From Pohlia nutans (lineage: Eukaryota; Streptophyta; Bryopsida; Bryales; Mniaceae), in contig CM040089.1 in NCBI GenBank assembly GCA_022496805.1, positions 45,244,372 to 45,308,371 on the forward strand: a DNA stretch of 64,000 bases. The letters run 5' to 3'. Below the pieces are notes generated by a model. The model was not told where the DNA came from. It ran no database searches and was given only the letters and a program-made list of their open reading frames with translations. A program made the position numbers and the translations under genes. How positions within the stretch are numbered: the stretch's first letter is position 1; every line of letters starts with the position of its first letter. Positions 1 through 64,000 of the stretch are shown piece after piece.

Positions 1-1270
1 CTCTTTTAAAATCTTTTAAAATTCTTCAACTTTTACGTGATTTTTTTTGGTACTTTGTGAGTGTAGGAAATCAAAACCACATCCGGTCGATTATTTTTTA
101 TTTATTTTGTTTTAAAAAAGGACTAATTCAAAATTGCCGTAGGCGTTGATTTTAGAGTTAAAAGGGCTTTTTGGAATACCCATATCACACCATTACTCAT
201 TTATTGACTCCTCGTATTGATTTGCCAACCAGCCTACATAGAAGTGCCGACCCTTTGGTTTCTCACAAAAAATTTATGAGTTCTTCTTCACTTGCCCATT
301 GCGCTTCTTCCCTCAATCCAAGTGTTCATTCAAATTGTCGTCACAAAATGGTCTTGGAAAATCCGCAATCTCGTCATCTTTCTTTTGGTACCAAACTTGT
401 TAAAGATGGTTGCCCACAACTAAAATTTTCTTCTTGATTCTCACAAAGTAAGGCTTAATTTTTCTTTCACGGGTTAAAGAATAAAAAAAATCCAATTCTA
501 AAATAAAATAAAAATCTTAATAAAAAAAAATTGATTCAATTTTTAAGTTTCATATCAGATGGATTGTAGAATATTTTGGCAACATATTGTTGGAGTGTAG
601 ATGTTCTCAATAAAAAGATTACCAAAAGTCAATTGATCATATATTGGTTTTATTTCAATCATTTCATCTATTTTAAATTTAGAAAAAAAATCAAATTTGA
701 TTGAGAATTTGATACTTATAAGTTGACGTTTAGATTAGTAATGGACGTTTTATGAGTATAACACTTTATTTTATTCAATGTATGGTATACTATTTCATAA
801 TTTTATGAAACAAAAAAATCATGAATTAGTGTACGTATTTATAAAACAATACTTACTAAGCTTTGAATGTTGTGTTGGTTACTTGTTACTTATCAAGTGG
901 CTACTGTAGGTGGTAGGTAGGGTCAACACAAGTGTGCCCAAGTATTTAATTACTTTCAAGAAAGGTTTGGTAGATGTAATATGTGATTTTCTTTTTTCAA
1001 GATTCTCTTTTCCACTATAAAAAAATAAAATTTAAAACCAAAAAAAATCCAATTTTTTTTACATTTGCCAACCCTGCTCTCCACCTATGATATTCCCTGA
1101 AAATATTCTCCAAGTGATGGTGATCCCAAGGTGCACAAATTCAACAAAAAGGATTCATTTACTCGTTGTCACAGTATCTTGGAGTTATATTAATTCATGG
1201 GTGACACTAAATAGCATAAAGAGTGACTCGGACAGTGGGATCTTCCAGGACATCAGATTCCATTGATCGA
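1..1270. other. AT-rich intergenic stretch, no gene seen
   Basis: AT-rich DNA with A/T homopolymer runs. The only open frame (171-437, +) has no recognisable domain, no splice context and ordinary intergenic composition, so I do not call it. No terminal repeats were recognised. Confidence 0.5.
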
Positions 1271-1272
1271 GT

Positions 1273-1398
1273 CTCGCTCGCCCTTTTACTAACAGCTTCG
1301 TATTATCGTGCTCTTTTTACTAAAAAAGTCACTAATCCGCTCACTTTTTACTAAAACGTTACTAATCACCCACTCGCTTTTTACTAGTAAGTTACCAG
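1273..1398 (+). repeat. Degenerate short repeats upstream of the first gene
   Basis: Four imperfect units of the form GCTC(N)CTTTTTACTAAAA followed by GTTACTAATC-like sequence, about 30-40 bp apart. They lie where AT-rich DNA gives way to a GC-rich leader (about 1395-1677), so they sit in the likely promoter or 5' UTR of the gene starting at 1678. A regulatory role is not shown. Confidence 0.5.
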
Positions 1399-1677
1399 TG
1401 TCGCCCTTCTCTCTCGTGACCCTCGTCCCAGCCCCGTCCCAGCGAGAGAGACGAAGCGCCCGCTCGCCATAGCCAGAACTTTCTGGAGCTTTCGAGGATG
1501 CCATGCAATGAATTCTTAAGGCGCCCTGCCCTGACGTGCTCGCCAAAATATACACACGGAGAATTTGGAGCTGATTCCAGGGAGCTGCGCGGGCTCATGA
1601 ACCGTTCCGGGAGGAGGGAGGACACTCATTCATAGCTAGGGTTTGCTGCTGCTGTTTGGACACTACGAGCTTCCACT

Positions 1678-3364
1678 ATGAGCATGTGGGCCGTGCATGC
1701 GAAGCGTAAGGAGCCGGAAGAGACGGTCGTGGAGTTGTTCCGCAATGTGAGCTTGTCGCCACCGAAGAGAGTGCGCGTCACGGTACGCGTCGGTTTCACA
1801 TTGATTTTGAAAGCTAATGTGAGTTGAGTTTTTGTTGTGCTTTTTGTTTGCATAGAATGACGTGCCGAATATTCTTTTATCTTCAATTTGAGTGCTTGAT
1901 CGGCGCGCTGTGGTCGTTGTTCTTATGCACATTCTGTTTTGGTAGGTGTATGTTAGGTTTACATTTTTTTTAGATAAGCATACTGTAATATACAATATTG
2001 CGGTTGTTGATTGAATTTTAGGTGCGGTTGTTGATTAAATTTTAGGTGTGGTTATGCAATTAGTGCGAGTATTCTTTGCTGGAGTTTTTTTCTCTTATTG
2101 ATGTTCGTGAGTTTGCACCTCATAATTCCTTTCGCGAAGCTGAAGTTTGCCTTGGGTAGGGGGATAGTACGGATGGTTATCTCTGCTCTCTTATCGCCAC
2201 TGAATCTGAATTTAAGCCTTACCCTGAGGAAAGGCTTTTTCAGACTTCATTTGTTTCTGTACCAGCAACTTCATTTAGAAGAAAGATGGTTTGGTAGTGG
2301 AGAGTCGTAGGTTAAAATCATCTTCTTCTCTGAAATCACTCGGCAACTATAGAAGTACCCTTAACCCTCTCTAATGACACTGCCTCTGGGGAAATTATTG
2401 GCACTCTCATGCATGTTCTGAAATTGACACGTGGCAGTTGTTCAATAAGATGTGCACACAACGTGACTGATTCTGAGAATATACAGGGAATGTGCAAATT
2501 ACAGAGTTTGTCGTTAGATTGGGTTGAGTGTGCATATCAATGGCTTTTTTCTTCTTCTTTTCAGAAAATAGCATTCGTATTGAAAAGCAGTCTCTTCTGA
2601 TTATAGTAGATTATGATGACTGTGATTTGTATCTGCAGGATTCATGGGTGCCAACCAACTCATGGCCCACACCAAGTTTTGAACCCCAAGTAGAAGTACA
2701 ATTAACACCTCCACAAGCAGATCCATTGATTATTGATGAAGTCCCTGCGGCACCGCCACCATCTCCACCATCACCTCCATCACCACCTGCGAATCGTGCA
2801 ACGGGTGGAACGGATGAAAAGGCTATAATACTGTATAAGCCAGTCAATCCCCCCCTTTTTCCTGGAGGTCCTCCGACAGGGTCACCAGAGACACCATTCA
2901 TAGTAGACACAACTGGAGTGTTGGCTGCTTGCAAGGGTACTGGCAACAGTGGTTCTAGTGTCGATGCTGGCCATGCTTCTTCTGCTCTTAATAGTTCTCC
3001 CGATGCACATATATGGACTGGCCTCTTTGAAGGTAGCCCATTATACTTTCTAGTTTATAGAGAGGGGGATTTCAAGAACTGCGGAGCTGAGTTCATGTGT
3101 GGCCTGCCCCTCTTTTGATAGGGCTTGTCAGACGTCAACTCAGACCTGGTTCAGGATGGGGTATATAGCCGTGAATGGAGGGGAGCTTCCTGAAATGTGT
3201 TGACGGATTAAGGTCGATGTGTGTATTTACGGCTTTTCGTAGTCGTTGTCATGGAGCAAAGAAGCGGGGAGCAGTCTCTTTTCTGTTTGGTATTTCTCCA
3301 TTGTAGCTGAACTGTAGGTGATAATTTTTTTTGTCTGCGACCGACATTGAACTAATTGATGACT

Positions 3365-3404
<40 letters not shown>

Positions 3405-3829
3405 CCCTTGATCTTCATGGTAGAAAACCAATGCTGCCAACAAGAAGGCTCCAAAGGACCTCATCATGCTCATCCTTGCCTCAATATTCTTCTTCTATGG
3501 ATGACAGTTCAATGGAGGAAGAGACTGATCCTCAACCCAGCAGTCAGCTAGCTCTCATACCATACTCCCCTTCGCCTTTTCTGGCCACGGCTGCCACCAC
3601 TGCTGTTCAATCCGCATCCAACGCGGTATCGAACGCAGACCTCAACGAAGAAATGGTCGATGATGTTGACGCTATGGACGTGACGGAAGAGAGCATGCCT
3701 GCTGGAGATGGAGTTCCCCCTGAATCTGGTTCTCAGTTTGGAAGTCCCATACCGACTTTTGGGACGGCGCAGTGGGAGCCCTGTGATATGTTCAAAGCAC
3801 CGTATTCGAAGGTGATGTGGTCGCATTGA
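1678..3829 (+). CDS. Proline/serine-rich protein of unknown function (3 exons, 275 aa)
   Basis: Exons 1678-1782, 2639-2936 and 3405-3829 join in frame with GT-AG introns (phases 0 and 1) and end in TGA. I do not recognise the family. Visible features: an N-terminal block (residues 1-35) with a basic patch KRVRV near 30-34 that could be a nuclear localisation signal; a region rich in Pro with SPP repeats (about 71-85); a Ser-rich and acidic middle (SSS, EEET, VDDVDAMD); and a Trp-containing C-terminus (AQWEPCDMF, VMWSH). No transmembrane segment or signal peptide is apparent and the composition suggests disorder. Start: first ATG after the GC-rich leader; a second in-frame ATG follows two codons later at 1684. 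The acceptor of exon 3 lies straight after a (GT)n tract, so its splicing could be inefficient. Intron-retaining reading from exon 2 would stay open only to 3118. Confidence is high that this is a gene and low on any function. Confidence 0.75.
3367..3402 (+). repeat. (GT)n microsatellite at a splice acceptor
   Basis: About 17-18 uninterrupted GT dinucleotides ending in GCAG, the acceptor of exon 3 of the unknown three-exon gene. The usual pyrimidine tract is replaced by alternating purine-pyrimidine sequence, and the tract is likely length-polymorphic. Confidence 0.95.
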
Positions 3830-4341
3830 AGCCTGGGAAGAACCGACTACAACTTCTTTGACCATTTTGAACCTCATGGGCTTCACTGAAGGTCGACCAA
3901 AATCGGGACTAGCTTGAGGACCGGGGGTCCAATCTAGAGTCTGTACCTAGAGTTTCTGTACCTATGATGTCACAGTATCCACGTCACTGAAGCTATGGTG
4001 GTGTGCTATATGTACAATGAAGAAGTGACTGCAGCTCTGAACCAAGGTACTCAGCTCTGTAGTTTGTATCATGTTTCCCTCTGCTCTTCTTGATACTTCC
4101 AAAACAAAAGCATTTAATGTGCTCATGCTGGTGATTTTGCTAGAGCGCTAGTTGGATCTTCTTGTGTCGATCTTTAGGGGTTTGATAAATTTTCACTTCC
4201 CGTCTTCTCACATCAACAACATAATGAGCTCCAGGATGGTGAAATTTGCCTTGAGACCAATTGTTATTAGACGTTACCGTTGAGGACAAGTCCCTAATCT
4301 TAGCAACTTGACTTTGCAGCCATTGAACTCTCACATGCACC
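3830..4341 (+). other. 3' flank of the three-exon gene
   Basis: Non-coding DNA after the stop. No canonical AATAAA was noted close to the stop; AATGAA at about 4016 is a plausible weak plant polyadenylation signal. No further gene seen. Confidence 0.35.
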
Positions 4342-4372
4342 TTAACCCTTAAACGTCTAGGATTTTTCCTCA
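4342..4372 (+). mobile_element. Solo left end of a TTAA element
   Basis: TTAACCCTTAAACGTC, identical over 16 bases to the left end of the complete element at 7350. No matching right end was found before the next elements, so this is a truncated copy or an end whose partner has decayed. Confidence 0.45.
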
Positions 4373-4699
4373 TTTTTGAGTATGCATGGTCAAAGTTTAG
4401 TTGATTTCAGGATATTCAATTTTTTTTATGTGAATATCTCACCTAATATTGACTATTTTATGAAATAAACAACTCCAATAGATGGGTTGGGAATTTTTGG
4501 AAGGGGATTATTTTTTATTTATTGCTGAAAACATCATTTTGGATATATTTTGCTAAAATCATGTGCTTGGTGATATAGTTTCTAATCTTTTGTAAGAGTG
4601 ATTCTGATTGCAGACTCGGTCATTTTTTATGAACAGGTCTGTCACTGAGATTTGATTGCTTCTATTTGTTTTTGCCATCTTCTCTTTGCACTGCAATTA

Positions 4700-5024
4700 G
4701 AGTTATCTGCAAAGTCCTTCAAAGTTTGAAGAAGATACCTAGAATTTTGCTATTATATAATTTTATTCGGTTACTCCAAATAGTTAAAAAGTATGAAAGA
4801 TCTTGGTGGTCTACAATTATTAGGTGTGTAAGAGCTTGGTGATCTTCAAAATCATGTGAAACTTTTTTGGGCACCAAAAGAGGAGTTCAAAAAAGTTTCA
4901 TATGACTTTGAAGACCACCAAGCTCTTCCATACCTTTTAACTATTTGGAGAGACCAAATAAGACTATATTAAAACAAAATTCTAGGTATCTCTTTCAAAG
5001 TTTGAAGGACTTTGTGGATAACTC
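4700..5024. mobile_element. Foldback MITE, TA target site
   Basis: Nearly palindromic 325-bp element: the two halves are inverted copies of about 150 bp around a short loop (about 4855-4885). Ends are GAGTTATC...GATAACTC, flanked by TA on both sides. A related element lies at 9298-9644. The TA duplication suggests Tc1/mariner-superfamily mobilisation, but the transposase is unknown. Confidence 0.8.
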
Positions 5025-5514
5025 TATTGTTGGTGAATCTTATGAAAATTCTGTTTTTAGCCTCATTCCTTATGATTGTTTTTGCCATCTTCACATTGCA
5101 TGGCAGTTGGTGAATTTTATGAAAACTATAGTTTTGTGTTTTGTTTGTAATGGAGTAGCAATTACGGAAGAATTATATTTCAAAATTGACAAAATGTAGA
5201 AAAGTTATCATTCTTACCATTGAGTGGATAATGTAGTTTGTTGTAAGGACTGGCAAAAAAATACTTATAAGAAGAGAAGGCCAAATATTTAGGAAGTTAT
5301 TTTTTCAAAAAAATATATTCTGTATAGTGAAATAAGAAAATCTTGAATAATATTCATAGAATTTGACATTTGTTGCAAATTAATTTTCCCAAAAGAATCA
5401 TTATTCAGTATAAGATATTGATCCTAATGGCTGGGTATGGTAACTAAGTGTGGGATAGAGGGAGAATTGATCTTGCAATTAAATTCAATCTAACTCATAT
5501 GGGTTTTGGACTTA

Positions 5515-5762
5515 GAGCATCCACAATTAACCCTCTAAACTAAATTTTTAGACTAAATTTGAAGTGCCTTTTAAATTTTTTGGACATTTGATGGGATGTG
5601 TCTAAATCAACCAATGTCCAAATCTAAACTTCTTGTACTTTCTCTATGCATTTTTAAATGCGCTTCTATGATAATGTTCTAATGGGTCTAATTCCTTGTT
5701 TGTATTAATAAATAAATTAATTAATACGCCGGGCCCTTTTAGAGGGTCCATTGAGGATGCCC
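5515..5762. mobile_element. PIF/Harbinger-type MITE, TTA duplication
   Basis: 248-bp element with terminal inverted repeats GAGCATCC...CCCTCTAAA and TTTAGAGGG...GGATGCCC, flanked by TTA on both sides. A 3-bp TWA duplication and this style of end are typical of Tourist-like MITEs. Related sequence occurs at 42876-43369. Confidence 0.75.
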
Positions 5763-6122
5763 TTACAAGATAAAGTGCATTTTTATTATTTGGTGGATTT
5801 TGAAGCTCTATTGCGCATGGCATACTATTTTATTTTGAAAGCTTCTTTATACTTTAATTTTTTTAATTAAAAATAAAGATAATTTTTTTAATAGTATTTA
5901 TTTTTAATTGAAGAAACTTTCTACAATTTAAAAAATAAATAAAATCTCTAGGCTAGTGTGATCTTGTTCTTGAAAGACAATAAGCATCTAAAGATGGTTT
6001 TTATTATTAATTTATTTTAGCGTTTGTTGGAGCTTCTAGGCAATTGAAACAAGATTCAAGACTTTTTTGGTGTGTATTTTTTGAATATCATATGAACTAA
6101 TTATGAATTTTGAAAGTGTTGA

Positions 6123-6710
6123 TTAACCCCTAAATGTCACAGTGTCCAGAAACTGGACGATTAACAGATTCAAACCTTCCCTACGTTCTCATCAATGCTT
6201 GGATGAAAGTCATCTAAATTTTTAGAGATACTTCACTAAGTTGTCGTCCTATCTAATGGTTGGATTTAGTCATACTTGAGTACATATATTTCTAAAATTA
6301 CAAATGTAGAAGTATGTCAAGTCGTTGACCAAGCCAAAATTGCATTGACTGTAGTTCAAAAGTGGCCTTGCAAAAATGAGGTCATAGATTTAAGAAACAC
6401 AAAATTTTTAAAAAATCACCATGTTATAGAGTATCTCATTTCAAATTCATTCCAACAAATTTCACTCAAAAAATATTAAAATTTTGTTTGTAATCGAATT
6501 TAGAAGGAATTTTTAATTTTAACTTTCAAATTTTATAATTAAATATTGGTGATAGTATTAGTGAATCAAACTGTACGGATGGAATCTAAAATTCAAAATG
6601 TAGAACTTTCATTTGTATATCAATTCCAAAATATTCTTCAAAATAGTAGCTTATGATGCTTTTTCTCAAATTGTCAATTCCAGGGACATCCAGGTACATT
6701 TAGGGGTTAA
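6123..6710. mobile_element. TTAA element (piggyBac-like MITE), A family
   Basis: Starts TTAACCCCTAAATGTC and ends CATTTAGGGGTTAA. The interior resembles the elements at 36298, 41858 and 48795; its left end also resembles the 41299 family. No coding capacity. See the first finding for the superfamily argument. Confidence 0.75.
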
Positions 6711-7349
6711 AGATATATCCAAAATAGATCCTAGTATTAGGGCTCGTCTTAGAGTTTACATTATAAGCAAAAACTCTAGGAATTACTTACTCAGTTGTGG
6801 GTAAGAGTCACAATTATATATTAGATATTAGATCATTTACTTTATATAAAGATACAACATGAGGAAGGTTGAGGAAAACAAAAAAGTACATTATGTAAAA
6901 TATTTACATCTATAACCATTACTAACAATGAGTATAGTCGATTCCTTCCAATTTCCTACATGAATAACTTCCAACATTATTGTATATATACCATTGATCC
7001 TTTATCCAGTGGCCATCGAACCAAAGGTGGGTCAAACAAACATTTTATTCATGGTGGTCTCGAAAGGAGACATAAGTTCTTAGGTACTACTCGTACTATT
7101 TACTACTATGGAGATGGGACCAGATCAATACATTTGTGCTGAATATTTCATTATTTTCAAAAATATATTCAAAAATTAAGGTTTGACAAATAAAATGGTT
7201 TTGAATATTTGTGAGTATTCTCTTTTTTACCTAACAAAAATATTTTTAATAAAAAAGTACTTTTCCAAAAAAGTTAGCAATCAATTTCAAAAATATTTTA
7301 TATTGACCCTACATGCATAATAGAAGTTTAATTTGGTGATAAAAAGTCT

Positions 7350-7740
7350 TTAACCCTTAAACGTCAAGAGGGCCTGGGCGGGGCAACCCGGAAGGTATCT
7401 AAATATTTTTGGAGAAAAAAAAAAAAAAAGGAAAAAGGAAAAAAAAACAGAAAAAACGACTCTGTTGGCCAGCCACTGTTGCGGCACTGTTGCACTGCGG
7501 CACTTTTTCAAAAACGACTTTTACTGCCCAACTTCAACTCCTATTCACTCCAACTACTTTGATTGCTTGTGGATGATTCCACAAGCTCCCAAATGAGGCG
7601 CAAATCAAGAATCTAAATTGCTTTTCAATAGCTTTCCAATGCACCAATTCTCTCTTGATTTGGTTGAGAAAAACTACTTTTTTCCTCAATTATTCCTTTA
7701 TAACAAGCCCGTGGGGCTTGCTTTGACGTTTAAGGGTTAA
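7350..7740. mobile_element. TTAA element with perfect 18-bp terminal repeats
   Basis: Begins TTAACCCTTAAACGTCAA and ends with its exact inverse, TTGACGTTTAAGGGTTAA. 391 bp, non-coding, with an A-rich tract and a GC-rich patch near the left end. Its right TTAA is also the left TTAA of the next element. Confidence 0.85.
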
Positions 7741-8320
7741 CCCCTAAAGGACCAAGGTTGGTATTCCAAGTTCGGTTAGCTTAGTGTGGAATGAGTATTG
7801 ATCCTCAATTTTTGAGATTTTTTGTGGCAATTCTACTCTTTGTAACAAAGATGGGATGGTAATTTGCATATATAGGTGATATATAGATCAAAAGATACAA
7901 TCATGCAAATGTAAAAAACCTAATTGCGGGCAACTCCTGAAAATTTGCATACTAGGAGCTATGCATTGAATTCTTGTACACAATGAGCTAACACCCCCAT
8001 ATACACAACTGCCAAATTCATTTTACCAAATCTGAGACTAAACTTTGCATTTTGTGCATTTTCAAAAAGTTTCAAACTCAGGCAAGGGCCTAAAAAAGAA
8101 GTGCAGCCAACTTTGTAGTTTATAATTTTACTATTAAAGAACCTTGAATGGTTGAAAATTTGTAGGTGCTAAGAAATTCAAATTGGTTGAAGTATCCTAT
8201 GGTTGAATCGGTCAAAAAGGGTTTAAATCAAAAACTATTTGCCATTTTATGAGAAAGAGTACTTTTAGGCAGCTTTGGAGTGTTAGGAGAGAAACATAGT
8301 TGTGGTCCTTTAGAGGTCAA
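7737..8320. mobile_element. TTAA element abutting the previous one
   Basis: Begins TTAACCCCTAAAGGACCA and ends TGGTCCTTTAGAGGTCAA, so the right TTAA has decayed to TCAA. 584 bp, non-coding. It shares its left TTAA with the element at 7350-7740. Confidence 0.7.
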
Positions 8321-8848
8321 GGCACCTACTGGACCAGAACGGGGTGGGTGCTTTTAGGTGCCTCTACTTTAAAACACATTTTTTTGGATGAACCAACCTT
8401 TTGTTAGCTGACGAAATAAAGTCAAAAGAAAAATTATTTATAGAAATAGGCTACATTTGGACCTAAAATTCATTCTTTTATTGCCAAAATATTCATCCTT
8501 GTTAATATATTTTCATCCATTTGGAAAAAATCATTCAATTATGACAACTTCATTCATAATCTAGATGAAAATGCTACAATGTTTGTTTCATTGGTGTCAC
8601 CTAGTGATTTATTTATTTTTAAATTTCAGCAAAGGGATCTTAGGGCTATAGTCACAAGGGTGAAGGTGCATTGTTGGCTAATTTCTGTTACTATGGTAAG
8701 CGACACGTGTGGCTACATTCTAAAATTGAAGTACATTGTTTTGGCTCAATCATGAACATCGTATTATAAATTATTGGCTAACTTTGCTAGCAAGGCCGAC
8801 TTTAATTAGAATGCATTGTGTAAGTTTCGAGGCGCATAGAGTCCGTGT

Positions 8849-9017
8849 GGCGCCAATCCAAAACTTAACTTGATTTCTTTGCAATGCCCTAAAACCACAT
8901 GGTTATATGACACGGGCTACTTCCAGCGCATGGCACCAACCCCAAACCCTAACTTGATCTCATTGCAATGCACTAAAACTATATAGTTACATGACACGTG
9001 CTACTTCTAACGCATGA
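8849..9017. repeat. Two-copy tandem repeat, 83-bp period
   Basis: Two adjacent imperfect copies, each beginning GGCRCCAA and running through CTTGATYTC, TGCAATG, CTAAAAC and ATGACACG to CTACTTC. Roughly 80% identical by eye. Function unknown. Confidence 0.75.
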
Positions 9018-9297
9018 ACGTGATACTTGTAGTTTGGCTACAAACCAGTTGGCCACTAAGAGAAATTCATCTAAGGTTGGGCTACGACCCATTGTTCAAT
9101 GTTGTAAACTTCACTACCACACCTTCCTCACGACACGAACTCTAGCTAAAATTTCCATTTTATTCATTATTTTCTTTTGTTGAAATTAGCCAACCACTTC
9201 AAAATGTAACAATCGGGATATTTTAAGTTGAAAATATCACCGGCGCCACATATTTTAAAAATGAAAAATTGTAGAAAAATCCATGGGATGGACAATA

Positions 9298-9644
9298 GAG
9301 TTATCCGCTAACTCACCTTGAGTTTGTATAAGATACCATGAATTTTGCTTTAATATTCTGTTATTTGTTCACTCCAAATAGTTAAAAGGTATGGAAGAAT
9401 TTGGTGGTCTTTCATTATTACCTTAAGTGTGTAAGAGCTCGGTGATCTCTAAACTCAAGGAGAATTCAAAAAATGTTTATTTTGATGGCAAAAGAAGTTC
9501 TCCGTGAGTTTAGAGACCACCTAATAATGACAGACCACCAAATTCTTCCATACCTTTTAACTATTTGAAATGAACAAAAAAGAGTATATTAAAGCAAAAT
9601 TCATGGTATCTTATTCAAACTCAAGGTGACTTAGCGGATAACTC
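9298..9644. mobile_element. Foldback MITE, second member of the GAGTTATC family
   Basis: 347-bp near-palindrome with ends GAGTTATCCGC and GCGGATAACTC flanked by TA. Same architecture and similar ends to 4700-5024. It ends about 300 bp before the helicase start codon, so it may sit in that gene's promoter region. Confidence 0.8.
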
Positions 9645-9944
9645 TAGTGACACATAAAAATTTGTAACTTTATTGGATCCTACACTACAATACGTGAGTG
9701 TCAGTGGTATGCGCCGCTGAAGCCCACACAGGAAAATCGTTTCAAATTCTTCTTCACATCATGCCACTCTCCGTCGTCACTGTGCCCAAGGTGGGCTGCG
9801 TAGTAACTCTCTTCTGGCAGTCAATTGCAATGGCCGACGTAACTCTCTCCCGCTGAAAGCGCCGATCCTTCATCGATTATCATGTGGCGATGTCTTCTAT
9901 GACAACAACAGGAATTGCTTTGAAAGCTTCTTCGGATCTTGCTC

Positions 9945-12900
9945 ATGGAGGCATCTTCGTCGTCATCGTCATACTTTGAGGACGAAATCGACGATTTGGT
10001 GCTGCTGATGATGATGCAGACCCTGGAGGAGTCCCAGCGCTCCGGCATTTTTCTCACTCCCGAGCAGCAGCTGGTTCTCAACTTCGTGCAGGATGGCAAG
10101 GTAACTTATTAGGGTAACTTACTGTAGACTACTTTAGGTTCAATTGTATGGTATTTCTTTCGAGAAATGGCGGGCCTGAGTTTGTTGTTGTTGGGGGCGG
10201 AAACAGAATGTCTTCTTCACTGGCTCTGGAGGAACAGGAAAAACGCTCCTTCTTCAGCGCATCCTTCTCTTCTTCAAAGAAAAGTATGTCGAAGCAAGCG
10301 ACGTGGTTATCACCGCCCCAACCGGCATTGCAGGTGCGTTTGTTTTTAGGGTTTAGGGTTTCTCTGGTTTTGCTTCATCCTTCTAACTTCTAACCCCTAA
10401 ACAAGACTAAAGAACCCCGAATTGAACCTCATTTTTTTAGTAGGTTCTATTTGGACTTCCCTTTCTTCAAATTTATTTGTGACCAACACATGCAATGTTC
10501 TTCATTGTTTCCGGTGATAGAAATTTTGGTCCTAGCTGTATTATATTTTCCACAATATGATCGATTGAAGAACTTGTCATTTTAAAACCAAGAATCCTTT
10601 GTCCTTTAGAGGCTAATGGCTTGTTGTTGTGTCACCCTGTACAATCTAATGTGGCCTTGAGTTTTGGAATGTTTGAAGGCATATTCAATTCATGTGTTTT
10701 GTTCTTTCTCTGGGACTCACATAATACATGTGTGGGGGACGTGGGATGGTCAGCCATACCCATTGGAGGGTCCACTATACACAGGGCAACAGGAATCGGC
10801 ATACCACGGAGGAAACAAGATTTTGGCAGGATGTGGAAGAAACCAAACAGAGACAAGTGGCGCCGAGCTCAAGTCTGGATCATTGACGAAATCTCCATGG
10901 TGAGTGCTGAGTTGCTGGACTACTTGGAGCAGACCATCAGGACCATTCGGTCAGACCAACGCCCTTTTGGTGGTCTTCAGGTACGGGTATTTTTTTCCGG
11001 TGCAAGTGTTTTGCCCTTCCTTCTCAATGCCTGGACACTCATCCCATCCATTATTTTGGATATAGTAGGTCTTGCACCTACGGAATGCAACTTCTAATCA
11101 TACTCGAGAATGGTGGGCTTGCTTTCTAGTCAGTCATTTACTGCATGAAGGTTTTTGGAAATTTTAATGCAAAAAGAACAAAAATAAGGACAGTGTAACT
11201 GCCAGGCTTTGTCCTAATCTTCTTCTTTATATTTGTTGTAAATATTTTAGCATATATGTTGTATTAGGAGAGTACATTGCTTGCAAATTTAAGTTTTTTT
11301 TAGTTTAGTTAGCGTTGTATGAAAAGTATGTTTTGAATCATCCAAAAGTGGGCAGTGTGAAAAGGGTGCGCAATAGGAAGTGGACTCTCAGAAATGAGTG
11401 TAAATTGATGGGTAGTCTTTGTCAAAGGAACAAAGCTAGTAAAGAACATCTGATTTATAAAGAAGGCATACAATAATCCAGGCCACTAAAATAACTGGAT
11501 AGATTCACCGCAAGCGAGAGATTGTTGGCTTGTAATTTATCAATCAATGTTTTGCAGGTTATATTTGCAGGCGACTTTTTTCAACTACAACCGGTGCAGG
11601 AGAGAATGCAAATGGACGAAGATCAATTTATGAACAGAGGTCTGGCATTTGAGGCACCTGCATGGCACAGAGCCAACTTGGCCATGGTCATCTTGAAAAA
11701 CGTCTTCCGTCAGGTGGGTTCTAAAGCTTATTCACAACTGATACGCATATTTGATACGCTTAATACACAATTGATATAATATGTACTAGGTAACCGTTGT
11801 CTAGAGCAAGGTTACCATGAATAGTCAAGCCGCAAGCTTACCATGAATATGAATAGTCAAGTCTTGTAGCAGTGAGACTATTTGCTCCAAACAACGGTTA
11901 CCAGATAACCATCGTTGGGAGTGTTGAGTTGACTCATATTCATAGGAGTAAATGGACGGAGTTTTCATATCCATGGGGTGAATGGATGGAGATTTCTCTC
12001 AATGGTTATGGTTTTTGGTTTTTCAATAGCATATATTCCTCACAGGCTTGAATGTTTTTTCCTGAGCTAATTTGATTGGTATTGAAATGCAGGGAGATAA
12101 CACTTTTATTCAGATGTTGAATGGTATTAGAACTGGGGAGAATCCAACAGCATTAGAAGTGATTGGCAAGCGGTGCTTGAGAGAACTTCCTGTGGTAGAT
12201 GGGATTAAGCCAACAATCCTCTATTCAAAGTGAGTGAAATCCTCTGTATGCATTTTCTCAAGTAGCTCCTAGAAAACAAAACTACAAACTCTATTATAAG
12301 GTCGATTCAAAGAGCATTGATGATGCAATTTACTTGTGATTTCTGTGATTATGTGATGGTGCATCTCTTGTTGTCTCAGGAACAAGGATGCTGATGAACA
12401 CAACATCAAAGAATTAAATAATTTGCCAGATGAGCCGGATGACCAGCTCATTGACAAATTTGGTTCAAATCCATTCCTTCAGCGACGACGGATGATATTA
12501 ATTGCCAATGATAAAAATATTCCTAACGAACCAGAGGGCCGTGATCCAGATGTCTATAGAGAGCAGTTTAACCAGTTGAAGACTTCAGAGTTTTGGGCAC
12601 ATTGTCATGCGATTGAAAAGATTACCCTCAAAGTTGGCGCGCAAGTATGACACCTGAATTTTTTTAACTCAATTCTCAGGCTTGAGTTTTTGATTGCTGC
12701 ATTTCAGCAGATTCATATATAGAATCACACTTGCAAGACAATTGGTGTTGATATGTGAATTTATGGACGCTGCATTTTTATTACTGCCGATCCCAATCCA
12801 ACTATACACTAGTTCTTCCAATTCCTTTGATAGTCACACCAATTTATATAAGCTCAAACGATGATTTTATGCAGGTGATGTTATTGCGGAACTTGGAACT

Positions 12901-14110
12901 GGAGGGGAAGGAGAGTGATCTTGTCAATGGATCTCGTGGAGTAGTTGTGGGGTGGAAATCTAAGGAGGAGAAACTGAAGGAATTATCACAGGAGAACAAG
13001 AAGCTGTCAAAACAAACACGTTATGATGACAAGTCTCCACCCCCAATGAGTGCTTACGAAAGGCTCCGAAACAGCAGCATTGAATTCATTCCCATTGTAA
13101 AGTTCAGAAATGAGCGCTGCATTGACTGTATTCCTGAGATATTTGAGTATCCAATCTTGAATGTTGGATGCTGCAGAAGACTGCAAGTAAGCACCCTAAA
13201 CCCTAAACCCTAAATCCTTAACAACAGGTGAATTTTTTGTGTTGTTCATCGGTGCATCTGAATTTGGGTCGTTTTCATGTGCTCATGTTCATTTGCTGGC
13301 AGGTGCCTCTTAAGTTGGCGTGGGCACTCACCATCCATAAATGTCAAGGTACACGTGGTTTGATTGTAATTAGATTTTCTTACTTGTTTGCAGTTCAAGC
13401 TTTTGCTCACATTCAGTGGCTGAGAAGATGTGCATGGTATCATTACAGGAATGACACTGGACTACGTGATAGTCAACCTGAAGAACATTTTTGCTGAGGG
13501 TCAAGTGTACGTGGCGCTCAGTCGTGCGCGGTCCATGGAAGGCTTGCAAGTCATTGGAAATGCCTCCCGTCGTTATGTCAAGTATGTGTTGTCAATTTCC
13601 ACTTTAGCTTGATTGCCCTTGAACTTGTCACTATGTATCAGTGTCTTACATTTAAAACTTTCATATGTATACTGCTAGTACATAGTGGCACAAATGGGGT
13701 GAACTGCTGAGATGATGTAGAATTTCTAGAACTAATGCTCCGATTGCGATGCATTGCTTTGTGAATTGAGCAGGGTTAGCTCAAAGGTTGTGGAGTTTTA
13801 CAAGGCCTTGGCCAGGCAAGAAGCGCATTTGGTCAGACCACTGCAGTTTCCAGAGCTGGATTTGGCAGAGGCCATGATGTATTATAGGTCTGCCGAGGAG
13901 ATGGTAGAGCCATGTACATCTTCATATAGTTGCATTACAGATGCGAAGCCACACTCGAACTTGGATACTCCTACTCCCTTTGAAAAATGGTCTGGGAAAG
14001 GTTTCCCAGTTGCTGTGATCTGTTACCATTGTCACCAAAGAGGCCATCCAGCATGGAGATGCAAGCGAAAGCAAGTAGTGGCTTGTGCTTCGAAACAACT
14101 CGTCATCTGA
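9945..14110 (+). CDS. PIF1-family 5'-to-3' DNA helicase with C-terminal CCHC zinc knuckle (631 aa, 10 exons)
   Basis: Exons 9945-10100, 10207-10333, 10754-10980, 11558-11713, 12093-12229, 12380-12644, 12875-13186, 13303-13348, 13449-13581 and 13774-14110 join in one frame with GT-AG introns. Motifs in order: Walker A GSGGTGKT (58-65); APTGIA then GGSTIH (motif Ia, about 90-104); Walker B IIDEISM (137-143); GDFFQLQPV (175-183, motif III); VNGSRGVVVG in exon 7; AWALTIHKCQGMTLD (466-480, motif V); YVALSRARS (496-504, motif VI). All residues expected for ATP hydrolysis are present. PIF1 enzymes unwind DNA 5'-to-3' and act at G-quadruplexes, replication forks, telomeres and in organelles. Unusual: the last exon adds a 111-residue tail ending in a CCHC knuckle (Cys603, Cys606, His611, Cys616). 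There is no Rep domain, so this is a cellular gene and not a Helitron. The ATG at 9945 is the first in frame after a TGA at 9900. No clear organelle transit peptide is visible. Intron 2 carries a small TTAA-type element. Confidence 0.93.
10390..10616. mobile_element. TTAA-type element with CTAA duplication, in helicase intron 2
   Basis: Left end CTAACCCCTAAAC, right end GTCCTTTAGAGGCTAA; CTAA is repeated directly at both ends in place of TTAA. The interior (CCAACACATGCAATGTTC, ATTTTGGTCCTA, TTTTAAAACCAAGAATCC) matches the element at 24867-25115. 227 bp, non-coding. Confidence 0.75.
11787..11904. repeat. Small inverted repeat in helicase intron 4
   Basis: GGTAACCGTTGTCTAGAGCAA and TTGCTCCAAACAACGGTTACC form arms of about 20 bp around an internal stretch in which TACCATGAATA...GAATAGTCAAG is itself repeated. 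Probably a small MITE; no target duplication could be fixed. Confidence 0.5.
13193..13216 (+). repeat. Short telomere-type repeat in helicase intron 7
   Basis: Three consecutive (A)CCCTAAA units just after the exon 7 donor. This is the plant-type telomere heptamer; single related heptamers occur elsewhere (about 10350 and 63825). Too short to mark a former telomere. Confidence 0.7.
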
Positions 14111-14712
14111 TAAATGATTCAGGATTTTGTGGCCAAGTTATCAATGATGTCCACGAAGATTTTGGTGCCACCTGGAGTATTTTGTGGGTTACAACCAACG
14201 TGACATGGCAAAGGAAATTTGTCAAACTAAATATGTAATATTTTTGTACAAATCAGTTATGCAAAGTATGGTACATGTACAGTATGGCACTAAGTGAGTT
14301 TTGGAGTATAGTTCTTATTATCGAATTGGTCAATTTTTTTAATATATGTTCTTGTTAGCAAATAGAAAAGGATTCCAATCATAGTCACAGGGTACTCCAA
14401 CAAATCTTATGCTAAAATCTGCCCTAGTGTAAAATTAGCTGAATGGAATTGCCAAATTACCTGTTTGAAACTCATAGTTTTAGGCTAAAATCTGGATAAA
14501 ATTTGTGATACTCGGGTACTACCTAAGTGACATAGGTAGTACCCGTCCTAGGCCTTCAGAATGTCACAATTTTGGCCCATATACCATTTGAAAAAATACA
14601 CAACTGGGAGCAGGTGCATATAATGTATTGGAGCTTGAAACGTATAACTTTGTAGAGCCTTAAAAGTAGAAAAAAATTCAACAATGCATGACTCAAATTA
14701 TAATGAGTATTT
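14111..14712 (+). other. 3' flank of the helicase gene
   Basis: AT-rich non-coding DNA. It contains a short inverted repeat around 14517-14545 (GGTACTACCTAAG and CATAGGTAGTACC). No gene seen. Confidence 0.4.
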
Positions 14713-15945
14713 TTAACCCCTAAAGGACCAAGTGTCCTAACTAGGACATTTACAAAACTGGGTAGGTTCCCCCGATGTCAATTTTGAGTTTACTATTTTG
14801 AGATTTTTAGTGAACATGAGGAATTTCAAGAGCTTCGTGGGAATATATATATTTTTCCCCACTGGACATTGGTAGAAAAAGTTATGTTGCCCAAAGCTGT
14901 TTTTTTGCGAGGCAAGGATGCTCGGGAAAAATGCTACACTACTCCAAAAGCTCTAAAATTTGATAGGAAGCAAGTGATATGATATTATTTGGGATGGTAA
15001 AAAAAAAGAACTCTTTGTAATTCAAAAATTTCATGCTCAGAGGAGTCAAAAATTTCTAGCGTGGTTGGGTAGGGTGGGAAAAAAAAAACTTCTTTTAGAG
15101 ATAAAAATTAGAGATTTGGTTATTTTTTGTAATTTTTTTCCTACATCAAAAAGAGACAAGAATATTTGTCTTTACCGTTTGGATTGAGATATTAAACAAA
15201 ACCAAGTTCACAATAAAATTAAATGTATTTGGCAAAAATTCCATTGGATTTAACCCCTAAATGACAAAGGAGGTAAGGGCAAAACCTAGATGTGTTATAA
15301 AATGCTACTTTTGCAACTTCGATGAAATTTAGTTCAAAAGAGAAAATGAGAAGCATGAGTTTTAGTAATTATCCGTATTGTCAAACTTTCAAAAATGTTT
15401 TAGATACTCATTTAATGAATTTAGGAGCATTTTCCATCTAATATTCACCAAAATAAAATAAAATAAAATTTAGAATTTGAGATTTGGTATGATTGGTTAA
15501 AGCTAGACATTCTATTATAAAATCTAGAAAAGAAAATTTTCAAAGGAGAGATTATTGTTAGTTTCCCCAAATAGTAAATTCTATAACACTAGGACAATAT
15601 AGAGGTCTTTGTCTTTGAAAAATTCTCCTTGGTGGAGTTTAACTTGGATTGACATGATTCAAATTGGGTTAAAAAATAAACTTGATTTCCTATTTGAAAA
15701 TTTTTATTTTATTTTTTATTAAAATATTTTTTCCATCTTGGGCAACCTGTATAATTGTATAAAAAGAGAAGCGACTATAAATTGATTGTCATTTGGTCAC
15801 TTTATGGTTTAAAGGACAAATTTTTACAGTTGGATAGTGAAAAAAAGGTTTTTTTTTTTTTTTTTTGAAATTGTGCCTTAGGGATTAGAAATGGCAGCAT
15901 TGTAGTGTAATTTGAGCAAAATAGTCCTGGTCCTTTAGGGGTTAA
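14713..15945. mobile_element. TTAA element interrupted by a second TTAA element
   Basis: Outer ends TTAACCCCTAAAGGACCAAG and CCTGGTCCTTTAGGGGTTAA are inverted copies over about 18 bp. A second TTAA element occupies 15250-15812; without it the outer element is about 670 bp. Non-coding. Confidence 0.8.
15250..15812. mobile_element. Nested TTAA element, C family
   Basis: Starts TTAACCCCTAAATGACAAAG; the interior (CCTAGATGTGTTATAA, AAATTTAGTTCAA, TTTGAAAAATTCTCC, GGTGGAGTTTAACTTGG) aligns along its length with the elements at 43639 and 59438 and, inverted, 23792. The right end is decayed (GGTCACTTTATGGTTTAA). Confidence 0.65.
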
Positions 15946-16896
15946 ATATATGCATGCTGAAATCGCAAAATTGTTATGAACTCCTTATTAATATTGCGAC
16001 ACTTAAGTGCATAAAGTTGTAAAAACCAGGACTAGTGTAGATTTAAGTTTCCATTCAAACGTGTAGAAAAGTGTTAACATTATGAATATCCGCCAAAAAT
16101 TAAGACAAAAATGATGTTCATGAAACTTGGCACACATGTTCTCTTATGAGTTAATTACATGCATGCCAAGTTTTGTGACCTAAAAAATCATCAAAATGGA
16201 ATTATTGAAAATTTACTAACGGGTATGTTTTTTTTTAGAGAATGCTGCGATTTTCAAGCATGGACAAGAAATGGTCATGAAAAAAATTTCAACCTCACAT
16301 TGACAGGTAGTTGATATTTTTGAGAAGTACTAATGTTAGAGGATTATACATGATGGAATTTTAGATTTTTGAATCATATTTTCATAAACATTAACTTGAA
16401 GATTCTAAAAAAAACACACCCGTTAGTAGATTTGTAATATTTTTCATTTTAGTAAATCTCTAGGCGACAAAACTTGGTACAAATATAATCAACTCATAAA
16501 TGAACCTATGTTCCAAATTTGGTGGGTAGGAGACAGTTTATGTGCATTTGGAAGCCTTTCAAAGATGACAGATTTGATTTTTTTCCGAGGCAAAATGTGA
16601 AAATGCCAAACATTGTTTCCCCCTAATGTACTAGAAAGGATGGTCTTTGAACACTTAGCAACATAACATTCAGTAACCTGCAGCATATGCTGCATGAATT
16701 GGACAAAAAATTTAGTAGCTACTCAAGTTGATAGGAAATCACACTTAAAATCAACGGAGAATTGCAGATTAGCAATGCAACTCTCATGCATGAACAATGT
16801 CTTGTGCGCCTTGTCTCATTCATGTACAGCTGGATGAATTTTTTTCATAGTGGATGTGACCAAAAGGCAGAGCCAATGAAAGCTACTGAATGTTAT
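15946..16896. other. Intergenic, no gene seen
   Basis: AT-rich DNA. Around 16110-16230 and 16375-16500 there are inverted matches (CCAAGTTTTGTGACCTA... against ...GGCGACAAAACTTGG; CTAACGGGTATGTTTTTTTT against AAAAAAAACACACCCGTTAG), suggesting a decayed foldback element of about 400 bp. Nothing coding. Confidence 0.45.
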
Positions 16897-17244
16897 GAAT
16901 AGTACCATTGCATGGTACCGGTGTTCTCTACATCTTATGTAGCTCATTAATGCGTTTCTATTTTCAACGCCAATCTGACAGAGGGCCAGATGCCCCTTTT
17001 CACCCCGCCGGCAGTCTACAGTAAGAAATATATATACAGCTGTCCAAAAACACTGCAATTCAACCATACTAGTGTTTCGCAGTGTTTCAGTGTTTCAGTA
17101 AATCACCGATGCATCCCTGGGGCCCGTCTTGGTTTTCATCCACTGCCCCGATTTACTTCATGCTACAGTAAAACCGCAACCCTCTGCATGAAACATTGTT
17201 GTGCATGCCAATGTCACATGACAAGAATAAGGCTGAGTGGAGTT

Positions 17245-17350
17245 ATTCCATAAGGTTTGTGCCATTCGCAATTATAGTGAGGGTATATAGCATTGTGGGT
17301 TTGAAGGGAGAAGCGCACCTTTCTTTGCCTTTTGGCTAAGATCAAGTGTA
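17245..17350 (+). pseudogene. Truncated U2 snRNA gene: promoter plus first ~34 nt (left arm)
   Basis: At 17317-17350 the sequence ACCTTTCTTTGCCTTTTGG followed by CTAAGATCAAGTGTA matches the conserved 5' end of U2 snRNA, then departs just before the GTAGTA branch-point-recognition sequence. A TATATA box lies at 17284-17289, about 30 bp upstream of the expected start, and ATTCCATAAGG (17245-17255) is a poor match to the plant snRNA upstream element RTCCCACATCG at about the right spacing. The rest of U2 (branch-pairing region, Sm site, 3' loops) is absent, so it cannot make a functional snRNA. Confidence 0.7.
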
Positions 17351-17847
17351 AATATAATTTGCAACTTTTGTCTTCAAGATTCACCTAATTTGCATTAGAT
17401 TATGAAGTACAAACTTTCTACGAAAATTGTCTTCAACTTGGCCGACTTCTCACTCCTTACAGACAACGCACTCTCAGTAGGAAATCGTGTCGACGTTTAC
17501 TTCACATTTACTTCACTTTGAGCGTCAAGGCCTACCAATAATTTGTCTCTACATTAATTCTCATACTCAATCTGTGTTTGTTCACTCATGATCAAAGACT
17601 ATCAAGTTTGGATTCAAGCTGACCTTGCGAGCTTCTGTTCGAGATCATTGAGCTTACTGCTGAGTGGAGCCATTCTCTCCTATGTTGTGATTGGGCAGGC
17701 CAGATAATTCTTCTAGTCAGGTCCCACTAGCAGTAGTGAAACAGGGTTGTCAACATGTCATGGAGTTGTACGAACTTTCCTACGAAAAACTGTCTTCAAC
17801 TTTTTTACTTCATAATCTAATGCAAATGAGGTGAACCTTGAAGACAA

Positions 17848-17970
17848 AGGTTGCAAATTATATTTACACTTGATCTTAACCAAAAGGTCAATAAAGGTGT
17901 GTTTCTCTCTTCGAACCCACAACACTATATACCCTCACTTTGATTGTGAATGGCACAAACCTTATGGGAT
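17848..17970 (-). pseudogene. Truncated U2 snRNA gene, inverted second copy (right arm)
   Basis: Read on the minus strand: CACACCTTTATTGACC, TTTTGGTTAAGATCAAGTGT, preceded by a TATATA box near 17925 and ATCCCATAAGG, which is closer to the plant upstream element RTCCCACATCG than the left-arm version. Like the left copy it stops before GTAGTA. The two copies differ at several U2 positions, so neither arm is a recent copy of the other or of an active U2 gene. Confidence 0.65.
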
Positions 17971-18744
17971 AACTCCACTCAGCCTTATTCTTGTCATATA
18001 ACATTGGCATGCACAACAATGTTTCATGCAGAGGGTTGCGGTTTTACTGTAGCATGAAGTAAATCGGGGCAGTGGATGAAAACCAAGACATGCCCCAGGG
18101 ATGCATCGGTGATTTACTGAAACACTGAAACACTGAAACACTGCGAAACACTAGTGTGGTTGAATTGCAATGTTTTTGGACAGCTGTATATATATTTCTT
18201 ACTGTAGATTGCCGGCGGGGTGAAAAGGGGCATCTGGCCCTCTGTCAGATTGGCATTGAAAATAGAAACGCATTAATGAGCTACATAAGATGTAGAGAAC
18301 ACCGCATGGTACCCTAGGTCACTATTGGTACATCAATAATGGCCTTGGGTACCATGCTCTGTACTATTCCTTGGTGTCCAAAAACCACCTTTGTACGACA
18401 GTAGTGGCATGTCCTTGAGTGCGACGGAAGGGAAAAATAAGAATCTGGAAACTCTCACTGTAAGTTCAGAATGCAGGTCCTCGAGGCTGGGCAGGACCCA
18501 AGTCTGCAAGAGTCCTGTATATCGGACATTCTGATGCAGAGAGTGACGTATTCAAATTTGCTTGCAAGCAGCTTTGCAGGCGAACATTCCTTTGTGTGGC
18601 CACCTCGTGTGCTATCTGAAAACCGGGCCACGAACCAAGTTCGATCAACAACAGAAACTTGTAAAAAACAAGTAATGGTCGTTTTACTTGTTTTATTCAA
18701 GGATAGCGAAGTTTGCTTGAATTTTTACAATTAAATTTCGGGAC

Positions 18745-18832
18745 ACATGTAGTATCGGGAACCTCACCTCAGCAAATGTACCCCCTGGCTACATTCTACA
18801 CGGGATAATACACGGGAGGATCCCGATACTAC
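18745..18832. repeat. Small inverted repeat
   Basis: ATGTAGTATCGGGA and TCCCGATACTACATT flank a ~55-bp core that contains CTACATTCTACACGGGA. Probably a very small MITE. Confidence 0.5.
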
Positions 18833-19606
18833 ATTCTAGCCTTAAATTTCTAATTTGGAGGCACTTGGTGTTGATAAACCAACGTTTAATCCCTAAAGGT
18901 TGGGCCTATGACCATGGAATCGTGTTTTATCTGTCACACTCAATTTTGCTACTAAAAATAATACAAGAATTCAAATTTATATTTTTAGTAGATGAAGTCA
19001 CATGTCTACTACAGATCATGAATTTTTCATAAATTTTGGTGAAAATTTGAAATTACTATGGTTTTATGAAGTGATTGTAAAGAAAATCTATATCAATTAC
19101 AAAATGTACTAGAAAATTCCGATTTTTTTACCTAAGGTGTAAATTACAATGAAGAAAAGTTTAGTTGATGAAAATCATCCGTGTATCTAAATTTAGAAAT
19201 TTTGCTACACCTTGGTGATACCTACTGAACTTGTAACTACAATAAAACACTCAATTTTCAATTTTTCCCAAAAATTCAAAGTGGAGTAGAAACTAGACTT
19301 GGCAAGCTTCATTTTGTTAGTTGGGCTCAAATACAATGGAACTCATTTTCATGGCCTAAATTTAGTTTAAGTAGAACAAGCAAAAAAATTCAAAATACAC
19401 TACATGGTGAACTGTTTTTATGACTCTTTTTGTAATTGGGACCCCATGTAAAATCTAAAAATAGCTTGAATGATTTGAATTTAACTTGAAGGGGTGGCAT
19501 CACCAAGCAAAGCCTTTCACATAAAGAATTGGATGGAAATCATCCACGCAGCAGTTGGAATTGAACAGTCCACTTCATTCATAAGCCATTTTTTGGTCTC
19601 GGCGGC

Positions 19607-20921
19607 CCGCGTCCCTGAGGCGCAGAAAGTGAGTCCGGCTGCGTTGCCGGCTCCAACGATCTGAGTCGTTGATGGGCGCTCCCCCATCCAATGGTGACGT
19701 GAATCTGATGTGGCGCACAGTGGCTGTTCTCCGGCACGGGTCTTCACGCATGGGCAGCCGGTTTGACGGGCACACACATTACATCGGGAACCCTGTTGGA
19801 TGGGAACGCGGATGTATGGGGGGCACAGTTTCCGCCGAGTGCAAGGAGTTGAAGGAAAATCCTTTCATTATCTCTGTGCAAGCTCACTACAATGCAAGCT
19901 GCAAGTTCACTTCAGTGCTAGCTCACCTCAGTACATGCTCATGGCATATAGCAATGCATTTCTGATTTGATCTTCTGAGCCATTCTGAATCTGGAGTTTT
20001 TGCACGTACTAGCTAGCCTTACCACATTCAAGCTTCCAAAATTTCATGATGATTAAAAACATGGACAAGGATAACAAAATTTCATGAAGGGTAATGCTAT
20101 ATCCTGCTCATATTTTGTGGCTCTCTTACTGGTATTGAATTTTCAGTATGAAATACGGGCACTTTTCATCTAAGTGTAAGAGAATCTTATGTTTTTAGTG
20201 GTAGGGTGGAGATGCTCTAAATTAGAGACAACTTGCTTTTTGGTTATGTTGGAGGAAGGGACGCGGGTTTTCGACATGTGGAAAGCTTGGAGTATACTGA
20301 CGACGAAGATGAATATATTGACTTCTCTATGCTTTTTCATGAAGAAGAGGACGAAGAATTTTTTGATACAAAGTCAACTTCAACCTTTATCTGAAAGCAT
20401 TCTCAATGTAGACCCTTCATTTTATGTAGCTGATGAACCTCTTGAAGAATTTCACCGACATGTTAAGAAAAGATGTTAGAGGATTTGTTATCCTTGTCCA
20501 GGTTTTTAATCATCATGAAATTTTGGAAGCTTGAATGTGGTAAGGCTAGCTAGTACGTGCAAAAACTCCAGATTCAGAATGGCTCAGAAGATCAAATCAG
20601 AAATGCATTGCTATATGCCAGCATGTACTGAGGTGAGCTAGCACTGAAGTGAACTTGCACTGAGGTGAACTTGCAGCTTGCATTGTAGTGAGCTTGCACT
20701 TGGCGGATTTTCCTTCAACTCCTTGCACTCGGCGGAAATCCCGATGTAATGTGTGTGCCCGTCAGACCGGCTGCCCATGCGTGAAGACCCGTGCCGGAGA
20801 ACAGCCACTGTGCGCCACATCGCATTCACGTCACCATTGGATGGGGGAGCGCCCATCAACGGCTCAGATCGTTGGAGCCGGCAACGCAGCCGGACTCACT
20901 TTCTGCGCCTCAGGGACGCGG
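19607..20921. mobile_element. Mutator-like foldback element with ~470-bp inverted repeats and 9-bp duplication
   Basis: Ends CCGCGTCCCTGAGGCGC and its inverse; inverted arms run to about 20077 on the left and from about 20490 on the right. Flanking 9-mers CTCGGCGGC (19598-19606) and CTCAGCGGC (20922-20930) look like a decayed target duplication; the unoccupied relative at 39386-39394 reads CTCTTCGGC. Long terminal repeats and a 9-bp duplication are hallmarks of MULEs. Arms are GC-rich compared with the host element. No mudrA-like transposase is present. Confidence 0.8.
20120..20395 (+). pseudogene. Possible captured gene fragment inside the Mutator-like element
   Basis: The single-copy centre reads KYGHFSSKCKR (20152-20184), like the second half of a CCHC zinc knuckle, then after a frame change an acidic stretch LEYTDDEDEYIDFSMLFHEE (about 20290-20349) up to a stop near 20395. 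It could be a remnant of a host or retroelement gag-like gene picked up by the element. Short, frame-broken and weakly supported. Confidence 0.3.
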
Positions 20922-20943
20922 CTCAGCGGCGTTTAGGGGTTAA

Positions 20944-21796
20944 AAACTCCAAACTCCACTATATGTATGTGCTCCAGGATTGCTAGCTCTGAGTGTGTGC
21001 ACAACAGGTTTTACATTCATTTGCAGCTTGCTGAATTCAGCTCTCATCGACCTCCAAAATTTCAGTGAGTACAGTACTAGAATGTCCGAGCAGTTTTTGG
21101 TTCATTTCGTGGCTTAGGAATGACATTGCTGAGTTTTCATAATCCTATGTCGGGGTTGATCGGCATAGCGTTTGACTAGATAGTTCTCAAGAGCCAGGAG
21201 TCTCTCAGGCAGTATTGAACAAATTGATATCGTCCATATCAAAATCGTCTATAATTATGGTTGGTCTTGTACAACAAGGCAAAGAATTATAGGTTCTAAC
21301 CCTCCTTTAACGAGTTAATGAGAGAGTGCCAGAGTTGCTCTAAAACTTGAACTTGACATTATGTTAGGGTTTGTAGTTTCTAGTCCATTTCATGGCTTAG
21401 GAAGAAAATTGAAACACCACTAGTCTAACTACCTCGCATTCTGATAATCCAAATGTTTCTTTGTTGGGATGGACAAGAGAATGTTCAAGAGCTGGGAGGC
21501 TGGAGAATATTAGACCAGAGAATGCTCAAGAGTTGGGAGGCTCGAGAGCATTCTACCAAATCATCCTAGTACCCAAGAATGTCCATATCTGTAGTGTTTG
21601 GTTGATGTAAGGGCTCAGAATGAGTAGAATGGTTATGGGTTATAATCCTGACTCTTGTGACATGATGTGATGGCGTGATGTGATGATATGATGGCGTGGC
21701 GTGACGTGATGTGATGATGTGATAGCATGGCGTGATGTATGTTAGGGTTTACTGAACAACGAAGAAGACTGAGGGTTTGTGATTCAGGCCAGTGCA
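20944..21796. promoter_or_regulatory. Upstream region of the cyanase gene with short tandem repeats
   Basis: Non-coding. 21477-21555 holds two copies of a ~50-bp unit (GAGAATG.TCAAGAG.TGGGAGGCT). 21658-21738 is an imperfect array of TGATGTGATGGCG-like units ending about 60 bp before the start codon. No TATA box or transcription start could be placed with confidence. Confidence 0.45.
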
Positions 21797-23207
21797 ATGG
21801 AGAGCGGAATGGTGAGTGGCAAGTCGGCGTTGGTGGCGAGGCTGCTGCAAGTGAAGAAGGAGAGCGGGCTGACGTACACGGAGATTGGCGCTAAGACGGG
21901 GCTGACGAACGCGTATGTGGCGCAGCTGTTCCGGCGCCAGCAGCACCTCAAGCCCCAGGCTGCCAAAAAGCTGCAAGCGGCCGTGCCCGGGCTGTCTGAT
22001 GACCTGCTGGCTGCCATGCAGGAGATTCCTCTACGCTCCTATGATCCTGCCATCATTCAAGACCCCACCATCTACAGGTAAACTGTAATAATCAGACTCA
22101 TGACTCATGATACAGTCAGTCTTTGCACTTTGATGATCATGTCGTCAATTCTGGTCAATTCATTTTTCTTACAAGGTCGCCGTATCCAACACCGAGGAGA
22201 ACCGACTAAAGTTACAGATTAGTCGGTCGAAACCATTTTTTCTTACAAGGTAGCCTTAGCCGGTTTCAAAAATCCAGATAATTACGTGCATTGGGTGTAT
22301 AAACTCTGTGCGACAATCATAGAATTTTTTACCGTAAGTTATGTATGGCTTATTCCAGGTTGCACGAGGCTATTGTGCATTACGGTGAGGGCATCAAGGA
22401 TATCATCAACGAAGACTTTGGTGATGGCATGTAAGCAAATTCCTTCACCACAATGCCAGTGCAGTTATTTCTTTTAAATTATTAACCCCTAAACGTCCCT
22501 TGGGGTCCATATGTTTATTTGCTCATATACCGGTAGTATATGAGCATATAGTCTATAGACTCTTGTACTGAAATACAATGATATACTCAAATACTTTGTA
22601 TACCCAAATACAAAAGTGTACTCAAACATGCTCGTGAAATACAACAACAACCACATGCTTGTGTGCAAAAATACGTGGGTGCAATGGAACTTTAGGTCGT
22701 GTAGGGGTAACATGAAAATTTAATATTACTCGACATGCATACTGCATTGTTTCTGGCTTGAAGTTTGTACAATGAATGCAATTGCCTGAAAGACGCTTTC
22801 TTGCTAATATTTATGACTTTGAGGTGGAGCTTGCAGCATGTCTGCCATCGGCTACTTTTGCTCTGTTGAGAAGGTGAAGGGCAAGGAGGGCGAGGACCGA
22901 GTGGTTATCATCATGAATGGAAAATTCTTGAATTACACCGAACAGGTGCCTGTTGATTTTCTTTCCATTGAAACGTTCGGTGTTTTTTCTTGGAGTCTGA
23001 TTACCGTACATGATTTAGGGTGGCATATTGATCCTTCTCTTTATTAACATCTACTAGTAAATTGCATATTGCTAGACATTTAAATGCTCAAGGGATTAAT
23101 CGAGTAATTACCTGGCTAGAATAATGTCATTTCAAAGAATTGTGACAAGTGCTATGTGTGTGCAGATAGCTGAGAACAATGTGGCAGCATTGGCTTCTCG
23201 TTCTTAA
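21797..23207 (+). CDS. CYN: Cyanase (cyanate hydratase), 167 aa, 4 exons
   Basis: Converts cyanate with bicarbonate to ammonia and CO2 through carbamate; decameric in characterised enzymes, and in plants thought to detoxify cyanate and recover nitrogen. Exons 21797-22077, 22359-22430, 22837-22945 and 23166-23207 join in frame (phases 2, 2, 0) and end TAA. The N-terminal domain is the helix-turn-helix-like fold ([20 protein letters not shown], about 26-45). The catalytic triad is intact with the spacing of the E. coli enzyme (Arg96/Glu99/Ser122): Arg94, Glu97 and Ser120, within YRLHE and FGDGIMSAI. The C-terminal [10 protein letters not shown] follows. Length equals that of plant cyanases. A further in-frame ATG at 21779 would add six residues; 21797 gives the usual plant-length N-terminus. 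Cytosolic, as no transit peptide is seen. Intron 2 contains a 219-bp TTAA element that leaves the splice sites intact. Confidence 0.97.
22492..22710. mobile_element. TTAA element in cyanase intron 2
   Basis: Begins TTAACCCCTAAACGTCCC and ends AGGTCGTGTAGGGGTAA (right TTAA decayed to GTAA). The interior (GTCCATATG, TACTCAAATACTTTGTATA, TGGAACTTTAGGTCGT) matches the element at 31696. 219 bp. Confidence 0.75.
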
Positions 23208-23661
23208 AGTCTGCTTGATGCAGCCCTGTGAATATTTAAAACACATAATAATAATAATAATAATTATTGTTATAGGACCATCGTGAATGAAGAGTCTGTT
23301 AGGGGCATGGGTAGCGAGATCTTAAAAACACATCTTATATGAGTGTTGTTGGAATTCTAGTGGTATATTATACTTTTGGTGTGCAGTGTGGTGTTGGCAC
23401 TTAGAAAAATGTAACTATTGGCAGGATTTGCTATGTCTATGTAACTCCTTAGTGTATACATGTTTGGAAAACACACTAGTATGGCTTGTGCCATCGTAGC
23501 TAGCTACTTTGTAGTGTAACTCGACTTCTACACTACACTAATGGGTTGTGTTTATTATAATAAAATAAAGATTGACAAAGTTGGTTGTAGCAGCTCTTGT
23601 AGATTTTTGGAGATGCTCTTCAGGTTGCCCTCTAAGGACCTTCTTGACGTTTAAGGGTTAA
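23208..23661. other. Cyanase 3' flank ending in a solo TTAA-element terminus
   Basis: Non-coding, with an (ATA)n tract near 23250. The last bases, CTTGACGTTTAAGGGTTAA (23643-23661), are the right end of an element of the 7350 type; no matching left end was found. Confidence 0.5.
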
Positions 23662-23791
23662 ATGACAAATTCAATTGATCATATTGTGAAAGATGTAATT
23701 TAGATGAGACCAAATGTTTTATCACCATAATCAGTGAAGAGTATTGCATGTGTTGGTCAAAGTCAAAGTTTTATACCTTTGAGAAAAGCCA

Positions 23792-24232
23792 TTAACCCCT
23801 AAGCTCCCAAGAAACCATTTTTTGGTTGCTCCCTATTTTCAATGAGTTAAACTCCGCAAGGCGGAATTTTTCCAAGTGGATCACCTCAACATTGTCTTAA
23901 TGTTATAAAAATTACTATTTGGGGAAAGTAATGATGTTCCCTCCATCATTTTTTTTGTTTTTGTTTTGAAGTTTACAATAGATAAACCAACTTTAACCAA
24001 TCACGCTAAATTTTAAATTCCAAAAGTGAAAATTATAATTTATAAAATTATTCAAAGGTTAATACATTTAAATTCTTTAAACTAATATCTATAGATATTT
24101 TTGGAAGTTTGACCGTACAGATAATGATGTCTTACATTTTGTTTTCTGAACCAAACTTCATCAAACATATGGAAGGCACATATTATAACACATCTATGTT
24201 TTGTCCAATACCCCTCGGGCTTTTAGGGCTAA
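23792..24232. mobile_element. TTAA element, C family, inverted
   Basis: Starts TTAACCCCTAAGCTCCCA and ends CGGGCTTTTAGGGCTAA. In reverse it aligns with 43639-44186 (CCGAGGGGTATTGGACAAAA, ACATAGATGTGTTATAATA, GTCAAACTTCCAAAAATA, AACCATTTTTTGG). Shorter than its relative, with internal deletions. Confidence 0.75.
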
Positions 24233-24866
24233 ACTGATAATAGTGTTGGGAGTACTGGTATTATTGCGCCTTAGTTTCCTTTGTCAACAGACCAGACTGA
24301 GCAGATAAGATTGCAATGCTGGGATGTTGATCGAAAGCATAGTTTATGGAAGAATTTCTTCCACTTTTTCTGCTTAATTCGACTGGCTATAATTGCTATG
24401 CTTACTGCACATCAATACATATCACAGATCAATGGTTGGTTCCATTTTCTGCTTTTCTAGTTTCATGACAGATCTCTGTTTGGAGGGCAAACTTCACCTT
24501 CATTAACCACTTCAAGGACGTGCACAATGGTTTCAAATATTGAAAACACATCTTGTCAATGGAGTCTCCCGGCTCATACTTCCAATGGTGGAGACTCATC
24601 TTCATCAATTATGAGTCACACCTGATGTGCTATGTTTGTTAGCAACGTAAGGGAGTAACTCAAGCAACGTTATAGCTTGTTAAAGCTTGTTGAGCAACAT
24701 TTACAAACCGTTAAACAACATTTAGGAACTGTAGTGTTGTTATAAGTAATTCCCTACAATTGCTAACAAACGCGGCAATCATTGTAGGTTTCCAAGTACC
24801 CATCACTTTTTCCTTGATCGTATTGGTCTTTCCATTCCAACTTTGGAAGCACTTTCATTTTGCCTC
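24233..24866. other. Intergenic, no gene seen
   Basis: Non-coding. A local set of repeats (GCAACGT, GCTTGTTAAAGCTTGTTGAGCAAC, CAACATTTA) occurs around 24640-24735. No element ends recognised. Confidence 0.4.
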
Positions 24867-25115
24867 TTAACCCCTAAAGGACCAAGAAGCCTAAATTGGG
24901 TAGATGTCAAGTTTTTTTTTTAGTCATTTTTGAATAGGTTTTATGCAAAGTTATTTTAGTTTAAATTTATTTCTTTTCACCAGCACATACAATATTCTTT
25001 ACTAATTCCAATGATATAAGATTTGGTCCTATCAGAATCACGATTTTCACGATATAATCAATTGAATCAACCATTTTAAAACCATGAATCCTTGGAAGGG
25101 TCCTCTAGGGATTAA
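24867..25115. mobile_element. TTAA element related to the one in helicase intron 2
   Basis: Starts TTAACCCCTAAAGGACCAAG and ends AAGGGTCCTCTAGGGATTAA. The interior matches 10390-10616 along its length. 249 bp, non-coding. Confidence 0.75.
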
Positions 25116-25244
25116 ACTACTTTAATTGAAACCCACATTCAATTGTCCTCTCTTTCTCGTGAAGTCATTGGCTATAGTGATAGACAATGCAAGAGCTGAT
25201 GATATCCATTTCGGTCAGCATTGCAGTCATGGTCATGATCCAGA

Positions 25245-25364
25245 CGCTAGTAGAAAAGGTGGCGCTCCCTAAGGAGATGCCCAAGCAAAATCACTGTGCA
25301 TGCGTGGAATTGGGCACCACTTGCCTAGGCAACTCCCTCAGCAATGCCACTTTTTCTACTAGTG
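25245..25364. mobile_element. CACTA-type mini-element, AGA duplication
   Basis: 120 bp with ends CGCTAGTAGAAAAGGTGGC (first base pair of CACTA altered) and GCCACTTTTTCTACTAGTG, flanked by AGA on both sides. A 3-bp duplication and CACTAGTAGAAA ends are diagnostic of CACTA (En/Spm-like) elements. Confidence 0.75.
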
Positions 25365-25696
25365 AGATGAGCATATACATTGGTTAGCAAAAGTCTTTGA
25401 ACAATAATTATGGCAATCCGGAATTAGCACTAACAATTGTTGACTTTGGTATAAAGGAGCTGATTGTTTCAGCTAATTATGATATTAGAGATAGATGGAA
25501 GTCAAGAGAGTGTATGGGTGTTGAAATTGAGCCACGTGCAAGTGAAACAATCGGAAATGTGTCATCCAGGGGTGTCCGGTTCAATATGCACAGAACTTGT
25601 GCATTCAAAAAATCTGAACAAAAAACCTCTACATATTGAGACTTCCTACATTTCGAAATTCAGAGAGCTTGAGAGAGATTACAACTCATTAGATAT

Positions 25697-28503
25697 GACT
25701 GCTAGGTCTCTTAATGAATAGAATTTGGTTCTTCAAATGCATGAGAGAGGGAATTCGTACTCTAAATTTCAATAGTTTTAGGGATTTCTTGAAGCACCTG
25801 CCATGATATAGTGCAAAGGTGATTTGAGAGGTGATTTGAGAGGCACATTCAGATGGAAGACCTCAAATCCTTGATGAACATGAGGTTGTAAGGCTGTTAC
25901 TTGATCCATCTAATGGTACAGCTAGCTGCAACAGTGGGTGGAAAAATGCAATCTCAAGGACTATTGAGTGATGATACGATTAGAAATGGATAAAGAAGTG
26001 CAGGCATGCGACTTGGTTGGACTGGAGTTATGTAGTTTTTTTGGATGAGTCAAAATTCAATTCGTTTGGCTGAGATGGGCGGCAATATTGCTAGAGGAGG
26101 AGTGGAGAGCGTCTTTTGGACCGACATGTGCAACCTACTGTCCAATTCGGGGGGGGGGGGGGGGGGGCGCTGCTGCTAGGACCTACTCTAAGCTAAAAAG
26201 GCAAAAAGAGGGGGAGGGGGAGGGAAAAAAGTAAAAAGGAGGGGGAGGAGGAAAAATGAGGAAAAAATAGAATTGAGATCTCCTTGACCGTGCGTCTACC
26301 GGCCACGTTCTTGGTACCGTCGGAAAGCTCTAAACGAGGAGAAGTGCACTAAAATCATTTTATCGCTTTTAGAGGTACATTGTGAGAGTTATGGATTTTT
26401 GAGTGATTTGAGACATCACAAATTGAATTAAATTATGAAAAATGAAATTTGAGAGTTTTTGATGTCATTCTTGGCATTGTCGGAAATCTCTTTGTGAGTA
26501 GGGATGCACCAAAGTCATTTCGTAATTTTTAGACCTACTGTGTAAAAGTTATGGATTCTTAATCGAATTTCCTCACTATAAATTGAATTAAATTATGGAT
26601 AAATGAATTTGAAAATAAAATAAAAAGCAAAAGCATGTCTAAATCACAAGGAGCATTGGATCAACATCACATGGCTGCACTAGTTGTTTTCTATAAGTCC
26701 AACATAAAAAATTACAATGGTCTTTAATTTATAAAAGAAAGTAACAACAAAGAACTTTGTATTTAAGGTGAAAATTTGTTTTAAATTTAATTTATAAATC
26801 AAATAAAATTTCATAGATAATTAATTGATCTTAAATAGGCTTTAAAAATAATAAAAATTAACTTTCTAGAACAATGTTCAATGCATTGTATATAATTTAA
26901 TTTGATGGTAAATGTTGTCATTTATTAAACTTTGATTATATATTTTTTATAATTTTAACTTTGATTTTTTAAAGGTTTTAGGGTATCCTGAAAACAAGAA
27001 TACAAAATTAAATCATTTAGAATTATTAGAAAATAATATTTCAATAATGATGAATTGATTGTAAATTCTATATAATAAATGAGATAATCTAAATTGAAGT
27101 AAAAATAAATGAAATTATATAGTAAAGTGAAGAATATACAAAATAATTACAATAAGAGTTGTCATTTTATTTCTACAAAGAAACATGTGTAGAATTTGGA
27201 GCTACATATAAAAATGAAAACCAATGCTCTGTAAAAATCATCAATATGACAATTTGAATCTCCATACCATCATAGTTTTACATATGTGATAAAATCTATA
27301 TACCGGTATTGAATGAAATACACATAAATAGAACATGCCAATTCTTTTTGGAAATTGTAAGTAGTTTTTGCCGAATTTCACATAAGTTATTTTTGAAATT
27401 GCCAAAATGCTGAAAAATTACCATTTTTTTCACATATTAATATCATTTGAGTAATCGAGTATGTGTTTTGGAGGAAGAAAGAATTGGTCTTGTGATCAAA
27501 TTCATTCTAAGTCACTCCCAAATGATATGGGATAAGAACTTGCAAGCCCATGTGAATTCTCACTACATCATAGTTTTCAATAGATTTTGGTGCACAATTG
27601 AGCATAGAAAATGATCTTATTTTGAAATGTTTTCAACTAAGAAAAGTTAGAAGGCCAAGTCATCTTCCACCTCCAAATAACATTTTGTGATTTGAAGTTT
27701 TTATGAATGAGATATGAACAAATTTCAGTAAGGTAGTGAAGAATGTGCATGAGTTGAATGATAAGAAAATGTGTTGTGATCAGACTTTCGAGGCTCAATT
27801 GTGCATAGTAGACTAACTCATTTTGAGTACTGATCAACAAAGGAAAGTTTCAAAATCAAGCAATCTTTCACCTCCAAAAAGAATTTTGTGATTTGGAGTT
27901 TTTATTCTTGAGTTATGCACATTTTTGTAAAGGAGTTTAACCGGTGAATAGTCAACTTTAAAGCAATTGTCCTACTTTGTCCTATCCAAGAGCTAGAGGA
28001 GTGGAGAGCGTCTTTTGGACCGACATGTGCAACCTACTGTCCAATTCGGGGGGGGGGGGGGGGCGGGGGGCGGGGTTGGCAACCTTTGCCTTATAGAAGG
28101 GAAGATGGATAAATATGTTTATCGTGAAGTTTTAGAGATGGAGCTTATGAACACTATATACATGCATGATTTAGGAGAGGAGATGTCATTTTCCAACATG
28201 AAAACAATCCCAAACATACTTCTAAGTATGTTACAGATTGGTTGCTAGCACAAAAATTTCAACTCATCTGGCATCCGGCTCAATCGCCTGACCTAAATCC
28301 TATAGAACACCTTTGGAATGAAGTAGATAGTTGTATGAGAATGTCTGAGAAGAAACCCACTAATAAAAAAGGATTTGTGGGAGAAACTACAGGAAATTTG
28401 GTATGGCATTGAGGTTGATATTGTGTGGAAGTTGATTATGTCTATGCCTGAAAGAACAGCTGACATTTATCAAACAAAAAGTGGCTATACACGGTGGTGG
28501 TGA
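25697..28503 (+). pseudogene. Tc1-family transposase, inactivated
   Basis: Cut-and-paste transposase of the IS630-Tc1-mariner superfamily. Recognisable pieces in order: N-terminal helix-turn-helix (LVLQMHERGNSYSK, about 25721-25765, then frame-broken); DEHEVVRLLLDPSNGTAS; first catalytic Asp in VVFLDESKFNSFG (about 26035); RRSGERLLDRHVQPTVQFG, interrupted by the insertion and resuming at 28064 as VGNLCLIEGKMDKYVYRE; FQHENNPKHTSKYVTDWL, where the second catalytic Asp is replaced by Glu; and SPDLNPIEHLW with the third acid. From the altered second position to the final Glu there are 34 residues, the DD34E spacing of Tc1. Several stops and frameshifts, for example after LNE and around KKPTNKK, plus the poly-G replacement of the VMVWG region, leave it non-functional. 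Confidence 0.88.
26168..27991. mobile_element. 1.8-kb insertion inside the Tc1 element, flanked by ~70-bp direct repeats
   Basis: The segment GCTAGAGGAG...CCAATTCGGGG with its G-run occurs on both sides (26090-26167 and 27992-28063). Between them lies a G/A-rich stretch (26200-26265) then AT-rich non-coding DNA. Its right part (about 27470-27960) contains repeated units with GAGCATAGAAAATGA and CTTTCACCTCCAA that also occur in the element at 45613-46528. No clear terminal repeats. Confidence 0.6.
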
Positions 28504-28809
28504 TTAGAAGGGCTTTGTGGTTGTGCCTGCTAGCTATCAAATTGATTTTGAAGCTCAAGGTTCTATTTCCATAGTAAATAAAGGACAACTTCACTTTTTG
28601 CATAAAGAATCGTACACCCATATCAAGTGTTTCATTTTTGGTTAATTTTTTGATTGACATTCTTGGTTATGAATGTTGTGCTACATGTTTGTTGCAACTA
28701 TGTGATCTTATGTTAAATTTCTTATATAATTTCATAATAACTTCCGTAGGATTACTAGTTCATTTTGTAGAACAAGGCGTCATGTCCAAAACTTTTGCTA
28801 AACACTGTA

Positions 28810-29273
28810 TAGTAGAGTGTATGTATGCATTGGATGTTAGAGCTTCTCCAAGGTTTCGTTGAACCTGCTAGGCATCGTTTACTTTGCTAGCAAATTTTCG
28901 CCTAAATCTAACTCAATTTGGATTTGGCTACTTATACACTAGGAAAAATGGACAAAAAAGTGGATGAATTGCCAAAGTCTTCTCAAAAAAAATATCAAAA
29001 TTGTCACTATTTGGATGAAAGTGCCTTATAATAGATAAATTTATGGATGAACATATTCATATGGATGATTCTATCCATGTTTTCCTTACCTAGCTACATT
29101 CCAGGGTGTGTGTTGGTCTACCAACAGAAAAACAAAAAATAAACGCTTCTACCAAGTAGTTTTGAAGAGCATGAGTGTTGTCTTCCATGAAAAAATTGGT
29201 CCTCCTGGCTATAGTATCTGTCAGTGACTAGATGGTGGCAGCCATGGACCTGCATATTAGCACTTGTCTACAC
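28810..29273. other. Intergenic, no gene seen
   Basis: Non-coding AT-rich DNA. The segment 28880-29105 (GCTAGCAAATTTTCGCC, GGATGAAAGTGCC, CTAGCTACATTCC) resembles, in inverse orientation, parts of 8460-8600, so an unnamed older repeat is likely. Confidence 0.4.
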
Positions 29274-29276
29274 TAA

Positions 29277-29471
29277 GGCCAGGCTTCCATGTATGGGTGG
29301 CCGGTCCTCAAAAGGAGGAAGTTCTACCGAAATGGGTGAAACCAAGAGAACTCAAGAGTATATATTTCATTTGTATTGAAATGGGTGCAATATGGGTGGT
29401 TCTTGAGACCTCTGTCATTTCTTGTCTTCTAGTGCCTTTCACCCAACCGATCCCCACATGGAAACTTGCCC
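29277..29471. mobile_element. PIF/Harbinger-type MITE, TAA duplication
   Basis: 195 bp with ends GGCCAGGCTTCCATGT and ACATGGAAACTTGCCC, flanked by TAA on both sides (29274-29276, 29472-29474). It explains most of the 125-codon open frame here, which is therefore not a gene. Confidence 0.75.
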
Positions 29472-29639
29472 TAAATAGGGGTCTTAAGCCTTTACCACCC
29501 AACCCTATTCTGGAGAAATCACAGATTTTTGGTGATTTTTTTTTTACTCTCTCTGTTGAAATTAGGAATACTATTAATAGTATTCAACAGTATAAATATA
29601 AGCATAGCTTAATCAAAGAAGTGTCGGTTAAACCTTGGT

Positions 29640-29990
29640 AAGATCAGTCTGTTGGATTGGAAGATCATAGTGTGTCTTTGGACTTTGTAATGCACACTCA
29701 AGAACGAGATTTTGGAAGGTGTGTGACTTCAAAGTTAAGTAGAATAATTATGGGTTAAATTTTCAAAAATAAAAGTTAAGTTGTTCAACAATGACCTATA
29801 TCAACACCTCTAATCTTTCATGTCAAGAATGGACTCACACATAATTATTGTGAATTTTATAAGTGAGAGTGACTTATCCATATACGATTTAGGATTAAAC
29901 TTTATACGTTAAAATATGAAAGGAGTTGGTACATTGATCAGGATTGGAACACATGCACTAATGGAACATGAACAAGAGAACACAATTAAA
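29640..29990. mobile_element. Middle part of a TTAA element, E family (split copy)
   Basis: Aligns with the interior of the E-family element at 50238-51050 (GAAGATCATAGTGTGTCTTT, ATGCACACTCAAGAACGAG, GTGTGTGACTTCAAAG, CACACATAATTATTGTG, GAACATGAACAAGAGAACAC). The homology stops at about 29990 and resumes at about 35138. Confidence 0.6.
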
Positions 29991-30551
29991 AAAAATACCG
30001 TTTTGCAGAAATTAAATTAAATTTGTAATTGTTTGACTATTTATGTCAAAAAATAAAAATGAAATTACCGTGTTTTTGTTTGGTAATGGTAAATATTTAT
30101 ATAATGTAAAATGTCGATAAATTAGTATGGGTCCCTTTAAGACCCCTATTCACTGTAGCTTTTGCAATCACCTGCAACTTACCAATCAAGTTTCCAGATG
30201 AATAAATCATTCAGATATATATTCCCTTTGTCCCATAATAAGTTTGTTGTTTCCTTTCTCAATTTGTCCCATAATAAACTTATTTTTCCCTTATCAATTT
30301 GTCCCATAAGTAAGCTTCATGTTTGCTCAAACTACTACTCCTATTGGCCGGGGGTGCACTCTACATTATGTTTGAGAATCACATGCGTTCATGAACCCCT
30401 CTAAAAACCCCCCAATATACGAGGGGTTGTATGTCTAAAAACATTTGTACATACAGATCTATTTTGTTCTAAATATATGTTTAATGTATGTATACGTCAA
30501 TATTTTCAGCTCTAAATATGTTTATTGTATGTATACGTCATACGGCAATGT
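29991..30551. other. Repeat-derived intergenic DNA
   Basis: The segment 29995-30125 (TTTGTAATTGTTTGACTATT, AAAAATAAAAATGAAATTAC) matches 41180-41295. The segment 30225-30320 holds three copies of TTTGTCCCATAATAA-like units. The segment 30345-30535 (GTGCACTCTACATTATGTTT, AACATTTGTA, CTAAATATATGTTTAATG) matches 58880-59110. No gene. Confidence 0.5.
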
Positions 30552-30783
30552 TTAACCCTGAAAGGTCCAGAGAGCCCTTTCCAACCAGCATTATATACCA
30601 ATATTCCATTGTAGTTGGCATGATTCCACACCTCCTATGGGTTTAAGATCAAAAGTGAAGTTAAAATTCACGTTGACATGATTTAATGAGCTATTGGGGT
30701 CTCAATTTGGAGCTTTCTATTTACAACAAATGTCAAATATATGGCAATGTATCTACTATCTCCATCACCCCTTTAAGGGTTAA
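30552..30783. mobile_element. TTAA element, 232 bp
   Basis: Starts TTAACCCTGAAAGGTCC, ends CCCCTTTAAGGGTTAA. Non-coding. Confidence 0.65.
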
Positions 30784-31185
30784 ATCAATACCCCTTTTGT
30801 GCATTTATATACTTGTATGTGTTTATTACAGTGTACCCCCTGAGGCTCATGCAGGATCCACATCATTATTCTCAAAGTCCATACCATTGTACTCAAGGTC
30901 CATACCATTGTACTCAAGGTCTAGCACACCACTAGACTACAACATAGAAGTTAAGTCTTTTGTTTTCAAGGTGCAAAAAACTTAAATTATAGGAGTAACA
31001 AGGTACACCAACCTATTCATGTTATCACCAAGAATTTTTTTGCAATTTTTCATTTTTCAATTAGGTAGCACCAATGAAACAAACATTGTGGCACTTTCAT
31101 CTAGATTTTAGTTGAAGTCGTCATGTTTCCAATTCCCCCTCTCATGTACCGACGATTGACATTTTAAGGTTTGGAATGTATACCA

Positions 31186-31553
31186 CACTAGTAGAAACAC
31201 CGCCCTTGTAGACTAGAGAAGCATGCCCAAAAAGATAGAGAGGGCAAATTGACCCCCTCGCTCATATTTGTTATTTTTTTAGTTTTTTTCATTTTGGGAG
31301 GTCTAGGTGTTTTTTTTGGAAATTTTACTTTTATATTTGGGGTCTGTGATCCTAAGTTTGTTCAAGACAATCCACTATGTCCAAAATTAGGGATAAGATT
31401 TTGTTTTTGTTTTTTACCTCTGCTACGAGTATGGGGGTTGGTTCGTCCAATCCAAAAAAGACCTATAATTACTATAGTTGAGTTTATCATGTGGGGTCTT
31501 CTCGTGGGGTCTTTAAGCTTACCTAGTCTACATGGGTGGTGTTTCTATTAGGG
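31186..31553. mobile_element. CACTA-type non-autonomous element, CCA duplication
   Basis: Left end CACTAGTAGAAACACCGCCC, right end GGTGGTGTTTCTATTAGGG (decayed from CACTA's inverse), flanked by CCA on both sides (31183-31185, 31554-31556). Subterminal GTAGACTAG and CTAGTCTAC also pair. 368 bp; the 100-codon open frame inside is low-complexity and not a gene. Confidence 0.75.
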
Positions 31554-31695
31554 CCACCAAGACGTAAAGGCGGAATTGGAAATATGGTGGCAATAGGTCA
31601 GTGTGCCTTATAAAGCTTCTTCATTTGTGCATACAATGGAGTGATTCTTCAAGTAATGAATATGCTAATGATCCAGCCGTAAAGGGGCAATGATA

Positions 31696-31979
31696 TTAAA
31701 CCCTTAAGGTTCCCTAGGTTCCATATGCATGACCATTCATATAATCCATCTTGTATATTGAATGTACTCAAACACTTTGTATATTTAAGTACAAAGTTAA
31801 GCAATCACACTTTGTAAGCAATCAAAGATAATTTTTTAGGTTAAAATATTGCACATTATGCAAAAGATGATTCCATGTTAATTTCAAAACTGTTGATGTA
31901 GTAAAATATGGCATCAATCACTTGCTTGTAAATAAAAAATACATGGCCATATTGGAACTTCAGGTCGTCTAGGGGTTTA
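31696..31979. mobile_element. TTAA element related to the one in cyanase intron 2
   Basis: Starts TTAAACCCTTAAGGTTCC, ends TCAGGTCGTCTAGGGGTTTA. The interior (GTTCCATATGCATG, GTACTCAAACACTTTGTATA, ACATGGCCATATTGGAACTT) aligns with 22492-22710. Terminal TTAA on the right is decayed. Confidence 0.6.
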
Positions 31980-32140
31980 TTTTAATTTGAAAAACTAACA
32001 TTTCCTATATTTTCAAAAAATAAGGTTTGAAAGATTTAATATTTACAAATATTTTTCAAGATTATCTTTTTCACTAATAAGAGAACAATTTCTCAAAAAA
32101 AATGGAACATATTTTTAGAAATAGTTTTTTGATGACCTAA

Positions 32141-32556
32141 GAGCATGCCCAGCAACAGGTCTTTTGGAGGGACCAACACCAAGATTTGGTGTAGTCATCT
32201 CCACTTGTTTCGAAGTTTGGCCCAACAACTACCTACTAACGCTAAAAAATAGTATTTGGAGCCAAAGTTTGAGGTTTCCCCGCCATCTACAGAAGCTTTG
32301 GCACAAACAAATTTCTCACACCAAGCAAGCATCTTTGCTCAATCAACAATTAAATAACGAGCTTGAAGACTATTCACTGGCCCGTGCTTCAAAGTCATCA
32401 AGTTACTTTCATAAAATCTTCTTTTTATAAGTTGCCTTGGTGTTCGCACAAGGAGTGTTGTTGGGCTACTTCTTGTTTAACATTCCTCTAAGTTAAAAAT
32501 GGCCCTCAAATTAATGCTTGGCGGACATATTTGGTCTGGAGCTACTGGACTTGCTC
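32141..32556. mobile_element. PIF/Harbinger-type MITE, TAA duplication
   Basis: Ends GAGCATGCCCAGCAACAG and GAGCTACTGGACTTGCTC are inverted copies with TAA on each side (32138-32140, 32557-32559). 416 bp; the 88-codon open frame in it has no recognisable similarity. Confidence 0.75.
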
Positions 32557-32559
32557 TAA

Positions 32560-33925
32560 CCCTCCACCTACAATACACTGTGTACAGTACATGCCCTTCA
32601 AATGATCCGTAATTTTTACACATAAAATCAAACCATGATTTTTAAAATGGCATTTGAGGTACAAAAATTATTAGAATCCAAACCGCAAAGTGCATTCCGT
32701 AGGTATTTGAGCCTACTATCAAGAAATGACAAATTTTGGGACATTTTAGAATGAAATGCTAAATATTTAGAAATTCATTTGGAAATTGAGTAGTTTTGGA
32801 TTGATAACTTCATACGTTGATATCTTAGTCAATAAGACCTCAAAACTCATGATTCTAGAAAGGAATTGCATTCTTTCCATTAAAACTATCCTTTCTACTG
32901 TTACTCAAAATTTGTATCCATAATTGTTGAATTGAGGGTTAAAATGGAATTTTGATTTTCATATAAAAATAGATTAGAAAAAGTTAATTTTTTAATCAAA
33001 ATTCAAGAGTTTGGACTGTATGTGTTATGCATCTTGTGCACTACATGATATCAAAATTTGGATTGAATATTTTAATTTATTAAGTTTTCATGAATTTCTT
33101 GAAGAAAAAAAAATTATGTAACATTAGTAGAGGGTAGGATGATTGCACGCTTTGGTACATTACGTTTTTTTTCAACTGCACTAATTTCCACACTTTTACA
33201 ATCTTTGAAAAATCACCAAAAAAAATTGAGATGGAATTTTGTGATGAAACAAATTACACTGCTTCTAAAATTCTAACTTTAAGATCTCTACCACAACAAA
33301 GTTTTTGAAATTTCAATTTTTGACTTTTCAAAGATTGTAATTTAAGTGCAACAATTAATACAATGCGACAAAAAAAAGTGGTGTACCATAGCTTGTAAAT
33401 ATCCGGCAGTATATATGAGTACTTTGACCGCACGGGAAAGTCAAAGCTCATAGGTTTGGACCGGAAGTGAGGGCCTGAGGGGAATGGATTCTAAGACGCT
33501 TCCAAGCATGGACTCCTGAACAAACCACATATTACTAGATTTGGACGCTGCTCTAATAGACCACCTACAAGCAATGCATTGCAATAGCAAAACTTTATCA
33601 TAAAACACCAATCTTTATCAATAAGTCAAGTGTTAGAAAAACACTAATACAATGCTTTAAGAACCCTATCAATGTGGTTAACACCACACCATTAAGACAA
33701 ATGGTCATATCTCTATCTTATCATCCCAACCAATGCAAATACAAACGGGCGGCCTACTGGCACCATTACCCAAACATATAAGCTTATAAGGCAAGTACTT
33801 CTTTCCCAACGTACTATTATAATATAAACATCACAATTTGATAATCAAGAAAGAAAGGAAAGGAATACGAACCACCATCACCAAATGTCGATCCTCCTTG
33901 TACTCGTTAATTTGCCCCTTCTATG
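32560..33925. other. Intergenic, no gene seen
   Basis: AT-rich non-coding DNA. A short inverted pair occurs at 33185-33225 and 33325-33365 (TTTTACAATCTTTGAAAA; CTTTTCAAAGATTGTAATTTA). No element termini or coding signal recognised. Confidence 0.4.
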
Positions 33926-34430
33926 GTAGCGAAGCTCTTGACATTCAAACGGCCGCCACTACCTTGTCCTAAGTCCCCTTGAGACAAGCTTGGGCTCTTT
34001 GGAATTTTGAGTTGATGATCTACCACCTAAATCTTCATAGTCCACCGGATCTTGTCCTCCAAAGTTGACCTTGAATGCCTTTCTAAAAGTAGAGGGCAAA
34101 TGACTTCTTGATGCTCAAACGGCCGCCACTGCCTCGCTTCAAGTTTTCTTGAAGCAAGAATAGGCTTTTTGGAAACCTAGCTTGATGATCCATCGGCCCT
34201 CTAAAAATCAGCTCTTAATTCTTCATGGTTCGTATGACCTCGCCCTCTAAAGTTGCCCTTGACAACCCGCTCTAAACGTTAAAGGCACTTGACCTCTCCT
34301 CACTCATTTGTGCACCACGTCGTCATTTTCGCTCTGATTGAAGCGAGTCATAGCTTTTTAGAAAGCTTACAACACAATCTATAAGTCTTTTAATTTTAGA
34401 ACCTAACTACTTATGTACTAGAATCTACAT
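33926..34430. repeat. Imperfect tandem repeat, ~170-185-bp unit
   Basis: Unit landmarks: CTTGA(C/T)(A/G)(T/C)TCAAACGGCCGCCACT at about 33936 and 34106; then CTTGA(G/A)(A/G)CAAG, GGCT(C/T)TTTGGAA, TTGATGATC, CTTCATRGT and CCTCYAAAGTTG. A third, more divergent unit follows to about 34430. Higher GC than the flanks. Could be a minisatellite or decayed retroelement sequence; no protein reading was found. Confidence 0.65.
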
Positions 34431-35135
34431 CGAAGGGAATTTTTCCTACAACTATGTGGTTGAAAGAGGAAGGGAGAGCACACACACACACACACAAAGG
34501 GAGAGAGAAGACTACCCAAAAACTAACCCTAATGGTTTGAACGAACCACTTGGAACTTCTTCCACGAGTTTCATCCAACTTTTTACTCTTAGAATAACTC
34601 CCTATTAATCCTAACTCTAGCCCTAGATAATTCTAGGTCTACTCTAAATCTACCTAAATAATAAGCTATTACCTTAATTGGCCACCAATCAATTGGCCAC
34701 TTTAATCATCATTGGGAATAACCACACAACATCTCACATCATAAAACCCAAATCACATAATAATATTCAAAAGCCACGGCTAACCATCTAAAATCCACCA
34801 ACTTGCACAATTCACGCAAAGAATCAATTTCACGGTAAAACATTTAACCGCCTACTAAATAATTTACTTAAAATATCATTAATCAATCAAATATAATAAA
34901 ACACCTATACTAAATATTAGGAATATAGAAAAATCACTAAATACCACGGCAAATGCCTTACTGTGGTTTGTGAACCGTTTGGACGGTTCACAATATACTT
35001 TTCAAAGCTAGTAGAAAGCCTTGGTTTGAATTGGTTGTTGCATTGGGGTTGCTTAATACAATTTCTATTTTTACTTCTATTAATATTTAATATATGATTT
35101 TTAAATTATTATTTTTTCAATCAAGAAGAACAAGT
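34431..35135. other. Intergenic, no gene seen
   Basis: AT-rich non-coding DNA with a short (AC)n at about 34478-34496 and a small inverted repeat GTGAACCGTTTGGACGGTTCAC at 34969-34990. Confidence 0.45.
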
Positions 35136-35137
35136 CC

Positions 35138-35468
35138 ATTACAATTGGAACATGAACAAGAGAACACAATCCAAAATAAATTTAAAATAACAAACTTCCA
35201 AACACAAGAATAACCGCAGATACTTACATGTGTTGTATTTGTAAGTATTTTGTGTTTTGAGTTATTTACAATATATTGGTGTTTTGTGCATCAGTATTTT
35301 GATAGCGGATCAATTCATATTGATTTTTTTTTTTCCAGAAAGTGTGGTATATAAAGAGGCACATCTGAAACCTTGCAACTTAATTTCAAGTACCTCACGA
35401 ATTAAGAGATATGCCAATTGCAAGAGACCAATGACCCGTTTTAGGTTGGCTGGGCACTAAAGGGTTAA
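35138..35468. mobile_element. Right part of a TTAA element, E family (split copy)
   Basis: Begins within GGAACATGAACAAGAGAACA and continues as in 50238-51050 (ACAAACTTCCAAACACAAG, TGTTGTATTTGTAAGTATTT) to the terminal GCTGGGCACTAAAGGGTTAA. It continues the sequence that stops at about 29990. Confidence 0.65.
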
Positions 35469-36297
35469 AGGTTAACAAGGACCAATACTAGTGTACCTAT
35501 ACAATGCCCTAACAATAGCATTGTCGCATGTTAACGGTAAATTAGGAGCTACCGGTAGGTCTACCGATTTGAGTTTTTACCCCGTAATTTTCCAAGTTAC
35601 CATAGAAAGTAGATCTAGGGAAATACTTTTTTACCGATCTGACCTAACTATTAGATCTGGTTGTACTGATGTATATAAGCAATGGAGCCAAACTCATTGG
35701 CACGACCCATTTTTCGAGATACATGATTACTTTGTCCCAATTCTTCTCCTTTTGCTACTTCTGCTTACCGAGTAGTTCCTTCCTGATATTCTTGTTTGAT
35801 GATTCTAGTTTGAATACGTTGTTTTAAGGGACTACCGAACCAGTACCGGTAATGCCTTGTCCTTAGTATTTCCAGGTTCACTGATTTCTATTCTTCCTGG
35901 TAGTTTTTACTCTCTCCGGTAGTGACTACCGAGCAGTCATTTACAAGGAGGAGCTACCATCGCATATTACTCACAACCATAGAACATGTATTTATTCAAA
36001 AACAAGTCATGTGACCATTTTTCGTGATTTCTTTTTGAAAATTTTCAAACTTCAAGGATATCAAGTCTAGTTTTTGGTCCACTTTTTGATTTTAGAGAAT
36101 TTCAAATATCAAATACTTTAAACCTTGTGGGTCAAAATATGCTTTTCATCCTAGAACACGAAAAACCTATCAAATCTTCAAAATAATTTTTGGGAGATTC
36201 TTTTTGCACGATATGGTTTTCCATTGTGAAAATCACCACCCACCAAAAAATTAGATTATTTGAAGTTATTTTATGGTTATAATGATTTTTATTTCCT
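35469..36297. other. Intergenic, no gene seen
   Basis: Non-coding. 35545-35945 contains many short ACCGGTA/TACCGGT and CTACCG words in both orientations (AGCTACCGGTAGGTCTACC, ACCAGTACCGGTAATG, CCGGTAGTGACTACCGAG), probably a decayed inverted-repeat element. The 94-codon open frame at 35491 falls in it and has no recognisable similarity. Confidence 0.4.
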
Positions 36298-36865
36298 TTA
36301 ACCCATAAAGGACCAACCGTCCATTTTTTGGATGATGTACAAATTTCATCCATGTTTTCTCATCTGTCATGCAATTTCGCAAGCAAAAGAAACACAACAA
36401 AATCATATGGTAAGATAGCTTCATGCATGTGTGATCCGATTAGAAAGGGGATGATTTGTGAAAATTTTATGCCTCATTTCAGGTTACATTGATTCACCAA
36501 AAAATTCTAAGATTTTAGTCTAAATGTGCTCTTGAAAAGATAAAATTAAGCAACCAAAAAACCTCTATAAAGAACTACATTTAGAGTATTACATTTCAAT
36601 CCTTCACAACAAATTTCATCTACAAATTTTCAATATCTTATTCGTAATTGAGTTACAAAATATTTTTGAGTTTCAAGTTTCAAAATTTATACAAAAGTAT
36701 TAGTGATAGCAATCGCAAATCTAACCATATAGATAGAATCTAAAATTTCTAATGTATAGCTTTTATTCATTCATCAGGTTCAAAATATTCATCTTGGTTG
36801 CATTTTACGATGCATCTTTGCAAAATTGCTGAATTTGGAGAGGAATGAAGATGTTTAGGGGTTAA
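36298..36865. mobile_element. TTAA element, A family
   Basis: Starts TTAACCCATAAAGGACCAAC, ends AAGATGTTTAGGGGTTAA. Aligns throughout with 41858-42433 and, inverted, 48795-49376 (CGTCCATTTTTTGGA, GATCCGATTAGAAAGGGGAT, GCAAAATTGCTGAATTTGGA). Its right TTAA is the left TTAA of the next element. Confidence 0.85.
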
Positions 36866-37400
36866 CCCTTTAACGCGCCAGTGTCCACTATGTGGACGAT
36901 GCACAGATTGAAACTGCTAGATTCTCATCCAAATCGGACAGTTTTCATTCACCAAAATATCTCTTGGTTCTTAAGCAAGTTGACTATCTTTTGTACAGTT
37001 TGGATCTTTGAAATAGGTTATTATGATTTTTAGAAAAATAACATAATTGGTCTATGTCAAGTTTCATTCTTAGTTCAAAAAGTAGGATCTTAAATATGAT
37101 TTTCCTAAATAAGTAGAATCAAATAATGGAAACCATACCATCTCGTAGTGCATGTTATTCCAATTTCATTACCATATATATTTTTTAAATTGTGCTACTT
37201 TGGGATTTTAAAATGAATTTCAAGAAAAAACCTTGCAAAATTAATTTAAAAATATTAAATAAAAATAGAATAAATCCAACATCACAGATGTGATCTTCAC
37301 ATTGACATTTACAACTTTGCTTTGACCATCAACCCCATTTTTGGTTTTCATCAAACATTTCATCTTTGAAAACAGTGTGTAGTGGAATTTTCAATGATTA
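36862..37400. mobile_element. TTAA element, F family, right end lost
   Basis: Starts TTAACCCTTTAACGCGCCAG and aligns, inverted, with 41299-41846 (AGTGTCCACTATGTGGACG, CAGATTGAAACTGCTAGATT, GTGATCTTCACATTGACATT, CATCAACCCCATTTTTGG). Homology ends after GAAAACAGTGT at about 37380 without the expected terminal TTAA. Confidence 0.7.
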
Positions 37401-37489
37401 CTATGGTAAACTTTAACAAGTATGGATGACTTATAATCAACGAGTCATCAAACATTAATGAATCATTGATATGACCATGGAAAATACCA

Positions 37490-37710
37490 TGTGAACTTAG
37501 AGCGCCACATTGAGAAGTTAAATTGGCCTGCAAATTCACCTAATCTCAACGCAATCGAGAATGTCCCAAAGATCCTCAAAGTTTGAAGAAACAAACTCCT
37601 CAAGTTGTGTTGATCTATGCCTTTTGAATTAGAAGCAGTGATCAATGCAAAGGATGGCGGACACACACGTTGCCATAGTAGATTGGTCAAGTTTAGTGAT
37701 CATTAAATCA
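37490..37710 (+). pseudogene. Tc1/mariner transposase C-terminal fragment
   Basis: Reads VNLERHIEKLNWPANSPNLN, AIENV, then after stops MPFELEAVINAKDGGHTRCH. This is the last third of a Tc1/mariner transposase: the SPNLNxIEN block with the third catalytic acid, and the C-terminal MPxxxEAVIxAKGGHT signature. Upstream catalytic blocks are absent. It differs from the transposase at 25.7-28.5 kb, so it represents a second lineage. Both stops and missing N-terminus make it a dead relic. Confidence 0.7.
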
Positions 37711-38395
37711 CCTTTGTGTGTAGGAGAAGTATAGACCATCAAGTAGTTGTAGAGCTTGAAGTAGTCAATTGTAATAAGCGACAATCAATATGTAACTGCG
37801 TTTATATGGGAAAAAATTAATTGGTTAATTAATTTTCTTCTAAGTGGAATTTTTTTATTTTTCTGTTTGTGACTAGCATGTCCGATTGGAACTTTAAAAT
37901 ACATCATATGTAATTTTAAAATGAATTTTTAAGGTCACACACCAAAAAAAACTTTAAAAATTCACCAAAAATCAACATTCTAATTTTAGAAAGTGAAAAT
38001 TTGGTATGATTGATTATAGTAGTGTTAAATAAGAATATACATTGAATTTTTATAAAATACCAATTTTGTGTCAATTTAGATCAATTTTCTCATTTGTGCG
38101 TGAGGTTCTTAATCTCCTTGGGAATCACACCCTTTCCCTCATGTAGTACTAGCAGTAGCTATGTTGGCCTTATAATATTATAAAAACGGAATAACTATGC
38201 TCACCAAACATTGCTCATCCACTCTTAAACTTCAATTTTATGAGAATATCCCGTATTCTCCAGTAGGAAGCTAATCCTTGAAAGAATCTCAATGAGAATC
38301 AAAGGTGACATAGCAGGGGAGGTTCTGAAGAACCTTATGTGAGTCAAAGAGGCAACAACCATTTTATTAGGGCACTGTACTACAATTGCATAACC
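37711..38395. other. Intergenic, no gene seen
   Basis: AT-rich non-coding DNA after the transposase fragment; no element ends or coding signal recognised. Confidence 0.4.
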
Positions 38396-38399
38396 TGGA

Positions 38400-39430
38400 G
38401 ACCCCCAACTCTAAATCCCAACCCCCCCCCCCCCCCCCCCCCTTGACGTTAATGCAAGAGGACAAAACATGCCCCCCTATTTTGTGCATGTTGGGGCCCA
38501 CCTTAAAAATAACCCCCTCTTCCAAGGGTTTAAAATTCCCAAGGAAATGCTCCTTGAATTACTCGGGGCGGTATGCCCCAAAATTGTAAAAAAGAATTGC
38601 CAAAAAGAAGGCTCTAGGGTGCCCAAAATGGAAATTTCAAAAAATGAGGCCAATGGGTGCTTGCAGTTACGTTAACCCTTAAAGGTTGGACCTATGACCA
38701 TGGAATCGTGTTTTATCTGTCACACTCAATTTTGCTACTAAAAATAATACATAAATTCAAATTTATATTTTTAGTAGATGAAGTCACATGTCTACTACAA
38801 ATCATGAATTTTTCATAAATTTTGGTGAAAATTTGAAATTACTATGGTTTTATGAAGTGATTGTAAAGAAAATCTATATCAATTACAAAATGTACTAGAA
38901 AATTCCGGTTTTTTTACCTAAGGTGTAAATTACAATGAAGAAAAGTTTAGTTGATGAAAATCATCCGTGTATCTAAATTTAGAAATTTTGCTACACCTTG
39001 GTGATACCTACCGAACTTGTAACTACAATAAAACACTCAATTTTCAATTTTTCCCAAAAATTCAAAGTGGAGTAGAAACTAGACTTGGCAAGCTTCATTT
39101 TGTTAGTTGGGCTCAAATGCAATGGAAGTCGTTTTCATGGCCTAAATTTAGTTTAAGTAGAACAAGCAAAAAAATTCTAAATACACTACATGGTGAACCG
39201 TTTTTATGACTCTTTTTGTAGTTGGGACCCTATGTAAAATCTAAAAATAGCTTGAATGATTTGAATTTAACTTGAAGAGGTGGTATCACCAAGCAAAAGC
39301 CCTTCACATAAAGAATTGGATGGAAATCATCCACGCAACATTTGGAATTGAACAATCGACTTCATTCATAAGCCATTTTTTGGTCTCTTCGGCATTTAGG
39401 GGTTAAGGGGAGGGGGATTTAGAGTTTGGG
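38400..39430. mobile_element. Probable outer element bounded by CCCAACTCTAAATCCC, with poly-C tract
   Basis: CCCCCAACTCTAAATCCC plus a C-run (38401-38442) on the left and GGGGGATTTAGAGTTTGGG (39411-39430) on the right are inverted copies. Between them lie non-coding DNA (38443-38671) and the whole TTAA element 38672-39406. The TTAA element therefore probably inserted into an older inverted-repeat element. Confidence 0.5.
38672..39406. mobile_element. Intact TTAA element; unoccupied relative of 18886-20943
   Basis: Starts TTAACCCTTAAAGGTTGG, ends TCTCTTCGGCATTTAGGGGTTAA-like sequence at 39384-39406. 735 bp. Nearly identical by eye to 18886-19606 plus 20931-20943, showing the sequence before the Mutator-like insertion. 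Non-coding; the 80-codon frame at 38967 is chance. Confidence 0.88.
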
Positions 39431-39439
39431 CGTGGAAAA

Positions 39440-39526
39440 CGTACTCTCTTTGTTCACAGTGTGATGTTTGTAATCTGTTGTTGTGCAATGGAAATAAAGC
39501 ATCCATTTGTTTCAGAAAAAAAATGA
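39440..39526 (+). mobile_element. LINE 3' tail remnant
   Basis: TGTTGTGCAATGGAAATAAAGCATCCATTTGTTTCAGAAAAAA shares its plan (TTGYAATGRAA...CATTTGTTTC-An) with the LINE at 40024, 60248 and 62548. Only the tail is present. Confidence 0.45.
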
Positions 39527-39744
39527 AAAAGGAGTCCAGGCCTGGAGACCATTTGGCCAAAGTTGTTTTATACAATTGTTAATACCCAATGACAATCATT
39601 CAACTCACCAACTTGAGTTCTATTGTAGCAACGAAGTCAGAGGAGCAGGTGATTTTGTTGTGACGTGTATAATGTGTGGCAGAGTGGATTGGCTGCCTGA
39701 ACGTACCAGTGCCCAAAAGAATGAAAAGCCATGACTTTAGTATA

Positions 39745-40020
39745 CCGTACCAGGAAGGCAGGGTCGGCACTTTTGTGTCGAATAATTAATAAAATTTCAA
39801 AAAGTGGAGGTCGGCACTTTCAAAAACAATTATTAAAAATTCGGCTATTAATAGCTAACATTGAATTTTACTAGCGGCTAAACGTTTTCTTTTGTTTTTT
39901 GTCTACGATTTTTATTGACTTCATTTTTGTTGATTTCGACAAAATACTTGATAAATTTATTTAATTTTTCGGCATTTTTTTGGGGAATTATTTTCTGCCG
40001 ACCCTGCCTTCCTGGTACGG
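39745..40020. mobile_element. Inverted-repeat element with CCGTACC ends, TA target
   Basis: Ends CCGTACCAGGAAGGCAGGGT and its inverse, followed inward by CGGCA on both sides; TA flanks both ends. 276 bp, AT-rich interior. Ends resemble those of 45613-46528 (CCGTA...TCGGCA). Confidence 0.8.
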
Positions 40021-40021
40021 T

Positions 40022-40023
<2 letters not shown>

Positions 40024-40069
<46 letters not shown>

Positions 40070-40975
40070 AAACAAATGAAAGAAATTCCATTGCAAAAGA
40101 ACGAGGGACTACCCCAGCCACAGGTGGCCTGGGGGAAGGACTGACACGGACGGAGCAAACTAAGAGAACATCAAGGAAAGCAAGCCAGCACTAGAGGAAA
40201 TCACACAGGCCGGCTAAGAGCACCACGCACTGAACTCGAAGTGGAGGCCCACGGGGCGGGACGCCTCGGGGCGTCCCGGGGCCGGCAGGCCCGACTTGAG
40301 ACCAGGTTTTTTTTTTGGCTTCTTGGAGCCAGATTGCAATGTCGTGGCGCAGTCACAATGGTCTAAATCTGGAGGGACCACCCTCCATGGCATGCATGGT
40401 CCACTGCTACAGTGCAAAAAACAAACCCTGCTTGAGACTCATGGTGGCTCGAAGATGAATTCCGCAGCAGGTCCGGTGGGTTGCCACTGATGTTGATTGT
40501 TGACGACGATGGCAAAGACTTCATTCCTTCCTCGGCGAGTAAAGAAGGCTTTCTTCAGCTTGACCATCACCGTGGGACTTGATTTCTTCTTGGTTATCAC
40601 ACGATCCCACTCCATACGACCGTAGTCAATCATGCCGTTCCAAATGGATTGTGTCAGTTTCTCTCGCGCCCATGAGAGGTTATTGAAAACCTTTTCATTT
40701 CTCTCAATCCACAAAGTCCAAAGGACCACGGTCCTCAACTCCATCCAAATTCTCTTGACTTGATTGAATTTGCGGGGATGTTGTCAGAGAAAATCCCTTG
40801 CTTCCAGGTAAGAGGCTGCCATGGGCCTTGGGCGTCTCTTCCGCTGATAAGTGTGTTCATGATGTGAATGGCCCATTGCCAGGCGCGCCTGGCAGAGAAG
40901 CATTCCCAAAATCTATGGAGCACCGATTCCTCAGAGCGTCTGGGGCTAACTGGGCAACGAACTTTAGTATAGTTT
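40024..40975 (-). mobile_element. 5'-truncated LINE (non-LTR retrotransposon), 3' end
   Basis: On the minus strand: remnant of a plant LINE open reading frame 2 containing the reverse-transcriptase zinc-binding-type region (VLHRFWECFSARRAWQWAI, then WKQGIFSDNIPAN, then RTVVLWTLWIERNEKVFN), a 3' UTR, and a tail that reads as a 45-bp T run on the plus strand at 40024-40068. A frameshift near 40760 separates the first two protein blocks from the third. GC-rich relative to surroundings. It sits directly beside the CCGTACC element. The catalytic reverse transcriptase is absent, so it is immobile. Confidence 0.75.
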
Positions 40976-41298
40976 GAATGTGCGACAAGTGTACTACAAG
41001 TAATGATTGGACAACATCGTGAGGTCCCTGGCAGTGCTTGCTAAGGTAGGAGCACTGAATTCCAATATAGTACCCATTGCCGTTAACTTCTACACTTAAT
41101 AGGGGTTTTAAAAGGACCAAAAAATTAAAAGGACTTACCCTATTAAAAAATTATCCCATGATTTAAAAAAGGACTGTTTAGAAAAAATAAAATAAAATTT
41201 GTGATTGTCTAACTATTTGTGTCTAAAAATAAAAATGAAATTACCATGTTTTTTTTATAGTAATGGTTAGTATTTATTTAGTATGAAATGTTGATAAG

Positions 41299-41846
41299 TT
41301 AACCCTTTAACATCCCGATTCAACACTGTTTTCAAAGAAGTGTTATAAAATGTTTGATAAAAACCAAAAATGGGGTTGATGGTCAGAGCAAAGTTGTAAA
41401 TATCAATGTGAAGATCACATCTGTGTTGTTGGATTTATTCTATATTTATTTAATATTTTTAAATTAATTTTGCAAGGTTTTTTTCTTGAAATTCAATTTA
41501 AATTCCCAAATTAGCACCAAAAATATTTAAAATATGGTAATGAAATCGAAATAACATGCACTATGAGATGGTGTAATTTCCATTATTTGATTTTACTTAT
41601 TTAGAAAAATCATATTTAAGATCTCACTTTTTGAACTAAGAATGAAACTTGACATAAACCAATTTTGTTGTTTTTCTAAAAATCATAATAACCTATTTTG
41701 AAGATCCAAATCGTACAAAGGATAGTCAACTTGCTCAAGAACCATGAGAAATTTTGGTGGATGAAAACTGTCCAATTTGGATGAGAATCTAGCAGTTTCA
41801 ATCCGTGCATTGTCCACATAGTGGACACTAGCGCGTTAAGGGTTAA
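41299..41846. mobile_element. TTAA element, F family
   Basis: Starts TTAACCCTTTAACATCCCG, ends TAGCGCGTTAAGGGTTAA. Inverted relative of 36862-37400. 548 bp, non-coding. Confidence 0.82.
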
Positions 41847-41857
41847 TATAGGTCCCT

Positions 41858-42433
41858 TTAACCCCTAACTGCCTAAGCGTCCATTTTTTGGACGATGTAT
41901 AGATTTCATCATAATTTCTCATCCGTCATGCACTTATAGCAGTGTGGAATTTTTACTGTAGATTCTATGGGAAGTTAGCTTCATGCATATGTGATCCGAT
42001 TAGAAAGGGGATGATTTGTGAAATTTTTATGCCTCATTTTATGTTGTAGTGATTCACCCAAAATTTTGAAGATTTCAGTGTAAAAGTGCTCTAAAAAAAG
42101 TCAACTCATAAAATTAAGCAACCAAAAAATCTCCAAAAATCATCACACTTAGAGTATTACATTTCAACCAATAACAATGAATTTCATATGTAGATTGTCA
42201 ATATCTTATTCGTAATTGAATTACAAAATAATTTTGAATTTCACGTTTCAAATTTTATACAAAATTATTGGTAATAGCAATCATAGATCTAACCGTATGG
42301 ATAGAATCTAAAATTCATAATGTACAACTTTTATTCATATATCAAGTTCAAAATATCCCTCTAGGTTGCATTTTATAATGCATCTTTGCAAAATTGCCGA
42401 ATTTGGAGAGGGCTCTAGGCATTTAGGGGTTAA
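41858..42433. mobile_element. TTAA element, A family
   Basis: Starts TTAACCCCTAACTGCCTAAG, ends CTAGGCATTTAGGGGTTAA. Same family and orientation as 36298-36865. Only 11 bp separate it from the preceding TTAA element. Confidence 0.85.
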
Positions 42434-42451
42434 AGCCCAGGCTATTCAATG

Positions 42452-42577
42452 TAGACAAGGCATTCATTTTAGAACGCAAATCTAGGTAGACCATAGATAG
42501 CTTATTGTTTTGGTCAACAAACAATAAAGTCACTATGACGTGCTTAGATTTGCGTTCTAAAATGAATGCATTGTCTA
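42452..42577. repeat. Foldback sequence
   Basis: GTAGACAAGGCATTCATTTT/AGAACGCAAATCTAG pairs with CTTAGATTTGCGTTCTAAAA/TGAATGCATTGTCTA. The interior (CTAGGTAGACCATAGATAG) is shared with the foldback MITE at 51676-51893. Confidence 0.65.
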
Positions 42578-42875
42578 GAAGTTAACGGCATTGGGTACAC
42601 TATCGGAATTGGGTGCTCCTACTTTATTCCACAACGTTTGCGAGGAGGAGCAGTGTACTATTGTACTACATCAAAATCACCATATACCGTGGATGTGTGA
42701 ATGGCCTGGATAAATTCATCCATTTAAACAAATTTTCATTTAATTTGGATGAATTTTACCACAATAATTTGAAAAAACAAGTAATAGTAAAGCCTCTCGT
42801 AAATATTGTAGGCCACAATGTATGGTGGTTTTGGTGTAGCAGAGTCTGGAGAGAAATTTTAGCTTAACCAGCTAA

Positions 42876-43369
42876 GATCATCCTCAATAGGGCCTTTAAA
42901 AGGACCCGATACATTTTAAAATGTCTTGTAATAGATATGGAATTAGATCATAATTTTTTTATCATAGAAGTACATTAAAAATTTCATAGTGAAAGTACAA
43001 GAAAAATTGAATTGGGACATTGTATGATTTAAACAAATCTTGTCAAATGTGTGCTAATTTAGAGGGGCCTTAAAAAAAAAGGCTAAAGAGGGCCCTCTAA
43101 GCCCTGAACATGGCACATTTGCCATGCCCTTGGCCCTCTAAAAAAAATTAGACTAGATTTGAAGAGCCCTCTAATTTTTTTGAAACTTAGATAATTTTTA
43201 ATGAGGTGTATCTTGGTCACCCAATGTCAAAATTAAGATTTTTTGGGTCTATTATATTTAGTTTTTAAACGAAATTCTAATAACAGTAGTTTAACTTTCT
43301 AATTACATCTACATCAAAAGATATATTGTTTAGAGGTCCCATTGTTTAGAGGCTTCATTGAGGATGCTT
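42876..43369. mobile_element. PIF/Harbinger-type MITE (composite), TAA duplication
   Basis: Ends GATCATCCTCAATAGGGCC and GGCTTCATTGAGGATGCTT with TAA at both sides (42873-42875, 43370-43372). The interior contains further AGAGGGCCCTCTAA words in both orientations, so two related MITEs may be nested. Related to 5515-5762. Confidence 0.6.
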
Positions 43370-43638
43370 TAAGAGCAATCCCACCGATTCTCTAGAGGAT
43401 GGCTAAGAGGGTGTATCGTGGGCCAGTAGTGATGAATCCACCCTACTGTTAAGTCATCAATATTTTCATCTCTAAATATGTTTATTGTATGTATACGCCA
43501 TATGGTAATGTTCAATTTAATACCCCCTTCTATGCACTCACGTATATTTGTACATATTTAATAGAGTGCACCCTTGGGTTCAGAGGTTACTCTATTTGTA
43601 CTACCATTCAAAAGTTACCCTATTTGTGCCACTACATA

Positions 43639-44186
43639 TTAACCCCTAAAAGCCCGAGGGGTATTGGACAAAACATAGTTGTGTTATAATATGTGCCTTC
43701 CATATGTTTGATGAAGTTTGGTTCAATAGACAAAATGTAGAATATCATCTCTACAAATTATCTGTACAGTCGAACTTCCAAAAATAAATATAGATAAATT
43801 TTTGATGAATTTACAAGCATTAACCTTTGAAAATTTGTATAAATTATAATTTTCAATTTTAGAGTTCAAAATTTAGTATGATTGGTTAAAGTTGGGCTAT
43901 CTATTGTAAACTTCAAAAAAGCAAAAGAAATGATGGAGGGATCATCATTACTTTCCCCAAATAGCAAATTTTATAACACTAAGACAATGTTGAGGTGATC
44001 TACTTTGAAAAATTCTCCCGGGTGGAGTTTAACTCGGATTGCCATAATTCAAATTGGGTTGGAAAGTAGACTTGATGTAGTATTTTCAAATATGTTTTAT
44101 TTTTTCAAAAAAACATTTTTGTTCCGGGCAGCCCGTTAGATTCGGGCAGCGACCAGAAAATGGTCGTTTGAGCGCTTAAGGGTTAA
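43639..44186. mobile_element. TTAA element, C family, reference copy
   Basis: Starts TTAACCCCTAAAAGCCCGAG, ends TTGAGCGCTTAAGGGTTAA. 548 bp. Close relatives at 59438-59972 (same orientation), 23792-24232 (inverted) and 15250-15812. Non-coding. Confidence 0.85.
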
Positions 44187-45608
44187 TAATGTACATATCA
44201 AAATTCTCAATGTAAAACATTGATACACTCGTTGATACATAATAACCACAAAGTGATATGTACAAACAGTCACATGGAAGAAATAAGGTGTTGTTTACTT
44301 GACTGGAAAATTGCTTCCAAATACCACCTCTTAAAGCGATGCTAAAATTTTCATATTATTTGATTTTTTGGTAAATTCAACCATATCATCTTTTAGTTAA
44401 CTTGTTGAAGCATGTCCTTCTAAAATCTCAAATTGAAAGCCCTACGAATCGCAAAATCCTAATGCTTAAAATTTTTAAACAATTTTTTTCCAAACTTTCA
44501 ACCCTTTACAAAGGTGAAATTTTAATTTTCAAACTATTTACTTAGAAATAAATTTGTGTTCTATAACTAGTGACTCTTCGGGTTAATATGTTCATTATTG
44601 AAGAGTTGAGTTGAAAATCTATAAATATTATGGTTTTTTATTTTTATTTTTGTTCTTCTTTAAAATAATTATTTGGAAGAAGGTATAAGATTTAAAAAAG
44701 AGAAAAAACCTATAATGTTAATAAAACCCAGGAATAAAACTATCATGGAATAAAAACATGCCAATCCTAATGCCGAACCTGTTTGTCAAGTTTAGCATCT
44801 CATGCCGAGTAATTTTTTAATTTATTTTTTGGTAAATTTATTAAAATTCAACAAACGCCAAATTTGTGAATATTCTTCAAAAATTAATTCTCTTTCTCAA
44901 CATAAAAATATATATTTTTGAAAACAATAAATTCAATAAAGATTTGGGCTTCTCTTCTTATAATTATTTTTTGTGGATCCACATGACCAACTATAGTGGT
45001 AGAAATGTTGTAACAAGCTATGTACTATTATATAATACCCTATGCACTATTATATTTTTGAAAATTGTGAAAATCAAGTTGGAAAACAAACCTTATGTAT
45101 TAGTTTTTCTAGGAGAGTTCATAATTGCAGGCAATACAATGCTTCTCATATTTTTCATCTCACTGATAATTATAGGATGGCTTAAATCATATCTTGCATG
45201 TACATATATTCTATACAAGTTTTTTTTTCCAATTTTTATAAAGTTAAATTTGAAAAAAATAATAATTGCCTATAAAATACTAAATAATTTAGAATCTTTA
45301 ATCCTTTGTAACTTTTGCAATACTGATTGGAATCTCACGAAACAAATTTTTTTATGTAGAGCATAGCATATAGAACTTGCTATAAAAATTTCTAAAAATA
45401 ATTTAAAACAAAAAGTCACCAGAGCCTAATCAAATTGCCAAAAGACAATCTTACTTTGACCTCGGGGGGGGAGGGGGGTGCGCTCTTTTAAATGTGAGGA
45501 ATCACGTGAGTGTACTAGAAGGGGATTAATTTGAACACTACCGCACTATGTAGACATACAAAATGCATATTTAGGGCTCAAAGTCGGGTTGTATATTTAC
45601 ATTAGACA
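44187..45608. other. Very AT-rich intergenic stretch, no gene seen
   Basis: A 166-codon open frame at 44866-45366 (+) is dominated by Ile, Lys, Asn, Leu and Phe, as expected of translated AT-rich DNA, and has no recognisable motif. A G-run lies at about 45463-45478. No element ends identified. Confidence 0.45.
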
Positions 45609-45612
45609 TATA

Positions 45613-46528
45613 CCGTAGTTTACTAGCAGGTTCGGCAGAAAATAATTCTAAAAAAAGATGCCTAAAATTTCGGAAAATTATTGGCATCTTTTGCCGAATA
45701 TTATATAAATTATAATTCAAAATTGCCAAAAAGTGAGATTTTTTTACTTTTCACTGGGTTTTAACTTAGTTGGGAGGCTTGTGTTAATTTCAATGGAGAG
45801 AAGGTGCTCCTTTTGTAATCAAGCTCACTTACATTAGTCCACAAAGAATATGGGTTAAGAAGTAGCAAGACTCTAGGTGAGGCTTTTGAAATGTGTTGTA
45901 CACAAATTTTTGGAGTCCAATTGAGCATAGAAGATGAAGTTTTATAGAATTGTGTCTAACTAACAAAAGTTGATAAATCAAGCCTTCTTCCACCTTCAAC
46001 AAGTTTTGTGTCAAAATAGGTCTAAATGCAAAAGATATGGACAAAACAGCACAGCATTGTAAAGGTCAATGTATCAAAATGCGTTCCTAACAATTTTTCG
46101 AAGCTCATTTGTGCATAGAAGATCAACTTTTTTGGAATTTTTTTGGTCTAAGAAAAGTTTAGAAATCAAGTAATCTTTCACCTCCAACAAATTTTATGTC
46201 ATTTGAAAACTTTATGCAAAATCTATGCGTGTTATAAAAATGAAGACTAACTAGGTGCTTCACCTCAAAGTTCACATATCCCACATGCATTGTTGGATAC
46301 AACTCCACTCCACTTGTATAAACCACAGAGCATTCTTGACTCTCTCTACTCAAATCTTACATGTCAACCAGTGAAAGAGAGTTGGACTTGACAACAAGCC
46401 GAATTTTAAAAAATTAAAGGAGAAAACTCTCGAAATTATTAATATATTATTTGTAGGTGCCGAACCTACTTTTTGAACTTTAATTAATTATTAGGTAGCA
46501 AGGTGCCGAACCTACTAGTAAACTACGG
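45613..46528. mobile_element. Inverted-repeat element with CCGTAGTTTACTAG ends, TA target
   Basis: CCGTAGTTTACTAGCAGG then TTCGGCA on the left, TGCCGAACCT then ACTAGTAAACTACGG on the right, with TATA/TA outside each. 916 bp. The interior consists of degenerate ~150-bp units (GCTTACATTAG..., GAGCATAGAAGATSAA, CTTYCACCTYCAACAA) also found in the Tc1 insertion at 27470-27960. Non-coding. Confidence 0.8.
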
Positions 46529-46532
46529 TATA

Positions 46533-47865
46533 CATGAACGAATGTAAGAATATTCTTACGTATACAAGGGCTATTTTAATGGGGGTCATGAACACACGTG
46601 ATGCCAAGGTTTAATAAAGAGTGCACCCCTAGGACTTTGGCCACTTTGGCTCTTTAATTGATAAGCTACTATGCTTTGAAACATTTGAAAATCCATTTGA
46701 GACTATTTTTGTCTGGTATTTAGAGAATATTTATGAATAAAAATAAAAAAGTAATAATTTATCAAATAAAATGTATTTATATGAATTTTGAAAGGCACAG
46801 GACATTCATACCCCATTTGTGATATGTAAGTGGCATTTATTGTAACACAAAATATCATGAATTGCATGATTGCAACCTAGAAGCTCCAATTCTGCCTATG
46901 TGTAAAAGCCCCTGATTGATTCACATGTTGCCCACCTTGCTGAATGGTAACTTAGGAATTATAAGTGATCAGGGTTTTTTTTTCTGGCTATTTATAACCA
47001 ATTTGCTACAAAATCCACCAAGAGAATCACCATATGGGAATGTATTGAGAAAAATGCCACCTTGTGCAGTGATCAAGGCAATGGATTGCACCGGGCTAGG
47101 ACTTTGTGAGCGACACGTAGTGAATGAAAAGGCCAAGATATTGGATGAAAAATTTAGGATGTATGAAGGGTTTTGTGAAAGGCCAATATATTGGATGAAA
47201 AAGATAGGATGTATGAAAAAACAGAGATCCGTCGTCAAGTTTTTCAAATAAAAAATTAAAGCATCAAAATGCCACCTCATTCACTTGCATGGAAGCTTTG
47301 TAGCCTAAAGTTTGATTACCTGAAAACCAAAAAAAAAAAAAAAAAAACCTTGTAAGCTACTGATGAAATACTGTTGTATGTGGAATATTCCCCACCATCT
47401 ACTGTAGAGCTAAGGCAGGAACAATGTATGCTACTGAATGTTATGAGCCACCCGTACCTCGTACCGGGAGGCTGTTCCTTGGGTGGCAGTTGTTGACTAG
47501 AATAGGGGTAGACGATTATGTGGTATTCCACCTAGTGAGACTGACAGGACTTGGAAGTAGAAAGACAGTCTTCTATGGCAATGGTATCCAATGAAAGTAT
47601 GCTCAAAACAAGCACCTAAGTTAGAAAAGATGTTTTCACGACATGGGCTTTTGTCAACATTCCATTTGACAGGGTGCCGTGGGTAAGATGGGTAGCTCAA
47701 CCATTACAGCATCTACCCGCCGTCTCCAGCAACAGAGCCTCACAGCATGGGTGGCTGCCGTGAGGACAAGTACTAGGATGTGGTCAGCGTGAAGCAATAT
47801 TCCATATGTTACCCACAGAGGACCACAAAATTAAGGCATTGTAAGGCATGTTGCTGTGACTCTCG
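46533..47865. other. Intergenic, no gene seen
   Basis: Non-coding. Contains a poly-A tract at 47327-47347, a tandem duplication around 47120-47215 (GGCCAAGATATTGGATGAAAA / GGCCAATATATTGGATGAAAA) and GCTACTGAATGTTATGA at 47430, a motif also found at about 16880, 49820 and 58740. The 111-codon open frame at 46916 overlaps the tandem duplication and has no recognisable similarity. Confidence 0.4.
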
Positions 47866-48085
47866 TGGCCCATTCACACCAGCCCTTGCTACTGCACTTG
47901 AGTTCCATTTCTCCGCTGCAAATTTTCAATTTTTTTATTTTATTTTATTTTATTTTTGGGCGTTGCTTCACTTTCTTACATGCGTTCCTTTTGCACTGTT
48001 GAGATTTAAATAAAATTAAGTTTGCCAAGCTACTTACCATAACGCACGCACATCTTGCCGCATGAGGTTGGTGTGAATCGGCCAT
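47866..48085. mobile_element. Probable MITE with GGCCCATTCACACCAG ends
   Basis: TGGCCCATTCACACCAGCCC on the left pairs with GGTTGGTGTGAATCGGCCA on the right. A longer relative lies at 51988-52610. Target duplication not identifiable. Confidence 0.5.
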
Positions 48086-48302
48086 CAACTTCCTCGCAAT
48101 GTCCAAAGATTGGGGCAAAAGACAATAGTGCGTGGTTTTTTTTAAAGATGATCATATATGCATCTCATTCTTATGTGCTTCATTTGTTATAAATTGTTAG
48201 TGTTTGGTTGGGTCTGCGTTGATATTTGGTACTTCATTGTGGGGTGGGATTTGTTGGTGGATGCAACCGACCCTAGCAGGATCTTGGAGTCCATCCATTC
48301 CC

Positions 48303-48330
48303 TTAATCCATAAACGCCCGAGGGGGGTCT
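48303..48330 (+). mobile_element. Solo left end of a TTAA element, C-like
   Basis: TTAATCCATAAACGCCCGAG resembles the C-family start TTAACCCCTAAAAGCCCGAG. No matching right end found. Confidence 0.35.
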
Positions 48331-48613
48331 CCCACTCAAAACTGCCTCATTCTAGATTTTTTTGTTGATGATCTCTGAATCGGCTTTTTGAAACCCTTTT
48401 TCACATTCCAACTGTTGGATCTTGCACTTTTAGGCATTATTAACCATCAGCCTCAAATTTTCAAAACATTTGACCATATAGATGTCAAGATAATAGAAAA
48501 TGAAGATGATCTTGAAATTTTAGGTCCTCAAATATCTGAGCAATCTTGCTTTGATGGGCTCCCAAATAAGTTGAAATGATGTGCCATTTTTTACCATCCT
48601 CAAGATGAGAAAG

Positions 48614-48700
48614 TTAATCTTTTAGTGCTTAGGATACTGTAGCTAAATTCACTGGATTTCACTGGGTTTTTCCACTACTTTAATGAACCAAATGGAGCTT
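48614..48700 (+). mobile_element. Left end of an E-family TTAA element
   Basis: TTAATCTTTTAGTGCTTAGG followed by ATACTGTAG...GGATTTCACTGGGTTTTTCC matches the start of 50238-51050. The remainder is missing; an A-family element begins about 100 bp later. Confidence 0.5.
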
Positions 48701-48794
48701 TTTAATTACCAAAACAAACATATTTAAGGCATCTATACTTCTTTTGAATAGAACCAAAGTAAATTAAAAAAGAAAATCATGCTTAAAATGAAAG

Positions 48795-49376
48795 TTAATT
48801 CCTAAATGCCCACAACTCTCTTCAGATTTGGAGAATTGCAAAAATGCACTATAAAATGCAACTAAGAGGGATATTTTGAACTTGATGTATATAGAATAAA
48901 AGTTGTACATTATGACTTTTGGATTCTATCCATTTGGTTAAATCTATGATTGCTATCACCGATACTTTTGTATACAATTTGAAACTTAAAATTCAAAATT
49001 ATTTTGTAATTTGATTACGAATAACATATTGACAATCTATGGATGAAAACTATTGTCATGGGTTGAAATGTAATATTCTAACTGTAGTGATTTTTGGAGA
49101 TTTTTTTGGTTGCTTAATTTTATGAATTGATTTTTTCAAGAGCACTTTTGAACTAAGATCTTATAAATTTTTGGTGAAGCACTGCAACATGAAATGAGGC
49201 ATATGTAAAATTTTCACAAATCATCCCCTTTCTAATCAGTTCATACAAGCATGAAGCTAACTTCCCATAAAGTCTATAGTAAAAAATCCACATGCAAAAC
49301 ATGCATGACAGATGAGAAAACGTGAATGAAATCTGTACATCGTTCAAAAATGGATGTTTGGGCAGTTAAGGGTTAA
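48795..49376. mobile_element. TTAA element, A family, inverted
   Basis: Starts TTAATTCCTAAATGCCC, ends TGGGCAGTTAAGGGTTAA. Inverted relative of 36298 and 41858. 582 bp. Confidence 0.82.
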
Positions 49377-50237
49377 AAGAGATTTTGGGTGTGGGAATCA
49401 AGAAAACCATACTTGAGAATGTGCGGAATATTTGACATCATCATCCATGCAAAATCAACACCTCCCTTGTTTTACAAGAAGACAGAGGTAATGGCAACCA
49501 AGAGGAGAAGCAAGATCTCAAAGCTCCAAACACATAATAAACAAGAAGATACCATTGTGAATTAATGCCAGCAGTGTTGCGCCGGCCAACTCTAGTTGAC
49601 AGCTTTTTAATATATATATATAGAAAGAAATTTTATTTATTTTTATTTATTTATTTTATTTGTTTATTTATTTATTTTTTGTGGGTGGTTGTTTTTTCTC
49701 CTTTTCTTTTTCATTTTTTTTTCCCACTCTGGTCCAACGACCTCCAGCGACCGGCTCTATCGATCTCTTTTATGAATGAACTTCCATACCGTTGGATGGA
49801 TGTAAAGGTAGTGCCCATGAAGGCTACTAAATGTTAAGTATCCTTTTAGGACGGCTTTCCGTATAAAGCCTGAACCTGCATGTGCAACCTCATATCAACA
49901 TGAAGGTTGATGGATTAATAGTCATTCATGTTAAGGTCGAGGCACCTAAAACCAATCAGTTAAGACATTCACTATACATGGGATAGATGAATCAATATTT
50001 TGAGAATTTTCCTCTTTTAGCAATAAGAAATTAAGAAGTTTTCATATTTAATTTAATTTTTTTGATAATTATTTGAATAAGTACAAATTTTCAAAGTGAA
50101 AGTCATAGGTTTACCTAAAACCGATCACATGCTCTAATGTACAAATGAAGTACATCTTCCCTTTGAAAATCTAGAAATTAGGCAAGAATCTAGGGTGGTT
50201 GGTTTTGGGTACCTGGTTGGTAATAGGACAATCAACC
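49377..50237. other. Intergenic with T-rich low-complexity tract
   Basis: 49600-49730 is almost entirely T with scattered A/G (TTTATTTATTTA units). A GGCTACTAAATGTTAAG motif lies at 49820. No gene. Confidence 0.45.
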
Positions 50238-51050
50238 TTAACCCTTTAGTGCCGAGGGTATTGTAGCAGACAGCTCTGGATTTCAGTGGGTTTTTTCCAC
50301 TGTGGTTGAGACTACCAAAAATAGAATGGCTTAAATTAGAAAGTAACCGTACAATTCTATTCTCAACTCGAGAGCACACATTTTATTAAAATTTGAGAAT
50401 CATTCGATGGTGGGATCGGAAGATTATAGTATGTATTTGAACTGTATAATGCACGCTCAAAAACGAGATTTTGGGGGGGTGTGTGACTTCAAAGTTAAAT
50501 AGAATTTGAGGTAAATTTTCAAAAATAAAAGCAAAGAAGTTCAGCTATGCCCTATGTCAACACCTCTCCGTTGCAATCTTTCATATCAAAAATAGACTCA
50601 CACATAATTATTGTGAGATTTATAAGTGAAAGTGACTTGTCCATGTACGGTTTAGGACAAAATTTTATACGTTGAAAATTGACAAGAGTGGGTACATTAG
50701 TCAAGATCGGATTACACACACTAATGGAAGATGAAGAAGAGAACACAATCCAAAAAAATAAAACAAGATAACAAACTTCCAAACACAAGAAATACTACAT
50801 AATACATATGTTGTATTTGTAAGTATTTACTGTATTTTCAAGTATTTGCAGTATTTTTGCGTTCTGTTGATAGGTATTTTGATTGTTGTACAATTCCAAA
50901 TTGAAATTTTCTTTTTCTGGAAGGTGCGTAATGTATGTGCGCAAATCTGAACTTCAAAACTGAAGTTCCAATTCTTCACGGATTCTCTGCTATTTGCATT
51001 TCGGACGTTGTAGTGACCATAATGTGGTTTGCTGGGCACTAAAGGGTTAA
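50238..51050. mobile_element. TTAA element, E family, reference copy
   Basis: Starts TTAACCCTTTAGTGCCGAG, ends CTGGGCACTAAAGGGTTAA. 813 bp, non-coding. Relatives: 61332-62358 (with a further insertion), the split copy 29640-29990 plus 35138-35468, and a left end at 48614. Confidence 0.85.
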
Positions 51051-51673
51051 TATGTCGGTGTTCTGGTCTTGCATTTCTGGTTTACAAGACCTGCAATAGC
51101 TGAAACTCTATCCAGAAGAGCCAGCCCTGCTACACCAAATATGTGATGCCACATGGTAGAAGTATTAATGAAAGACCATGAATTTTGGGCAAATGCCCTG
51201 CATGACATCAACCTGCGGGTTCAGGCTCTACATGCAAAGGCTTCGTCCTTAGAGTTAACACCAGTGTGAGAACAGACCCTCACTTGAGTAAAGATATTAA
51301 ATTATTTGCCACTGTGCGCAGGAAATTCTTAATGCAGGTGCAATCAGATAAATTACGTCATCAGTCTTCGCTTCACTCACTCAGTCAGGTGAGTCTGTCA
51401 AGATGTATTATACTATAGATTAATAGTCATATATATATCATTAACAATAGGAAATTCTCCTATCTCTGTTCTCAATTTCTCATGATGTTGATTCCAGAGA
51501 ATTATTTTATTAATTGACATCATCTGTCTAAGTTCAGGTGGTTGTCAAGATGCTGTACTCCACCATTCCACCGTCCAGAATCTTCAACTGTAGCTGAGCC
51601 AATAGTAACTGATTAACTGATGAGGTCTCAGGACTGGTTTAATTTGTTTGGCACTGTCTGTGTGTAACGGTGG
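51051..51673. other. Intergenic, no gene seen
   Basis: Non-coding DNA of near-average GC. No domain, splice-supported frame or element ends recognised. Confidence 0.35.
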
Positions 51674-51675
51674 TA

Positions 51676-51893
51676 AGGTAGAGGGCTCCAAAACCAACAG
51701 GGTTCTAATTCCAAGAGAATCTAAACTATGCATTTATTTTAGAACACAAATCTAGGCAGATCATAGAGCTCTTATTGGATGTTGACCAAAATGATAAGAT
51801 ATCTATGGTCTACCTAGATTTAGGTTCTAGGATGATTATTGTGCCTAGATTCTCTTGGAATTAGAACCCTGTTGGTTTTGGAGCCCCCTACCT
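51676..51893. mobile_element. Foldback MITE, TA target
   Basis: Arms of about 50 bp: AGGTAGAGGGCTCCAAAACC, then AACAGGGTTCTAATTCCAAG; the right arm is the inverse, ending GGAGCCCCCTACCT. TA flanks both ends. The interior is related to the foldback at 42452-42577. Confidence 0.75.
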
Positions 51894-51987
51894 TAGTCAT
51901 GATTCTGTAGCTACGATCAGGTCAATCTCTACTGTATGGAACTGAAGAGACTGCTGACCACGACATCATTCTGCTCTAACTTACCTT

Positions 51988-52610
51988 GCACTCATGGCCC
52001 ATTCATGGGCCATTCACACCAGCCCCCTGCCACTGTTGCGTTTGCGTTCGTGAAAGGCTGGGAGGTAAAATGAAGAAACCATAAAATATTCACAGCATTG
52101 TCCTTTCTGCTGCAACTATTGTTGAAGCACTGTTCAACTGCGTTACAGTACCGCATCTGTAGTCATGTTCATTTTTTGCGTTGTATTGCTTCCTAGCATG
52201 CGGTGGAGTAATTCCTCTTCACATATTTTATATTTTTCTTTTGACCTCGTATTCCTTCAAAGTTATCTGGCGCATGCGTGCGTGCGGTAGAGTTGCTGGA
52301 TGTGAATGGACCTTCACTTATACACCAGTGCTGCCGCATGCATGCCTGCGTCAGGTAACTTTGAGGGAATCTGGTGTCGACCAAGAAATATAAAATATGC
52401 AATTAGAAATTACTTTAAAGTATGATAGAAAGGAACATAACGCAAAAAAGGAGCTGTAATGCACTTGCACAGTGCTTGAACAGTAGTTGCAACACAAAAA
52501 AACAAGGCTTTGAATGTTTTTTTGTTTCTTGGTTTTACCTTCCTCCATTTCGGGAACGCAGATGCAAATGCGGCAAGGGCTTGGTGTGAATGGGCTATGA
52601 GAGACTTGTG
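51988..52610. mobile_element. Probable MITE with GCCCATTCACACCAG ends, larger copy
   Basis: CTCATGGCCCATTC...CACACCAGCCCCCTGCC on the left pairs with GGCAAGGGCTTGGTGTGAAT and GGGCTATGAG on the right. A second, inner inverted pair occurs (CTTCAAAGTTATCTGGCGCATG against GCATGCCTGCGTCAGGTAAC). Related to 47866-48085. Non-coding. Confidence 0.55.
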
Positions 52611-52864
52611 CTCGCTTTCTGCAGAGAGAATAAACTAATTTTAGTTCCTGCTTTGGATTAGAGAACGCCAGAAGGGTGCTAGAGTGATTGGACGGGTTTG
52701 ACACTTTCTCAAACCAAGACCAATGTCTTTCACGGACCCGCTCTCTCTTTTTATTAGAAGAGAATGAGAGGAGATTGAACAGTTAATCGGATATCTGTTT
52801 TCTGCAATAGCATGGCCGGATCAACTCTTGAGATGTTATATTCAAGTTATCAACATATGTAATC

Positions 52865-52999
52865 ATTGGGAGGATTGAGAGGTTTAGCCTAGGGTTAAAA
52901 ATTGTGTGCTAATGTGGAAAAAAAGGGGTTAAATAAATGAGGAAAGTATTTAGTCCTCTACCTCTATTGTTTAGAAAGTTAATTGTTACAATCCTCCCA
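52865..52999. mobile_element. hAT-like MITE, 8-bp duplication
   Basis: 135 bp with inverted ends ATTGGGAGGATTG and CAATCCTCCCA, flanked by ATGTAATC on both sides (52857-52864, 53000-53007). An 8-bp duplication fits hAT elements. Confidence 0.65.
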
Positions 53000-53007
53000 A
53001 TGTAATC

Positions 53008-54396
53008 TAGTCCATGGTTTTTTGTCGCTCAGTTGGCAAAAAATACTTTTTTACTTTGTCTGCCAGTTTGGTTCACTTGCTTGTAAGGCTATAAGGATCT
53101 ATTTACAATAACACAATCCACAAAACTGTAACCAGTGATTATTTTATAAATTATTAAGCAATAATTTTATCATTTGAATTAATAATGCAATATAAATTAG
53201 TAACTACATATATTATATGTCATTTTACTATATACTAAATTTTGACAATGTTTGAGAAATTATTGATACTCCAAAACAACTAAAATATGGAGATAACTCC
53301 AGTCGTTAATAAGGACTAAAATGTGCTTATTAAGCACTCAAAATTTTCTTTATTATTTTTAATATTTACATAAATTGAAGATATAATTTCCTAATCACTC
53401 ATCAAGAGTCGTTAGATTTGGGCGCACTTGGGTCTTTTGATTGTGAATGCAGCCATAAACTAGAAATTTTTACTAGTAGTATTGTTAAATGGGATATGTA
53501 ACATGAGCTGATCATTTATGTACAAAGAAAAACCCAATTGGCCTTGGTTGCGAACTCTTTACAAAAATGCCTAAGGTAGGAGAACGTTCGGTATAAGAGG
53601 GTTGTTCATATATGTAGATATCTATTTATATCTCATCCATACAAAAAGTGGACATACTTAAAACCACCCAAGACCCAATTCCGCACTATCATTGAACCCC
53701 AATCCTACCTTGGGATTGAACCAATTCCACCTCACTTTGAGAGTCCAAATGAACAATAAATACATTAAGTGATAGGTGAAATTGGGTGTAAATAGAGCGA
53801 TTTTAGGTACTTCAATGAATGAAAAATAAATTATAGGCAACCATAGTCGACAAGGGTAATATCATCAACTTGTAAAGTAACAAACATTTTTTCATTGAAG
53901 CTTTTACACAATTACAGTCTAATCCTGCATCTCATTCATTAAGAGAAAACAGAACCTACAAGGTAACTCACACTGGCTAATCACTGTACTAATTGATTCT
54001 TCGAAGTAAGTGACCTACTTCCCATAGCCATATTTTTTAAATCAAAGGTACAGACTGTCTACTAACTGAAGCACTTGACAATGTTCATATAATCCTCCTA
54101 GCTCTTGCATCAGTTGTATGAATCATAATGAATCTGCCAATGTCTGGTTCAGTGCACCCGAAATATATATTGAAAGATTCATTAATCGTCATACTTCAAC
54201 GTTGACTGATTATTTTCAGTTCCGTTGATAAACAGTCAACAGGGACTTACGAGATCCTAAACATTAACATGCTTAATCCAAAGCTTGAACTTATTCTTGC
54301 TTGCGTCGCCACGCAAGCCATGCTTCTTTAATTGTACATAGAAAGATCGAATTGTATTTTGCTGAAAGTACTGTCTGGCATTAATTTGCTGAAACT
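53008..54396. other. Intergenic; 3' flank of the polyketide synthase gene
   Basis: AT-rich non-coding DNA. The polyketide synthase gene (minus strand) ends at 54397, so its 3' UTR lies in the last few hundred bases. No further gene recognised. Confidence 0.4.
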
Positions 54397-56645
54397 CTAT
54401 GAACCGAATTTCAAGAGCAGCCCCTCCACGGTGATCCCGGGCCCAAATGACAGAGCTGTTGTCCAAGGGTGGATGGTAGAATCCACTTTCTTATCACGGC
54501 GTAACTTGTCAAGCACAAACAATACAGTCGTGGCCCCCATGTTCCCATAGCTACCCAAAATGTGTCTGCAGTCACACATTTTAAATCCCAACAACTTGTT
54601 AGCACTTTGAATTATGAATATATCACAACCATATTAACATTCTTAATCAATACAACTGGGGCGGGAACTGGGGTCTCATTTTGAAATCTAACACGTACAG
54701 TACATGGGACAATAAACGCGGAAAGTTACGTACACAAAATCAAATTATCTTCCAAAATCCCTTGAGTTCCAATTCAACTACTTTCGCTTACAAGCTAATT
54801 AAAACTAAAGTTGATGTACTGTAAGTTCCAAAATGGCATCTAGATATCTTCCCTTTCAAGCGTAAAGCTAAGGTTGAGGTGAAAATTAAAATCCTTATTT
54901 TTCAAGAGTGGTTCCAAGCTAAAGTTGAGGTACAGTTGAAAATCCTCGTCCTTTCAGGTTGCGTTCAAGCCTCTATCAACCTACAGTTAAAGTTGAGGTA
55001 AAGTTTTAAATCTTTCACCTTTCAACCTGGGCGTTCAACCTAAAGCTAAAGTTGAGAATCTAAGAATGAGCGAAGGCACATTTTCATCTGGACCCATTCT
55101 TTTAATATTGACAGGAGAATATTTGTCACTTCATCATTACAAGAAAGGGACATCGATCTCAAGCCTGGTAAAGAATGTTGTGAGCGGGGTTACTTACACC
55201 TTCTGCAGTCTAACTTAAATTTAATCAATTTCACAACTTTAAATAAAGTCATCCATGGTCGAGCTCGAGCATGAAAGTACAGTACACTTTGACCTCGTTA
55301 TTATCACACTCTCCAATATCTGCGGGAGAATATTGGCTGTTGTAAACTGTTGTGATCTAGTTGTGAACTGTTGTGACCTAGTTGAACACTTTTACAAATG
55401 TCCAGTTTTAAACAGTTTGAACATGTATATTGGTTAGCAAAGGTGTGACATAAGAGAGTTCGAACTCAGTGTCCGTACCTGGACGACTGGAGCTGCTCAG
55501 GTTTCAGCTTGCAACTCTTCTCGACAGCGTCGAGGATGCCCTTGCCTCCGGGATGGCAAGCCCAGTTGACAGTGGCGAAGCTGAGCTTGGTGTTGTGCAG
55601 AAGCTCCGTGACGAAGCCGCCCACATGTTGCGCCACATGCAGAGGCACATTCTTCTCCAGAGTGGTGTGCATCCCGGATTCCAGCAAGATGGCGCCGATG
55701 CTCGTGCTGGAGTCCGGAATCAGGTATGTCTGCGACCGGTGGACCTCAAGGATGCTGGTCTCCTTCTTCGTGGGGTGCTTGCCTACCACCACGGCGCCCG
55801 ATCCATCCCCAAATAACATGTTGACTAGAAACGGGCTCAAGTCCGCAGACGGATTCGCTGGGTTCAGGGTCTGGGCCGCCACGGAATTGATCTCCACGAA
55901 CACCGCAAGAACCCGGTTATTGGGGTCGGCCTGGGCGATCTCCGCCGCGGTCCGGATCCCGTTCACACCGCCGTGGCAGCCCAGGAGCGAAACGCTGAAG
56001 TGCTTCACGGTGGGCTTGAGGTTCAGGACGCGCAGGAGACGCAGGTCCAGCGACGGCGACAGCAGCATGGACGTGGAGTACGTGATGAGATGCGTGATGT
56101 CGCCGCGGTCGCCGCCCCAGTCGCTCAGCGCCCTCTCGGCCGCGAGCTGGCCCGTCTCCATGGTTGCCGGCTCGTAGATTCGGAACCTCTCTCCCAGGTT
56201 GGACTCATTGAATCCCGACAGACAGGGATTGTCTTTGTACACCTGGTACGACGCCACCACCTGCTTCTTCTTAATCCCTGATGCCTTGGCTGCAAATCAA
56301 CGTCCACCCAACCAGAATCATATCAATGCATGGAACGTTGACTGTCATTTCCTACGTTGAAATCCATGTACTCAAACAGACGTACATGTACAGTCTGACC
56401 GCTCGCTTACCGACACGTTCCACAAACGATTTCGCCAGCGGCATGTCTTGATACCCGTAGATTTCGAGGATCATGTTTCCGAAGCCTTCCATGCTGAGTC
56501 CTGTCTCGGGGTTGGCGGTGCCCAGGCCCAAAATGCAGCTACGAGAAGGGTCCGCCGGGGCCTCGTGGTACTTGGCCTGATCAGTTTCTGTCCACAGGCT
56601 GTTGGGATTGGGAGCTGAAGCGAATTGGTCCGTTGGTGGCGCCAT
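54397..56645 (-). CDS. Type III polyketide synthase (chalcone-synthase family), 404 aa, 3 exons
   Basis: Homodimeric enzyme family that extends a CoA starter with malonyl-CoA and cyclises the product; starter and product here are unknown. Exons (minus): 56645-56411, 56289-55479, 54565-54397, joined by GT-AG introns in phases 1 and 2. Intron 1 splits the codon before KASGIKKK, matching the phase-1 intron position (a Cys codon) of plant chalcone synthases. Catalytic triad intact: Cys183 in LLGCHGGVNGIR, His324 in WACHPGGKGIL, Asn357 in SYGNMGAT; Phe238 of LFGDGSG corresponds to the CHS gatekeeper, and SFGPGITVE is the C-terminal signature. Normal family length. Notable: GCHGG follows the active-site Cys where chalcone synthases usually have GCFAGG, so this is probably not a true chalcone synthase. 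Closer in feel to alkylresorcinol/alkylpyrone or stilbenecarboxylate-type enzymes of non-seed plants, but product assignment is not possible. Much higher GC than flanks. Intron 2 carries short tandem repeats. Confidence 0.95.
54840..55062. repeat. Degenerate tandem repeats in polyketide synthase intron 2
   Basis: Four units of about 53-70 bp, each with (G/T)TTCAAGC, AAGCTAAAGTTGAGGT and CCTTTCA. Wholly inside intron 2 (54566-55478). Function unknown. Confidence 0.65.
55320..55392. repeat. Short repeats in polyketide synthase intron 2
   Basis: AACTGTTGTGA(T/C)CTAGTTG occurs twice in a row (about 55346-55386), preceded by a partial copy. Confidence 0.55.
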
Positions 56646-56855
56646 CTCGCTAGCTGATGTAATTAATCAATTAATACTCCTGCATCACATTACACATGTC
56701 GCGAGTCAAAATCTACATGACAGCAGCTGTATGTATGTTTCATTAAGTGAGGACAGCTGTCGATCAAACAAGTGCAATTTGTCACAGAACCTGGATGATT
56801 GAGAGATCATGACCAGCAACATTGAATGATACTAGCTAACAACAGCCACATCTAA
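56646..56855 (-). promoter_or_regulatory. 5' leader of the polyketide synthase gene
   Basis: Non-coding DNA upstream (in minus sense) of the start codon at 56645. No TATA box here; the nearest strong one is at 57658-57670. Either an unseen proximal promoter or a long 5' UTR, possibly with an intron, is implied. Confidence 0.35.
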
Positions 56856-57128
56856 CACTGGAAGCTTTGGAGAGTTTAGCCCCCGGGGCTAAACTGGCTT
56901 GGGGGGCTAAACCACCTCAGTTTAGCCCCGGCTAAACCCGAATCTTCCATTTTAGCCCCGGCTAATTTGTGTTTTAGCCCCGGCTAATGGTACAAAAAGG
57001 GGGCTAAAATGGGGGCTAATGGTACAAAAATTTAGCCCCCCCATTTTTCAATTAGTGCTAAGGGGGGCTAAAGAGGGGGCTAAACTACCCCACTTTAGCC
57101 CCGGCTAAACCAATCAAAGTTCCCAGTG
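56856..57128. mobile_element. PIF/Harbinger-like MITE full of TTTAGCCCCGGCTAAA palindromes
   Basis: 273 bp, ends CACTGGAAGCTTTGG and CAAAGTTCCCAGTG, flanked by TAA on both sides (56853-56855, 57129-57131). The interior holds about ten TTTAGCCCC or GGGGCTAAA words, several as the palindrome TTTAGCCCCGGCTAAA, in both orientations. It lies about 210 bp upstream of the polyketide synthase start. Confidence 0.75.
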
Positions 57129-57131
57129 TAA

Positions 57132-58265
57132 CTCAGCGAGCCTCTGACTGAGTAGGTTGCTCGTCTTGTCGACTGTGATAATGTGAACTGTCTGTCTCTC
57201 CTGTATGTATGTTGCGGAACTCAAGTGCCAGTTTTCCATCGTTGGAGAAGCTAGAGAACGAAAACAAACCTGAGCTACCAGATTGAATATATGTCGGCGT
57301 CTGAACGATATGTCGAGAGATCTCCGCAACTTGTGTGATCACTAAGCTGCAGCTAGCTCGCAGATAGACCTGAGCCTCGGGTTTAATAATGTAAGCATCC
57401 ACACGTTGAGCTAGACGAGTCCGACAATGTCATGAATTGCCTGTAGCATTCCTGAGAGGGACCAGCAATTTATGTCACAGGCGCTAATAAACAAGGTTTG
57501 AAGAGAAAAGAGACTGGCGTTTTCACAGGACTAACTGCAGCGGGTCTTACGGTACAATGAAGCGGTCGGGACAATCACAGCTCGCTAGTCAGGGTGAATT
57601 GAATGGCTTGCAGTCCAGGAGAGTTCGACGTCTGTGCTCTGAACTTCTGCCAAGCATACTTATATATAGGCCACCCGGGTCCTTTCTGATCGACTGTACT
57701 TCAGGTGCTCTCACTTTCATTAACTGCGCGGCCACGGAAGCACCCGGGCTTGCCTTTACGGAAGTTTTTAGAGAAAAGCGCTGGAAGGTGACCAGTAAGG
57801 CGGTAACAATCTACGTTAGAAGAAATTCCATAATTTCTTTAGTCCCTCTTTCCCCTACACCTTTCCTTGCAATTACTGTGGCAGGGCGAGAAATTAGTGG
57901 TGTCCCACTCTCACCAAACATTCAACAAACATTGAAGACGTTTTCATGCTATGCACAAAAGAAAAAGAAAAAGAAAAACATAGTGGGACATGGTGCAATT
58001 AAGTGTCCCATTAAATAATTATGGTTGATGTCCAAGGTATCAACTAGTTCAATAATATTTGCAAGACAGTACTCAGGGCATTTTAAAAGTCGTTAACAAC
58101 ACTTAGACGCTTGCATTGTGTCTCAAGTCAATGTCCCTTATTGAGTCATTGTTTTGTTGTAATGAAGATTCTAAGTTTGTCAAAATTAATTAATCTCTTG
58201 ATTGGGCCGCGTGACTAGCCTATGGAACACACATTTTGTTAAAATTGGACCACATTTCGTTAAAG
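57132..58265. other. Intergenic / upstream of the polyketide synthase gene
   Basis: Moderate GC between 57130 and 57900, then AT-rich. A 153-codon open frame on the plus strand (57557-58015) overlaps the putative promoter, ends in a poly-Lys run from A-rich DNA and has no recognisable domain; not called. (GAAAAA)n at 57960-57977. Confidence 0.4.
57658..57670 (-). promoter_or_regulatory. Candidate TATA box for the polyketide synthase gene
   Basis: On the minus strand CCTATATATAAGT is a strong TATA box. It is about 1 kb from the start codon, so using it would require a long leader that includes the MITE. The sequence is nearly palindromic and could equally serve the plus strand. Confidence 0.3.
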
Positions 58266-58272
58266 CTGAACT

Positions 58273-58320
58273 GATGGGGAGTGCTCCCCTTCTCAATAGA
58301 GATAGGTCCCCAATTTTTCT
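58273..58320 (+). repeat. Half copy of the GATGGGGAGTGCTCCCC foldback
   Basis: GATGGGGAGTGCTCCCCTTC then TCAATAGAGATAGGTCCCCA, identical to one arm of the element at 61586-61793. Flanked by TTTCGTTAAA (58257) and TTTTAACGAAA (58355), which may be the ends of a larger element. Confidence 0.6.
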
Positions 58321-58379
58321 ACAATGCTCCTATTCCACGAATAATTCAATGGTCTAGTTTTAACGAAATGTGAGTCGGT

Positions 58380-59437
58380 CACAAATAGGTGTACATATTT
58401 ACTTTATACATCCAGAATTAAATTTGATGGATTAAATTCGTTTTTCATTTACAACCATTGAGTCTACAAAAAAATTATTTCTCATTACAATAAACCCTTG
58501 AAAGCACTCTTTATGACTAACATTCATAACATAACATTTTCTATGACTAGCATAACATTCATAACATTACACCCTCTATGACTAACATAACATTCAAAAG
58601 CATGCAATGGCACTATTTGGTCCTACAGTAGATGGTATAGCATATTCTACACCCAACAAGATTTCATCAGTAGTTAATTGGACATGTGGAGTTCTAAAGT
58701 GATGAACATAGTATATGAAGAAAAGGCAGAAGGCATAAAGGCTACTCAATGTTATGAAGGTTAAATGAAATTTTGTATTTAATTAGTGACATTGTGTTGT
58801 GTTGAGGACACTTTTACATTCATTGTAGAAACACGCACACATGAGGCAGCAAGGCATATTGTACATGGTACTCCCAAGGGGTGCACTCTACATTATGTTT
58901 GAGAATCACGTGCGTTCATGACCCCCTAAAAGAAACCCATGAATACGAGGGATTATATGTCTAAAAACCTTTGTATACAAATTTATTCCGCCCTAAATAT
59001 ATGTTTAATGTATGTGCATGTCAATATTTTTAGTTCTAAATATGTTTATTATATGCATACATCATACAACAATGTACAAATTAATACCCTTTCTGTGCAC
59101 TCACGTATATTTGTATGTGTTTATTATAATACAAACCCCGGGATGGCACTCTCTTGTGAGAACACGCTAACACCCTTTCATTTTATTGTTATTTTTTGAA
59201 GAACAACAACTGAAGGAATTGAAAGGCTCTTGTCATTGTTTATTTATTGTCTCTGCTCCACGAGGGGAGAGACTACAAAACTGCTTCGTTTTGAGGGAGT
59301 TACGTGGCTGAACAATATAAACAAGTTGTAAAAGTGAATCTAGAGTAAATACTAAGGTAAAGATTACGCGACTAGCCAAATGTTGTTTTTAAACGAAAAG
59401 GGAGTAAGGGAGCCTCTTACTAAAAAGGAGAAAAAAA
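58380..59437. other. Intergenic repeat-derived DNA
   Basis: 58500-58600 has repeated ACTAACATAACATTCAT-like units. 58880-59110 matches 30345-30850 (GTGCACTCTACATTATGTTT, TGTATGTGTTTATTA). GGCTACTCAATGTTATGA lies at 58738. No gene. Confidence 0.45.
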
Positions 59438-59972
59438 AGATCGAGGGGTATTGGACAAAACATAGATGTGTTATAATATGTGCCTTCCATATGTTTGATG
59501 AAGTTTGGTTCAATAAACAAAATGTAGAGTATCATCTCTACAAATTATCCGTACAGTCAAACTTCCAAAAATAACTTTAGATCACTTTTTAATGAATTTA
59601 AAAGCATTAACCTTTGAAAATTTGTATAAATTATAATTTTCAATTTTAGAGTTCAAAATTTAGTATGATTGGCTAAAGTTGGGCTATCTATTGTAAACTT
59701 CAAAAAAGCAAAAGAAATGATGGAGGGATCATCATTACTTTCCCCAAATAGCAAATTTTATAACACTAAGACAATGTTGAGGTGATCTACTTTGAAAAAT
59801 TCTTCCGGGTGGAGTTTAACTTGGATTGCCATAATTCAAATTGGGTTGGAAAGTAGACTTGATGTAGTATTTTTAAATATTTTTTATTTTTTCAAATTTT
59901 TTTTTTGTTCCGGGCAGCCCGTTAGATTCGGGCAGCGACCAGAAAATGGTCGTTTGAGCGCTTAGGGGTTAA
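59438..59972. mobile_element. TTAA element, C family, left end missing
   Basis: From GATCGAGGGGTATTGGACAA onward it is nearly identical to 43639-44186, through TTCGGGCAGCGACCAGAAAA to GAGCGCTTAGGGGTTAA. The first ~15 bases, including the left TTAA, are replaced by an A-rich stretch. Confidence 0.8.
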
Positions 59973-59999
59973 TCAGGTTATCTAGGATGCTCTGGTTGA

Positions 60000-60293
60000 T
60001 CATGGGCGCACAGCCAGGCTTTGTACGTACCACGAAGTTAGTGAAGCAAAATCGAGGAAGGAGAGCCAAGTTCATCGACCAATTCGATAATGACTGATGT
60101 AAGAATGCCATATTTACAACTAGGACCGGCAAGAAAATTAGATGGAGCTCTTACAAGCCTGATATTGATAACTTTTAAAAGCTGGGCACTTTCTCTCGCT
60201 GGCGGTGACTTGCCTGGTTTTGCTGATGTGTATCAGTTTGAATGGTCTTTGCAATGAAATGTGTGTCGTTTGTTTAAAAAAAAAAAAAAAAAA
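60000..60293 (+). mobile_element. LINE 3' tail remnant with poly-A
   Basis: Ends TTTGCAATGAAATGTGTGTCG, then TTTGTTT and an 18-bp A run (60276-60293). Shares its end plan and the CTGGCGGTGACTTGCCTGG-like block with the tails at 40069 (inverted) and 62500. No coding sequence left. Confidence 0.5.
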
Positions 60294-61331
60294 GTGATTG
60301 GCAGAGTAGTGGTAGTAGAGAATGTTATGTACGGCATCAGTCAGCCCTCCGAATCAAGGTCTTGTAATACTGGAGTTGTATCATTTAATATGAAAGTGTA
60401 TTAAGCCTGTTCCCACTGATGTTGACGCCAGATATATTCTTCGTCAATTGTTATATTTTTATTGATCTCTGTTTCCCAATTCTCTTCCCGACTGATGCAG
60501 GTGACCGTGCATCACTGTCATTATTCTTCTGCTCTTCAGCCTACAGTCACTACCAAGAAAAGGTGTTATTTTTCACACCTTTTTCACCATTGTTTTGGAC
60601 ACTTTAGTGCCCAAAAAATTGTTTTTAACACTAAAAGTGACAAAACAACAGCCTTTTTGGGTAGCTAGTGTCTTGTGAACTCATCCAAAATATTATTAAT
60701 GAACTTATTATGAGCTTCAACCGACCAAGGCTACTCCGCACATAAAGAGTATGGCCACCAACCCTCCAAAGCCTTACTCCACACTCCACACAAAAAGAGC
60801 ATCGTCACCAACCCTCCAACACCTCTAAAGGTTAGGACACTTGGAACAAACGGCGTTCAAGTGTAGAAAGCTTATAAACAAGCGGTGGTTGTACATATGT
60901 GATATTTATATGAGGTTTTAAAATATTTTCGGTATGACTTTTTTTTAAAGAACTTGGGGTTTCAGTTCAATGAGTAAGAATTTATCTTATAAAATTGAAA
61001 AAACCCATGGATTTTTCAGTACAGCACTTAAAGTTGGTTTTAATTATGGTCTTTCAGTAGATTTTGAATTCATTTAGTTCAAATTGGAAATCAATTTTTA
61101 TGCACAATGCGTTATGTATACTACAACATGCCCAAATTTCATTGGAGGATTTTAATTTCTCAATTAGTTATGATGGATTTCAACGTACTCAAGAACTTTG
61201 AAGAATCATTGTAGCGTAACATTATATAACTTCTTACAATATTCCCTCTTGCCAATTGAGAATATACCTCTCAGTTAGGGCTTGGTACAAGAGTAAAACT
61301 AGCATTAAAATCAACTAAAATGATAGGTTTT
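60294..61331. other. Intergenic, no gene seen
   Basis: Non-coding. A near-repeat at 60720-60815 (GGCCACCAACCCTCCAA / CGTCACCAACCCTCCAA with CACTCCACA between). The two overlapping open frames near 60419-60668 show no recognisable domain. Confidence 0.4.
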
Positions 61332-62358
61332 CTAACCCTTTAGTGCCTAGAGTAGTGTAGTTGCGTGCACTAGATTTCAGTAGTTTTTTTCACTGTGATT
61401 GATACTTTCAAAAATAGAATGGATTAAATTAGAAAGTAACCGTACGATTGTATTTTCAATTAGAGTAGAGACAATTTGCCAAAATTAGAGAACAATCCAA
61501 TGGCGGAATTGCAAGATTATAGTGTGTCTTTGAAGTGTATAATGCACACTCAAAAATGAGATTTTGGAAGGTGTGTGACTTCAAAAACACAAAGTTTGTT
61601 ACAACTGCACCGCCGAACTGGAAAAGTGATGGGGAGTGCTCCCCTTCTCAATAGAGATAGGTCCCCAATTTTTGTATAATACTCTGTAGACAAATTAGAG
61701 CACTGTAGAAAAATTGGGGACCTATCTCTATTGAAGGGGAGCACTCCCCATCACTTTTCCAGTCCAGAAGCCCACTTTTAATGAAATACATGCTCAAAGT
61801 TAAATAGAATTTGGGTTTAATTTTCAGAAATGAAAGTGAAGAAGTTCCACAATGAACTATGTCAACACCTCTTCGTTGCAATTTTTTCTATCAAGAAGAG
61901 ACTCACACATAATTATTGTGAATTTTATAAGTGAGAGTGATTTATCCATATACGGTTTAGGACAAAAGTTTATACGTTAAAATTTGAAAGGAGTTGGTAC
62001 ATTGATCAAAATCATAATACATACACTACTGGAACATCATGAACAAGAGAACACAATCCAAAAAAATAAAACAAGATATCAAACTTCCAAACACAAGAAA
62101 TACCACATAGTACATGTGTTGTATTTGTAAGTGTTTACTGTATTTTCAAGTATTTGTCGTATTTTCGCGTTTTAATCATAGGTACTTTGATAGTTGCACA
62201 ACTCCAAATTGAAATTTTCTTTTTCTAGAAGATGTGTATAATAAATTTCCAACTCTAAACTTCACAATTCAAAATCCAATTCCTCAGGGATTTTATGTTA
62301 TTTGTATTTTGGACACTCCAATGACCATAATGTGATCAGCTAGGCACTAAAAAGTTAA
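61332..62358. mobile_element. TTAA element, E family, with a nested foldback
   Basis: Starts CTAACCCTTTAGTGCCTAG, ends CTAGGCACTAAAAAGTTAA. Aligns with 50238-51050 except for the insertion at 61586-61793. 1027 bp. Confidence 0.78.
61586..61793. mobile_element. Foldback element inserted in the E-family element
   Basis: Extra relative to 50238-51050 and flanked by TCAAA (61581-61585, 61794-61798). Its core 61618-61763 folds back: CTGGAAAAGTGATGGGGAGT and its inverse, ~55-bp arms around a ~35-bp loop. One arm also occurs at 58273-58320. Confidence 0.65.
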
Positions 62359-62479
62359 CTAAACTCCTGAATTTTCTCTCAAATTTTTTATATTCCGGGG
62401 CCAAAAGGCAGCCCTAACAATGGTATCCTTATTGGAGCTTCTTTGAATTCAAAACAATGACATTCATTGGTCACTTTCA

Positions 62480-62590
62480 TCAGGGATTTGTACTGGTTCC
62501 TCCTGCCAGGTCACTTGTGGCTGGCGGTATATTGTTTCTGGTTACTCTTGCAATGAAATTCCGTTTCATTTGTTCCAAATATTAAAATTT
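62480..62590 (+). mobile_element. LINE 3' tail remnant
   Basis: CCTGCCAGGTCACTTGTGGC, then CTTGCAATGAAATTCCGTTTCATTTGTTCC, the same plan as the LINE at 40024-40975 and the tail at 60248, followed by A/T-rich sequence. Confidence 0.5.
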
Positions 62591-62889
62591 TAAAAATGGA
62601 AATTTTAAAAATCAGGGGTTTGTACCAGAGCTCATTTGCATCATTTAATTGAAACAAGAAAATTCTTTGGTCACATTGAAGAAGATCCCAATATTAATTC
62701 CTCAGCTAAAATGTACCCCTGCGTCTGTTCAATAAGGGTCCTGTGCCACTTCTCCTCACATTAAATTTTTAGAGGGGTCGACTACTCTGTGGTGCGGGGT
62801 GCGGGGTGCAGGGGTGGTATATTCCCATAATGTTCCTTGAATATTCGCCAACATTAACAAAAAATTCTCTGAATCCTAAATTCTAAACC

Positions 62890-63815
62890 TTAACCCCTAA
62901 AGGACCAAGTGGACGCATTGTGTTTAAGAATAATTTCATTACTATAATAACTTATTTGGATTCCTCAATGTTAATTAGAGAATTGTAAATTTCCGTTATG
63001 AGAACACAAAAATTCTTCAAGATTTGCAATAATGTTGATTAATCCACCAGGAAAAAAACTAAAACATCAATGCAGGTGAACTTGGGACATGATAGTTAGG
63101 GAGGTTCCCGGGGAGATTGATGACTTGGAGGGCATTTTCACACTAGGACATCACATTTGTCAAAAAAAAAGTGTACAATATATAAGACATTAACAATATA
63201 TAATAATTACGGAAAATTTTAAATATATTTAAAATGGAAATTTTTAGAATCTTTGGAATCTTTTTACATATTTTATATTATTTTGGAATATTTTGGAATA
63301 TTCCAAAAATAAATTTGAAATCTTTACACATTTTATGCAATGTAACAATTAATAACATTCACAAACATTTGCTCAACCACTCATTAACAACTGTAACAAG
63401 TCACTTCACCCAAACATAAATCTTTGAGAATCAATCATTGTTGTTGTATTTAGTTTTAGAACACCATTTTTTGTGAGCACCCGAGTGAGCATCTAGATAT
63501 AGTACATCTTTGTATGCTCCTGAAATTTCAAGTGCTAGTCATGGTTTTAAAATTTATGAGAAATTTTGCAGTAAATGACCTGTTGATTTTGCTCAATTTT
63601 TTTAGAAAACAACTCATGATCAAACCTTATAATCATGTAATATATACGGTAGATTGTTCTCAAAATTGATATATAATCTCACGACTAAGTCCCCTTTGAG
63701 TTTCAATGGTGAAGTTTTCTACATGAACACCAATTAAGAGATACAACCGCCTTCTTGAAAGCATCACGAGAAAGTGATAAAACTTTAGGGATGAACATGG
63801 TTCTTTAGGGGTTAA
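62890..63815. mobile_element. TTAA element, 926 bp
   Basis: Starts TTAACCCCTAAAGGACCAAG, ends CATGGTTCTTTAGGGGTTAA. Long AT-rich interior without coding capacity; the internal 61-codon frame is chance. Confidence 0.75.
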
Positions 63816-64000
63816 ACCTCAAATTCTAAACCCTAAACACCACAACCCAAATCCAAACTCCAAATCCCAAACCTTAAAGTACCACGTAGTAGAGCTGATG
63901 GAACAAAATATTCCAAAATATTATGCATTTACATCCATCACCCCAATCTTGCACCACGCAATAGCTCGCCCCAATTTTGAGAGGGTCTCAACCCCTCACT

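Follow-up and report, generated by a model that had tools for sequence, protein, structure and literature searches.

What moved the many short, TTAA-bounded repeats that crowd a 64,000-nucleotide stretch of the Pohlia nutans genome (the window, i.e., the whole stretch that was analyzed), and where is the responsible enzyme encoded? The original prediction described a dense swarm of CCC-ended, non-autonomous piggyBac-like elements in a plant. The plant host was recognized correctly: a chalcone synthase ORF in the window matches Pohlia nutans at 99%.

Elements of the window

The swarm itself is evident from its end motif. With one mismatch allowed, the window has 33 matches to TTAACCCYTAAA (21 exact), against about 1.6 expected (100 shuffles; mean 1.64, largest 5), and TTAACCCTTTA has 5 exact matches against 0.12 expected. 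When CCCYTAAA is searched for without the TTAA, TTAA directly precedes it in 21 of 25 occurrences. The 32 intact window ends start with CCC, though partly by search design; their fourth base is C in 18, T in 13 and A in one, so that 13 conform to CC[C/T]T, quoted as the strict piggyBac end motif (available part of PMC2872659), and 19, with C or A at this position, do not. The annotated elements are listed below (coordinates, strand, description).

6123..6710, +, A1, family A MITE, 588 bp; TTAACCC at both ends; partial similarity to A2-A4, 70-73%
7350..7740, +, G1, MITE, 391 bp; ends TTAACCCTTAAACGTCAA
7737..8322, +, element next to G1; clean at the left, decayed at the right, where the boundary is set by eye
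10390..10617, +, decayed copy of a ~230-bp MITE; left end CTAACCCC; 71% to 24927-25093
14713..15945, +, 1,233-bp element enclosing C1; matches transposase element L029 at both ends
15250..15813, +, C1, family C MITE inside 14713-15945; right end decayed; 73% to C3
18886..20943, +, 38a, interrupted by foreign DNA at about 19607-20921; 96.5% to 38b over 722 bp
22482..22720, +, MITE fragment; left end the only clean one
23792..24235, -, C2, family C, reverse orientation; 86% to C3 and C4
24867..25114, +, ~240-bp MITE; 20-bp left end found 8,371 times in the genome
29640..29997, +, E3, left part; 82% to E1
30552..30783, +, 232-bp MITE; empty relatives in the window
31696..31977, +, MITE-like fragment; ends degraded, set by eye; no self-BLAST match to 22482
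35138..35468, +, E3, right part; right end clean; 71% to E1
36298..36865, +, A2, 568 bp; 81% to A3; right TTAA (36862) common to F1
36862..37380, +, F1, right end absent; 90% to F2
38404..38533, +, empty relative, with a single TTAA, of the L029:2625-7059 site; 130 bp aligned with the joined flanks at 91.5%
38672..39406, +, 38b, 735 bp; matches transposase elements L011/L012 at its right end
41299..41846, -, F2, 548 bp; empty relative at 30044-30148
41858..42433, +, A3, 576 bp; matches transposase element L019 at its left end; weak empty relative at 30122-30158
43639..44186, +, C3, 548 bp; diverged empty relative at 13634-13705
48795..49376, -, A4, 582 bp; 84% to A3; one end matches transposase element L019
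50238..51050, +, E1, 813 bp; 16-bp end with 7,787 exact genome copies
59435..59972, +, C4, left end absent; 95.4% to C3
61332..62358, +, E2, split by a foreign palindrome at 61586-61793; 81-83% to E1
62890..63815, +, 926-bp element with an L029-type left end; first 16 bases past TTAA equal the L029 right end

Together, the annotated parts amount to 14,590 bp, of which 13,067 bp (20.4% of the window) remain when two foreign nested inserts are subtracted, so the predicted coverage of more than 11 kb holds. TTAACCC is present at both ends of 11 elements (A1, G1, 14713, 30552, A2, 38b, F2, A3, C3, E1 and 62890); in the others one or both ends are mutated or absent, the right ends of 10390, 24867, 22482 and 31696 not being clean. 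G1 and the 7737 element have one TTAA in common, at 7737. Self-BLAST recovers the proposed families A, C, E and F and the 38672/18886 pair at 68-97% identity. 10390 is similar (71%) to part of 24867. In the pair proposed as 22492/31696, the first member starts at 22482, and self-BLAST gives no alignment between the two. Partners were looked for and not found for the single ends at 4342 and 23661.

Without nested inserts, the units measure about 230-930 bp, and the longest stop-free frame of the window MITEs is 38-115 codons. Length is uniform within families: among the places listed, 22 of 27 facing E-end pairs less than 3 kb apart span 806-819 bp and the rest 830-2,607 bp (counted by eye), and close pairs of the 24867 end span 223-240 bp. 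Full-length relatives are found at L019:8659-9034 for G1 (74%), L031:1835-2066 for the 30552 MITE (80%) and L029:9028-9581 for C3 (84%), and full-length copies of E1 at L036 (97.7%), L034 (96.8%) and L035 (93.4%). The elements are short, non-coding, uniform in length and high in copy number, as MITEs are.

The suggested genome-wide scan, carried out in a reduced form that tallied exact ends and not whole units, found 109,650 copies of TTAACCCYTAAA in the 697.8-Mb Pohlia nutans assembly, against 1,163 of the reversed pattern.

Insertion at TTAA

The predicted empty sites exist, though several are mutated; they are related copies that may never have been filled. In relatives of four window elements, one 4-bp site takes the place of the two TTAA of the filled locus: ACAA, TCAA and TCAA for 30552, TTAG for F2, CTAG for C3, and, the only one among them to read TTAA, a short alignment (40 bp, 80%) for A3. 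Joined flanks were also searched for 15 transposase elements (see below), giving empty relatives of three: L029 (TTAA), L026 (TTAA) and L019 (TTGA; this relative lies in L013). Joined-flank matches of A2 and L014 were dropped as self-matches, and that of L018 as the ends of neighboring elements. Alignments between copies of transposase elements (L009/L012; L015/L018/L024) end at the outer edge of TTAA or within one base of it. The elements insert at TTAA and duplicate it.

Transposase-encoding elements

No transposase was found among the 11 window ORFs scanned with Pfam (55 ORFs of at least 90 aa were listed), which yielded a PIF1 helicase, chalcone synthase and, just below the cut-off, a cyanase N-terminal domain. 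The best tblastn match of Trichoplusia ni piggyBac to the window has an E value of only 0.51, so by this search the window holds no recognizable piggyBac transposase; scans with Rfam (gathering threshold) and for tRNAs gave no match.

In the genome as a whole, the proposed search for PF13843 (DDE_Tnp_1_7) found at least 116 domains (116 of 116 scored, from 1,305 candidates; E 1.6e-81 to 3.1e-74), and at 15 of 24 loci examined the transposase lies in a 4.4-6.0-kb element with TTAA-CC(C/T) termini on both sides; 29 of these 30 ends have CCC, the remaining one CCT. Of the 15 stop-free frames aligned, all have the catalytic aspartates D268 and D447, while D346 and D450 are each found in 14 (the count excludes L009, whose stop-free frame does not reach D346, and L012, L020, L025 and L027, shorter than 520 aa). 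A C-terminal cysteine-rich domain is a mark of the piggyBac superfamily; by eye, cysteine pairs can be seen in all six C-termini inspected. Five other ORFs of the transposase elements matched no Pfam family above the cut-off.

Some of the window families share their ends with these elements. In a comparison of 35 window ends with the 15 transposase elements (null maximum score 34), the element at 14713-15945 matches L029 at both ends (98 and 64) and in three collinear pieces (58 bp at 96.6%, 101 bp at 71% and 88 bp at 77%), and the same L029 has its empty relative in the window, at 38404-38533. The 16 bases following TTAA in the 7737 element are identical to the L029 right end, as are those of 62890 (score 36). 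The A3 left end (76) and one A4 end (61) match L019, the 38b right end (52) L011/L012, and the G1 right end (37) L028. Of the 35 ends, 22 lie at or below the 99% null, including all those of E, F, A1, 30552 and 22482, for which the 15 elements yielded no specific partner; MITE interiors mostly have no match to transposase elements.

Origin of the elements

Kolobok elements and the Xenopus T2-MITE likewise have TTAA duplications, but their termini are given as 5'-RR..YY-3' and their transposase is another one (available part of PMC9587614), whereas the window and transposase elements have 5'-CCC..GGG-3' ends, and the examined elements in which such ends surround a transposase carry PF13843; we regard a Kolobok origin as extremely improbable. 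The termini could also be read as ACCC..GGGT beside the TA or TWA target of Tc1/mariner or PIF/Harbinger elements, with TTAA only apparent. Empty sites alone do not separate TA plus A..T ends from TTAA, because a single TTAA results either way. The outermost base would, however, then follow composition (T 32% in the window), whereas it is T in 109,650 of the 115,026 genome-wide occurrences of [N]TAACCCYTAAA (95%), and the target therefore fits TTAA, not TA; with PF13843 encoded between these very ends, this reading has next to no chance of being right. CACTA elements are defined by CACTA-type termini and a 3-bp duplication. Termini, duplication and transposase all differ in the elements described here, and their derivation from CACTA/CMC-EnSpm is almost inconceivable, although published annotations of Pohlia (a CMC-EnSpm track) and Ptychostomum (CACTA) so label much of the DNA-transposon content (available parts of PMC9247546 and PMC11704416); other elements of the Pohlia nutans genome may well be CACTA. 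Derivation of the terminal CCCTAAA from telomere-like repeats was rejected because the ends are TTAA-bound and part of long families.

A mixed origin, in which A, G, 38 and 14713/62890/24867 are piggyBac and E and F were moved by another TTAA-specific enzyme, is unlikely. It would account for the absence of any E or F end above the 99% null and for the longer E-ended units L037 and L038 (2.1 and 2.6 kb), in which tblastn with the moss transposases gives no match. However, the comparison drew on 24 of at least 116 transposase loci, and the E and F ends (CCCTTTAGTGCC, CCCTTTAACGCGCC) resemble known piggyBac ends such as CCCTTTAACGCCC of coral AmiPB2 (available part of PMC2872659).

In keeping with the original prediction, the window elements are thus almost certainly non-autonomous members of the piggyBac superfamily (MITEs, and longer elements derived by deletion) moved by a PF13843 transposase encoded elsewhere; TTAA sites, PF13843 and shared ends speak for it, and partners for E, F, A1, 30552 and 22482 are the part that did not materialize among the 15 elements. 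A PF13843 transposase from the 4.4-6.0-kb elements would bind the shared ends (CCCYTAAA..., CCCTTTA...) and cut out the element, which would then be inserted at a TTAA that is duplicated in the process. Judging by sequence, moss PF13843 transposases probably move the window MITEs, and the families without a found partner are presumably moved likewise. Excision may be seamless, by analogy with moth piggyBac.

Relation to known systems

The moss transposases resemble piggyBac of Trichoplusia ni (PDB 6x67/6x68; core match E 5.3e-35 to 6x67) in the core and its catalytic aspartates, and piggyBat (PDB 9c0f; E 2.2e-21), with TTAA target and CCC ends in common, but core identity is just 24-28% (15 full frames), the transposase elements are 4.4-6.0 kb against the 2,472 bp quoted for the piggyBac transposon, and the host is a moss. 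A protein search with T. ni piggyBac gave 965 matches; among the 120 listed, all rows naming an organism are insects. A parallel in organization is that of the coral CMITEs and AmiPB elements (available part of PMC2872659), which combine TTAA duplications, CCCTT-type ends, MITEs and partner piggyBac-like elements, the AmiPB2 left end resembling that of F1; the CMITEs, however, measure only about 100 bp.

piggyBac has mainly been studied in animals, and in plants it serves as an imported tool. Wuneng and Microuli are rice elements. The presumption that piggyBac is little described in land plants needs qualification: a review counts PiggyBac among the angiosperm MITE superfamilies, a fern genome annotation has 1,230 piggyBac copies, and Wuneng and Microuli, cited as MITE and MSITE, are described as having TTAA duplications, as the window elements do (available part of PMC2872659). 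The literature searches turned up no description of piggyBac transposons from any moss; a paper matching both 'piggyBac' and 'mosses' says only 'piggybacking'.

Implications

What is new here is that the host is a moss, how large the population is and how diverse its transposases are. A large, diverse and recently, perhaps still, active population of native plant piggyBac elements is probably a notable part of this genome: a moss-containing clade, separate in the tree from its 11 named animal rows and with at least six co-existing Pohlia nutans lineages (35-52% identical), would have given rise to MITEs by the tens of thousands (one end type has 109,650 exact copies, and an intact element carries two ends), and most of this native system would have been classified under different labels. 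The finding raises the question of whether mosses have carried this clade since ancient times or acquired it by horizontal transfer. The finding could also correct the labels of DNA transposons in moss genomes, and with its many native transposase genes free of stops, and matching ends that number in the tens of thousands, this moss provides a plant system of natural origin in which to study TTAA-targeted transposition.

Density and age of the elements

The window (C5:45244372-45308371 of the 697.8-Mb, 332-contig assembly) comes from Pohlia nutans, a moss of the order Bryales, and carries three recognizable host genes:

10561-13210, PIF1-like helicase (Pfam scan of open reading frames)
21773-22078, cyanase (CYNS N-terminal match, slightly below cut-off)
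55466-56293, minus strand, chalcone synthase (Pfam scan; 99% match to P. nutans chalcone synthase 847)

The dense swarm of TTAA-flanked, CCC-ended elements reported in the original prediction is confirmed by counting: allowing one mismatch, TTAACCCYTAAA occurs 33 times (21 exact) against 1.64 expected, and the annotated elements, some with decayed ends positioned by eye, make up 13,067 bp (20.4%) of the window after subtraction of two foreign nested inserts. TTAA precedes 21 of 25 CCCYTAAA motifs in the window and 43 of 59 when 24 fetched genome loci (below) are pooled with it. The elements form families with interiors unrelated between families, and their longest stop-free stretches span 38-115 codons. 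Judged by sequence identity, copies of recent date exist among them: C3 and C4 are 95.4% identical, 38a and 38b 96.5%, and E1 matches three genome copies over its full 813 bp at 97.7% (L036), 96.8% (L034) and 93.4% (L035). Exact TTAACCCYTAAA is found once per 6.4 kb genome-wide and once per 3.0 kb here, so the window has about twice the genome-average density; applying its ratio of 13,067 bp per 21 exact ends to all 109,650 ends gives, as a crude extrapolation from one window, elements amounting to ~10% of the genome.

Other repeats are interspersed. A Tc1/mariner-like coding remnant (by eye, ~25680-26100 and ~28100-28500) is interrupted by a ~1.9-kb insert (26097-28066), which lies between the 98.6% identical copies of a 71-bp direct repeat that ends in a G run. 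A ~5.1-kb insert divides E3 (29640-35468), and ~25 bp of E are duplicated on either side of it; E2 contains a different, palindromic MITE (61586-61793; inverted repeat 61617-61763), with a related piece at 58269-58329; and 38a (18886-20943) holds an insert (~19607-20921) whose long inverted arms are 85% identical and whose 99-aa reading frame has no Pfam match. Two long palindromic elements, 4698-5030 and 9293-9649, are related to each other; a further relative, in L013, corresponds to the unfilled target of transposase element L019. An inverted repeat at 16919-18304 has ~500-bp arms (93% identity) and a ~390-bp spacer.

Transposase-encoding elements

The genome contains at least 116 matches to PF13843, the piggyBac transposase domain (all 116 scored, among 1,305 candidates, exceed the cut-off), in frames of up to 1,274 aa. 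We fetched 24 loci non-randomly, 20 mostly from the top of the list and four lower. Both ends, with TTAA on each side, were located in 15 of the 24, delimiting elements of 4,435-5,968 bp; the two ends were not both found within 10 kb in the other nine (L013, L016, L020, L022, L023, L025, L027, L031, L032). The search pattern was TAACC (TAAC[C/T] for the last four loci), and CC at the ends is thus partly by design; in L014, the left end was chosen for its likeness to that of L026, although another pair scored higher. Alignment breaks between separate insertions are sequence evidence for the ends that is independent of the pattern: L009 and L012 align over 5.6 kb at 95.6%, and this alignment, like those among L015, L018 and L024, breaks at TTAA or at most one base off.

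Among aligned frames of at least 520 aa (four shorter ones excluded), D268 and D447 are present in 15/15 moss rows and D346 and D450 in 14/15, L009 being left unscored because its stop-free frame stops before D346. Core identity to the moth piggyBac enzyme is 24-28% (18% for truncated L009), and the six main moss groups share 35-52% core identity in full frames. In the PDB, the matching structures are those of piggyBac (6x67, E 5.3e-35) and piggyBat (9c0f, E 2.2e-21). Open frames of 253-414 codons lie upstream of the transposase (L011:2162-3229, L017:6868-8109, L018:2305-3276, L028:1927-2685); they match no Pfam family above cut-off and may represent additional exons or another gene.

Shared ends

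From the window, 35 ends, each taken as the 86 bp on the inner side of the TTAA, were scored against those of the 15 complete transposase elements, with 400 window segments outside elements as null (95%, 25; 99%, 30; maximum, 34). Nineteen ends exceed the 95% level, 13 the 99% level and seven the null maximum. Among the strongest matches, element 14713-15945 pairs with the right end of L029 by its left end (98) and with the left end by its right (64); a third, weaker collinear piece lies between, and on this basis a deletion derivative is the best reading of the element. Also among the strongest are one end each of A3 and A4, matching L019 (76, 61), and one of 38b, matching L011/L012 (52). No end from E, F, A1, 30552 or 22482 exceeds the 99% null against these 15 elements. 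The genome has 8,371 occurrences of the 20-bp L029-type end TTAACCCCTAAAGGACCAAG and 7,787 of the E end (control 0 for each).

Target site

For 19 window elements, the two flanks were joined and compared to the rest of the window. Four have an empty relative in which the two TTAA copies of the filled site are clearly represented by a single 4-base site, mutated or diverged from TTAA in three of the four: 30552 (three relatives, one partial; ACAA, TCAA, TCAA), F2 (TTAG), A3 (a short, weak alignment; TTAA) and C3 (diverged, 79%; CTAG). Joining the flanks of the 15 transposase-encoding elements revealed three unambiguous cases: L029, with an empty relative inside the window (38404-38533, 91.5%, TTAA), L026, in L012 (87%, TTAA), and L019, in L013 (93.9%, TTGA).

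A TA target combined with ends ACCC..GGGT would leave the same single TTAA in an empty site. The genome counts settle the choice in favor of TTAA: TTAACCCYTAAA is present 109,650 times (control 1,163) and [A/C/G]TAACCCYTAAA 5,376 times (control 929), so that the outer T is found at 95% of ends, whereas base composition predicts about one third. Abutting elements have one TTAA in common at 1,792 genome places (control 0); in the window this is seen at 7737 and also at 36862, where a variant end is involved. Together, PF13843 elements with TTAA ends in the same genome, the empty sites and the outer T bear out the assignment to the piggyBac superfamily.

Relatives and novelty

One moss transposase, used as a protein query, gave 111 matches; the few bearing an organism name are all animals, with a mussel sequence the best (34%), and environmental or transcriptome sequences without a name reach 74%. 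Ceratodon and Physcomitrium proteins, present in the database, are not among the named matches, which is weak evidence since the search demands shared 5-residue words. A quick tree was built from 72 rows, 15 of them moss and 57 hand-picked from two protein searches. The moss rows and 21 rows without an organism name form one group (SH-aLRT 100) separate from the 11 named animal rows, and inside this group the moss rows do not cluster in one place (8 label changes) but in several. One of the unnamed rows, P0180, lies very near moss L026; some of these rows are therefore probably moss DNA.

The P. nutans genome paper reports 23.68% DNA transposons and displays a CMC-EnSpm track, and its main text contains neither 'piggyBac' nor 'MITE' (PMC9247546); in a related moss, CACTA is the largest TIR class (PMC11704416). 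PiggyBac is listed among angiosperm MITE superfamilies (PMC10004981) and has an entry in a fern repeat table (PMC6890710). The literature matches listed, mostly judged from those entries and covering subscription literature thinly, include no report of moss piggyBac transposons. PiggyBac MITEs are a known kind of element; what is new is the moss host, the scale and the diversity of the transposases.
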